This document shows, in pieces, positions 1 through 64,000 of a stretch of 64,000 bases of DNA. The position numbers and the translations under genes are program-made. Position 1 is the first letter of the stretch, and each line of letters starts with the position of its first letter. The DNA lies in the NCBI GenBank assembly GCA_026874595.1, contig CM049306.1:63678019-63742018 (forward strand), read 5' to 3'. The notes below the pieces were generated by a model. The model searched no databases. It was not told the origin of the DNA and saw nothing but the letters and a program-made list of their open reading frames with translations. The stretch is from Sipunculus nudus. Lineage: Eukaryota; Annelida; Sipuncula; Golfingiida; Sipunculidae.

Positions 1-152
1 ATAAAACTTTTGTCAATAGTGCTCAGGTGGAAGGACTCAATGGGGGGGGGGGGGGGATGGGAGTTACAACACCTTTGCATATACAAACAGTATAAGAAAT
101 TTAATTCAACAGTGCTTACAAGAAAACAGTATTCATAACTAGAAAATTCTCA
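1..152. other. Unclassified AT-rich edge with a poly-G run
   Basis: No gene or recognisable repeat end is seen. Positions 42-56 are 15 consecutive G, a run that could slip or form a quadruplex. The stretch ends where a family-D-like head begins. Confidence 0.5.
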
Positions 153-606
153 GCACCTGTGGTGCCGTAGTATCCCCAGATAATTAATCATCCCACCCTA
201 AAGAATAGGCCCCCCATCTTCAGCAGCATATACTGACAATTGGCAAGGGACCATGGTTACTTCCTTCTATCAACTTAAGAAACAATATTTTCACAAAATA
301 TGGGAGCCAATATGGGGACTCTTGAGAAAAGGGGATTAATTTATACTTTAACAAGGGACCAACAGGTTGTTATTTATGAACATAAAATATGATTTGGAAG
401 AAGGGGTGGACAATTTTGTGTGTGTGTGGAAATATAGGCTGATTTATGAGGATGATGGCATTTAACTCAAGATATTTAAAATCCTTGGTGAGGGAAGAAG
501 GCTGATGTCATTTATATTATTTACATTTGGAAAAGGAGTGCTATTATCATACAGGTTTTGACTTTGGCCTAATAACTTTATCTACATTGCAGCAGAAGTA
601 TTTGAA
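153..606 (+). repeat. Family-D head fragment plus AT-rich repeat remnant
   Basis: Positions 153-165 (GCACC-TGT-GGTGC) form a perfect 5-bp hairpin, followed by the subterminal sequence TATCCCCAGA at 171-180. The same head, as GGCACC-GCA-GGTGCC, occurs at 35989, 45749 and 55511. No family-D right end follows, so this copy is truncated. From about 360 the sequence matches 5480-5680 and 13390-13560, a separate AT-rich repeat that follows family-E heads. Confidence 0.6.
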
Positions 607-1188
607 ACTAAGGACCCATGGGTCTCGACGCTCTGCTGCATTTGTCCATAAGGATATATGTTTATGAGGTTTTCCAAAATATTGGTCCTGTCATCAGTTT
701 GAAGCCAACCTGTCAACCCAAACTGGAGTTATCATCCATTAACTAATTTTTGAATGGATGGGCCCTGTGACCTTTACCTTTGACCTAGTGACCCCAAAAT
801 CAAAAGGAAACTTTCCCATTGGCAGGTGCACCACATGTCCATGATGGAAGGATTGAGATGAAAAGTTTGGCTTAAAATGCATCCACAATCTTTCTTAAGT
901 AGTGGGTCCTGTGACCTTGACCTTTGATCTCATGAACCCAGAATCAACAGTTCTTACTTTAGTGGTGGGCCATATATAAGTCAAAATTGAAACCAATATG
1001 TCCATCCAAACTGGAGTTATCATCTGGAAACTAATATGTGGATAGGTGGCCACCATGACCTTGACCTTTGACCTTGTGACCCCAAAATCCTTAAGTTACT
1101 CCCACTATTGGCAGGTGAGCAACATCTGGAAGATAGAAGGTTTGGGACAGAAAGTTTGGCTAAAAATACATCAACAAACTTTTTAAAC
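607..1188 (+). repeat. Family-E repeat rich in AGGTCA hexamers
   Basis: It starts with a variant of the 12-bp palindrome GACCCATGGGTC (615-626). It then carries ~150-bp imperfect modules, each with a block related to TGACCTTGACCTTTGACC (about 767-787, 911-927 and 1056-1079) and a block like AAGTTTGAAACCAATATG. It is cut off at 1188 by the left end of a family-A element. No coding potential is apparent. Confidence 0.7.
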
Positions 1189-1619
1189 AAGGCCTACAGG
1201 CCTAATGCGAACCTGTGCATTGGGAAAAACACCAGGTATAATGCTTCAATGCTTGACCATTACTTTTCATGTATATGAACAATGCAAGTACTAAACATTT
1301 TGAATAATAAACAATTTCTCAAACATCACTGCTGAAATTCTGGCATGGGTGCACACAACACTAAAAAGATTGTAGCTGGCACCACCAGTCTTGTATACAA
1401 CGAAGCTATCAGAGATATAGACATATGCCCAATTTCAGACTGATATATCAAACCCCTCTTGAGAAAAACGCAGGGACACACACTGTGCTATAGTCATTGT
1501 AGGTGGCGACAACTATCTCGTGAGCGAGAAAGCCATCAAAGACACATAGACAGGTCAAAATATTAGGCCAATACATCAAATTTACCTTGAGTCTGTTGCA
1601 TGGGGCTGAACAGGCTTAG

Positions 1620-2230
1620 GTGAGAAAGGCTGTTGCCCCGAGTGAACTGTGACAAATTGCTTGCTCAGGCTACTGCACTGAGTGAACTCATGACCTGCAC
1701 CTGGCTAGATTGAGTGAACTTTTGACATGTACCTGGCTGCACTGAGTGAACTCTTGACCTGTTGCATAATCTGACACAGTTGGCAGTCTGCCAAAGCTAT
1801 AAATAGAATGCAGCTACTGCACTGGTTAACTCCTGACCCATACCTGGCTGCACTGAGTGAACTCTTGACCTGTTGCCTAATCTGATACAGTTGGCAGTCT
1901 GCCAAAGCTATAAATAGATCCAGACTGACCTCTAGCCTGTTGCCAAATCTGAAATAGTAGCCACATCATTGCATAAGCTCATGCAGGGGCCCTGCCTTGA
2001 GGGGCTTGACACCCATGAAGTGATCACATGGTGCCCATGAGGTGTTCACATGTCACCCATGAGGTGATCACATGCCTTGTGCTTGGCTGCACTGATTGAA
2101 CTCATGACCTATATCTGGCTGCACTGAATGAACTCTTGATCTGTTGCCAATTCTGAAACAGTTTGCAGTTTCTCAACCTATTTAAAGATACGGATTCAAT
2201 CTTGGCTTGTTGGTATATCTGTTAACACAT
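1620..2230 (+). repeat. Minisatellite zone inside family A
   Basis: Short units built on CTGCACTGAGTGAACTC and TTGACCTGTTGC alternate here. Two ~111-bp repeats each contain a TATAAATAG (1798-1806 and 1909-1917). A ~22-bp unit, CACCCATGAGGTGATCACATG-like, is repeated three times near 2010-2075. The same zone occurs at 17040-17640, 28200-28790, 38780-39400, 48540-49160 and 58300-58925. The 22-bp unit varies in number: two copies in array unit 1, three in units 2-4, five at 17389-17490. Confidence 0.8.
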
Positions 2231-2344
2231 ACTGAAAGACTTTGGGTAAAATTTTTTTATTATTCATATTCATAAATTTTTTATCAAAATATCTAGAATA
2301 ATAAAAGATGACCAATGACCCCCGTACAAAAAAAGGTCAATGCA

Positions 2345-2356
2345 GGTGGCGCCACC
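2345..2356. repeat. GGTGGCGCCACC palindrome (first exact copy)
   Basis: This is a perfect 12-bp palindrome. Exact copies also start at 6201, 9768, 9919, 10033, 10180, 10582, 19197, 25619, 30400, 30547, 32211, 32489, 32620, 32769, 32900, 33180, 34179, 34328, 34887, 35529, 35658, 36998, 41321, 42049, 42196, 43889, 44644, 45289, 45418 and 46760, and at the equivalent sites of units 3 and 4. Copies with TG or CA at the central CG are also common (3686, 24801, 29393, 34457, 34606, 37886). Confidence 0.95.
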
Positions 2357-4160
2357 AATACCTGAATTTCATATATGACTCATGTGACCAACACTGGCAA
2401 AAAATTTGGTGATGATAGCTCCGGCCGTTTCTGAGACTGTCATTTCAGTATGCTTTTTTGGACAGATGACCAAGTTGAACTTCCTGTAACTCGGCCAAAA
2501 TTCCCCAAACTTGAACCATTGGAACAAAATTGAGGGAGATGGTATAAAAGATTATTTCTGTGAAATATTAAACAATTTGGCTTGAGTGTCTCGGAGGAGA
2601 AGGGTTTAAAGGTTTTTTTTGCTTTTTCTCTATAAAATTTAAGAAAATGCAGAGTTTTTGAGATGGCTAATTTTTTGCATTAAATTTCATTAGCTAGCTC
2701 CAATCATTTTCAAAACAGTATAGGTTATTGTACAGAGGACAAATGCCGCCACACCATCGCATTAGCTCACAGGTTCCCTAAAAATTATTACAGATGCATA
2801 TTGAATGCAAAATTGTAATACAGATACATCTCACTGATGGCAAATTCTTGAATTAGTTTGACTATGGATACCAATTATTTATAATCCATGTACAGCCGTC
2901 TATATATACCCATAGACAGCTGTATACCTGTGATTGTAAACATTGCCTGGCATGAGGAATATCTGAAAATCATAAATCTACATTTTTTAAAAAGCTTTTA
3001 TAAAACATTCTTGTCAATATTAACCACAGATAACCTGAAATCTAAATGTCTGGAGGCATGATGTAATAAATGCTGATAAACTGGTGCCAGTCTAGATGTA
3101 TCTGCTTCACATGGCTAACATATATGGTAAAATGACTCAATTCAATCTTTATAATTCAGCCAAAATTAATTCTTTGGAACCATAAAAGACAATTATTATA
3201 AGAAATTTTCAGGGGATTATTCTTGTAAAATATTAAACAAATTAGCCTCAGTAGCGTCAGTCAAAAAACGTTTTACAGGTTTATAACTCATATGGGAAAA
3301 TACAGCAAAATGGCTAAGTTAAGCTTCCCATAACTCAGCCAAAAATCACTGAACCAAAACCATTTGAACAAATTTGAATTATCAACATCTAAGGATAATT
3401 AATGTGTGAGATTTAAGAATTTGGCCCAGTGGTTTTTGAAGAGAAGATCTTTGTAGCCACTGAGCTAAAATGGGCTGTTACAGCATATGACTAAATTCAG
3501 CTTCCCATAACTCAGCCAAAAGTCACTGAACTGAGACCATTTGAACAAACTTCAGAAAGCACTACCCTAGGATCATTTCTGTGCAATATTAAACTATTTG
3601 GCAATACGGTATCAGAGAAGAAGTTATTTGTAGCCATCAGTATGATACAGGTACTGATGACCCCCGTACAAAAAAGGCCGATGCAGGTGGCACCACCAAT
3701 ACCTAAAATTCAGATATGTCTCATGTAAACAACATTGGCATAAAATTTGGTGATGATAGCTGTAGCCATTTCTGAGACTGTAATTTTAGTATGCTTTTTC
3801 GGACAGATGACTAAGTTCAACTTCCTGTAACTCGGCCAAAAATCACCGAACTTAAACCATTCGAACAAACTTGAGAAAGATTGTTCTAGGGATCATTTCT
3901 GTGAAATATTGGACAATTTGGCTGAACAGTTTCGGAGAAGAAGCTTTTTTAGCTTTTTCCCTATAAAATGTAAGAAAATGCAGTTAGCCAAAAAATAAGC
4001 AAAATTCAATATAGTTTTTTAGATGACTAATTTTTTGCATAAAATTTCGTGATGCTACCTCTTGCCATTTTCAATATAGTATGGGTTAACGTACAGACAA
4101 TGGACGGCGTACGACGGACGATGGCACACAATCGCATAAGCTTACAGGTTCGCTAAAAAC

Positions 4161-4776
4161 GTGCCATGGTCAAACTTGGGCAAAATTTAAGGTATCAATT
4201 TGATATTTTTGCCAATATTTAAAAAAATTTAACAGATTTTGATCTAATTTTTGGTATACAATTAAATTTTGATCAATTAAAGTTGTATAACTGAAAAAAA
4301 GTCCCTACCTTTAACACTTTTGGTCTTAAGTGACCAAATATCTTACCTGATTTTTTTTACAAAGTCCATTATGTTTGAGCCCATAACTTTTTAAAATTAA
4401 ATAATACTGACTTAATTTCTGAAATGTACATAGGAACTATATAGAGGAATATTTATGGTGAATATGAAGAAAACCAGATGAGTTGCTTTGATATTAGGCA
4501 GTCCTGAAGTGTGAAAATAGATTTCTAATAAAAAATTGAGGTTTTTCCTTAACATCTCGAAGGAACGACGTCCTATTGACCCAATTTTCGGCATGGTAGG
4601 AGATTTTTAGGACATCTAACTGTATGGCAAATTTCAGATTTGTAGGTCCAATGGTGTCGAAACGTGTCAGTCTTACGGACGGACATCCGGACAGACGGAC
4701 GGACAGACAGACGGACGGACGACGGACAATGGACCACGACTATAGCTCAGATGAATTATATCAGCTGAGCTAAAAA
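4161..4776 (+). repeat. Family-B element, right part
   Basis: An AT-rich body leads to tetranucleotide runs of ACGG/ACAG at 4681-4730 and the right-end signature CAGCTGAGCTAAAAA at about 4761-4775. Close relatives are 15305-15895, 30171-30397 and the matching positions in each array unit. No open frame is conserved. The left boundary is not clear. Confidence 0.7.
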
Positions 4777-5473
4777 TTGAACAGAATCTTCCCCTATTGG
4801 AAGGTTAGCAATATCTTGAAGATGCAAGGTTTGAGATGAAAAGTTTGGCTTCAAATGCATATGCATTCTTTTTAAAGAAATGAGTCCTGTGACCTTAACC
4901 TTTGACTGTTGGAACCCAAAATCGATACGGTCCTTACTTTGGTAGCGAGTCATAAGTTTGAAACCAATATGTAAAACTTAACTGGAGTTATCATCTGGAA
5001 ACTATTTTGTGAACAGATGGCCCTGTGACCTTGACCTTTGACCATGTGACCCCAAATTCATTAATGCTCTCCCCATACTGGCAAGTCACCTAAATGCGCA
5101 AAATGAAAAGTTTGGGATGAAAAGCTTGGCTTAAAATGCAGCCATAATCTTTTTAAATAAGTGAGTCCTGTGACCTTGACCTTTGACCCCAAAATCATAT
5201 AGGTTCTTGCTTTAGTGGTGGGCCATACATAAGTCAAGTTTGAAACCATGTGTCAATACAACCTGGAGTTATCATATGGAAACAAATTTGTGTGAATGGA
5301 CTTATGGACAGACAGACAGACAAACAGACAGACAGAAAGGGTGATTACTATATGGCATCCACTTGTGATCAATACACACACCAGGTTTTGGGACACTAGA
5401 TGTAATTACAGCTGAGAAACTGACATGATTGTTGTCATTTTATAGTAAAAAAAATAGAAAAATATTTGTTAAA
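4777..5473 (+). repeat. AGGTCA-rich repeat with GACA microsatellite
   Basis: Modules contain TGACCTTGACCTTTGACC (exact at 5026-5043, and again from 5170) and AAGTTTGAAACCAATATG-like blocks. A GACA run lies at 5305-5340. The tail, around CCACTTGTGATCAATACACA (5359 on), recurs at 7550-7600. This appears to be a family-E copy without its head. Confidence 0.65.
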
Positions 5474-6060
5474 CAAGGGACCCATGGGCTCTATTATGAG
5501 TTGATGGTGTTTAACTCAAGTTATGTAAGATTTTGATAATATCCTTGGAGACAGGGAAGAGGATTGATGTCATTAATATTATTTACAGTTGGAAATGATG
5601 TGCTATTATCACATAGGTTTTGACTTGGCCATAAAACTTTACCTACATTGCAGCAGAATTATTTGAAAAGTTAAACTATTTATTAAAAATTAATAACAAA
5701 TATTGTGTCAAATATAATTTAATTTAAAAAAAATAACCGTATCATGTTTTTTTCATCAAAGATTTTTTAATAATATTATGGAAATAAATGATTATTAAAA
5801 TGAAATTATAGAATATATTCATGAATGCATTTGTATACAAATACAAACATTTTTACCTGTATTCCTATCCTTATACATGAAATTATGGAGGACATATTCA
5901 TATTCACATTCAAAAACATTTGCAAAGTACTGCACCATGTCTGGATTTTATTCAGTTTCAGCCAAACAAAGTTCTTGAGAATCAAGAATAAACAAATATC
6001 ACAAATTTAAATAATGATCATAAGTACCAGGTTTTATGAATTTTATTTATATTAAAAAAT
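5474..6060 (+). repeat. Family-E head and AT-rich sequence
   Basis: A GGGACCCATGGGCTC head is followed by the AT-rich repeat shared with 360-600 and 13390-13560. From about 5690 the sequence is very AT-rich, with ATTCATGAATGCATT-like segments that recur at 13685, 38115, 47880 and 57640. No gene is seen. Confidence 0.55.
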
Positions 6061-6523
6061 AAAACTATAATATTCACTTTGGAAATTTCAGATTCGTAGG
6101 TCCAACGGTTTCAAAACGTGGCAGTTTTACTGCCGGACAAAGGACTACAAGTATAGCTCATATGACTTATAGTCAGCTGAGCTAAAAAACAAAAAATACA
6201 GGTGGCGCCACCACTTATCGGGAACTGACAAAATTACTCAAGGTCAATATTCAAGGCAAGATTCATGACAATCCATGCATTAAAGATCAAGATATTGGAG
6301 GTTTTGAATCAAATTTTTTTATTATTTGGGGGGGTACCTTTAAGCCCCTAATTTCAGGTTTCCAGGGAGATTTTTTATTGACCTCCTTGATGTTCATTTA
6401 GAAGTTTTTAGGACCAGCAGTTACGATTTGTGCCCTGCTAACAGAAGGCCGGACAACCAGATGGACGACGGACAAAGCACCATTCCTTTACCTCAGTTGA
6501 CTTACAGTCAGCTGAGCTAAAAA
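6061..6523 (+). repeat. Two consecutive family-B tails
   Basis: The first tail ends at 6188 with AGTCAGCTGAGCTAAAAA. The second (6189-6523) begins at once with the palindrome at 6201-6212 and ends with the same signature. The core module AAGATTCATGACAATCCATG is at 6260-6279. This second copy is the uninterrupted counterpart of 7655-9089. Confidence 0.75.
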
Positions 6524-6654
6524 TAAATTACCACTATAAGTCATCTTAATTATCATGCTTTAACAAAGGAGTTAAGTGTTATTCAATAATTACAGGTTAC
6601 CTATACCCAAAAGTAGCACTAGCACAAATGATAAGAAAGTTAAACTGTTTATTA
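6524..6654. other. Unclassified AT-rich spacer
   Basis: I see no gene, hairpin or repeat end in this short interval between family-B and family-E sequence. Confidence 0.4.
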
Positions 6655-7654
6655 ACTAGGGACCCATGGGTCTTGATGCTCAGCTAAAATTGTCTGTAAG
6701 GGATATGTTTTAAGAAATTTTTCAGAATGACAGTCTTGTGACCTTAACCAATGACCTTGTGACCAAAAAATGTTAGAACTTATTATCCTTGAACTTGCAG
6801 CAATTAGATTATTGTAACAATCTTTTAAAAAGTGACCTCAACCTCTGCCCAGGTAACCTCAAAATCTAAAGATTTCTTCCACTTTGGGCAAGTAAGCCAA
6901 GTGTGAAAGATGTAAAGTTTTGGATGGAAAGTTTGATTTACAGTGCATCCACAATCTTTTTAAAGATGTGGCTCCTGTGACCTTCAACTTTGATCTCTGG
7001 ACCCTGATAATCAAAATGAATTTACTTAGTGGTGGGTCATTAATAAATCAAGTTTGAAGCCAATCTGTCTATCTAAAGCAAAATTATCATCCATAAACCA
7101 ATTTGTGAATGGATTGGCCCTGTGACCTTGACGTTTGATCCTATGACCCGTATCAAATAGAATCTTCCCCCAGCAATATCTTAAAGATGGAAGGTTTGTG
7201 ATGAAAAGTTTGGCTTGAAATGCACACATATTCTTTTAAAGAAAAAGGTCCTGTGACCTTGACCTCTGGACCCAAAAATCGACACAGTTCTTTCTTTATT
7301 GGTGAGCCTAATATGTCAAACTAAACTGGAGTTATCATCTGGAAACTAATTTGTGAACAGATGGCCCCTGTGACCTTGACCTTGTGACCCCAAATTTATT
7401 TATGCTCTCCCCATACTGGCAAGTAAGCTAAATGCGCAGGATGAAAGTTTGGGATGAGTTACCATCTGGAAACAAATCTTTGTGGATGGACGGATGGACA
7501 GACCGAGAGACAGACAAAAAGACAGACAGGGTGATAACTATAAGGCATCCACTTGTGATCAATAAACACACCAGGTTTTGGGACACTAGATGTAATCACA
7601 GCTGAGAAACTGACTTGATAAAAAAAATAGAAAAATATTCGTTAAAATAACAAA
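6655..7654 (+). repeat. Family-E element with palindromic head
   Basis: The head contains GACCCATGGGTC, followed by GCTCAGCT. Several AGGTCA-type modules follow (about 6738-6765, 7121-7143, 7251-7265, 7371-7390). Next come GGACGGATGGACAGACC-like tetranucleotides (7488-7530) and a tail shared with 5340-5420. An AGCTGAG near 7602 is the inverse of the head's CTCAGCT and may be its subterminal partner. Confidence 0.7.
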
Positions 7655-7750
7655 AAATACAGGTGGTGCCGCCACTTTACGGGAACTGACAAAACTAGTC
7701 ATGGTCAACATTCAATGCAAGATTCATGACAATCCATACATTAAAGATTA

Positions 7751-8828
7751 CCGTATTAATTCATATTTGGCGATCCCTCTTATTTCTCGACCCCAAAAAA
7801 TATTTTGAAAGCATAATTTCTAAAATGACTCTAATTCAACGACTGGCGACGATGTTTTCTGTTGACGATGTGAAGGTGAAATGCCTCCGTCTCTCATGGG
7901 CACCGCAGTTTGTATCTGACTAGATTCTTATTACACTGAGCATCCACATCAAACTTGTTTCCAATAAAATTTTTGAAGAAACAAAGATGCGTATATCATT
8001 ATTTAAAAACATGATAAAGCGTTCAAGATCCAAATGGGTGTCCGTGACGAAGCATGTGTACCATTCCTGGTATGCACGTGCCTTGTGTGCAATTCACGTT
8101 GGATCTTTAGCAATAATATTTACAAGGTACAGGAAAACAAGGGTGGTGGAACAACTGTTACACAGGTGGAACAGTCATCTTAGTTAAGTTTAAACAACCC
8201 CGGTTAGCTTTTCGATGGGTGACCGCGCGTACCAAACAGGGCCCGATCGAGGGCACGCGAGCTAGGACCATTTCCGGTCATATATATTTTAACGCGCTTT
8301 TACCTTCCTATATTCATTATGTATAATGCAAATAAAAGTTATCTGATAATAGGCAGTTATTTTTTATAAAGTCTTCTTCCAACTTGGTGCAGCTGCTTGT
8401 CCCTTTTCGGACTGCCTATATGGCCGCCTGGTGGGTTAACTTGAAACAACTGGTAGTTACATGAGTTGCTGTCTATGTCAAGTGACCGTACCTATATGTT
8501 GTGATCATTTGGTGAAGTGATTGAGCTCAGTTTGATTAATCATTTGCAGACTCTGTATAATTCATGTGACGGTTGGAAGCCCTTTTGTAGGAAATACTGT
8601 TAAGCAAACAAAACAAACTTATAAACGACCAAATTATCACTCAATTCATATGACCGCTCGAATGTCAGAGCGGCTCTGCATATCTACGGAAGGTTATCAA
8701 ACGGCATGCCAATAAAATCTCGACCACTGCAAATTCTGCAGGAAGATAATTTTCAAATATCCTCCATTATCTCGACCTCTGAGAAAATTAATTATTTTGA
8801 AGTGGTCGCCAAATTGGAATAAATAAGG
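7751..8828. mobile_element. Mariner/pogo-like non-autonomous DNA transposon
   Basis: Imperfect 23-bp terminal inverted repeats are seen: CCGTATTAATTCATATTTGG at the left, and at the right a sequence whose reverse complement begins CCTTATTTATTCCAATTTGG. Both continue to GCGA. The element is flanked by TA on each side (7749-7750, 8829-8830), and the related copy at 6274-6300 shows the empty site. TA duplications point to the Tc1/mariner superfamily. TCTCGACC motifs near both ends suggest a pogo/Tigger relative, which is tentative. Short open frames (7821-7923, 7987-8187) are not recognised as transposase. Confidence 0.75.
8202..8226 (+). other. 5S-rRNA-like internal promoter fragment (tentative)
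   Basis: GGTTAG, six bases, then GATGGGTGACCGC reproduces the sequence and spacing of the intermediate element and C-box of eukaryotic 5S rRNA (GGTTAG-N6-GATGGGAGACCGC). Upstream bases do not resemble the rest of 5S, so this could be a relic of a 5S-derived SINE captured by the transposon, or chance. Confidence 0.35.
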
Positions 8829-9089
8829 TAAGATATTGGAGGTTCTCAATCAAATTTTTTATTATTCTTGGGGGTACTTTCAAGCCCCATAGCTCGAAGG
8901 ATATAGGTCACAGTGACCTAATTTCAGGTTTCCAAAGAGATTTTTTATTGACGCCCCTGGATATTCTCTTAGAAGTATCTAGAACCAGCAGTTATGATTT
9001 GTGCTCTGCTAACGGATGGCCAGATGATCGGACGGACAATGGACAAAGTGCCTATACCTCAGTTGACATACAGTCAGCTGAGCTAAAAA

Positions 9090-9419
9090 TGCTACTTTAC
9101 CACAACATGGCATCTTCAGGATTACTAAAGAAATGTTTTGTACATTGGAGTGGAAACAGATTTACAATTAAAGAAATACAGTCTGAAAAATAACAATCAT
9201 TGCAATTGCAATGTGAGTGGGCGGGGGGGGGAGGGGGGGGGGACATGAGAATAACTGTACACCTGGGACAGCAGGGCTGCTGGAGGTGCTTGGGGAGTTG
9301 ACATCAGAATAACTGCATCACCAATAAGGTTACCAAGGCAGGACTGTAGTGACCAGAATTGGCAGCCTGAAGATGCAAATGAATACTAAGGAGCCTCTGA
9401 AAGAATCTTCAATAACTAG
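9090..9419. other. Unclassified interval with poly-G tract
   Basis: It contains a G tract broken by one A at about 9223-9242 and otherwise mixed sequence with no recognised repeat end. An 81-codon frame running into it from 8948 crosses a family-B end, so I do not regard it as a gene. Confidence 0.4.
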
Positions 9420-10377
9420 AATACGGGTAGTCGACAAGCGACTACGTGTATCCGCCAAAATCAGAGAAGGACAGGTGAAGTGAGGTATGGATTGAGTGGC
9501 AAGGGGAAATAGAGTTACATGTGTTACATATTAGAATGGATCTCTGCCACATAAACATGATTGTAGTTGGCGCCACCTGTTATTTGAACAAGAAACTATC
9601 CAAGATGTATACGCATGCCAACTTTCAGGTAATTTGGTCAAACCACTGCAGAGATGAGTTCTTTAAACCAAAGGCAGACAAACAGATGGAGGCAGTGCGA
9701 AAATGGCTGCAGTTGGCACAGTTCCCAAGATATGAGCTTGGATGTCTGCAGAGTAAACATGAATGTAGGTGGCGCCACCTGTCATAAAAATTCGAGAAAG
9801 CTGTCCAGGATGTATAAACCTGCAAAATTTCAGGTGTTTAAGTCAAACCACTTCTGAGATATGAGTTATTTTATCCTAAGGCAGACAAACAGATGGACAC
9901 TGTGCATAAGTGGTTGCAGGTGGCGCCACCAGTTTTGCCTATGATAAAGAGATATGTGCAAAATTTTGACCCAATCGGTCAAACGGTTCCCGAGATATGA
10001 GCTTGGATGTCTGCAGAGTAAACCTGAATGAAGGTGGCGCCACCTGTCATAAAATCAAGAGAGCTGTCCAGGATGTATTAACCTGCAAAATTTCAGGTGG
10101 AAAATTCAAACCACTGCTGAGATGAGTGATTTTATCCCAAGGCAGATGAACAGATGGACGCCGTGCAAAAATGGTTGCAGGTGGCGCCACCATTTTTAGT
10201 GTTTGTTAAAAAGCTATCAAAGGGCTTCATTTGTGCAAAATTTTAGCCTGATCGGTCAAACAGTTCCCGTGATATGTGGGTTTATGTGTGGAAACAGATG
10301 CACTAATGGACACTGGGCAACAAGGAAAGGTCAGAGGTCAACCAAAAATGAAGGCGCAGCAGTTCACATGTGAACTG
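9420..10377 (+). mobile_element. Family-C element, right-truncated
   Basis: The left end is a perfect hairpin, GTAGTCG-ACAAG-CGACTAC (9427-9445), followed by GTATCCGC. Four exact palindromes start at 9768, 9919, 10033 and 10180, plus a GTTGGCGCCACC variant near 9567. Each is followed by the core module, for example GGTCAAACGGTTCCCGAGAT near 9980. The right-hand hairpin and GCGGATAC end seen in other copies are missing; family-A sequence follows. Confidence 0.8.
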
Positions 10378-11083
10378 ATAATAAACAAGTTAGAAAAAAA
10401 TAAACAAAATCCGATAGAGTTTTTCAGATGACTGATTATTCTTATAAAACTGGCAGAACCCTACCACAGAATAATTCTTGTAAAGTTTAAACCAATCAGC
10501 TAAACAGTTTCATCATAAATCAGTGTATAAGCTAGAAGACTTTAAAATTACATTTTTGCTTGTAAAAAACACATCAATGTAGGTGGCGCCACCAATACCT
10601 CAATTTCAGATATGACATATGTGACAAACATTGGTATAAAATTTGGTGATTATAGCTCTAGCCGTTTCTGAGATTTTGATTTTAGTGTGCTTTTTTGGAC
10701 AGATGACTAAGTTCAACCTCCTGTAACTCGGCCAATAATCTCCGAACTGGAACCATTTGAACAAACTTGAGAAAGATTAATTCAGGGATCATTTCTGTGA
10801 AATATTGGACAATTTGGCTGGACAATTTCGGAGAAGAAGATTTTTAAAGCTTTTTTAGCTTTTTCCCAATAAAATCTAAGAAAATGCAGTTAGAAAAATA
10901 AACAAAATCCGATAGAATTTTTCAGATGACTGATTATTTGCAAAAAATTTGGTGATGCTAGCTTCTGCCATTTTTGAGATAGCTATGGTTAAAGTACAGA
11001 CAACGCACGACACACGACACACAACAGACGACACACCACTGATGACGCCACACCATCGCATAAGCTCACAGGTTCGCTAAAAA
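10378..11083 (+). repeat. Family-A right-hand fragment
   Basis: The body matches family A, with the palindrome at 10582. It continues through ACGACACACGACACACAAC-like short repeats (10999-11040) to the right end CACAGGTTCGCTAAAAA at about 11068-11084. The left end is absent. Confidence 0.75.
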
Positions 11084-11111
11084 TACAGGTGGTTCCACCA
11101 GTCTGCATAAA

Positions 11112-11223
11112 CTAATAACAAGGGACCTATGGGTCACGGCGCTCAGCTGTTATATATGATAAAAAAATATGATTTAGAAATGAGGCACATGCTGGTTTTA
11201 TGTGGTAATAAAAATAAGCTGTA
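11112..11223 (+). repeat. Family-E head split by hAT-like insertion
   Basis: AAGGGACCTATGGGTC and GCTCAGCTG are followed by AT-rich sequence that continues beyond the insertion at 13389. Its last five bases, CTGTA, are repeated at 13389-13393. Confidence 0.65.
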
Positions 11224-13388
11224 CAGGGTTCTTGCGCCTTTTCAATTTAAAAAAGTAAGACCTTTTTAAGACTTTGTAAGACCTTTTTTCCGTGAAAAAT
11301 AAGACCATTTTCTCATGGTTAATAGAAACCCTATATTAATTATATTCGTTTTAATACCCATCCAAATTTCAAATGACATAAATAAATAAATAGGCCTTCA
11401 TTTACATGCCCATATATTCTCTACTTTTTTGCCGGCTGTTGCCGCATACTTGTACAGAAATGTCTTTACGAGCGGAGTTCACTCCTGTAGGCCTATATTA
11501 TACATGGCAAAGCATGCATCTTTTTATCCATATATCTGTCAATTAAGTTTACCATATCTATAAACAGCTTTCAGCCGTAGAACGGTAATGTTGTAACTTG
11601 ACTGCTGCAGCCCCACCATCAACAGGCCCCACTTTCTCCCTGGGCAACTTCATTTTCTCGCCAAAATCAAAGAACACGTGCAAGCCAGTCCTCAGGTACA
11701 AACATTTTCATGAACATGTTCGGATAACTTCCTTTACTCGAGTTCAGAGAATATCCAGAAAAAAAAAAAAAATGCAGGGGTCAATTTGATATGATGACAT
11801 ATTTGCTGACGCATTACCGTAAGGTGTAAGCCCCGAGAGTGACCAGTTTCCACTTTGAAACCCTTGGATATCCTGCTGTATTAGCGCAATCTTCTGCAAA
11901 ACTGCAGGTATCCCCACCAAAGAGCGAGGCATTTGTAAAGAGAGCAAGCGAGCTTGGACGTTCCAAAATTCACGGGGATACGTTTGGAAAAATGTAGTTG
12001 GATGACACTGACATCGTTTACATCGGGCAGACCATAATATGTGGGCAAAACATGTTCTGAAATGCGAGAGCAATAGGATAAAAGTTAATTTACGATCAAC
12101 AAAATATAGATTTCTTGATGTTCATGATATTTTCGAAATACAACTGCAAAAACCACGTGTCCACTCCAAGAGTGAGACATTTGTAAAGAGAGCAGGTGTG
12201 CTTGGACGTTCAAAAATTTACGGGGAAACGTTTGGAAAAATGCAGTTGGATGACATTGACATCGTTTGCATCGGGCAGACCGTATAATACGTGGGCAAAA
12301 TGAGTTCTGAGGTAAATTTGTCAACGTAATATTTCACAAAACTATCGACGTGAATATTCAAATTTATTAACTTTTAAAGGGACAAACTTTCAAAACCCAT
12401 CGATATTGTTCCTGGAAAAATTCAGCTCACTGGTATGTCAACGAGCAGGACGAGCCTAAATCATGCAGAGTTACAGAAAAAGCACGTCAGTTCATGCCAT
12501 ATTCTGGTATACAAGGTTATATTTATGCTGGCTGGTTTAGAAATCACTGATGCATCTTCTTTACACCAATTGCAACTCACAAACAAATATTTATTTCAAC
12601 TTCCAGTTTCAAGCAAGTGTCCAAATATACCTATCACGCTTTCAAACACCTTTAATGGTACTAGCCCTGCTATATCCTGATGTGCCAGAGTCAAGCAAAA
12701 TAATTATCTTTTTCAGTGCTGTCAATATTCATATATACATATACATGAACCTGCATAGCAAACATGAAACTGAAAAAGACGCTCAAGTGATATTTTAGGA
12801 CCAAACTCTTTCATGATTAAGTCATAGTTTCCAGAATTTCTTCTACTTTGTTTGCATTGTCGACAAACACAGCGCGTCGTTACTTTCAGTTCCCAACAAA
12901 GTTAATGCGCATCCACCAACATGCAGAAACTGCAGAGATTTACATGATTAAGGGAAAGTGTACAGCAGAGGAAAATACCATAATAATTGGAGATGAACTG
13001 GCGCACAACTTTCGAGTCCCCTTTTACACCACCAAAACTTGTGAACGCGTCTTCTGATTCGAATTTATTCTGTGTTGTCCGCACTGAAAATACTCCGCAG
13101 GTGCCCCCCATGACCATGAGACCCACGGTAGTCTGAACATGCAGATGATGTCTGACATACAGTTAAATATGGGAACAAGCTGTGAACAATTAGCTACTTC
13201 AGGTTTATTTGCCTCCTTTACGATTCAAAACTAAAATAAAATTATTTCAGTTTCTCTGAAACAAAAAGTAAGACTTTTTTAGGACCTAGCCTCTAAAATG
13301 TATGAAATGTAAGACTTTTTAAGGCCTTATTTTTGCAAAATGAAAAGTAAGACTTTGTAAGACTTTGTAAGACCGCGCACGAACCCTG
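11224..13388. mobile_element. hAT-like DNA transposon
   Basis: Terminal inverted repeats CAGGGTTCTTGCGC (11224-11237) and GCGCACGAACCCTG (13375-13388) differ at one position. The flanks carry a perfect 5-bp direct duplication, CTGTA. Both subterminal regions contain repeated GTAAGAC/TTTTTAAG words. CAGGG ends are typical of hAT elements, and 5-bp duplications are reported for one hAT subgroup; Transib also gives 5 bp but has different ends. The interior includes a duplicated segment (see 11890-12310). No intact transposase is recognised. Confidence 0.7.
11890..12310 (+). repeat. Direct duplication of ~150 bp, period 248
   Basis: Two copies sharing CATTTGTAAAGAGAGCA (11930 and 12178) run to GGGCAGACC and GTGGGCAAAA. 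Both copies read as similar peptides on the plus strand (GRSKI, TFGKM, LDD), though the first has an in-frame TAG. Substitutions are not clearly synonymous. It may be a decayed exon pair or simply a duplicated non-coding segment. Confidence 0.6.
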
Positions 13389-14639
13389 CTGTATTATGAG
13401 TTGTTGTTGTTTAGCTTATGTATGATTTTGATAGTACCTTTGGAGACAAGAAAGAGGATTAATTTCATTTATTTTATTAACAAATTGAGTGCTATTGTCA
13501 CACAGATTTTGACTTGACCATATAACTTATAAGCAGAACATATAATATAAGAGTTAAACTATTTATTAAAAAAAATTACAAATATTGTCCCAAATATAAT
13601 TTTTATTAAAAATAATAAGAGAATCGTATGATTCTTTAAAATAAAATATAAATGAAATGATTATTAAAATTATATTAAAGAATATATTCATGAATGCATT
13701 CATGAATACATTTTGAAAGTATTTGCACTGGTATTCATATACTTTCATTTTTACCTGAATTCCCATTCTTATGAAAGAAATTTTATAATGGAGCACATAT
13801 TCATATTCGCATTTAAATACAATTGCAAAGTATTTGCACCATGTCAGGTATTTATTCAGTTTTCACCAAACAATGATGTTGAGAATCCAGAATATACAGA
13901 ATTTCACACTTTTAAATAATGATCATAAGTACCTGGTTTTATGGTTTTTATTTATATTAAAAAAAAATAAATGTAAAATATTCATTTTGGACTAAATTCA
14001 CATCGATGTACACACTAGACACAGTAGGAAGATAGATTTATAATAACAACTGCATCCTTGTCTATCATTAATTTCCTTCATATGATCCCTAGTGATCAGT
14101 AATGAATAATATGATTTACTTTTTTATCATTAAAATTGAACTGAAAAATACCATAGGTGACTGCATGGTGTTATTTGGAATACGTGACATTCTATCCATT
14201 GATACAAAGTTCTTATATCATCAGTAACTGCAAGTTAATTTCCTGTTATTGTCAACTAATAAATTTTTTTTCTATTTTTCTTTAATTTGTTATTAAAAAC
14301 CAATAAAAATTTATTAATTTATTGTTTATTGTTATGTTGTTGGTTAAAACTACTAGAATAGTTGGGTTGGACACCTGGATCAACTGTGGCTGGCCATAAG
14401 CTGCCTGGCTGCCCCAGTTTATGCTTGCCTCAAGCATGCATAATTTGCTGAAAGTTCAACAAGGTCAACATACAGGTGACTCATGAGGAGCTATAGAGAG
14501 CCAAGGTCTGACATGGTCTCATAAAAACATTAATAAAAGCTACAAATTTTGGCCAACTTCTTTCAGCTTTCTAAACTAAAAAGCTGAAATCCTTATGTGT
14601 GCATGATATGAAAATTATATCAACAGTGCTCACAGGAAA
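13389..14639. repeat. AT-rich repeat continuation and unclassified sequence
   Basis: The first ~170 bp complete the repeat interrupted at 11223. The next part has ATTCATGAATGCATTCATG-like sequence (13688 on) shared with 5820 and the array units. From 14340 to 14640 I find no match elsewhere in the window and no gene. Confidence 0.45.
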
Positions 14640-15895
14640 CAAACATGCCATGATCAAAGTTGGGCAAAATTTAAGGTACTAATTTCATATTTATACTAAT
14701 AACTTATAAAATTTGAAAAATTAAGAACTAATTTTGGGTTTTCAATTGAATCTTGATTAAATAATGTTACATCCCTGACAAAAATCTCTAGCTTCAGCAA
14801 TCCTCTTGTTAAGGGAGTAAATATATTTCTTGATTTTTTACAAAGTGCATTATGTTTGGGTCCATAACTTAAAATAATTACGCAATACTGACATCATTTC
14901 TGACATGTGCATAGAGAATGTATAGAAAAATATGTATATTATATATGATTAAAGTCAGATCAGTGGTTTTGATATTTGGCAGTCTTAAAGTGTAACAATG
15001 GGTTTTTAATAGAAGTTTTTAAATCGAAGGTATTAAGTCCTAGTGACCAAATTCTTGGCATGGTAGGGGATTTTTGAGACATCTAATTGTATGCCAAATT
15101 TTAGGAACTGAGAGCTGAAGCTGGGGAGCTGAGCTCTTTCAAACTGCATGACACTAGCTTGATGTAAACAATATGTTACATGGTGCTTGAAAACTTGAAT
15201 AAAATCTACAGTTTTTGATCAACTGGTTTCAAATTTTCGGTGTTAACAGACAAAATGCTAACAAAAACATGCTGTGAAAATTAAATCCACAGTACTTACA
15301 GGAAAAAAACGTGCCATGGTCAAAGTTGGGAAAAATTTAAGGTACCAATTTTTTATTTTTGTTAATATTTTTAAAAATTTAAAAGATTTTGATCTAATTT
15401 TGGGTATAGAATTTAATTTTGATTAATTAAAGTTATATTACTGAAAAAAAAAGTCCATAGCTTTAACATTTTTTGTGTTAAGTGATCAAATATCTTTCCT
15501 GATTTTTTACAAAATGCATTATGTTTGGGCCTATAACTTTTTTAAATTATATAATACAGACATAATTTCTGGCATGTACATAGGAACTATATAGAGGAAT
15601 ATTTATGGTAAATATGAGGAAAAACAGACGAGTGGTTTTGATATTAGGCAGTCCTGAAGTGTAAAAATAGTTTTTTAATAAAAAATTGAGGTTTTTCCTT
15701 AATTTCTCAAAGGAAAGAAGTCGCAAAGACCCAGTTTTCTGCTTGGTAGGAGATCTTGGGGACATCTAACATTATGCCGAATTTTGGATTCCTAGGTCTT
15801 ACGGTTTCAAAACGTGCCACATCTACGGACGGACGGACGACGGAAATGGACCACGACTATAGCTCAGATGACTTATAGTCAGCTGAGCTAAAAAC
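14640..15895 (+). repeat. Two family-B bodies ending in a full right end
   Basis: Two related AT-rich bodies begin at about 14643 and 15308 with words like TGCCATGGTCAAAGTTGGG. The second continues through ACGGACGGACGACGG (15828-15843) to AGTCAGCTGAGCTAAAAA at about 15877-15894. The first has lost its right end. Confidence 0.65.
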
Positions 15896-16516
15896 ACTTA
15901 ATGATCAATATCCATGCAAAGAATCATGGTGATCTCTGCATTAGTTGTTCAGATACTTTAGCTTTAGTATCAAATTTTCCATTATTCTGAGGGATACTTC
16001 GGAGTCCTATAGCTTGAAGGATATGGTTAAGAGAGACCTAATTTCAGGTTTCCACAGACACTTTTTACGGGCCTTCTTGCATGACAAGAATGAAGATTCT
16101 AGGTCTTGTGTTACAATTTGTGTCACACTAACAGATGACAGCATCCTTAAAGGTCTCAAAAATAGAGAAAAAAATTCGAAAAATTGAATAAAATATAGAT
16201 GGCACCACCTGTCTGCAGAAACTGATGAAACACTCCATAATCAATATCCATGCAAAGAATCATGATAATCTCTGCATTGGTTGTTCAGATACTTCAGCTT
16301 TTATATAAATTGTCCATTATTCTAAGGGATACTTCAGAGTCCTATAGCTTGAAGGATATGGGTAACAGAGACCTAATTTCAGGTTTCCATGGAGACTTTT
16401 CATGGGTCTCCCAGTGTGTCAAGAATGAAAATTCTAGGTCCAGTTGTTATGTTTGTGCCCTGTTAACAGATGTTCACATTTTCAAAGGTCTCAAAAATAG
16501 AGAAAATAATTCATAA
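15896..16516 (+). repeat. Tandem pair of ~300-bp core modules
   Basis: Units at 15896-16195 and 16196-16516 share CCATGCAAAGAATCATG, GGATACTTC and the CCTAATTTCAGGTTTCCA block. A decayed palindrome, GATGGCACCACC, begins the second unit (16198 on). A family-A left end interrupts the sequence at 16517. Confidence 0.65.
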
Positions 16517-17647
16517 CAAGGCCTACAGGCCTAATGCAAACCTGTGCATTGGGAAATACACCAGGTATAATGCTTCAAAACTGGACCATTACTTTTCATG
16601 TATATGAACAATGCAAGTACTAAACATTTCGAATAAGAAACAATTACACAAACATCACTGCTGAAATTTTGGCATGGGTGCACACAAGATAAAATGATTG
16701 AAGCTGGCACCACCAGACTTGTATACAACAGAGCTATCAGAGATATAAACATCTGATATATCAAACCCCTCCTGAGAAATAAGCAGGGAAACACTATGCA
16801 AAAATGATTGTAGGTGGCACCACCAGTCTTGTATACGACAAAGCCATTCGATATGTAAAAATATGCCAATTTCCGGCTGATATATCAAATTCCTCTGTAG
16901 AAATAAGCAGGTGCATACGCTGAGCAAAAGTCACTGTAGGTGGCGACACCTGTCTTGTGAATGAGAAAGCCAGGAAAGACACATAAACAGGTCAAAATAT
17001 CAGGCCAATACATCAAACTTACCTTGAGTCTGATGCACGGGGCTGACCAGGCTTAGGTGAGAAAGGCAGTTGCCCCAAGTGAACTGTGACAAATTGCTGC
17101 CTCTGGCTACTGCACTGAGTGAACTCTCTGACCTGCACCTGGCCAGACTGGGTGAACTTTTGACCTGTACATGGCTGCACTGAGTGAACTCTTGACCTGT
17201 TGCATAATCTGACACAGTTGGCAGTCTGCCAAAGCTATAAACAAAATGCAGCTACTGCACTGAGTGAACTCCTGACCTATACCTGGCTGCACTGAGTGGA
17301 CCTTTGGCCTGTTGCAAAATCTGAAATAGTAGCCATATCATTGCATAAGCTAACAGATTGGCTCCACATGCAGGTCTGAGAGGCATGTCACCCATGAGGT
17401 TATCACATTATACTCATGAGGTGATCACATGCTACCCATGAGGTGATCACATGCTGCCCATGAGGTGTTCACATGACACCCATGCAGTGATCACATGCCT
17501 TGTGCTTGGCTGCACTGATTGAACTCTTGACCTATATCTGGCTGCACTGAATGAACTCTTGATCTGTTGCAAAATCTGAAACAGTTGGCAGTTTTTCAAC
17601 CTATTTAATGATACAGACACAATTTTTGCCTGTTTGTAAATCTGATT
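16517..17647 (+). mobile_element. Family-A copy, left part (split by Ngaro element)
   Basis: The left end CAAGGCCTACAGGCC is intact, followed by three palindrome-type modules (near 16705, 16815 and 16939) and the minisatellite zone with five 22-bp GTGATCAC-containing units at 17389-17490. The sequence breaks at ...TCTGATT and resumes at 23904 with ACACATACTG. Uninterrupted relatives read TCTGTTTACACATACTG (39400). Confidence 0.85.
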
Positions 17648-17735
17648 TAGTAACAACAAAACTTACGTCTTTTATACCAAAGACTAGATGTGTCGGAACT
17701 TCTTTATTATATTACAAACAAACAAAATGCCTATA
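17648..17735 (-). repeat. Ngaro split direct repeat B2 (carries a 30-nt extra segment)
   Basis: It matches B1 (17986-18047) from TAGTAACAACAAAACTTACG through AACAAAATGCCTATA. Between the two matching halves, four bases of B1 (ACAC) are replaced by 30 bases (17670-17699) identical to 18553-18582, the junction of the recombinase gene and the nested element. Confidence 0.9.
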
Positions 17736-17841
17736 CAATCCCATTGTGCACATTCACTTAATACATCTTATTCCCTCTATAATTAAACCTTTGGGCGCCT
17801 AATTAACCTTAGGGCGCCCAATTACTCTTTATGCACGAACG

Positions 17842-17985
17842 AATTTTTTCCTCTGCCATCACTGTGGTACACTTCTGTCGTGAATGTGCACGAACGGAAA
17901 GACGGAAACGACCGATTTATGACAATGTCGTAAATCGATGTCTAACATAAAAGTTTGTCTCCATACAATTCGTGTGACTACAATT
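17842..17985 (-). repeat. Ngaro split direct repeat A2
   Basis: It is a near-identical copy of A1 (23760-23903), including the first codons of the gag-like ORF (the reverse complement of CTCTGCCATCACTG). It ends in GTGACTACAATT next to B1, so B1 and A2 abut, as in the A1-...-B1-A2-B2 plan. Confidence 0.92.
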
Positions 17986-18047
17986 TAGTAACAACAAAAC
18001 TTACGTCACACTTCTTTATTATATTACAAACAAACAAAATGCCTATA
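17986..18047 (-). repeat. Ngaro split direct repeat B1
   Basis: This is a 62-bp copy of B2 without the 30-nt extra segment, lying directly after the recombinase gene's 3' end (stop at 18130). B1 and A2 together allow regeneration of full ends after circularisation in active Ngaro elements (family knowledge). Confidence 0.9.
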
Positions 18048-18129
18048 GTAGAGAGACCGCAAAATAATGACTGGTACATAAACGATGAAAATGTCTTACA
18101 ATATAAGAGACTCAAGAGACCTTGAAAAA

Positions 18130-18564
18130 TTAACTGGTGTAGGTACTCTGAAAAGCACTAATACTATCCGTATATTTCTCTGGTGCAACAGGATACACAT
18201 ATCGGTTAAAGAAAACCTCAGATGACTTCCAGCGCCCTATTTGCATCGCACTTTCAGGTTGGATGCCACACTGTATAGCTACTGTTGCCCCAGTAGCCCT
18301 AAAACATCTTGGCATAAACCCATGTCCACCTAAACCGGCTAACTCGATAGACCTTTTCAGAATACATGCAATAGCGTCCGCCTTCAGAGCTGAGTAAGGA
18401 GCCCTAAGAGAAAGAAAAACTGCATTGGTTTCCCCTTGTACACATAAATGAGCAGTCCTGGCCAAATATTCTCGGAGAAATTTCTCAGGATCAATAGTCA
18501 TATTGGAATTACATGGTACGCGTACTTCAAACCCAGTTCTAGATATGTCATTTTTTATACCAAA
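18130..18564 (-). pseudogene. Ngaro tyrosine recombinase, C-terminal part
   Basis: This is the catalytic C-terminal half of the recombinase. It starts just after the nested insertion, with GIKND...SRTGFEV, and runs to a stop at 18130. Visible motifs are RCFRATGA, the second catalytic arginine region with R where the usual His of HxxR sits; GRWKS, the W/H position; and FFNRYVYP, with the probable nucleophilic tyrosine. In an intact element this enzyme would integrate the circular DNA intermediate. It is separated from its N-terminal part (20384-21054) by a family-F element, so it cannot be expressed as a whole. It has no start codon of its own; the first internal ATG is at 18501. The family assignment is firm. 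Confidence 0.9.
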
Positions 18565-18904
18565 GACTAGATGTGTCGGAACGACACAAATGCCCCCGCC
18601 TGGGGCAAATTAGAAACATTTGTTAAATTTTGTAAAATTTTTTAAGTTCAGGAAGTGTTTTATGGTCAAAAGTAGGTCAACAAGGGCAAAATGCAAACTT
18701 GATCTGTAAAGGGTCATTATCAAGCAACACTCCAAAAATCAGGCCAGTATCTGCAGGCATTGTGAAAAAAAGTCCATATATGTGCATTTTTCATGAAAAT
18801 TTCTGTCTTTAACTGGGACGAAACGCGAACTCGATCTGTAAGTGGTCATTATGCGCCCACAGACCTAACATTAGGCCAGTATCTGTAAGCATTGTATAAG
18901 CAAA

Positions 18905-19567
18905 AGTTGATAATCATTTATAAATTTAAATTGGAGAGGCATATAATATGTTTCATAACAATCCACCAAATGCTTCCTGAGAAATAAGCTCCTAAGTTTT
19001 TTTCTATACTAAGCTCTGTGACCTTGAAAAGTAGGTCAAGATCACCCATCTTTGAACTTGACCAAGATTTTGTAAATATAATGCAATAGCACTGAAGAAA
19101 TGAAGTTCCTGTGTTGAATACCTTTGGAGATATCCTGCACAAAAGGCCAAAATTGAAAAAATCCGATAAAATTTCATTAAAAAATCAGAAATTGCAGGTG
19201 GCGCCACCAAAATTTTGCAGCACATACAGACCATCAGTCCCAATGATCATAGTAAGTTTTGTGAAAATCCACACAATGGTTCCTGAGATATAAACTTCTG
19301 AGTGTTTTTCTATAATCAGCTATAAAATGTAGAAAAATGGGTCAAGGTCACCCATCTTCGAACTTGACCGAGATTTTATCGATATACATCTTCACTGATG
19401 AAATAAAATTCCAACAGTGAATCCTTTTAGAGATATCCCGCTCACAAGGTAAAAGTTAACAGACGCGGAACGGACGGACGGACGGACGGACACCAGACAG
19501 ACAGATGGACAGACGGACAGCTTGGGTGACGAAAATAGCCCATCAGCCTATGAGCTGAGGGCTAAAA
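18905..19567 (+). repeat. Fragment of another element inside family F
   Basis: Two core modules (TTCATAACAATCCACC near 18953; TTTTGTGAAAATCCACACAA near 19256) flank the palindrome at 19197-19208. An ACGG/ACAG microsatellite lies at 19469-19525. The segment ends GAGCTGAGGGCTAAAAA (19551-19567), close to the family-B right end, so it may be a further nested, truncated element. Confidence 0.55.
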
Positions 19568-19573
19568 ATGGCT

Positions 19574-20293
19574 GTACATGTGTATTTGTCATGAAAATTT
19601 CTATTTTTCATGGATATTTCTAAGTTTAGGAGCCGTAAAACGGTCAAAAGTAGGTCAACCGAAACGAAACGCAAACTTGATCTGTAACTGGTCATTATCT
19701 GCCCACACACCAAAAATCAGGCCAATATCTGCAGGCATTGCGAAAAAAAGTCCGTACATGTGTATTTGTCATGAAAATTTCTATTTTTTATGAAATTTTC
19801 TAAGTTTAGGAGCCGTAAAACGGTCAAAAGTAGGTCAACCGGGAAGAAACGCGAACTCGATCTGTAACTGGTCATTATCTGCCCACACACCAAAAATCAG
19901 GTCAATATCTGCAGGCATTGCGAAAAAAAAGTCCGTACATGTGTATTTGTCATGAAAATTTCTATTTTTCATGAAATTTTCTAAGATTAGGAGCCGTAAA
20001 ACGGTCAAAAGTAGGTCAACCGGGACGAAACGCAAACTCGATCTGTAATTGGTCATTATCTGCCCACATACCAAAAATCAGGCCAATATCTGCAGGCATT
20101 GCGAAAAAAAGTCCGTACATGTGTATTTGTCATGAAAATTTCTATTTTTCATGAAATTTTCTAAGTTTAGGAGCCGTAAAACGGTCAAAAGTAGGTCAAC
20201 CGGGAAGAAACGCGAACTCGATCTGTAACTGGTCATTATCTGCCCACACACCAAAAATCAGGCCAATATCTGCAGGCATTGCGAAAAAAAGTC
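19574..20293 (+). repeat. Four tandem ~180-bp repeats
   Basis: Units start at 19574, 19754, 19935 and 20115 with GTACATGTGTATTTGTCATG (the fourth continues to 20293). Periods are 180, 181 and 180. Each contains GGTCAAAAGTAGGTCAACC and ATCTGCAGGCATTGCG. Units differ by few bases, so the expansion is recent compared with the diverged copies at 18610-18905. GGAATGAC is repeated three times just downstream (20312-20337). Confidence 0.93.
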
Positions 20294-20383
20294 CGTACAA
20301 CTGTTTGATTTCGGAATGACGGAATGACGGAATGACGGACATGGGTAAAACTATATGCCCCGGCCACTTTGTGGCGGGGGCAT

Positions 20384-21054
20384 AAAAACAACTGACAATG
20401 AACCATCACCATGAAATCTGATTTGATCTCTGTTGAACAATAACTTAGCAGTATGGCCATTCACACAGTCAAAAGCTGTACTCCTAGGTGCCAGATCCGA
20501 CGGCCGGGTCATGAATGTCAAAGCTAATAATGCGATACATTTTAGTCTTAACATGTCTAAAGATAAACTCTCATTGTTCCCCCAGGACTGGAACAACTCA
20601 TAATATGCTTCAACTGGCATAGGTTTGGTATGACGCAAGGGCCTCTTTGTACCCGACTTAACTAACGAAGTCAGCATTTTCTTAACATTACCATCTGACA
20701 TTGGATTTTTGTGGCCTAAACTCTCATACAAACATCTTAAAGCTGCAGATGTCATCTTAAGGGCCGATTCTGGCCTGCCAGAACTGTCACTACTCTACAA
20801 AGGTAATCTACAATAATAGCAGGATTGTCCTTGGGTGGAAACTGTACATTCATGTATGAACAAAAATCCTGAAACTTCCTGCAAATTCTACTATAATGGT
20901 TGAAAGTTGACGGAGCCCAACACAACAAAAACTGACTGCTAGCCCTATCTGACCAACCAAGAGATTTCAATTTTTTGTGCCACAAATCCGCCAGGCAAAG
21001 AGCTTCCACCTTGGGTTCCGTAGAGGTTCCAGTATCGAGCCTAGGCTTAAACAC
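20384..21054 (-). pseudogene. Ngaro tyrosine recombinase, N-terminal part
   Basis: This part holds the core-binding domain and the start of the catalytic domain. Two overlapping reading frames are needed. The first (21054-20752) contains WAPSTFNHYSRICRKFQDFC, a typical DNA-binding N-domain segment. The second (from about 20770) continues with SALKMTSAALRCLYESLG, so a one-base frameshift lies near 20770. TFMTRPSDLAPRS supplies the first catalytic arginine. The frame then enters the family-F element after SLSVVF, where the last 11 codons before the stop at 20351 are insert sequence. The continuation of the enzyme is at 18130-18564. The copy is plainly inactive. Confidence 0.9.
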
Positions 21055-21829
21055 GTGTTTTGTTCATTGGGAATTCTGACAGGTGGCGCCACGGACATTT
21101 GCTGAAGACGGTAGAACCATGGTTGTGCTGGCCACCAAGGTGCTATAATTGTGGCTGTGGCCCTCTGTGCTACTATGACGTCGAGTATTTGACCGATTAG
21201 TCTGAAAGGGGGGTTCACATAATTGTTGTGCTCCATCCAATTCAGTTGCGCCAAGCAGTCTACTCCTGATGTTTCTGGGTCCCAAAACAGACTGTTGTAT
21301 TTTTGGCCCTGTCTGGAAAGCAATGAAGCACAACGATCCATCGTGTGTGGTCCCCACAGTTGATCGAGGTAACAAAAGAGGTTGGGATTTAACATCCAAT
21401 CGTGATGTGATATTAAGCGGGACAACCTGTCTGCGTGTGTGTTCAATTTTCCTGGGAGATATTTCACCACAAGTGTCACATTTAAATCTATGATAAGCCT
21501 CCAAATAGCTGTTGCAATCTGTGTGAGCTCCACACTCTGTCCGCCTTGAAAATTTATATATGCTGCTGTGGTTATATTGTCCGTGAGCAACTGAACTATT
21601 TGTCCTTTACCTGAGATGCAAAAGAATGGAGCGTGAGGAGAACCGCCATCATCTCTCTTACATTGGAGGATTTTAAAGAAAGTCGTTGGTTCCACAACCC
21701 TCTGGCTTCCTGGTTTTGTAAAACTCTGCCCCATGCTACTGAAGATGCAACCGTCATGACTTGTAGGTCGATGTTTTTGTGAGGGGGGGCACAGCCGTTC
21801 CATGAAGATAATGAAAAATACCACCACTC
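20967..21829 (-). pseudogene. Ngaro RNase H domain region
   Basis: This would degrade the RNA strand of the replication hybrid. The region follows RT in the same frame after an in-frame TAA (21830-21832). WWYFSLSSWNGCAPP and the RGLW/SSNVRE block are read in that frame down to a stop near 21600. The rest, LLTDNITTAAYINFQGG and HADRLSR, which are characteristic RNase H motifs of the family, is in another frame, so there is a frameshift near 21600. The segment that normally reads SDAS...GWG appears as TVASSVAWG, so a catalytic aspartate seems lost. The C-terminal connector (PWWPAQPWFYRL) leads into the recombinase. Confidence 0.85.
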
Positions 21830-22861
21830 TTAGTCACTAAAAGTCCCTTTGTCTAATGTCAAACAATCTTGCCACGAGCGACGTGAACGGAATGTTCTAT
21901 ATAGATTTCTTAGTAATAATTTTGCTGGCAAAATTGCTTGGGCCATTGAAATACACTGGCCAGCAATTCTAGCTAGACAGCGAGCTGTAGCATGTCCTTT
22001 GTTTAACACCAATTTGATATCATGTTGCAGCTTGGAAATCCGCCGTTTGGGGATTCGAATCCACACCTCGTTTTCAACACAAGTATCAAATACATAACCA
22101 ATATATTCCTTGGAATATGAGGGTTCTAAACAAGATTTCTCAAAATTAACCTGAACACCTAAACTAAGTAAAGTATCTAACAACAATGACTTGTGATGTT
22201 CAATCTCAGATTCATTAGCTGCCAAAATAAAATCATCAACAAACAATGATAGACGAAGGCCCTGAGTACGTAAATAGGCCACTATTGGTCTCAGAGTCTT
22301 GCAAAAGTAAAATGGTGAGGCAGATAACCCAAAAACTAATTTCAAGTACCTGAATACACAACCCTTGAACATGAAACATAAAAAATGTTGTGATTTTTCT
22401 GCAACTGGTATATGGTGAAATCCATCTTTTATATCAATGGTAACCAATTTATCATTAGGCTGAACCACATTCAAAACATCATTAATATCATCATATCTGA
22501 ATTTGTCAATCTGACAACAGGAATTCACATGTCTTAAATCAAGCACCAGTCTATATTTTCCATTCTTTTTTGGTACACAATTTATGGGAGACACTCCCAA
22601 AACATGATATGTGTTATCACATCAAGCAATAATACCATTATCAAGTAATCTGTTAATTTCTTCCTCCAGAAAAGCAATCTCTTTATCACTGAAATGTCTG
22701 TTCTTGAAAACAAACTTATCAGGAGTGGTCACAAAGGGAATCTCTACTCCATCTTTTATCCAATTTAACACATGGAATGGTGCACCGATTTTATTCCACT
22801 CACTCAAACAAAGATGCATCACATTGTCTGTCTTTGTATATAGTTCAGTTATATAATCCAA
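21830..22861 (-). pseudogene. Ngaro reverse transcriptase domain
   Basis: This would copy the element RNA into DNA in an intact element. The frame opens at 22861. It carries EWNKIGAPFHVLNWI and VEIPF, the family's pre-RT region, and meets an in-frame TGA at 22622-22624. It then continues in the same frame with the palm motifs RLVLDLRHVN, DIKDGFHHI, FGLSASPF and the active-site box LFVDDFIL (FVDD near 22230-22243). Motifs appear in the correct order and with normal spacing. The RT frame stops at 21830 just before the RNase H region. The domain is well preserved apart from the two nonsense codons, which suggests a moderately recent death. Confidence 0.93.
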
Positions 22862-22916
22862 CTAATCAACATTGTGAAGCCAGACATGGGCTAAAAAACA
22901 AAAGAAAAACACCTGA

Positions 22917-23780
22917 TCAGGGATTCTCTTGTTGGAAACGATTTGGCGGAACAGGAGACCTTGCTCCTGAAAAGCGTGGAGACTGAAAGCGCTGGAACCC
23001 ATCTGCACGTTGCTGGAATGGGAAGGCTCGGCCTCTGCCTCGTGGGTAATAACGGTTGCCTCCATATGTAAATGTACTGCCTGTATTACCTTGGGTCTGT
23101 TGACGCCTAGACACTTCTGTGATCTCAGCTGCAGTCCGAATATTTTTCAGTGCACTATCACTAAACAGACCAGAATTTTGTTCGGGTGTACTGAACAGTT
23201 GAGCAGTTTCAATATCAAACGCACCTTTTACAACCAGTTTTGCATATGCAGATTGCAGGTAATTCATGTGAGCATATAGTATAATATACAACTGTCCTAA
23301 ATCATCACCAGTGATAGTATTGATATCTTGTGTTGCCAGCCATTTAAGTGTTGTTTCTGTGTACCGTGCACTTTTAGACACAACTGCTGCCACTGCCTGG
23401 TCTGGTTTTTTAATTCCTGACTAGGATTTGTCATGTAACTTAAGCTCATTCAAGAGTTTTACGTGTTGGAGTGCAGAACATAAAGTCTCATACTCCTGCT
23501 GAAGGGTAGCTACGCCAGCCACATGTGTACTGGTTGTGGTAACGGGACTACTCTGACCTCTGGTGCTATTGCACGTTGTCGTTAAGACTGATGTCGAAAC
23601 TGGGCTCCTCAAGGTGCTAATGTTACTTACAGTGACAGTTTCAGGAGCACTGCCGCTTGTGGAGACTTTTGGACCACCATGGCCTTCGATGACAGTAAGT
23701 CGAGAGTGAATGTCTTTGATTTGGTCACTTAGAATTCCAAAGTTTGTTAGCAATTTATCAATTTTTTCCTCTGCCATCAC
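22917..23780 (-). pseudogene. Ngaro gag-like ORF
   Basis: This is the nucleic-acid-binding first ORF. It starts with ATG codons at 23775-23780, with the initiation region inside repeat A1. About 119 residues, including an N-terminal predicted coiled coil and a Ser/Thr-rich linker, precede an in-frame TAG (23421-23423). A further 158 residues follow in the same frame. SARYTETTLKWLA and LYIILYAHMNYLQSAYAKLV match the conserved gag core of Ngaro elements as I know it. The C-terminus (RGRGRAFPFQQRADGFQRF) is arginine/glycine rich, typical for RNA binding. Only one nonsense codon is seen. Confidence 0.85.
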
Positions 23781-23903
23781 TGTGGTACACTTCTGTCGTG
23801 AATGTGCACGAACGGAAAGACGGAAACGACCGATTTACGACAATGTCGTAAATCGATGTGTAACATAAAAGTTTGTCTTCATACAAATCATGTGACTACA
23901 ATT
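23760..23903 (-). repeat. Ngaro split direct repeat A1 (5' end of the element)
   Basis: The outer end is GTGACTACAATT at 23892-23903, abutting family-A sequence ACACATACTG. It contains the leader and the first gag codons. A2 differs from it at a handful of positions, an indication of age since insertion. Confidence 0.92.
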
Positions 23904-25757
23904 ACACATACTGAAAGACTTTGGCTAAAATGTTTTTTTTTTCAAGCTGACATATTCATAAACTTTTTACCAAAAATATCTATAATAATAAAAGATGCAG
24001 TCCTTTCATTGTTAAAGGTCCAATAATTCTGCCAAAAATCATTCAAGTAAACTTGAACAAAGGCCACCTAAGAATAATTTTTGTGCAATGTTACAGAAGT
24101 TATTATTGATAAACAATTTTGTAGAAGAACACTATTGCAGTCCTCAGTTTGAAATAGGCATAATAATGGCCACAAGACCAACTTAAGCTTTTCACGACTC
24201 AACCAAAAATCAACAAACTGAATCTATTCTTATATAGTTGAAAGAATCATGTCCTAGGATAATTCTTTTGAAAAATTGAATGATTCAACTTGACAGTTTC
24301 ATCATAAACATTATAAGCTGAAAGAGGCTAAAATAATGAGGTTTTTGCCCATAAAAACAGGTCAATGTAGGTGGCACCACAAAATCTGCAACTTCAAATA
24401 TGAGTCATGTGACCAACATTTGCACAATACTTGGTAATGCTAGGTTCTGTAATTTCTGAGATTACTAGGTCAGTATGCTGACTTGGCCAAATGACTAAGT
24501 TCAAATTTGTGTAACTCCACTAAAATTTATCAAATGCAAACTATTTGAAGCAACTTGAGAGGGCTTGCCTCTGGGATCTTTTCTGTAAAATATTGAACGA
24601 TTTTTTCTAAAAATATTGAACGCCTTTCTCTATAAAATTAAAGTAAGTGCAGATAATAAAAAAATAAGCTGAATCACACCAAATTTTAATGTGACAGAAA
24701 ATTGCATAAAATCTGGGGATGGTAGCTCCTGCTATTCCTGAGAAATTATGGGTTAATGTACAAATGACCAATGACCCCCGTACAAAAAAAGGTCAATGCA
24801 GGTGGTGCCACCAATACCTGAATTTCATATATGACTCGTGACCAACACTGGCATAAAATTTGGTGATGATAGCTCTGGCCGTTTCTGAGATTGTCATATT
24901 AGTATGCTTTTTTGGACAGATGACTAAGTTCAACTTCCTGTGACTCAGCCAAAATTCACCGAACTTAAACCATTTGAACAAACTTGAGAGAGATGGTATA
25001 AAAGATTATTTCTGTGAAATATTGAACAAATTGGCTTGACCGTTTCGGAGAAGAAGATTTTTAAAGGTTTTTTAGCTTTTTTCTCTATAAAATCTAAGAA
25101 AATGTTTTTCAGATGGCTAATTTTTTGCATTAAATTTCATGATGCTAGCTCCAGTCGTTGTAAAATGTTAAACAAATTAGCCTCAGTCGTGTCAGTCAGA
25201 AATGTTTTGCTGGTTTATAACTCATATAGGAAAATACAGAAAAATGACTATAGAATGAGCTTCCCAAAACTCAGCTAAAAATCACTGAACCAAAACCATT
25301 TGAACAAACTTGAATTATCAGCATCAAAGGATAATTAATGTGTGAGATTTAAGAATTCGGCCCTGTGGTTTTTGAGAAGAAGATCTTTCTAGCCACTGAG
25401 CTAAAATGGGCTTCATGGCATATAACTAAATTCAGCTTCCCGTAACTCAGCCAAAAGTCACTGAACTGAGACCATTTGAACATTTTCAGAAAGAACTACC
25501 CTAGGATCATTTCTGTGCGATATTAAACAAGTGGGCCATATGGTTTCAGAGAATAAGTTTTTTGTAGCCCTCAGTATGATAAGGGTACTGATGACCCCAT
25601 ACAAAAAAGGCCGATGCAGGTGGCGCCACCAATACCACAATTTCAGATATGACTCATGTGACCAACATTGGCATAAAATTTGGTGATGACAGCTCCAGCC
25701 GTTTCTAAGATTGTAATTTTAGTATGCTTTTTTGGACAGACGACTAAGTTCAACTAG
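23904..25757 (+). mobile_element. Family-A copy, right part (truncated)
   Basis: It continues the copy interrupted at 17647. It shows decayed palindromes at 24370 and 24801 (GGTGGTGCCACC) and an exact one at 25619, with the module AAATTTGGTGATGATAGCTC after each. It is shortened near 25160 compared with 38371-41819, and the right end is missing: family-B sequence takes over at about 25758. Confidence 0.8.
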
Positions 25758-26224
25758 CTGACCTAATTTCTGGTTTTCAAGGAGATTTTTCATGGACCTC
25801 TCAGAATGTCAAGTTACAAGATTCTAGATCCAGCAGTTACAATTTGTGCCAGGTTAACTGACAGACAGAGGGACTGACGGACGGACAAACAGACAAAGAG
25901 TGATCGCTATAGCTCAGATGACTTACAGTCAGCTGAGCTAAAAAAACAGATGAGTGGTTTTGATATAAGGCAGTCCTGTGGTTTGAAAATAAGTTTTTAA
26001 ATGAAAACTGAGGTTTTTCCTAAATTTCTCAAAGGATCAAAGCCACAGTGACCCAGTTTTAGGTTTGGTAGGAGATCTTGGGGACATCTAACAGCAAGCC
26101 AATCTTTTGATTCATAGGTCCTACGGTTTCAATTGCCAGTCTAACCGATGGACAGCACGACAGACAACCGACATTGGACCACAACTATAGCTCAGATGAC
26201 TTATAGTCAGCTGAGCTAATAAAA
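25758..26224 (+). repeat. Two successive family-B tails
   Basis: The first tail ends at 25945 after a GACAGACAGAGGGACTGACGG-like run. The second ends at about 26220 with the slightly altered signature CAGCTGAGCTAATAAAAA. Confidence 0.7.
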
Positions 26225-27788
26225 AGAAATACAAGTGAAAAAGTGGGCACTTAGTCTAGAATAACAATACTGCCAATCACATGTTAGAGTAAAAACAATT
26301 GTAAACTCCTAACTGACAGCAAAAATGTTAAGTACAAAAGGTTAGGAAGGCAAGTTAATAGTCACACAGGAAGGAGATCGTTAATTATCAATTTGGGAAA
26401 CTATAGTCACCTTATCAAGCTGAAAAACATCGCAAGTGAGACCACTCAGATTAGAAGCAATATCTAAGCTTGAGTTTCAAATGTGCAAGCTTCAAAGTTT
26501 GTACAAAGTTGCTAATAATGTGTAATTGTCAGGTTATAATAAGGGAATCTTCATATTCAAATACATGCATGCTTATTATATAAGAATTAAGATCTCTTTA
26601 GATTAACTGCTACATATGAATATATCCATTTAGGTGTATCATCTAGTGCATGTTTATAAATATACAGTGCCATCTACATGTGTTATAATTACTGACATTT
26701 AATATCATACTTGGGTAGGTTCAAAGAGGAGGTACAAAGAGTCAATGTTTTATGGCTGCAAATAACATTAGTCAATTTATTAATTTTGGTTATACTCACA
26801 TCAAAGCCCTTGTCTGGGTCCCATCCAATATGGCCAACATGTCTGAAAAGCCAAATATCAAACTGTAATGTAGGACTTGTAATGTAAAGTAGGGATGCAG
26901 GGTCTCACATCTCTAAAGCCTAGGTCACACATTCATGGTACTTATCACAGTATCCCCGAAATTATCATGGTGCTATAAACCGTATCAAACAGTGGTGGTC
27001 ACCCAAATTTTTTTGGAAATTACTGGGCCATGGCTGATCTAGGGTTACTGTGTGGCATCACCACAACTACACCCAGGCAGAGGCCGGTAATACTACTACT
27101 ATTCTATGGATTACTTCGGTAGTAAAAGTAATTTTACATATAATTTTAATATTCCCCTAATAGGTGCAGCTATTTCTTTGTACTTTAAGGTCCTCCACAC
27201 CTTATATATTTTTTCAGGAGATGCCTCAGGGATTTTCCTGCATTTCAAGCTCACTGGCCACAGAGCATATTGTGCATTTCGTGGTTACAGGTCCACTCTA
27301 ATCCCCACTGATCCCAATACTTCCCTCGACAGGAAGTAAAGCTTTCTAATTAAAATCAGAGACCACATGACTCCCCTTTCAATGTGAGGGCTTTTTAGTT
27401 GGGTTAACACTACAACCAGTCACACAACCACAGTTTTATTGGTTAACAGGTATGTGGATTTCTATACATCCATGAATATCTTTCCATTATAACCATGGTT
27501 TCAATTTATAAGTTGTTTGAGGAAAAAGTTGTTCAAAGACCAACAACTTAAACACAGTTTGCATCTTTAAACCTAAAGGTATTCTATTAACAAACAGGAT
27601 TCTGCAGTCTGACTTTCAAAACCGCAACCAGAATCTCCTTATCAATCATGTTCAAGTGTACATTTTTAATGTTTAAACACTGTCAGTGACCTGGTTTCAC
27701 CTGGCACCTGGCAGAACAAATGCATATGAATGGGCGTTTCTACATTGGGACAAAGAAATTCTTCTTTTGTCATTATAGTATACAGGAA
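26225..27788. other. Low-repeat interval, no recognised gene
   Basis: This is the longest stretch without matches to the families above. It has no hairpin ends, microsatellites or palindromes. A 77-codon frame at 27106-27339 (plus) is not recognised and has no splice-site or promoter context I can support. It could be intergenic or intronic host DNA. It ends at the left boundary of the macrosatellite. Confidence 0.5.
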
Positions 27789-30170
27789 CAAGGCCAACAG
27801 GCCTAATGCGAACCTGTGCATTGGGAAATACACCAGGTATAATGCTTCAATGCTGGACCATTATTTTTCATGTATATGAACAATGCAAGTACTAAACAAT
27901 TTGAATAAGAAACAATTACACAAACTCTGCTGAAATTCTGGCATGGGTGCACAGAACACTAAATAAATTGTAGCTGGGAACACCAGTCTTGTATACAATG
28001 AAGCTATCAGAGATATATACATATGCCCAATTTCAGACTGATATATCAAACCCCTCCTGAGAAAAACGCAGGGACACACACTGTGCAAAAGTCATGGTAG
28101 GTGGCAACACCTGTCTTGTGAGCGAGAGAGCCATCAAGGACACATAGACAGGTCAAAATATTAGGCCAATACATCAAACTTACTTTAAGTCTGATGCATG
28201 GGGCTGACCAGGCTTAGGTGAGAAAGGCTGTTGCCCCGAGTGAACTGTGACAAATTGCTTGCTCAGGCTACTGCACTGAGTGAACTCATGACCTGCACCT
28301 GGCTAGACTGAGTGAACTTTTGACCTGTACCTGGCTGCACTGAGTGAACTCTTGACCTGTTGCATAATCTGACACAGTTGGCAGTCTGCCAAAGCTATAA
28401 ATAGAATGCAGCTCCTGCACTGAGTAAACTCCTGACCCATACCTGGCTGCACTGAGTGAACTCTTGACCTGTTGCCTAATCTGATACAGTTGGCAGTCTG
28501 CCAAAGCTATAAATAGATCCAGACTAACCTCTAGCCTGTTGCCAAATCTGAAATAGTAGCCACACCATTGCATAAGCTTATGCAGGGGCCCTGCCCTGAG
28601 GGGCTTGACACCCATGAAGTGATCACATGGTGCCCATGAGGTGTTCACATGCCATGTGCTTGGCTGCACTGATTGAACTCTTGACCTATATCTGGCTGCA
28701 CTGAATGAACTCTTGATCTGTTGCCAAATCTGAAACAGTTGGCAGTTTCTCAACCTATTTAAAGATATGGATTCAATCTTGGCTTGTTGGCATATCTTTA
28801 TACAAATACTGAAAGACTTTGGCTAAAATTTTTTTTTTCAAGCCGACATATTCATAAACTTTTTATCAAAATATCTATAATAATAAAAGATGCAGTACTT
28901 TCATTGATAGAGGTCCAATAGTTCTGCCAAAAATCATTCTAGTAAACTTGAACAAAGGCCACCTAAGAATAATTTTTTGTGCAATGTTACAGAAGATATA
29001 ATTGAAATAATAATTTTGTAGAAGAACACTACTGCAGTCCTCAGTTTGAAAAAGACATAATAATGGCCATAAGACCAACTTAAGCTTTTCACAACTCAAC
29101 CAAAAATCAACAAACTCAGTTTATTCTGATATGATTGAAAGAACCATGTGCTAGGATAATTCTTTTGAAACATTGAACAATTCAACTTGACAGTTTCATC
29201 ATTAAGCTGAAAGAGGCTAATATTAGGTTTTTTGCCCATAAAAAACAGGTCAATGTAGGTGGCACCACAAAATTTGATATGTGACAGATTATTGCATAAA
29301 ATCTGGGAATGGTAGCTCCTGCTATTCCTGAGAAATTATGGATTAATGTACAGATGACCAATGACCCCCGTACAAAAAAGGTCAATGCAGGTGGCACCAC
29401 CAATACCTGAATTTCATATATGACTCATGTGACCAACACTGGCATAAAATTTGGTGATGATAGCTCCGGCCGTTTCTGAGACTGTCATTTTAGTATGCTT
29501 TTTTGGACAGATGACTTAAGTTCAATTCCTGTAACTCGGCCAAAATTCACCAAACTTGAACAATTGGAACAAAATTGAGGCCCGAGATGGTATAAAAGAT
29601 TATTTCTGTGAAATATTGAACAATTTGGCTCGAGTGTTTCGGAGGAGAAGATTTTTAAAGGTTTTTTTTAGCTTTTTCTCTATAAAATTTAAGAAAATTT
29701 TTAGATGGCTAATTTTTTGCATTAAATTTCATGATGCTAGCTCCAATCATTTTCAAAATAGTATGGGTTAACGTACAGAAGACAAATGCCGTCACACCAT
29801 CGCATTAGCTCACAGGTTAACTAAAAATTAATACAGATGCATATTGAATGCAAACTTGTAATACAGATACATCTCACTGATGACAAAATCTTGAATTAAT
29901 TTGACTAAGGATACCAATTATTTATAATCCATGTACAGCCATCTTTATATACCCACAGAGAGCTGTATACCTGTGATTGTAAACATTGCCTGGCATGAGG
30001 AATATCTAAAAATCATAAATCTACATTTTTTAAAAGCTTTTAAAAAACATTCTTGTCAATATTGTTTTCAAGATAGTATGGGTTAACATAGAGACGACGG
30101 ACGACGGAAGACGGCCGACGGACGCCGGACGATGCCACACCATCGCATAAGCTCACAGGTTCGCTAAAAA
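27789..30170 (+). mobile_element. Family-A element of unit 1 (internally deleted)
   Basis: Intact left end (as CAAGGCCAACAGGCC) and right end CACAGGTTCGCTAAAAA (30154-30170). Modules with GGTGGCACCAC lie near 29258 and 29393. The internal deletion joins ...GTCAATATT directly to GTTTTCAAGATAG at 30064. Confidence 0.85.
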
Positions 30171-30397
30171 TCGTGGTTTTTCCTTAATTTCTCAAAGGAA
30201 CGAAGTCGCAAAGACCCAGTTTTCGGCCTGGTAGGAGATCTTGGGGACATCTAACATTATGCCGAATTTTGGATTCCTAGGTCTTACGGTTTCAAAACGT
30301 GCATCATCTACGGACGGACGGACGGACAGACAGACGGACGATGGACAATGGACCACGACTATAGCTCAGATGACTTATAGTCAGCTGAGCTAAAAAA
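30171..30397 (+). repeat. Family-B tail in unit 1
   Basis: The left is truncated directly against the family-A right end. It carries an ACGGACGGACGGACAGACAG run (30312-30346) and ends in AGTCAGCTGAGCTAAAAA. Confidence 0.8.
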
Positions 30398-30870
30398 CTG
30401 GTGGCGCCACCTGAAACCATTTATGCACAGCGTCCGTCTTTTTGTCTGCCGTGGGATAAAATCACTCATCTCTGCACTGGTTTGACTTATCTGCCTAAAA
30501 TTTTGAAGGTTTATACATCTTGGACAGCTTTCTGGATTTTGTGGCAGGTGGCGCCACCTACATTTATGTTTATGCTGCAGACATCCAGGCTTATATCTCG
30601 GGAACCGTTTGACCGATTGGGCCAAAATTATGCATGTGTATAGTTCTCTCATAGCTCTTTATCATACACAAAACTGGTGGCTCCACCTGCAACCTTTTTG
30701 CACAGGGTCCGTCTGTTTGTCTGCCATGGGGTAAAATCACTCATATCTCAGCAGTGGTTTGACTTTTTGCATTTGTATACAACTTTGATAGCTTTCTGGA
30801 TTTCGTGATAGGTGGCACAACCTACATACACATTTCGGCTGCAGACATACATGCTAATATGCAACTGGAA
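30398..30870 (-). repeat. Inverted family-C modules in unit 1
   Basis: Exact palindromes at 30400 and 30547 and decayed ones near 30674 (GGTGGCTCCACC) and 30811 are set in the reverse complement of family-C sequence (e.g. CGGGAACCGTTTGACCGATT). Neither family-C end is present. The block faces the forward family-C elements 1 kb downstream. Confidence 0.8.
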
Positions 30871-31811
30871 TTAATAGTCAATTTTACACCTGTGAAGTTT
30901 TTACTCTTCTGAAGTAAGGAATTACTTATCTGATGAACATCCACACTTTCATAGCAATACAACACTTTGTGGACACAATTAAATGTGCACTAAAATCATT
31001 GTTACCCTGGTGGTAAAATCTAAAATGTAGCATAGCCTAGAATAAGAATGAATCACATACAGAAAATTATAACATTCATCTAGTTTTTGCACTAGGGGGG
31101 TGCAGGGCATAGGGGTAGCCTGCTGGTAGTGGCCAAGCTGAGCCAAGGGAAGCTGCCTGGAGAGGGTTACATAACACAAGTGAAGGCTGTACTACTAGGT
31201 GGACTTAATGTAAACAACACTTGACATGATGTATAAAAACTTGAATAAAAGCTTCTCTTTTCGATCAATTAAATCCTTACGTATATAAGCTGTGAAAATT
31301 AAATCAACAGTGCTTACAGGGAAAAAACCTGCCATAGCCAAAGTTGGACAAAATTTAAGGTATTGATTTTTTATTTATGCTAATGACTTAAAAAATTTGC
31401 AAAATTCAGATCTAATTTTGGGTAAAAAATTGAATCTTGATTAAATAAAGTTATATCCCTAAAAAAAGTCTACAGCTTCAGCAATTCTCATGTTATGTGA
31501 GTAAATATATTTCCTGAATCTTAAAAAATGGCATTATATTTGGGCCTATGACTTCAAAACAATAAGCAATACTGACCTAATTTTGGTATGTTCAAAGAAA
31601 ATGTATGGAAGAATATGAATACTTAATATGATTAAACAAGGCCTACAGGCCAAATGCGAACCTGTGCAAAGTTTGGAAGTATGAATGGAGGTTTATTTTC
31701 AAAATTTAATATTGATCTTCTTATGTGCTGCATATCTACCTTAGTCATTATGATTTCAGCAAAATGGACGTTTCCGACCTGCAAGTTTCAGACTAGGACA
31801 TTTTAAAAGTA
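30871..31811 (+). repeat. Unclassified and family-B body, then family-A head fragment
   Basis: 30871-31260 has no clear relative outside the array. 31300-31633 matches family-B bodies at 14643 and 15308. 31634-31811 starts with a family-A left end (CAAGGCCTACAGGCC, CGAACCTGTG) but diverges after ~30 bp. No gene is seen. Confidence 0.55.
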
Positions 31812-33669
31812 GAATACGGGTAGCCAACAAGCGACTACGTGTATCCGCAAAATTAAGAGTGGGGCAGGTGCAGTGAGGCACGGATTGAGTGGCAAGGGGA
31901 AATAGAGTGAGGTGTGTTGCATATTAGCATGGATGTCTGCACCACCAATTTAGTGTATGATTAACAGCTATGTTTGATCTATACACATGAAAAATATTAG
32001 GGGGATATGTCAAACAAGTCCTGAGATAAAAGCCTGAATGTCTGCAGCTTAAACATAAATATAGGTGGTGCCACCTGCCACAAAATCCAGAAAGCTGTCC
32101 AAGATGCATAAACCTGCAAAATTTTAGGCAGATAAGTCAAACCACTGCAGAGATGAACGATTTTATCCCAAGGTAGACAAACAGACGGATGCTGTGCATA
32201 AATGGTGGCAGGTGGCGCCACCAGTTTTGCCTATGATGAAGAGCTATGTGAGATCTATAAACATGCAAAACTTTGGCCCAATCGGTCAAATGGTTCCCAA
32301 GATATGAGCTTGGATGTCTGCTGCATAAACTAGAATGCAGGTGGCTCCACCTGTAATTAAATCAAGAGAGCTGTCGGGGATGTATAAACCTGCAAAATTT
32401 TAGCCAGATATGTCAAACTACTGCCGAGATATGAGTGATTTTATCCCATGACAGACAGACAGACAGGAGCTGTGCAAAAATGGCTGCAGGTGGCGCCACC
32501 AGTTTTGCTTATGTTATAAAGCTCTCCAAGGGCTACATTTGTGCAAAAAAAATTTTCCTGATCGGTCAAACGGTTCCCGAGATATGAGCTTGGATGTCTG
32601 CAGCGTAAACGTTAATGTAGGTGGCGCCACCTGTCATAAAATCAGAAAAGCTATCCAGGATGTATACGCATGCCAAATTTCAGGTGAATTAGTCAAGTCA
32701 CTGCAGAGATATGAGTGATTTTAACCCAAGGCAGACAAACAGATGGACACTGTGCAAACATGGTTGCAGGTGGCGCCACCATTTTTTGTGTATGTTATAA
32801 CGCTCTCCAAGGGCTACATTTGTGCAAAAAAATTTTCCTGATTGGTCAAACGGTTCCTGAGATATGAGCTTGGATGTCTGCAGCGTAAACGTGAATGTAG
32901 GTGGCGCCACCTGTCACAAAATCAGAAAAGCTATCCAGGATGTATACTCATGCCAAATTTCAGGTGAATTAGTCAAGTCACTGCAGAGATATGAGTGATT
33001 TTAACCCAAGGCAGACGAACAGATGGACACTGTGCAAACATGGTTGCAGGTGGCGCCACTATTTTTTGTGTATGTTATAAAGCTCTCCAAGGGCTACATT
33101 TGTGCAAAAAAATTTTCCTGATCGGTCAAACGGTTCCCGAGATATGAGCTTGGATGTCTGCAGCGTAAACGTGAATGTAGGTGGCGCCACCTGTCACAAA
33201 ATCAGAAAAGCTATCCAGGATGTATACGCATGCCAAATTTCAGGTGAATTAGTCAAGTCACTGCAGAGATATGAGTGATTTTAACCCAAGAAAGACGAAC
33301 AGATGGACACTGTGCAAACATGGTTGCAAGTGGCGCCACCATTTTTGTGTATGTTATAAAGCTCTCCAAGGGCTACATTTGTGCAAAAAAATTTTCCTGA
33401 TCGGTCAAACGGTTCCCGAGATATGTGGGTTTATGTGTGGAAACAGACGCACAAACGGACACAGAGCGCAGAGGAAAGGTCAGAGGTCAAAACAAAATCG
33501 GGGCGCAGCAGTTCACATGTGACCCGAACATAATCCTGGGTTTCGTAAAATTCCACCCAGCGGTTACGGAGCAGTTCTCCGGAAACCTACGCGGCGGCGG
33601 CGGCGGCGGCGGCAGCAGCGTGCAGCTGAAAACATAGTATCCGCAAAACTCTGTTTTGGCGGATACAAT
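31812..33669 (+). mobile_element. Family-C element, first of a tandem pair in unit 1
   Basis: The left end GAATACGGGTAGCC...GCGACTACGTGTATCCGC is followed by an array of palindrome modules. Near the right end come a GGC run (33591-33613) and the hairpin GTATCCGC...GCGGATAC (33639-33666) followed by AAT. Palindromes at 32489, 32620, 32769, 32900, 33049 (variant) and 33180 alternate at 131 and 149 bp, i.e. a 280-bp dimer. Confidence 0.88.
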
Positions 33670-33756
33670 GGGGGGATCAGCAGTTTACATGTGACCCAAT
33701 CATAATCCTAAATTTCAAATAAGCTCAAGTTTTTTCAAACAGTTAAAAGATAACAA

Positions 33757-35207
33757 GAATACGGGTAGTGGACAAGCGACTACGTGTATCCGCCTATATC
33801 AGAGTGGAACGGGTGAAGTGAGGCATGGATTAAGTGGCAAGGGGAAATAGAGTGAAGTGTTGCATATTAGCATGGATGTCTGCAGCCAAATTGTGTATGA
33901 AGGTTGCCCCCCCACCACAAAATCCAGAAAGTCTTCCAAGTTGTATACATATGCAAAATTTAAGGCAGATAAGTCAAACCACTACATGTATATGAGTGAT
34001 TTTAGCCCATGGCAGACAATGAGATGGACGCTGAGCAAAAATGGTTGCAGGTGGCGGCACCAGTTTTGAGTATGATAAAGAGCTATGTGAGAACTATACA
34101 CATGCAAAACTTTGGCCCAATCGGTCAAACGGTTCCCAAGATATGAGCTTGGATGTCTGCTGGATAAACTAGAATGCAGGTGGCGCCACCTGTCATAAAA
34201 TCAAGAGAGCTGTCGGGGATGTATAAACCTGCAAAATTTTAGCCAGATATGTCGAACCACTGCCGAGATATGAGTGATTTTATCCCATGGCAGACAAACA
34301 GACAAGAGCTGTGCAAAAATAGCTGCAGGTGGCGCCACCAGTTTTGCGTATGATAAAGAGCTATGTGAGATCTATACACATGCAAAATTTTGGCCCAATC
34401 GGTCAAACGGTTCCCGAGATATGAGCTTGGATGTCTGCAGCGTAAACGTGAATGTAGGTGGTGCCACCTGTCATAAAATCAGAAAAGCTATCCAGGATGT
34501 ATACGCATGCCGAATTTCAGGTGAATTAGTCAAGTCACTGCAGAGATATGAGTGATTTTAACCTAAGGCAGACAAACAGATGGACACTGTGCAAACATGG
34601 TTGCAGGTGGTGCCACCATTTTTTGTGTATGTTATAAAGCTCTCCAAGGGCTACATTTGTGCAAAAAAATTTTCCTGATCAGTCAAACGGTTCTCGAGAT
34701 ATGAGCTTGGATGTCTGCAGCGTAAACGTGAATGTAGGAGGCGCCACCTGTCACAAAATCAGAAAAGCTATCCAGGATGTATACGCATGCCAAATTTCAG
34801 GTGAATTAGTCAAGTCACTGCAGAGAGATGAGTGATTTTAACCCAAGGCAGACGAACAGATGGACACTGTGCAAACATGGTTGCAGGTGGCGCCACCATT
34901 TTTTGTGTATGTTATAAAGCTCTCCAAGGGCTACATTTGTGCAAAAAATTTTCCTGATCCGTCAAACGGTTCCCGAGATATGTGGGTTTATTTGTGGAAA
35001 CAGACGCACAAACGGACGCAGAGTGCAGAGGAAAGGTCAGAGGTCAAAACAAAATCGGGGCACAGCAGTTCACATGTTACCCGAACATAATCCCGGGTTC
35101 GTAAAATTCCGCCTAGCGGTTACGGAGGAGTTCTCCGGAAACCTACACGGCGGCGGCGTGCAGCTGAAAACATAGTATCCGCAAAACTCTGTTTTGGCGG
35201 ATACAAT
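33757..35207 (+). mobile_element. Family-C element, second of the tandem pair
   Basis: The head is GAATACGGGTAGTGGACAAGCGACTAC, with the left hairpin partly broken by TGG. It has palindromes at 34179, 34328 and 34887 and variants at 34457, 34606 and 34737. A short GGC run (35149-35157) precedes the right hairpin, which ends GGATACAAT. Confidence 0.88.
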
Positions 35208-35475
35208 AATTCTAATCTGGGCATCTGCATCTAGATGATGTGTCTAGACACCTAGACATTTTGTCTAGACGTCTAGACATACTGCCTAGACACCAGACAG
35301 AGCCAGGTCAGTTGCCATGGTGATGTCTGGACCCCACCTGGTTGTACTGAGTGACCTCTTGCCTTGGCTGCTGAAACTCAGCGCTGAAACTCAGCATGTT
35401 GTCAATTCTGTTCTCACCACAGAAAGCCTTTATCAATTGGGTAGACTACTTTTTTTAAAGCAGCATTTCCCCAAT
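35208..35475 (+). repeat. CTAGAC-rich block and tandem 13-bp hairpins
   Basis: 35229-35300 contains seven CTAGA words, mostly as CTAGAC with several TCTAGA palindromes. At 35370-35395 the 13-mer GCTGAAACTCAGC, itself an inverted repeat, occurs twice in direct tandem. The block is repeated in units 2 and 3 (from about 44968 and 54730). No gene is seen. Confidence 0.75.
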
Positions 35476-35988
35476 CTATTCTTATAAAACTGTAAGAACC
35501 AGATGGACACTGTGCAAAAATGATTGCAGGTGGCGCCACCAGATTTGCGTATGATAAAGAGCTATGTGAGATCTATTAACATGCAAAATTTTTGCCCAAT
35601 CGGTCAAATGGTTCCTGAGATATGAGCTTGGATATCTGGAGCGTAACTTGAAATGTAGGTGGCGCCACCTGTCATGAATCAAGAAAGCTGTCCAGGATGT
35701 ATAAACCTGCAAAATTCAGGTGGATAAGTCAAACCACTGCCGAGATATGAGTGATTTTATCCCAAGGCAGATAAATAGATGGACACTGTGCAAAAATGGT
35801 TACAGTTGGCGCCACTATTTTTAGTGTATGTTATAAAGCTATCCAAGGGCTGCATTTGTGCAAAATGTTTAGCCTTGAATGGTCATACGGTTCCCGAGAT
35901 ATGTGGGTTTATGTGTGGGAACAGAAGCACAAATGGACGCTGGGCAGAGAGGAAAGATCAGAGGTCAACCAAAAACTAGACATTTCTT
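35476..35988 (+). repeat. Further family-C modules, ends missing
   Basis: Exact palindromes lie at 35529 and 35658, with a GTTGGCGCCACT variant near 35806. Core modules follow each. Neither terminal hairpin is present. It runs into the family-D left hairpin. Confidence 0.75.
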
Positions 35989-37333
35989 GGCACCGCAGGT
36001 GCCAGAGTATCCCCAGACATAGTACGCCCCCCCCCCCCTTTACGAATAGGCCCCCATTTTCAGCAGCATATACTGACACTTGGCAAGCAATTATTGTTTC
36101 TTCCATCTATCAATCCACAATCTTTTTGAAGATGTTGGTCCTGTGACCTTGACCTTTTGGCACATCACAAGGCTATCCAAGATCTTCTGTCACCTTCATT
36201 TTGGGACCAATCCTTCTGAACAATCTTGAGATATTTAAAAGTTTTTGTAATTTTCAGCTGAAATGGACCTATTCAAGGTCAAGGTCACTCTCTTAGCCTC
36301 CTGTGACCTTGACCTTTGACCTCATGACCCCAAAATCAATTTGGGTCTTGCTTTTCCAATGGGACATATACAAGTCAAGTTTGAAATCCATACATCAATA
36401 AAAGCAGGAATTATCATCCAGAAACTAATTTTTGGACAGATGGCTCCTCTGACCTTCACCTTTAACCTTGTGACCTAAAAATTGATAGGGGTCTGCCACT
36501 CTTGGTATGTGAACTATATGTGCAAAATGAAAGATCCAAAAATTGATATGGATCATCCTTTATTGGCAAGTGAGCTATATATATTCAAGATGGAAGACCT
36601 GGGAGAAAGTTTGGCTTAAAATGCATCCACAGTATCTTTTAAGATGCGAGTCCAGTGACCTTGACCTTTAACCTCATGACCCTAGAACCTATAGGGTTCT
36701 TACTTTAGTGGTGGGCCATACATAAGTCACGTTTGAAATCCATATGGCTATCAACACTGGAGATATCATAAGAGGTGTGTGATTTTCACCAAATATGGAC
36801 ACATTAAAGGTCAAAGCCACTTTCATGGTACAGGTCATGACCCAAATGTAAATAGACCTCATCCCATAACCCATCTCTCTACATGTGCATAATATGAAAG
36901 AAATCTGTCCATTAGATTTTGACTTATAATGCTTACAGTATTGTCAAGTGGCAATTATTGGGGTATTAAAAGGCGTAAAAACAAGAAAAGGATAATAGGT
37001 GGCGCCACCATTTTCTGGTATATCACAAGGCTATCCAAGATCTTTGGTCACCTTGATTTTTGGACCAGTCCATGCAAGCTTACTTGAGATATTTAAGAAT
37101 ATGTGTTATTTTCAGCAAAAATGGACCTATTTCAAGGTCAAGGTCACTCTCCTGGCATAGGTCATGACCCCATTTTAAATAGGCTTCGTCCCCTTACCTT
37201 TATCTATACAAATGTAAAGTTTAAAAAAGATCAGTAAAATATTTTTTGAGTTATCCCGCTCACAAGGTTTTTCTGCGGCGGCGGCGGGTCTGTCGTGAAG
37301 CCATAGTATCCCGACTTTGTCTGGGGATATAAT
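35989..37333 (+). mobile_element. Family-D element (complete) in unit 1
   Basis: Left hairpin GGCACC-GCA-GGTGCC (35989-36003). Perfect 12-bp subterminal inverted repeats TATCCCCAGACA (36008-36019) and TGTCTGGGGATA (37318-37329). A CGG run lies near 37276-37287. The palindrome is at 36998. AGGTCA hexamers are abundant in both orientations. This is the clearest complete member of the hairpin/subterminal-repeat architecture; copies lie at 45749-47095 and 55511-56857. Confidence 0.88.
36275..36316. repeat. 14-bp inverted repeat made of AGGTCA hexamers
   Basis: AAGGTCAAGGTCAC (36275-36288) and GTGACCTTGACCTT (36303-36316) are perfect reverse complements with a 14-base loop. Copies occur at 46037-46078 and 55799-55840. 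Each arm contains TCAAGGTCA, the extended half-site bound by monomeric nuclear receptors (family knowledge). Confidence 0.9.
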
Positions 37334-38370
37334 GACTCAATTCAATCTCCATAATTCAGCCAAAAATCATTCATGTGGAACCATTAATGAGAATTATTAT
37401 AATAATTATTGTAGGGATTATTCTTATTAAATATTTAACAAAGTGGCTTCAGTGGCATCAGTCAAAAAACGTTTAGCAGGTTTATAACTCATATAGGAAG
37501 ATACAGCAAACTCGCTAAGTTAAGCATCCCATAACTCAGCCAGAAAGCACTGAACCAAAACCATTTGAACAAACATGAATTATCAACATCTGAGGATAAT
37601 TAATGTGTGAGATTTAAGAATTTGGCCCAGTGGTTTTTGAGAAGAAGATCTTTGTAGCCACTGAGCTGAAATGGGCTGTTATGGCATATGACTAATTTAA
37701 GCTTCCCATAACTTAGCCAAAAGTCACTGAAAAGAGACAATTTGAACAAACTTCAGAAAGCACTATCCTAGGATCATTTCTGTGTGATATTAAACATTTT
37801 GGCCATATGGTTTCAGAGAAGAAGTTTTGTAGCCCTCAGTGTGATACAGGCACTGATGACCCCGTACAAAAAAGGCCGATGCAGGTGGTGCCACCAATAC
37901 CTCAATTTCAGATATGACCTATGTGACCAACATTGGCATAAAATTTGGTGATGAAAGCTCCAGCCGTCTCTGAGATTGAAATTTTAATATGCTTTTTTGG
38001 ACGGATGACAAAGTTCAACCTCCTGTAACATTTCTGTGATATATTGGACAATTTGGCTGGACAGTTTCCGAGGAGAAGATCTTTAAAGCTTTTTCCCTAT
38101 AAAATCTAAGAAAATGCATTCATGAATACATTTTAAAAGTATTTGCACTGGCATTCAAATACTTTCTTTTCATCTGTATTAGTATTTGTGTTCATTTTCC
38201 GTATCAAACCATTGAATATTTGTACTCATATTCAAATACAAATATAAAGTATTCACTCAATATCTCGTATTTATTCAGTTTTAGTCAAATGAAACTGTTG
38301 AAAATCAGGGTTATACAAATTTACAAATTTAAATAATGATCTGGTTTTTTTTGCTTTACTTTATGAAAAA
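37334..38370 (+). repeat. Family-A body fragment and AT-rich tail of unit 1
   Basis: 37334-38110 matches internal family-A sequence (around 3130-3980), with a decayed palindrome at 37886. 38111-38370 is the ATTCATGAATACATT AT-rich segment. The unit ends ...CTTTATGAAAAA just before the family-A left end of unit 2. Confidence 0.7.
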
Positions 38371-41300
38371 CAAGGCCTACAGGCCTAATGCGAACCTGTG
38401 CATTGGGAAATACACCAGGTATAATGCTTCAATGCTGGACCATTACTTTTCATGTATATGAACAATGCCAGTACTAAACAATTTGAATAAGACACAATTA
38501 CACAAACTCTGCTGAAATTCTGGCATGGGTGCACAGAACACTAAATAAATTGTAGCTGGGAACACCAGTCTTGTATACAATGAAGCTATCAGAGATATAT
38601 ACATATGCCCAATTTCAGACTGATATATCAAACCCCTCCTGAAAAAACGCTGGGACACACACTGTGCAAAAGTCATGGTAGGTGGCAACACCTGTCTTGT
38701 GAGCGAGAGAGCCATCAAAGACACATAGACAGGTCAAAATATTAGGCCAATACATCAAACTTACTTTAAGTCTGATGCATGGGGCTGACCAGGCTTAGGT
38801 GAGAAAGGCTGTTGCCCCGAGTGAACTGTGACAAATTGCTTGCTCAGGCTACTGCACTGAGTGAACTCATGACCTGCACCTGGTTAGACTGAGTGAACTT
38901 TTGACCTGTACCTGGCTGCACTGAGTGAACTCTTGACCTGTTGCATAATCTGACACAGTTGGCAGTCTGCCAAAGCTATAAATAGAATGCAGCTCCTGCA
39001 CTGAGTAAACTCCTGACCCATACCTGGCTGCACTGATTGAACTCTTGACCTGTTGCCTAATCTGATACAGTTGGCAGTCTGCCAAAGCAATAAATAGATC
39101 CAGACTAACCTCTAGCCTGTTGCCAAATCTGAAATAGTAGCCACACCATTGCATAAGCTTATGCAGGGGCCCTGCCCTGAGGGGCTTGACACCCATGAAG
39201 TGATCACATGGTGCCCATGAGGTGTTCACATGTCACCCATGAGGTGATCACATGCCATGTGCTTGGCTGCACTGATTGAACTCTTGACCTATATCTGGCT
39301 GCACTGAATGAACTCTTGATCTGTTCCCAAATCTGAAACAGTTGGCAGTTTCTCAACCTATTTAAAGATACGGATTCAATCTTGGCTTGTTGGTATATCT
39401 GTTTACACATACTGAAAGACTTTGGCTAAAATTTTTTTTTCAAGCCGACATATTCATAAACTTTTTATCAAAATATCTATAATAATAAAAGATGCAGAAC
39501 TTTCATTGTTAAAGGTCCAATAGTTCTGCCAAAAATCATTCTAGTAAACTTGAACAAAGGCCACCTAAGAATAATTTTTAAGCAATGTTACAGAAGATAT
39601 AATTGAAATAATAATTTTGTAGAAGAACACTACTGCAGTCCTCAGTTTGAAAAAGACATAATAATGGCCATAAGACCAACTTAAGCTTTTCACAACTCAA
39701 CCAAAAATCAACAAAATCAGTTTATTCTGATATGATTGAAAGAACCATGTGCTAGGATAATTCTTTTGAAACATTGAACAATTCAACTTGACAGTTTCAT
39801 CATTAAGCTGAAAGAGGCTAATATTAGGAGGTTTTTTGCCCATAAAAAACAGGTCAATGTAGGTGGCACCACAAAATTTGATATGTGACAGATTATTGCA
39901 TAAAATCTGGGAATGGTAGCTCCTGCTATTCCTGAGAAATTATGGATTAATGTACAGATGACCAATGACCCCCGTACAAAAAAGGTCAATGCAGGTGGCA
40001 CCACCAATACCTGAATTTCATATATGACTCATGTGACCAACACTGGCATAAAATTTGGTGATGATAGCTCCGGCCGTTTCTGAGACTGTCATTTAAGTAT
40101 GCTTTTTTGGACAGATGACTAAGTTCAATTCCTGTAACTCCGCCAAAATTCACCAAACTTGAACAATTGGAACAAAATTGAGGCCCGAGATGGTATAAAA
40201 GATTATTTCTGTGAAATATTGAACAATTTGGCTCGAGTGTTTCGTCGGAGAAGATTTTTAAAGGTTTTTTTTAGCTTTTTATCTATAAAATTTAAGAAAA
40301 TTTTTAGATGGCTAATTTTTTGCATTAAATTTCATGATGCTAGCTCCAATCATTTTCAAAATAGTATGGGTTAACGTACAGAAGACAAATGCCGTCACAC
40401 CATCGCATTAGCTCACAGGTTAACTAAAAATTAATACAGATGCATATTGAATGCAAACTTGTAATACAGATACATCTCACTGATGACAAAATCTTGAATT
40501 AATTTGACTAAGGATACCAATTATTTATAATCCATGTACAGCCATCTTTATATACCCACAGAGAGCTGTATACCTGTGATTGTAAACATTGCCTGGCATG
40601 AGGAATATCTAAAAATCATAAATCTACATTTTTTAAAAGCTTTTAAAAATCATTCTTGTCAATATTAACCATAAATAACCTGAAATCTAAATGTCTAGAG
40701 GCATGATGTAAAGGATGCTGATAAACTGGTGCCAGTTTAGATGTATCTGCTTCACACAACCTACATATATGGTAAAATGACTCAATTGAATCTTTATAAT
40801 TCAGCCAAAATTCATTCTTTGGAACCATAAAAGACAATTATTATAAGAATTATTCAGGGGATTATACAAATTAAACAAATTGGCCTCAGTAGGGTCAGTC
40901 AAAAAATTTTTTACAGGTTTATAACTCATATGGGAAAATACAGCAAAATGGCCAAGTTAAGCTTCCCATAACTCAGCAAAATGTCACTGAACCAAAACCA
41001 TTTGAACAAACTTTAATTATCAACATCTAAGGATAATTAATGTGTGAAATTTAAGAATTTGGCCCAGTGGTTTTTGAGGAGAAGATCTTTGTAGCCACTG
41101 AGCTAAAATGGGCTGTTACAGCATATGACTAAATTCAGCTTCCCATAACTCAGCCAAAAGTCACTGAACTGAGACCATTTGAACAAAATTCAGAAAGCAC
41201 TACCCTAGGATCATTTCTGTGCGATATTAGACTATTTGGCCATATGGTTTCAGAGAAGTTTTTTGTAGCCTTCAGTATGATACAGGCACTGATGACCCCC

Positions 41301-41819
41301 GTACAAAAAAGGACGATGCAGGTGGCGCCACCAATACCTCAATTTCAGACATGTCTCATGTGAACAACATTGGCATAAAATATGGTGATGATAGCTCCAG
41401 CCGTTTCTGAGATTATAATTTTAGTATGCTTTTATGGACAGATAACTAAGTTCAACTTCCTCTAACTTGGCCAAAAATCACCGAACTTGAACCATTCGAA
41501 CAAACTTGAGAAAGATTATCCAAAGAATCATTTCTGTGAAATATTGGACAATTTGGCTGAACAGTTTTGGAGAAGAAGATTTTTAAAGCTTTTTTAGCTT
41601 TTTCCCTATAAAATCTAAGAAAATGCAGTTAGCCAAAAAAAAAAGCAATATCCGATATAGTTTTTTAGATGACTAATTTTTTGCATAAAATTTCGTGATG
41701 CTACCTCTTGCTGTTTTCAAGATAGTATGGGTTAACGTAGAGACGACAGACGACGGAAAACGGCCGACGGACGCCGGACGATGCCACACCATCGCATAAG
41801 CTCACAGGTTCGCTAAAAA
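38371..41819 (+). mobile_element. Family-A element of unit 2 (longest copy)
   Basis: ~3.45 kb from CAAGGCCTACAGGCC to CACAGGTTCGCTAAAAA. It contains the minisatellite with TATAAATAG (one of the two copies is mutated to CAATAAATAG near 39089), a first right-end-like sequence CACAGGTTAACTAAAAA (40415-40431) and then a second block to the true right end, so it looks like a fusion of two related tails. GACGG-rich sequence lies at 41740-41780. Confidence 0.85.
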
Positions 41820-43489
41820 TCGTGGTTTTTCCTTAATTTCTCAAAGGAACGAAGTCGCAAAGACCCAGTTTTCGGCCTGGTAGGAGATCTTAGGGACATC
41901 TAACATTATGCCGAATTTTGGATTCCTAGTTCTTACGGTTTCAAAACGTGCATCATCTACGGACGGACGGACGGACAGACAGACGGACGATGGACAATGG
42001 ACCACGACTATAGCTCAGATGACTTATAGTCAGCTGAGCTAAAAAACTGGTGGCGCCACCTGAAACCATTTATGCACAGCGTCCGTCTTTTTGTCTGCCG
42101 TGGGATAAAATCACTCATCTCTGCACTGGTTTGACTTATCTGCCTAAAATTTTGAAGGTTTATACATCTTGGACAGCTTTCTGGATTTTGTGGCAGGTGG
42201 CGCCACCTACATATATGTTTATGCTGCAGACATCCAGGCTTATATCTCGGGAACCGTTTGACCGATTGGGCCAAAATTATGCATGTGTATAGTTCTCTCA
42301 TAGCTCTTTATCATACACAAAACTGGTGGCTCCACCTGCAACCTTTTTGCACAGGGTCCGTCTGTTTGTCTGCCATGGGGTAAAATCACTCATATCTCAG
42401 CAGTGGTTTGACTTTTTACGTTTGTATACAACTTTGATAGCTTTCTGGATTTTGTGATAGGTGGCACAACCTACATACACATTTCGGCTGCAGACATACA
42501 TGCTAATATGCAACTGGAATTAATAGTCAATTTTACACCTGTGAAGTTTTTACTCTTCTGAAGTAAGGAATTACTTATCTGATGAACATCCACACTTTCA
42601 TAGCAATACAACACTTTGTGGACACAATTAAATGTGCACTAAAATCATTGTAACCCTGGTGGTAAAATCTAAAATGTAGCATAGCCTAGAATAAGAATGA
42701 ATCACATACAGAAAATTATAACATTCATCTAGTTTTTGCACTAGGGGGGGTGCAGGGCATAGGGGTAGCCTGCTGGTAGTGGCCAAGCTGAGCCAAGGGA
42801 AGCTGCCTGGAGAGGGTTACATAACACAAGTGAAGGCTGTACTACTAGGTGGACTTAATGTAAACAACACTTGACATGGTGTATAAAAACTTGAATAAAA
42901 GCTTCTCTTTTCGATCAATTCCTTTGAAATTTCAGATTTTAAAAGATTAAATCCTTATGTATATAAGCTGTGAAAATTAAATCAACAGTGCTTACAGGGA
43001 AAAAACCTGCCATAGCCAAAGTTGGACAAAATTTAAGGTATTGATTTTTTATTTATGCTAATGACTTAAAAAATTTGCAAAATTCAGATCTAATTTTGGG
43101 TAAAAAATTGAATCTTGATTAAATAAAGTTATATCCCTAAAAAAAGTCTACAGCTTCAGCAATTCTCATGTTATGTGAGTAAATATATTTCCTGAATCTT
43201 AAAAAATGGCATTATATTTGGGCCTATGACTTCAAAACAATAAGCAATACTGACCTAATTTTGGTATGTTCAACGAAAATGTATGGAAGAATATGAATAC
43301 TTAATATGATTAAACAAGGCCTACAGGCCAAATGCGAACCTGTGCAAAGGTTGGAAGTATGAATGGAGGTTTATTTTCAAAATTTAATATTGATATTCTT
43401 ATGTGCTGCATATCTACCTTAGTCATTATGATTTCAGCAAAATGGACGTTTCGGACCTGCAAGTTTCAGACTAGGACATTTTAAAAGTA
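41820..43489 (+). repeat. Family-B tail, inverted family-C modules, family-B body in unit 2
   Basis: Same order as 30171-31811: B tail to 42046, inverted C modules with palindromes at 42049 and 42196, unclassified sequence with a G run at 42745-42751, a B body from about 42990, and a short A head at 43316. It includes ~29 bp (about 42920-42948) absent from unit 1. Confidence 0.75.
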
Positions 43490-44967
43490 GAATACGGGTA
43501 GCCAACAAGCGACTACGTGTATCCGCAAAATTAAGAGTGGGGCAGGTGCAGTGAGGCACGGATTGAGTGGCAAGGGGAAATAGAGTGAGGTGTGTTGCAT
43601 ATTAGCATGGATGTCTGCACCACCAATTTAGTGTATGATTAACAGCTATGTTTGATCTATACACATGAAAAATATTAGGGGGATATGTCAAACAAGTCCT
43701 GAGATAAAAGCCTGAATGTCTGCAGCTTAAACATAAATGTAGGTGGTGCCACCTGCCACAAAATCCAGAAAGCTGTCCAAGATGCATAAACCTGCAAAAT
43801 TTTAGGCAGATAAGTCAAACCACTGCAGAGATGAACGATTTTATCCCAAGGTAGACAAACAGACGGATGCTGTGCATAAATGGTGGCAGGTGGCGCCACC
43901 AGTTTTGCCTATGATGAAGAGCTATGTGAGATCTATAAACATGCAAAACTTTGGCCCAATCGGTCAAATGGTTCCCAAGATATGAGCTTGGATGTCTGCT
44001 GCATAAACTAGAATGCAGGTGGCTCCACCTGTAATTAAATCAAGAGAGCTGTCGGGGATGTATAAACCTGCAAAATTTTAGCCAGATATGTCAAACTACT
44101 GCCGAGATATGAGTGATTTTATCCCATGACAGACAGACAGACAGGAGCTGTGCAAAAATGGCTGCAGGTTCCCGAGATATGAGCTTGGATGTCTGCAGCG
44201 TAAACGTGAATGTAGGTGGTGCCACCTGTCATAAAATCAGAAAAGCTATCCAGGATGTATACGCATGCCGAATTTCAGATGAATTAGTCAAGTCACTGCA
44301 GAGATATGAGTGATTTTAACCCAAGGCAAACAAACAGATGGACACTGTGCAAACATGGTTGCAGGTGGTGCCACCATTTTTTGTGTATGTTATAAAGCTC
44401 TCCAAGGGCTACATTTGTGCAAAAAAATTTTCCTGATCAGTCAAACGGTTCTCGAGATATGAGCTTGGATGTCTGCAGCGTAAATGTGAATGTAGGAGGC
44501 GCCACCTGTCACAAAATCAGAAAAGCTATCCAGGATGTATACGCATGCCAAATTTCAGGTGAATTAGTCAAGTCACTGCAGAGATATGAGTGATTTTAAC
44601 CCAAGGCAGACGAACAGATGGACACTGTGCAAACATGGTTGCAGGTGGCGCCACCATTTTTGGTGTATGTTACAAAGCTCTCCAAGGGCTACATTTGTGC
44701 AAAAAAATTTTCCTGATCCGTCAAATGGTTCCCAAGATATGTGGGTTTATTTGTGGAAACAGACGCACAAACGGACGCAGAGTGCAGAGGAAAGGTCAGA
44801 GGTCAAAACAAAATCGGGGCGCAGCAGTTCACATGTTACCCGAACATAATCCCGGGTTTCGTAAAATTCCGCCTAGCGGTTACGGAGGAGTTCTCCGGAA
44901 ACCTACGCCGCGGCAGCGTGCAGCTGAAAACATAGTATCCGCAAAACTCTGTTTTGGCGGATACAAT
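43490..44967 (+). mobile_element. Family-C element of unit 2 (fused by deletion)
   Basis: The left part corresponds to 31812-32490 and the right part to 34411-35207; the fusion point is near 44168. It has full left and right ends, with GTATCCGC at both ends in inverted orientation. The GGC run is degenerate here (44906-44919). The same fused form is at 53252-54729, and from 63014 into the window edge. Confidence 0.87.
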
Positions 44968-45748
44968 AATTCTAATCTGGGCATCTGCATCTAGATGATG
45001 TGTCTAGACACCTAGACATTTTGTCTAGACGTCTAGACATACTGCCTAGACACCAGACAGAGCCAGGTCAGTTGCCATGGTGATGTCTGGACCCCACCTG
45101 GTTGTACTGAGTGACCTCTTGCCTTGGCTGCTGAAACTCAGCGCTGAAACTCAGCATGTTGTCAATTCTGTTCTCACCACAGAAAGCCTTTATCAATTGG
45201 GTAGACTACTTTTTTTAAAGCAGCATTTCCCCAATCTATTCTTATAAAACTGTAAGAACCAGATGGACACTGTGCAAAAATGATTGCAGGTGGCGCCACC
45301 AGATTTGCGTATGATAAAGAGCTATGTGAGATCTATTAACATGCAAAATTTTTGCCCAATAGGTCAAATGGTTCCTGAGATATGAGCTTGGATATCTGGA
45401 GCGTAACTTGAAATGTAGGTGGCGCCACCTGTCATGAATCAAGAAAGCTGTCCAGGATGTATAAACCTGCAAAATTCAGGTGGATAAGTCAAACCACTGC
45501 CGAGATATGAGTGATTTTATCCCAAGGCAGATAAATAGATGGACACTGTGCAAAAATGGTTACAGTTGGCGCCACTATTTTTAGTGTATGTTATAAAGCT
45601 ATCCAAGGGCTGCATTTGTGCAAAATGTTTAGCCTTGAATGGTCATACGGTTCCCGAGATATGTGGGTTTATGTGTGGAAACAGAAGCACAAATGGACGC
45701 TGGGCAGAGAGGAAAGATCAGAGGTCAACCAAAAACTAGACATTTCTT
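44968..45748 (+). repeat. CTAGAC block and C modules in unit 2
   Basis: Matches 35208-35988 nearly base for base: CTAGAC words, tandem GCTGAAACTCAGC and palindromes at 45289 and 45418. A C run of 14 follows shortly after (45787 on), against ten in unit 1, so homopolymer length varies between units. Confidence 0.8.
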
Positions 45749-47095
45749 GGCACCGCAGGTGCCAGAGTATCCCCAGACATAGTACGCCCCCCCCCCCCCC
45801 TTTACGAATAGGCCCCCATTTTCAGCAGCATATACTGACACTTGGCAAGCAATTATTGTTTCTTCCATCTATCAATCCACAATCTTTTTGAAGATGTTGG
45901 TCCTGTGACCTTGACCTTTTGGCACATCACAAGGCTATCCAAGATCTTCTGTCACCTTCATTTTGGGACCAATCCTTCTGAACAATCTTGAGATATTTAA
46001 AAGTTTTTGTAATTTTCAGCTGAAATGGACCTATTCAAGGTCAAGGTCACTCTCTTAGCCTCCTGTGACCTTGACCTTTGACCTCATGACCCCAAAATCA
46101 ATTTGGGTCTTGCTTTTCCAATGGGACATATACAAGTCAAGTTTGAAATCCATACATCAATAAAAGCAGGAATTATCATCCAGAAACTAATTTTTGGACA
46201 GATGGCTCCTCTGACCTTCACCTTTAACCTTGTGACCTAAAAATTGATAGGGGTCTGCCACTCTTGGTATGTGAACTATATGTGCAAAATGAAAGATCCA
46301 AAAATTGATATGGATCATCCTTTATTGGCAAGTGAGCTATATATATTCAAGATGGAAGACCTGGGAGAAAGTTTGGCTTAAAATGCATCCACAGTATCTT
46401 TTAAGATGCGAGTCCAGTGACCTTGACCTTTAACCTCATGACCCTAGAACCTATAGGGTTCTTACTTTAGTGGTGGGCCATACATAAGTCACGTTTGAAA
46501 TCCATATGGCTATCAACACTGGAGATATCATAAGAGGTGTGTGATTTTCACCAAATATGGACACATTAAAGGTCAAAGCCACTTTCATGGTACAGGTCAT
46601 GACCCAAATGTAAATAGACCTCATCCCATAACCCATCTCTCTACATGTGCATAATATGAAAGAAATCTGTCCATTAGATTTTGACTTATAATGCTTACAG
46701 TATTGTCAAGTGGCAATTATTGGGGTATTAAAAGGCGTAAAAACAAGAAAAGGATAATAGGTGGCGCCACCATTTTCTGGTATATCACAAGGCTATCCAA
46801 GATCTTTGGTCACCTTGATTTTTGGACCAGTCCATGCAAGCTTACTTGAGATATTTAAGAATATGTGTTATTTTCAGCAAAAATGGACCTATTTCAAGGT
46901 CAAGGTCACTCTCCTGGCATAGGTCATGACCCCATTTTAAATAGGCTTCGTCCCCTTACCTTTATCTATACAAATGTAAAGTTTAAAAAAGATCAGTAAA
47001 ATATTTTTTGAGTTATCCCGCTCACAAGGTTTTTCTGCGGCGGCGGCGGGTCTGTCGTGAAGCCATAGTATCCCGACTTTGTCTGGGGATATAAT
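45749..47095 (+). mobile_element. Family-D element of unit 2
   Basis: Same ends, hairpins and hexamer inverted repeat as 35989-37333, with palindrome at 46760-46771. Confidence 0.87.
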
Positions 47096-48133
47096 GACTC
47101 AATTCAATCTCCATAATTCAGCCAAAAATCATTCATGTGGAACCATTAATGAGAATTATTATAAGAATTATTGTAGGGATTATTCTTATTAAAATATTTA
47201 ACAAAGTGGCTTCAGTGGCATCAGTCAAAAAACGTTTAGCAGGTTTATAACTCATATAGGAAGATACAGCAAACTGGCTAAGTTAAGCATCCCATAACTC
47301 AGCCAGAAAGCACTGAACCAAAACCATTTGAACAAACATGAATTATCAACATCTGAGGATAATTAATGTGTGAGATTTAAGAATTTGGCCCAGTGGTTTT
47401 TGAGAAGAAGATCTTTGTAGCCACTGAGCTGAAATGGGCTGTAATGGCATATGACTAATTTAAGCTTCCCATAACTTAGCCAAAAGTCACTGAAAAGAGA
47501 CAATTTGAACAAACTTCAGAAAGCACTATCCTAGGATCATTTCTGTGTGATATTAAACATTTTGGCCATATGGTTTCAGAGAAGAAGTTTTGTAGCCCTC
47601 AGTGTGATACAGGCACTGATGACCCCGTACAAAAAAGGCCGATGCAGGTGGTGCCACCAATACCTCAATTTCAGATATGACCTATGTGACTAACATTGGC
47701 ATAAAATTTGGTGATGAAAGCTCCAGCCGTCTCTGAGATTGAAATTTTAATATGCTTTTTTGGACGGATGACAAAGTTCAACCTCCTGTAACATTTCTGT
47801 GATATATTGGACAATTTGGCTGGACAGTTTCCGAGGAGAAGATCTTTAAAGCTTTTTCCCTATAAAATCTAAGAAAATGCATTCATGAATACATTTTAAA
47901 AGTATTTGCACTGGCATTCAAATACTTTCTTTTCACCTGTATTAGTATTTGTGTTCATTTTCCGTATCAAACCATTGAATATTTGTACTCATATTCAAAT
48001 ACAAATATAAAGTATTCACTCAATATCTCGTATTTATTCAGTTTTAGTCAAATGAAACTGTTGAAAATCAGGGTTATACAAATTTACAAATTTAAATAAT
48101 GATCTGGTTTTTTTTGCTTTACTTTATGAAAAA
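47096..48133 (+). repeat. Family-A body fragment and AT-rich tail of unit 2
   Basis: Equivalent of 37334-38370. It ends ...CTTTATGAAAAA at the junction with unit 3. Confidence 0.7.
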
Positions 48134-51100
48134 CAAGGCCTACAGGCCTAATGCGAACCTGTGCATTGGGAAATACACCAGGTATAATGCTTCAATGCTG
48201 GACCATTACTTTTCATGTATATGAACAATGCAAGTACTAAACAATTTGAATAAGACACAATTACACAAACTCTGCTGAAATTCTGGCATGGGTGCACAGA
48301 ACACTAAATAAATTGTAGCTGGGAACACCAGTCTTGTATACAATGAAGCTATCAGAGATATATACATATGCCCAATTTCAGACTGATATATCAAACCCCT
48401 CCTGAAAAAACGCTGGGACACACACTGTGCAAAAGTCATGGTAGGTGGCAACACCTGTCTTGTGAGCGAGAGAGCCATCAAAGACACATAGACAGGTCAA
48501 AATATTAGGCCAATACATCAAACTTACTTTAAGTCTGATGCATGGGGCTGACCAGGCTTAGGTGAGAAAGGCTGTTGCCCCGAGTGAACTGTGACAAATT
48601 GCTTGCTCAGGCTACTGCACTGAGTGAACTCATGACCTGCACCTGGTTAGACTGAGTGAACTTTTGACCTGTACCTGGCTGCACTGAGTGAACTCTTGAC
48701 CTGTTGCATAATCTGACACAGTTGGCAGTCTGCCAAAGCTATAAATAGAATGCAGCTCCTGCACTGAGTAAACTCCTGACCCATACCTGGCTGCACTGAT
48801 TGAACTCTTGACCTGTTGCCTAATCTGATACAGTTGGCAGTCTGCCAAAGCAATAAATAGATCCAGACTAACCTCTAGCCTGTTGCCGAATCTGAAATAG
48901 TAGCCACACCATTGCATAAGCTTATGCAGGGGCCCTGCCCTGAGGGGCTTGACACCCATGAAGTGATCACATGGTGCCCATGAGGTGTTCACATGTCACC
49001 CATGAGGTGATCACATGCCATGTGCTTGGCTGCACTGATTGAACTCTTGACCTATATCTGGCTGCACTGAATGAACTCTTGATCTGTTCCCAAATCTGAA
49101 ACAGTTGGCAGTTTCTCAACCTATTTAAAGATACGGATTCAATCTTGGCTTGTTGGTATATCTGTTTACACATACTGAAAGACTTTGGCTAAAATTTTTT
49201 TTTCAAGCCGACATATTCATAAACTTTTTATCAAAATATCTATAATAATAAAAGATGCAGAACTTTCATTGTTAAAGGTCCAATAGTTCTGCCAAAAATC
49301 ATTCTAGTAAACTTGAACAAAGGCCACCTAAGAATAATTTTTAAGCAATGTTACAGAAGATATAATTGAAATAATAATTTTGTAGAAGAACACTACTGCA
49401 GTCCTCAGTTTGAAAAAGACATAATAATGGCCATAAGACCAACTTAAGCTTTTCACAACTCAACCAAAAATCAACAAAATCAGTTTATTCTGATATGATT
49501 GAAAGAACCATGTGCTAGGATAATTCTTTTGAAACATTGAACAATTCAACTTGACAGTTTCATCATTAAGCTGAAAGAGGCTAATATTAGGAGGTTTTTT
49601 GCCCATAAAAAACAGGTCAATGTAGGTGGCACCACAAAATTTGATATGTGACAGATTATTGCATAAAATCTGGGAATGGTAGCTCCTGCTATTCCTGAGA
49701 AATTATGGATTAATGTACAGATGACCAATGACCCCCGTACAAAAAAGGTCAATGCAGGTGGCACCACCAATACCTGAATTTCATATATGACTCATGTGAC
49801 CAACACTGGCATAAAATTTGGTGATGATAGCTCCGGCCGTTTCTGAGACTGTCATTTAAGTATGCTTTTTTGGACAGATGACTAAGTTCAATTCCTGTAA
49901 CTCCGCCAAAATTCACCAAACTTGAACAATTGGAACAAAATTGAGGCCCGAGATGGTATAAAAGATTATTTCTGTGAAATATTGAACAATTTGGCTCGAG
50001 TGTTTCGTCGGAGAAGATTTTTAAAGGTTTTTTTTAGCTTTTTCTCTATAAAATTTAAGAAAATTTTTAGATGGCTAATTTTTTGCATTAAATTTCATGA
50101 TGCTAGCTCCAATCATTTTCAAAATAGTATGGGTTAACGTACAGAAGACAAATGCCGTCACACCATCGCATTAGCTCACAGGTTAACTAAAAATTAATAC
50201 AGATGCATATTGAATGCAAACTTGTAATACAGATACATCTCACTGATGACAAAATCTTGAATTAATTTGACTAAGGATACCAATTATTTATAATCCATGT
50301 ACAGCCATCTTTATATACCCACAGAGAGCTGTATACCTGTGATTGTAAACATTGCCTGGCATGAGGAATATCTAAAAATCATAAATCTACATTTTTTAAA
50401 AGCTTTTAAAAAACATTCTTGTCAATATTAACCATAAATAACCTGAAATCTAAATGTCTAGAGGCATGATGTAAAGGATGCTGATAAACTGGTGCCAGTT
50501 TAGATGTATCTGCTTCACACAACCTACATATATGGTAAAATGACTCAATTGAATCTTTATAATTCAGCCAAAATTCATTCTTTGGAACCATAAAAGACAA
50601 TTATTATAAGAATTATTCAGGGGATTATACAAATTAAACAAATTGGCCTCAGTAGGGTCAGTCAAAAAATTTTTTACAGGTTTATAACTCATATGGGAAA
50701 ATACAGCAAAATGGCCAAGTTAAGCTTCCCATAACTCAGCAAAATGTCACTGAACCAAAACCATTTGAACAAACTTAAATTATCAACATCTAAGGATAAT
50801 TAATGTGTGAAATTTAAGAATTTGGCCCAGTGGTTTTTGAGGAGAAGATCTTTGTAGCCACTGAGCTAAAATGGGCTGTTACAGCATATGACTAAATTCA
50901 GCTTCCCATAACTCAGCCAAAAGTCACTGAACTGAGACCATTTGAACAAAATTCAGAAAGCACTACCCTAGGATCATTTCTGTGCGATATTAGACTATTT
51001 GGCCATATGGTTTCAGAGAAGTTTTTTGTAGCCGTCAGTATGATACAGGCACTGATGACCCCCGTACAAAAAAGGACGATGCAGGTGGCGCCACCAATAC

Positions 51101-54100
51101 CTCAATTTCAGACATGTCTCATGTGAACAACATTGGCATAAAATATGGTGATGATAGCTCCAGCCGTTTCTGAGATTATAATTTTAGTATGCTTTTATGG
51201 ACAGATAACTAAGTTCAACTTCCTCTAACTTGGCCAAAAATCACCGAACTTGAACCATTCGAACAAATTTGAGAAAGATTATCCAAGGAATCATTTCTGT
51301 GAAATATTGGACAATTTGGCTGAACAGTTTTGGAGAAGAAGATTTTTAAAGCTTTTTTAGCTTTTTCCCTATAAAATCTAAGAAAATGCAGTTAGCCAAA
51401 AAAAAAGCAATATCCGATATAGTTTTTTAGATGACTAATTTTTTGCATAAAATTTCGTGATGCTACCTCTTGCTGTTTTCAAGATAGTATGGGTTAACGT
51501 AGAGACGACAGACGACGGAAAACGGCCGACGGACGCCGGACGATGCCACACCATCGCATAAGCTCACAGGTTTGCTAAAAATCGTGGTTTTTCCTTAATT
51601 TCTCAAAGGAACGAAGTCGCAAAGACCCAGTTTTCGGCCTGGTAGGAGATCTTAGGGACATCTAACATTATGCCGAATTTTGGATTCCTAGTTCTTACGG
51701 TTTCAAAACGTGCATCATCTACGGACGGACGGACGGACAGACAGACGGACGATGGACAATGGACCACGACTATAGCTCAGATGACTTATAGTCTGCTGAG
51801 CTAAAAAACTGGTGGCGCCACCTGAAACCATTTATGCACAGCGTCCGTCTTTTTGTCTGCCGTGGGATAAAATCACTCATCTCTGCACTGGTTTGACTTA
51901 TCTGCCTAAAATTTTGAAGGTTTATACATCTTGGACAGCTTTCTGGATTTTGTGGCAGGTGGCGCCGACTACATATATGTTTATGCTGCAGACATCCAGG
52001 CTTATATCTCGGGAACCGTTTGACCGATTGGGCCAAAATTATGCATGTGTATAGTTCTCTCATAGCTCTTTATCATACACAAAACTGGTGGCTCCACCTG
52101 CAACCTTTTTGCACAGGGTCCGTCTGTTTGTCTGCCATGGGGTAAAATCACTCATATCTCAGCAGTGGTTTGACTTTTTACGTTTGTATACAACTTTGAT
52201 AGCTTTCTGGATTTTGTGATAGGTGGCACAACCTACATACACATTTCGGCTGCAGACATACATGCTAATATGCAACTGGAATTAATAGTCAATTTTACAC
52301 CTGTGAAGTTTTTACTCTTCTGAAGTAAGGAATTACTTATCTGATGAACATCCACACTTTCATAGCAATACAACACTTTGTGGACACAATTAAATGTGCA
52401 CTAAAATCATTGTAACCCTGGTGGTAAAATCTAAAATGTAGCATAGCCTAGAATAAGAATGAATCACATACAGAAAATTATAACATTCATCTAGTTTTTG
52501 CACTAGGGGGGGTGCAGGGCATAGGGGTAGCCTGCTGGTAGTGGCCAAGCTGAGCCAAGGGAAGCTGCCTGGAGAGGGTTACATAACACAAGTGAAGGCT
52601 GTACTACTAGGTGGACTTAATGTAAACAACACTTGACATGGTGTATAAAAACTTGAATAAAAGCTTCTCTTTTCGATCAATTCCTTTGAAATTTCAGATT
52701 TTAAAAGATTAAATCCTTATGTATATAAGCTGTGAAAATTAAATCAACAGTGCTTACAGGGAAAAAACCTGCCATAGCCAAAGTTGGACAAAATTTAAGG
52801 TATTGATTTTTTATTTATGCTAATGACTTAAAAAATTTGCAAAATTCAGATCTAATTTTGGGTAAAAAATTGAATCTTGATTAAATAAAGTTATATCCCT
52901 AAAAAAAGTCTACAGCTTCAGCAATTCTCATGTTATGTGAGTAAATATATTTCCTGAATCTTAAAAAATGGCATTATATTTGGGCCTATGACTTCAAAAC
53001 AATAAGCAATACTGACCTAATTTTGGTATGTTCAACGAAAATGTATGGAAGAATATGAATACTTAATATGATTAAACAAGGCCTACAGGCCAAATGCGAA
53101 CCTGTGCAAAGGTTGGAAGTATGAATGGAGGTTTATTTTCAAAATTTAATATTGATATTCTTATGTGCTGCATATCTACCTTAGTCATTATGATTTCAGC
53201 AAAATGGACGTTTCGGACCTGCAAGTTTCAGACTAGGACATTTTAAAAGTAGAATACGGGTAGCCAACAAGCGACTACGTGTATCCGCAAAATTAAGAGT
53301 GGGGCAGGTGCAGTGAGGCACGGATTGAGTGGCAAGGGGAAATAGAGTGAGGTGTGTTGCATATTAGCATGGATGTCTGCACCACCAATTTAGTGTATGA
53401 TTAACAGCTATGTTTGATCTATACACATGAAAAATATTAGGGGGATATGTCAAACAAGTCCTGAGATAAAAGCCTGAATGTCTGCAGCTTAAACATAAAT
53501 GTAGGTGGTGCCACCTGCCACAAAATCCAGAAAGCTGTCCAAGATGCATAAACCTGCAAAATTTTAGGCAGATAAGTCAAACCACTGCAGAGATGAACGA
53601 TTTTATCCCAAGGTAGACAAACAGACGGATGCTGTGCATAAATGGTGGCAGGTGGCGCCACCAGTTTTGCCTATGATGAAGAGCTATGTGAGATCTATAA
53701 ACATGCAAAACTTTGGCCCAATCGGTCAAATGGTTCCCAAGATATGAGCTTGGATGTCTGCTGCATAAACTAGAATGCAGGTGGCTCCACCTGTAATTAA
53801 ATCAAGAGAGCTGTCGGGGATGTATAAACCTGCAAAATTTTAGCCAGATATGTCAAACTACTGCCGAGATATGAGTGATTTTATCCCATGACAGACAGAC
53901 AGACAGGAGCTGTGCAAAAATGGCTGCATGTTCCCGAGATATGAGCTTGGATGTCTGCAGCGTAAACGTGAATGTAGGTGGTGCCACCTGTCATAAAATC
54001 AGAAAAGCTATCCAGGATGTATACGCATGCCGAATTTCAGATGAATTAGTCAAGTCACTGCAGAGATATGAGTGATTTTAACCCAAGGCAAACAAACAGA

Positions 54101-57100
54101 TGGACACTGTGCAAACATGGTTGCAGGTGGTGCCACCATTTTTTGTGTATGTTATAAAGCTCTCCAAGGGCTACATTTGTGCAAAAAAATTTTCCTGATC
54201 AGTCAAACGGTTCTCGAGATATGAGCTTGGATGTCTGCAGCGTAAATGTGAATGTAGGAGGCGCCACCTGTCACAAAATCAGAAAAGCTATCCAGGATGT
54301 ATACGCATGCCAAATTTCAGGTGAATTAGTCAAGTCACTGCAGAGATATGAGTGATTTTAACCCAAGGCAGACGAACAGATGGACACTGTGCAAACATGG
54401 TTGCAGGTGGCGCCACCATTTTTGGTGTATGTTACAAAGCTCTCCAAGGGCTACATTTGTGCAAAAAAATTTTCCTGATCCGTCAAATGGTTCCCAAGAT
54501 ATGTGGGTTTATTTGTGGAAACAGACGCACAAACGGACGCAGAGTGCAGAGGAAAGGTCAGAGGTCAAAACAAAATCGGGGCGCAGCAGTTCACATGTTA
54601 CCCGAACATAATCCCGGGTTTCGTAAAATTCCGCCTAGCGGTTACGGAGGAGTTCTCCGGAAACCTACGCCGCGGCAGCGTGCAGCTGAAAACATAGTAT
54701 CCGCAAAACTCTGTTTTGGCGGATACAATAATTCTAATCTGGGCATCTGCATCTAGATGATGTGTCTAGACACCTAGACATTTTGTCTAGACGTCTAGAC
54801 ATACTGCCTAGACACCAGACAGAGCCAGGTCAGTTGCCATGGTGATGTCTGGACCCCACCTGGTTGTACTGAGTGACCTCTTGCCTTGGCTGCTGAAACT
54901 CAGCGCTGAAACTCAGCATGTTGTCAATTCTGTTCTCACCACAGAAAGCCTTTATCAATTGGGTAGACTACTTTTTTTAAAGCAGCATTTCCCCAATCTA
55001 TTCTTATAAAACTGTAAGAACCAGATGGACACTGTGCAAAAATGATTGCAGGTGGCGCCACCAGATTTGCGTATGATAAAGAGCTATGTGAGATCTATTA
55101 ACATGCAAAATTTTTGCCCAATAGGTCAAATGGTTCCTGAGATATGAGCTTGGATATCTGGAGCGTAACTTGAAATGTAGGTGGCGCCACCTGTCATGAA
55201 TCAAGAAAGCTGTCCAGGATGTATAAACCTGCAAAATTCAGGTGGATAAGTCAAACCACTGCCGAGATATGAGTGATTTTATCCCAAGGCAGATAAATAG
55301 ATGGACACTGTGCAAAAATGGTTACAGTTGGCGCCACTATTTTTAGTGTATGTTATAAAGCTATCCAAGGGCTGCATTTGTGCAAAATGTTTAGCCTTGA
55401 ATGGTCATACGGTTCCCGAGATATGTGGGTTTATGTGTGGAAACAGAAGCACAAATGGACGCTGGGCAGAGAGGAAAGATCAGAGGTCAACCAAAAACTA
55501 GACATTTCTTGGCACCGCAGGTGCCAGAGTATCCCCAGACATAGTACGCCCCCCCCCCCCCCTTTACGAATAGGCCCCCATTTTCAGCAGCATATACTGA
55601 CACTTGGCAAGCAATTATTGTTTCTTCCATCTATCAATCCACAATCTTTTTGAAGATGTTGGTCCTGTGACCTTGACCTTTTGGCACATCACAAGGCTAT
55701 CCAAGATCTTCTGTCACCTTCATTTTGGGACCAATCCTTCTGAACAATCTTGAGATATTTAAAAGTTTTTGTAATTTTCAGCTGAAATGGACCTATTCAA
55801 GGTCAAGGTCACTCTCTTAGCCTCCTGTGACCTTGACCTTTGACCTCATGACCCCAAAATCAATTTGGGTCTTGCTTTTCCAATGGGACATATACAAGTC
55901 AAGTTTGAAATCCATACATCAATAAAAGCAGGAATTATCATCCAGAAACTAATTTTTGGACAGATGGCTCCTCTGACCTTCACCTTTAACCTTGTGACCT
56001 AAAAATTGATAGGGGTCTGCCACTCTTGGTATGTGAACTATATGTGCAAAATGAAAGATCCAAAAATTGATATGGATCATCCTTTATTGGCAAGTGAGCT
56101 ATATATATTCAAGATGGAAGACCTGGGAGAAAGTTTGGCTTAAAATGCATCCACAGTATCTTTTAAGATGCGAGTCCAGTGACCTTGACCTTTAACCTCA
56201 TGACCCTAGAACCTATAGGGTTCTTACTTTAGTGGTGGGCCATACATAAGTCACGTTTGAAATCCATATGGCTATCAACACTGGAGATATCATAAGAGGT
56301 GTGTGATTTTCACCAAATATGGACACATTAAAGGTCAAAGCCACTTTCATGGTACAGGTCATGACCCAAATGTAAATAGACCTCATCCCATAACCCATCT
56401 CTCTACATGTGCATAATATGAAAGAAATCTGTCCATTAGATTTTGACTTATAATGCTTACAGTATTGTCAAGTGGCAATTATTGGGGTATTAAAAGGCGT
56501 AAAAACAAGAAAAGGATAATAGGTGGCGCCACCATTTTCTGGTATATCACAAGGCTATCCAAGATCTTTGGTCACCTTGATTTTTGGACCAGTCCATGCA
56601 AGCTTACTTGAGATATTTAAGAATATGTGTTATTTTCAGCAAAAATGGACCTATTTCAAGGTCAAGGTCACTCTCCTGGCATAGGTCATGACCCCATTTT
56701 AAATAGGCTTCGTCCCCTTACCTTTATCTATACAAATGTAAAGTTTAAAAAAGATCAGTAAAATATTTTTTGAGTTATCCCGCTCACAAGGTTTTTCTGC
56801 GGCGGCGGCGGGTCTGTCGTGAAGCCATAGTATCCCGACTTTGTCTGGGGATATAATGACTCAATTCAATCTCCATAATTCAGCCAAAAATCATTCATGT
56901 GGAACCATTAATGAGAATTATTATAAGAATTATTGTAGGGATTATTCTTATTAAAATATTTAACAAAGTGGCTTCAGTGGCATCAGTCAAAAAACGTTTA
57001 GCAGGTTTATAACTCATATAGGAAGATACAGCAAACTGGCTAAGTTAAGCATCCCATAACTCAGCCAGAAAGCACTGAACCAAAACCATTTGAACAAACA

Positions 57101-57895
57101 TGAATTATCAACATCTGAGGATAATTAATGTGTGAGATTTAAGAATTTGGCCCAGTGGTTTTTGAGAAGAAGATCTTTGTAGCCACTGAGCTGAAATGGG
57201 CTGTAATGGCATATGACTAATTTAAGCTTCCCATAACTTAGCCAAAAGTCACTGAAAAGAGACAATTTGAACAAACTTCAGAAAGCACTATCCTAGGATC
57301 ATTTCTGTGTGATATTAAACATTTTGGCCATATGGTTTCAGAGAAGAAGTTTTGTAGCCCTCAGTGTGATACAGGCACTGATGACCCCGTACAAAAAAGG
57401 CCGATGCAGGTGGTGCCACCAATACCTCAATTTCAGATATGACCTATGTGACTAACATTGGCATAAAATTTGGTGATGAAAGCTCCAGCCGTCTCTGAGA
57501 TTGAAATTTTAATATGCTTTTTTGGACGGATGACAAAGTTCAACCTCCTGTAACATTTCTGTGATATATTGGACAATTTGGCTGGACAGTTTCCGAGGAG
57601 AAGATCTTTAAAGCTTTTTCCCTATAAAATCTAAGAAAATGCATTCATGAATACATTTTAAAAGTATTTGCACTGGCATTCAAATACTTTCTTTTCACCT
57701 GTATTAGTATTTGTGTTCATTTTCCGTATCAAACCATTGAATATTTGTACTCATATTCAAATACAAATATAAAGTATTCACTCAATATCTCGTATTTATT
57801 CAGTTTTAGTCAAATGAAACTGTTGAAAATCAGGGTTATACAAATTTACAAATTTAAATAATGATCTGGTTTTTTTTGCTTTACTTTATGAAAAA
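48134..57895 (+). repeat. Array unit 3
   Basis: Contains family A 48134-51581, B/inverted-C/B 51582-53251, family C 53252-54729, CTAGAC block and C modules 54730-55510, family D 55511-56857, and A-body/AT tail 56858-57895. With unit 4 it shares GTTGCCGAATC, CAGGTTTGCTAAA, AGTCTGCTGAG and a broken palindrome (GGTGGCGCCGAC near 51959). A private change is GCATGTTCCC near 53929. Confidence 0.95.
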
Positions 57896-60800
57896 CAAGG
57901 CCTACAGGCCTAATGCGAACCTGTGCATTGGGAAATACACCAGGTATAATGCTTCAATGCTGGACCATTACTTTTCATGTATATGAACAATGCAAGTACT
58001 AAACAATTTGAATAAGACACAATTACACAAACTCTGCTGAAATTCTGGCATGGGTGCACAGAACACTAAATAAATTGTAGCTGGGAACACCAGTCTTGTA
58101 TACAATGAAGCTATCAGAGATATATACATATGCCCAATTTCAGACTGATATATCAAACCCCTCCTGAAAAAACGCTGGGACACACACTGTGCAAAAGTCA
58201 TGGTAGGTGGCAACACCTGTCTTGTGAGCGAGAGAGCCATCAAAGACACATAGACAGGTCAAAATATTAGGCCAATACATCAAACTTACTTTAAGTCTGA
58301 TGCATGGGGCTGACCAGGCTTAGGTGAGAAAGGCTGTTGCCCCGAGTGAACTGTGACAAATTGCTTGCTCAGGCTACTGCACTGAGTGAACTCATGACCT
58401 GCACCTGGTTAGACTGAGTGAACTTTTGACCTGTACCTGGCTGCACTGAGTGAACTCTTGACCTGTTGCATAATCTGACACAGTTGGCAGTCTGCCAAAG
58501 CTATAAATAGAATGCAGCTCCTGCACTGAGTAAACTCCTGACCCATACCTGGCTGCACTGATTGAACTCTTGACCTGTTGCCTAATCTGATACAGTTGGC
58601 AGTCTGCCAAAGCAATAAATAGATCCAGACTAACCTCTAGCCTGTTGCCGAATCTGAAATAGTAGCCACACCATTGCATAAGCTTATGCAGGGGCCCTGC
58701 CCTGAGGGGCTTGACACCCATGAAGTGATCACATGGTGCCCATGAGGTGTTCACATGTCACCCATGAGGTGATCACATGCCATGTGCTTGGCTGCACTGA
58801 TTGAACTCTTGACCTATATCTGGCTGCACTGAATGAACTCTTGATCTGTTCCCAAATCTGAAACAGTTGGCAGTTTCTCAACCTATTTAAAGATACGGAT
58901 TCAATCTTGGCTTGTTGGTATATCTGTTTACACATACTGAAAGACTTTGGCTAAAATTTTTTTTTCAAGCCGACATATTCATAAACTTTTTATCAAAATA
59001 TCTATAATAATAAAAGATGCAGAACTTTCATTGTTAAAGGTCCAATAGTTCTGCCAAAAATCATTCTAGTAAACTTGAACAAAGGCCACCTAAGAATAAT
59101 TTTTAAGCAATGTTACAGAAGATATAATTGAAATAATAATTTTGTAGAAGAACACTACTGCAGTCCTCAGTTTGAAAAAGACATAATAATGGCCATAAGA
59201 CCAACTTAAGCTTTTCACAACTCAACCAAAAATCAACAAAATCAGTTTATTCTGATATGATTGAAAGAACCATGTGCTAGGATAATTCTTTTGAAACATT
59301 GAACAATTCAACTTGACAGTTTCATCATTAAGCTGAAAGAGGCTAATATTAGGAGGTTTTTTGCCCATAAAAAACAGGTCAATGTAGGTGGCACCACAAA
59401 ATTTGATATGTGACAGATTATTGCATAAAATCTGGGAATGGTAGCTCCTGCTATTCCTGAGAAATTATGGATTAATGTACAGATGACCAATGACCCCCGT
59501 ACAAAAAAGGTCAATGCAGGTGGCACCACCAATACCTGAATTTCATATATGACTCATGTGACCAACACTGGCATAAAATTTGGTGATGATAGCTCCGGCC
59601 GTTTCTGAGACTGTCATTTAAGTATGCTTTTTTGGACAGATGACTAAGTTCAATTCCTGTAACTCCGCCAAAATTCACCAAACTTGAACAATTGGAACAA
59701 AATTGAGGCCCGAGATGGTATAAAAGATTATTTCTGTGAAATATTGAACAATTTGGCTCGAGTGTTTCGTCGGAGAAGATTTTTAAAGGTTTTTTTTAGC
59801 TTTTTCTCTATAAAATTTAAGAAAATTTTTAGATGGCTAATTTTTTGCATTAAATTTCATGATGCTAGCTCCAATCATTTTCAAAATAGTATGGGTTAAC
59901 GTACAGAAGACAAATGCCGTCACACCATCGCATTAGCTCACAGGTTAACTAAAAATTAATACAGATGCATATTGAATGCAAACTTGTAATACAGATACAT
60001 CTCACTGATGACAAAATCTTGAATTAATTTGACTAAGGATACCAATTATTTATAATCCATGTACAGCCATCTTTATATACCCACAGAGAGCTGTATACCT
60101 GTGATTGTAAACATTGCCTGGCATGAGGAATATCTAAAAATCATAAATCTACATTTTTTAAAAGCTTTTAAAAAACATTCTTGTCAATATTAACCATAAA
60201 TAACCTGAAATCTAAATGTCTAGAGGCATGATGTAAAGGATGCTGATAAACTGGTGCCAGTTTAGATGTATCTGCTTCACACAACCTACATATATGGTAA
60301 AATGACTCAATTGAATCTTTATAATTCAGCCAAAATTCATTCTTTGGAACCATAAAAGACAATTATTATAAGAATTATTCAGGGGATTATACAAATTAAA
60401 CAAATTGGCCTCAGTAGGGTCAGTCAAAAAATTTTTTACAGGTTTATAACTCATATGGGAAAATACAGCAAAATGGCCAAGTTAAGCTTCCCATAACTCA
60501 GCAAAATGTCACTGAACCAAAACCATTTGAACAAACTTAAATTATCAACATCTAAGGATAATTAATGTGTGAAATTTAAGAATTTGGCCCAGTGGTTTTT
60601 GAGGAGAAGATCTTTGTAGCCACTGAGCTAAAATGGGCTGTTACAGCATATGACTAAATTCAGCTTCCCATAACTCAGCCAAAAGTCACTGAACTGAGAC
60701 CATTTGAACAAAATTCAGAAAGCACTACCCTAGGATCATTTCTGTGCGATATTAGACTATTTGGCCATATGGTTTCAGAGAAGTTTTTTGTAGCCGTCAG

Positions 60801-63800
60801 TATGATACAGGCACTGATGACCCCCGTACAAAAAAGGACGATGCAGGTGGCGCCACCAATACCTCAATTTCAGACATGTCTCATGTGAACAACATTGGCA
60901 TAAAATATGGTGATGATAGCTCCAGCCGTTTCTGAGATTATAATTTTAGTATGCTTTTATGGACAGATAACTAAGTTCAACTTCCTCTAACTTGGCCAAA
61001 AATCACCGAACTTGAACCATTCGAACAAATTTGAGAAAGATTATCCAAGGAATCATTTCTGTGAAATATTGGACAATTTGGCTGAACAGTTTTGGAGAAG
61101 AAGATTTTTAAAGCTTTTTTAGCTTTTTCCCTATAAAATCTAAGAAAATGCAGTTAGCCAAAAAAAAAGCAATATCCGATATAGTTTTTTAGATGACTAA
61201 TTTTTTGCATAAAATTTCGTGATGCTACCTCTTGCTGTTTTCAAGATAGTATGGGTTAACGTAGAGACGACAGACGACGGAAAACGGCCGACGGACGCCG
61301 GACGATGCCACACCATCGCATAAGCTCACAGGTTTGCTAAAAATCGTGGTTTTTCCTTAATTTCTCAAAGGAACGAAGTCGCAAAGACCCAGTTTTCGGC
61401 CTGGTAGGAGATCTTAGGGACATCTAACATTATGCCGAATTTTGGATTCCTAGTTCTTACGGTTTCAAAACGTGCATCATCTACGGACGGACGGACGGAC
61501 AGACAGACGGACGATGGACAATGGACCACGACTATAGCTCAGATGACTTATAGTCTGCTGAGCTAAAAAACTGGTGGCGCCACCTGAAACCATTTATGCA
61601 CAGCGTCCGTCTTTTTGTCTGCCGTGGGATAAAATCACTCATCTCTGCACTGGTTTGACTTATCTGCCTAAAATTTTGAAGGTTTATACATCTTGGACAG
61701 CTTTCTGGATTTTGTGGCAGGTGGCGCCGACTACATATATGTTTATGCTGCAGACATCCAGGCTTATATCTCGGGAACCGTTTGACCGATTGGGCCAAAA
61801 TTATGCATGTGTATAGTTCTCTCATAGCTCTTTATCATACACAAAACTGGTGGCTCCACCTGCAACCTTTTTGCACAGGGTCCGTCTGTTTGTCTGCCAT
61901 GGGGTAAAATCACTCATATCTCAGCAGTGGTTTGACTTTTTACGTTTGTATACAACTTTGATAGCTTTCTGGATTTTGTGATAGGTGGCACAACCTACAT
62001 ACACATTTCGGCTGCAGACATACATGCTAATATGCAACTGGAATTAATAGTCAATTTTACACCTGTGAAGTTTTTACTCTTCTGAAGTAAGGAATTACTT
62101 ATCTGATGAACATCCACACTTTCATAGCAATACAACACTTTGTGGACACAATTAAATGTGCACTAAAATCATTGTAACCCTGGTGGTAAAATCTAAAATG
62201 TAGCATAGCCTAGAATAAGAATGAATCACATACAGAAAATTATAACATTCATCTAGTTTTTGCACTAGGGGGGGTGCAGGGCATAGGGGTAGCCTGCTGG
62301 TAGTGGCCAAGCTGAGCCAAGGGAAGCTGCCTGGAGAGGGTTACATAACACAAGTGAAGGCTGTACTACTAGGTGGACTTAATGTAAACAACACTTGACA
62401 TGGTGTATAAAAACTTGAATAAAAGCTTCTCTTTTCGATCAATTCCTTTGAAATTTCAGATTTTAAAAGATTAAATCCTTATGTATATAAGCTGTGAAAA
62501 TTAAATCAACAGTGCTTACAGGGAAAAAACCTGCCATAGCCAAAGTTGGACAAAATTTAAGGTATTGATTTTTTATTTATGCTAATGACTTAAAAAATTT
62601 GCAAAATTCAGATCTAATTTTGGGTAAAAAATTGAATCTTGATTAAATAAAGTTATATCCCTAAAAAAAGTCTACAGCTTCAGCAATTCTCATGTTATGT
62701 GAGTAAATATATTTCCTGAATCTTAAAAAATGGCATTATATTTGGGCCTATGACTTCAAAACAATAAGCAATACTGACCTAATTTTGGTATGTTCAACGA
62801 AAATGTATGGAAGAATATGAATACTTAATATGATTAAACAAGGCCTACAGGCCAAATGCGAACCTGTGCAAAGGTTGGAAGTATGAATGGAGGTTTATTT
62901 TCAAAATTTAATATTGATATTCTTATGTGCTGCATATCTACCTTAGTCATTATGATTTCAGCAAAATGGACGTTTCGGACCTGCAAGTTTCAGACTAGGA
63001 CATTTTAAAAGTAGAATACGGGTAGCCAACAAGCGACTACGTGTATCCGCAAAATTAAGAGTGGGGCAGGTGCAGTGAGGCACGGATTGAGTGGCAAGGG
63101 GAAATAGAGTGAGGTGTGTTGCATATTAGCATGGATGTCTGCACCACCAATTTAGTGTATGATTAACAGCTATGTTTGATCTATACACATGAAAAATATT
63201 AGGGGGATATGTCAAACAAGTCCTGAGATAAAAGCCTGAATGTCTGCAGCTTAAACATAAATGTAGGTGGTGCCACCTGCCACAAAATCCAGAAAGCTGT
63301 CCAAGATGCATAAACCTGCAAAATTTTAGGCAGATAAGTCAAACCACTGCAGAGATGAACGATTTTATCCCAAGGTAGACAAACAGATGGATGCTGTGCA
63401 TAAATGGTGGCAGGTGGCGCCACCAGTTTTGCCTATGATGAAGAGCTATGTGAGATCTATAAACATGCAAAACTTTGGCCCAATCGGTCAAATGGTTCCC
63501 AAGATATGAGCTTGGATGTCTGCTGCATAAACTAGAATGCAGGTGGCTCCACCTGTAATTAAATCAAGAGAGCTGTCGGGGATGTATAAACCTGCAAAAT
63601 TTTAGCCAGATATGTCAAACTACTGCCGAGATATGAGTGATTTTATCCCATGACAGACAGACAGACAGGAGCTGTGCAAAAATGGCTGCAGGTTCCCGAG
63701 ATATGAGCTTGGATGTCTGCAGCGTAAACGTGAATGTAGGTGGTGCCACCTGTCATAAAATCAGAAAAGCTATCCAGGATGTATACGCATGCCGAATTTC

Positions 63801-64000
63801 AGATGAATTAGTCAAGTCACTGCAGAGATATGAGTGATTTTAACCCAAGGCAGACAAACAGATGGACACTGTGCAAACATGGTTGCAGGTGGTGCCACCA
63901 TTTTTTGTGTATGTTATAAAGCTCTCCAAGGGCTACATTTGTGCAAAAAAATTTTCCTGATCAGTCAAACGGTTCTCGAGATATGAGCTTGGATGTCTGC
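57896..64000 (+). repeat. Array unit 4 (cut by window end)
   Basis: Contains family A 57896-61343, B/inverted-C/B 61344-63013, and the start of family C from 63014. It shares unit-3 markers but keeps GCAGGTTCCC and CAGACAAACAG, so it is not a simple copy of unit 3. The array continues beyond the window. Confidence 0.95.

Follow-up and report, generated by a model that had tools for sequence, protein, structure and literature searches.

The window, the whole 64,000-nucleotide stretch of Sipunculus nudus DNA analyzed here (C1:63678019-63742018), contains many copies of one module, which consists of a palindrome and a core and is internal to HINE-like elements, that is, elements of the non-autonomous Helentron type. 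In the orientation of the window, an A-rich stretch is followed by the 12-letter palindrome GGTGGCGCCACC, then by a spacer whose length is fixed and whose sequence is loosely kept, and finally by the core, which is made up of an AAATTT-like motif, GAT, a GGTCAAAC-like motif, GGTTC, and GAGATA. The carrier elements run on the minus strand relative to this orientation. Ten repeat-type consensuses were built (A1, A2, A3, B, C, C2, D, F, G, and H) and sorted into five groups (A/B, C, D/F, G, and H), with A and B handled as one group. The C2 consensus was made from two copies; the initial B consensus, made from three, had a shortened spacer, and the copy at 1375 was used for B instead, standing in for it in the between-group comparison, the folding, the core-profile scan, and the left-out-group test. 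D and F, which a sequence-only reading of the window had listed as separate families, form a single group, and their units of about 336 bp are similar over the whole length by eye. All five groups share the module, which spans roughly -30 to +85 relative to the palindrome, and outside these limits the groups appear unrelated in the between-group block identities. The shared piece thus begins about 30 bp before the palindrome, not at the palindrome as that reading had proposed.

Two type C modules were located on the plus strand at 2315..2441 (palindrome 2345-2356, core 2398-2440) and 3656..3782 (palindrome 3686-3697 with one mismatch, core 3739-3781), and the right end of a C element, GCTAAAAA, at ~4159 belongs with the second. 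The type D module at 6171..6297 (plus strand; palindrome 6201-6212, core 6254-6296) has a D-type terminus, GAGCTAAAA, ending at 6179-6187, just upstream of its palindrome. A type A2 module with a 15-bp spacer deletion lies at 9889..9999 (plus strand; palindrome 9919-9930, core 9957-9999), and a type F module lies among repeats of ~335 bp at 16168..16294 (plus strand; palindrome 16198-16209 with two mismatches, core 16251-16293). The type G and type H modules were found at 19167..19293 (plus strand; palindrome 19197-19208, core 19250-19292) and 36968..37094 (plus strand; palindrome 36998-37009, core 37051-37093). A-type modules in reverse orientation occupy 30400..30822 on the minus strand, where a D-type terminus adjoins the first palindrome (30400-30411). 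On the plus strand, A modules form an array at 32019..33669, in which A1 alternates with A2/A3 modules as a dimer of ~280 bp (TRF 32019-33425), and a second array at 33864..34982 with a dimer of ~278 bp. Seven places had been named as examples of the module before this analysis. Six carry the palindrome, with 0 to 2 mismatches, 26 to 41 bp before the core start (palindrome/core starts 2345/2398, 6201/6254, 9919/9957, 16198/16251, 19197/19250, and 36998/37051); at the seventh, 18950, a core is present at 18944..18986 on the plus strand, and no palindrome was found there within three mismatches.

The carriers A, G, and H look like non-autonomous Helentrons (HINEs). A composite HINE-type G element extends over 18566..20388 on the minus strand, with ends read from the sequence as ACTAGATGTG... 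on the left and ...GCATAAAAA on the right; its 180-bp repeats enclose the G module, a microsatellite, and a hairpin, and the core without a palindrome at 18944..18986 also lies inside it. The HINE-type H element at 35975..37333 on the minus strand has both ends, a 16-bp subterminal repeat with one mismatch, and a stem-loop. The true 3' end of an A element, with a stem-loop and a subterminal repeat, lies at 9415..9455 on the minus strand (ACTAG... on the plus strand), and the hairpin of a true A 5' end, extending up to 33669, follows the first dimer array. Borders were sharp in the fetched carrier copies. In the window orientation, ACTAG stands at the left border in A, D, G, and H, and on the opposite strand of A, H, and G a stem-loop lies shortly before the CTAGT end. 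The 3' stems measure 7 bp in A, 7 bp in H, 6 bp in G, and 5 bp in D and start 7 to 26 nt from the border (raw lengths). Subterminal inverted repeats of 14 bp in A, 16 bp (one mismatch) in H, and 11 bp (one mismatch) in G were detected, although for G the best of 60 shuffles reached an equal score, and none was found at the ends of D. For A, G, and D, the two ends were read in different copies. Central repeats are present as 180-bp units in G, ~280-bp dimers in A, and ~335-bp units in F, and ACGG-like microsatellites were read in D and G. The HINE-like end calls cover A, G, and H, and any ends read in C and F are provisional. The families had been described as having unrelated ends; in A, G, and H the terminal letters do differ, but the architecture is the same.

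HINEs are described as having subterminal inverted repeats, a 3' stem-loop, a microsatellite, a T-rich target, and no coding capacity, and the classification of Helentron families rests on their ends (PMC4067079). As portrayed in that paper, DINE-1 and arthropod HINEs resemble the present elements in the 3' stem-loop and, for the families in which these were found here, in the subterminal repeats and the microsatellite; a T-rich target and a lack of coding capacity would be further common features. The Drosophila core sequence of DINE-1 is a different thing from this module. The genome contains Helitron-like Rep genes (143 Rep-domain matches). Two autonomous Helentrons of these 143, examined in pieces, contained neither the palindrome nor the carrier microsatellites and matched the family loci in short repeats only. 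Because both the palindrome and the microsatellite are absent from these two, no autonomous partner was assigned to the carriers.

The window contains 110 palindromes with up to three mismatches against 7.3 expected, and the largest number in 100 shuffles was 15. In the genome (1.4265 Gb, 153 contigs), where counts for repeat families are lower bounds, exact GGTGGCGCCACC occurs at least 111,729 times and the reversed string 14 times. GGTGGCGCCACC is followed 30 to 60 bp on by GGTCAAAC at 942 + 900 or more places and 50 to 80 bp on by GGTTCCNGAGATA at 8,176 + 8,424 or more, with a control count of 0 in each case. A core-profile scan of positions 1-44170, with a profile built partly from window copies, gave more than 14 bits at 69 plus-strand and 4 minus-strand positions, compared with 0.1 per strand in shuffles, and in 27 of these 73 matches the palindrome was absent 20 to 60 bp upstream. 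The plus-strand excess of the core in 1-44170 is the outcome expected from nesting in one orientation; genome-wide, pairs of the palindrome and GGTTCCNGAGATA are even between strands.

Motif discovery was performed without positional information on 110 bp past the palindrome, with one consensus per group. For A2, C, D, G, and H, the core was recovered at an identical offset in all five with 36.2 bits, above every one of 80 equal-effort shuffles (28.5 +/- 0.6 bits, maximum 29.8). The set of A1, C, F, G, and H reached 32.7 bits against a maximum of 30.7 in 80 shuffles, and the set of B, C2, F, G, and H reached 30.5 bits, equal to the shuffle maximum of 30.5, with recovered sites that are not the core. 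In a cross-validated test, in which a consensus was scored after its own group had been removed from the profile, the best score fell at the expected offset in 10 of 10 consensuses, with single-position P values of ≤3.2e-5 in nine and 2.2e-3 in C2. The main groups therefore carry a clear module signal, and that of B and C2 is weak. These results confirm the claim that a palindrome-plus-core module is shared across families, and the comparison with shuffled sequence proposed as a check on it came out in its favor for the main groups.

Block identities were calculated for 19 between-group pairs, with A1, A3, and B excluded for their differing spacing; offset 0 ranked first in 15 of these pairs, shared first place in 1, and was outdone by another offset in 3. 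Upstream of the palindrome, identity (chance in parentheses) was 0.27 (0.27) at -60..-31, 0.35 (0.26) at -30..-21, and 0.44 (0.37) at -20..-1. It was 0.94 (0.34) in the palindrome, a value that leans high because the copies behind the consensuses were partly chosen by their palindrome. In the spacer it was 0.36 (0.28) at +1..+20 and 0.42 (0.26) at +21..+40, in the core 0.42 (0.27) at +41..+57 and 0.56 (0.26) at +58..+82, and beyond the core 0.34 (0.30) at +83..+110 and 0.26 (0.25) at +111..+145. The D, C, and F copies sampled for decay, which were not chosen by palindrome except via the query, gave the same consensus palindrome, with F (GGTGGCACCACC) one step off.

Seven of the 10 consensuses agree on the distance between palindrome and core, which is 2 bp shorter in A1 and B and 2 bp longer in A3. 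A reading frame in the spacer was considered, and the 2-bp shifts in A1, A3, and B count against it. Among 26 A copies of the window, 13 indel events were counted against 202 substitutions, and 9 copies had changed in length. Because indels do occur among these copies, a constant spacer length is unexpected; from their ratio, about two spacer indels per lineage would be expected at the observed divergence, as a rough figure. The constant distance is thus suggestive of a constraint on spacer length. This argument is weakened by the D, C, and F copies, which show few indels (3 against 310 substitutions) in a sample of best-scoring copies that is biased against indels.

For within-family rates, D, C, and F were each sampled by their 27 best-scoring copies. 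The query used for D contained a D-type hairpin and so favors copies having one. At non-CpG sites the divergence in the palindrome was 0.015 in D, 0.015 in C, and 0.027 in F, and that of the spacer and core was 0.019 and 0.019 in D, 0.033 and 0.024 in C, and 0.017 and 0.019 in F, respectively. The consensus palindrome was intact in 22, 19, and 19 of the 27 copies of D, C, and F, and no selection on the palindrome was seen in single copies of these three samples. Since copies decay evenly within D, C, and F, the conservation sits in the source elements. The suggestion that the core is held by function accordingly finds no support in single copies and does find it between groups, where the palindrome stands at 0.94 against 0.36 to 0.42 for the next 40 bp and the distance is kept. 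Equal rates of core and flank, which the sequence-only reading had named as evidence against its proposal, were observed inside the families D, C, and F and not between families.

In addition to the module itself, the junctions beside it were investigated. At 723 + 626 = 1,349 places in the genome, an intact palindrome has the D-type terminus GAGCTAAAA no more than 25 bp upstream, compared with 26 + 21 = 47 at 100 to 125 bp and 5 + 0 within 25 bp downstream, these two control windows being unmatched for A-tracts. Among 100 listed places of the 1,349, 50 are one junction and its near variants, and the remaining 50 represent 44 distinct junctions; by their letters, these 50 are D/F-like (31), C-like (8), GGTA-type (5), A-type (4, which are one place and its copies in a 9.76-kb repeat), and other (2). 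Many listed junctions fall inside A-tracts, at 12 to 25 bp from the palindrome. All six loci retrieved for the dominant junction showed 94 to 98% identity across ~1.5 kb spanning it, and in four of the six this level held over the full 2.2 kb, thereby indicating that a nested chimera multiplied as a unit. Copies of G also adjoin A-runs in the window orientation: at locus L015 a G element interrupts the A-run that precedes another G palindrome, and at locus L012 a G element is inserted within the A-run of a C element (by eye). The enrichment of the terminus directly upstream of the palindrome indicates that nesting joins the module to new ends. Exchange of ends is thus shown as a process. The idea that the core is swapped between terminal modules stands in this sense, on the strength of the 44 distinct listed junctions and the multiplied chimera; the old families may have arisen by swapping or by plain descent. 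The junctions are most plainly accounted for by the preference of HINEs for T-rich targets, to which the module offers its A-rich stretch.

Altogether, we regard as fairly probable an explanation in which an old internal module of HINE-like elements gains new ends by nesting, while its palindrome and spacing are kept in the source elements. The module would have been inherited by descent. HINEs would insert into the A-rich stretch that it carries, and the nest of HINE and module would then move as one, so that the module is joined to new ends. With less assurance, we infer a function for the palindrome: a putative protein of two-fold symmetry, from the transposition machinery or the host, may bind it, and this binding could keep the palindrome and its spacing in source elements.

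The A-rich stretch may by itself explain the insertions. If target preference were all that is at work, HINEs would choose T-rich DNA, the A-rich stretch would happen to precede the palindrome, and the palindrome would be a conserved bystander; we hold this to be a real possibility, though a somewhat unlikely one. The position of many listed junctions in A-tracts agrees with it, and preference for T-rich and TT targets is reported for oyster HINEs (PMC7492417) and, in the account of PMC4067079, for HINEs generally, but it leaves the between-group palindrome identity of 0.94 unexplained. Because the control windows are unmatched for A-tracts, target preference and a role of the palindrome are not separable yet. 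Plain descent from one ancestral tandem-repeat HINE, whose ends diverged along with autonomous partners while the module changed slowest and exchange of ends was minor, is on balance unlikely. The module and ends are co-oriented in the families with known ends, as the repeats and flanks of oyster HINEs are reported to be (PMC7492417), and a weak spacer similarity persists between groups, all of which would suit descent; against it, the multiplied chimera and the 44 further distinct junctions among the listed places show that modules gain new neighbors. It is distinctly unlikely, as a further possibility, that the palindrome serves as a docking station, at which a putative dimeric protein would steer the transposition complex into the adjoining A-rich stretch, so that elements nest one way, swap ends, and turn over their termini while the module persists.

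A structured RNA or a SINE-like central domain common to families with different heads and tails is very improbable. The fixed length and free sequence of the spacer would fit a folded RNA, but folding of the ten consensuses on two strands gave mean z values of +0.14 and -0.44, the alignment fold pairs the palindrome with itself only, and A, G, and H have HINE-like ends. Neither a tRNA gene nor an Rfam match at gathering score was found in the window, which thus shows no small-RNA-derived head of the kind expected of a SINE with a central domain. Convergence, with the core likeness as a chance product of AT-rich sequence, has next to no probability and is refuted for the main groups, since none of the 80 shuffles reached the score of the five main groups and these share one core offset, even though B and C2 alone give little signal.

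Next, we compared the module with known systems. In Crassostrea gigas, Cg_HINE as described in PMC7492417 likewise has Helentron-type ends, a microsatellite, a fixed repeat orientation, and central tandem repeats of ~140 to 180 bp; its T-rich insertion sites would be a further likeness, and one family retains just two motifs of otherwise diverged monomers. In contrast, related flanks there accompany unrelated repeats, whereas here different ends accompany one module with a 12-bp palindrome, and a palindrome inside the monomers is not among the features named in that account. The clam satellite phBglII400 (U80936) also has a 12-bp palindrome in an internally repeated monomer, and 13 of its 16 junctions to other DNA lie at this palindrome; in DTC84 of Donax, a palindrome close to the repeat junction is conserved (PMC5139131). 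The descriptions given there of phBglII400 and DTC84 differ from the present case in having no core at a fixed distance; compared by description only, these palindromes may be the same thing as the one reported here. Like the present repeats, the bivalve repeats BIV160, Cg170, and pearl (CvA) have diverged monomers of ~160 to 170 bp that keep two short motifs, and they occur both in satellites and in elements (PMC5139131). The sole piece compared, 11 bp from a published BIV160 primer, occurs neither in the window nor among the loci retrieved. A review covers the nesting and shuffling of Helitron loci along with palindromes in such repeats (PMC12628747), and related work is found in PMC11136912 and PMC8268682. 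In the open literature, no paper with the letters of the palindrome was found, which is weak evidence since sequences are seldom printed in text, and the papers at hand likewise yielded no palindrome-plus-core module common to HINE families, again weak evidence. Pattern matches in viral (4) and prokaryotic (36) contigs were taken as chance, as none of these was similar to the window or the loci at E 1e-4.

In the elements described here, the ends vary while an internal piece persists, and the palindrome alone is present in ~112,000 intact copies in the genome. If the preferred explanation is true, it would explain, in concrete and testable terms, how non-autonomous families come by different ends, and it would account for the motifs that bivalve satellites and such elements have in common. 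The palindrome could also serve directly as bait for a protein that may maintain it.

The H element, an element of the HINE type (non-autonomous, Helentron-type), lies in a tandemly repeated unit of about 9.76 kb, whose copies as assembled occupy 34409-64000 and continue beyond the window's end. The copies of this unit in the assembly were 99.6 to 99.8% identical to one another, and the H copies in the genome, as assembled, were spaced at 9,762, 9,762, and 9,765 bp. The composite G element (18566-20388) is flanked by open reading frames (ORFs) of a retroelement and its neighborhood, among them 18130-18501. The retroelement itself (20351-23393, minus strand) carries an ORF at 21830-22600 that matched reverse transcriptase PF00078 (Pfam, E = 1.7e-18), and four neighboring ORFs, including 18130-18501, showed no Pfam match. 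Stretches resembling CAAGGTCAAGGTCAC were found in the G element at 19340-19353 and in the H element at about 36274-36289 and about 37132-37147. TCAAGGTCA is a nuclear-receptor half-site extension of the ERR/FTZ-F1 type; the stretches in both elements may have arisen by chance.

The consensus of the A2 modules (32211-32339 and others) contains AGATCT, the BglII site, which would fit kinship to the clam satellite phBglII400.

Around 1000-1520 of loci L153 and L156 to L158, which carry the dominant nested chimera, several element-end hairpins and palindromes follow one another in one amplified composite, from whose other copies L154 and L155 diverge at about 1500. A succession of end exchanges could be datable in this composite (L153 to L158).

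Inside the elements, core-like stretches lacking the palindrome were located at 4038, 10941, 18944, 19708, 24705, 36193, and 37213, and in the G element such a stretch occurs once per 180-bp repeat. Within the module, it may be the core that is older and more general.
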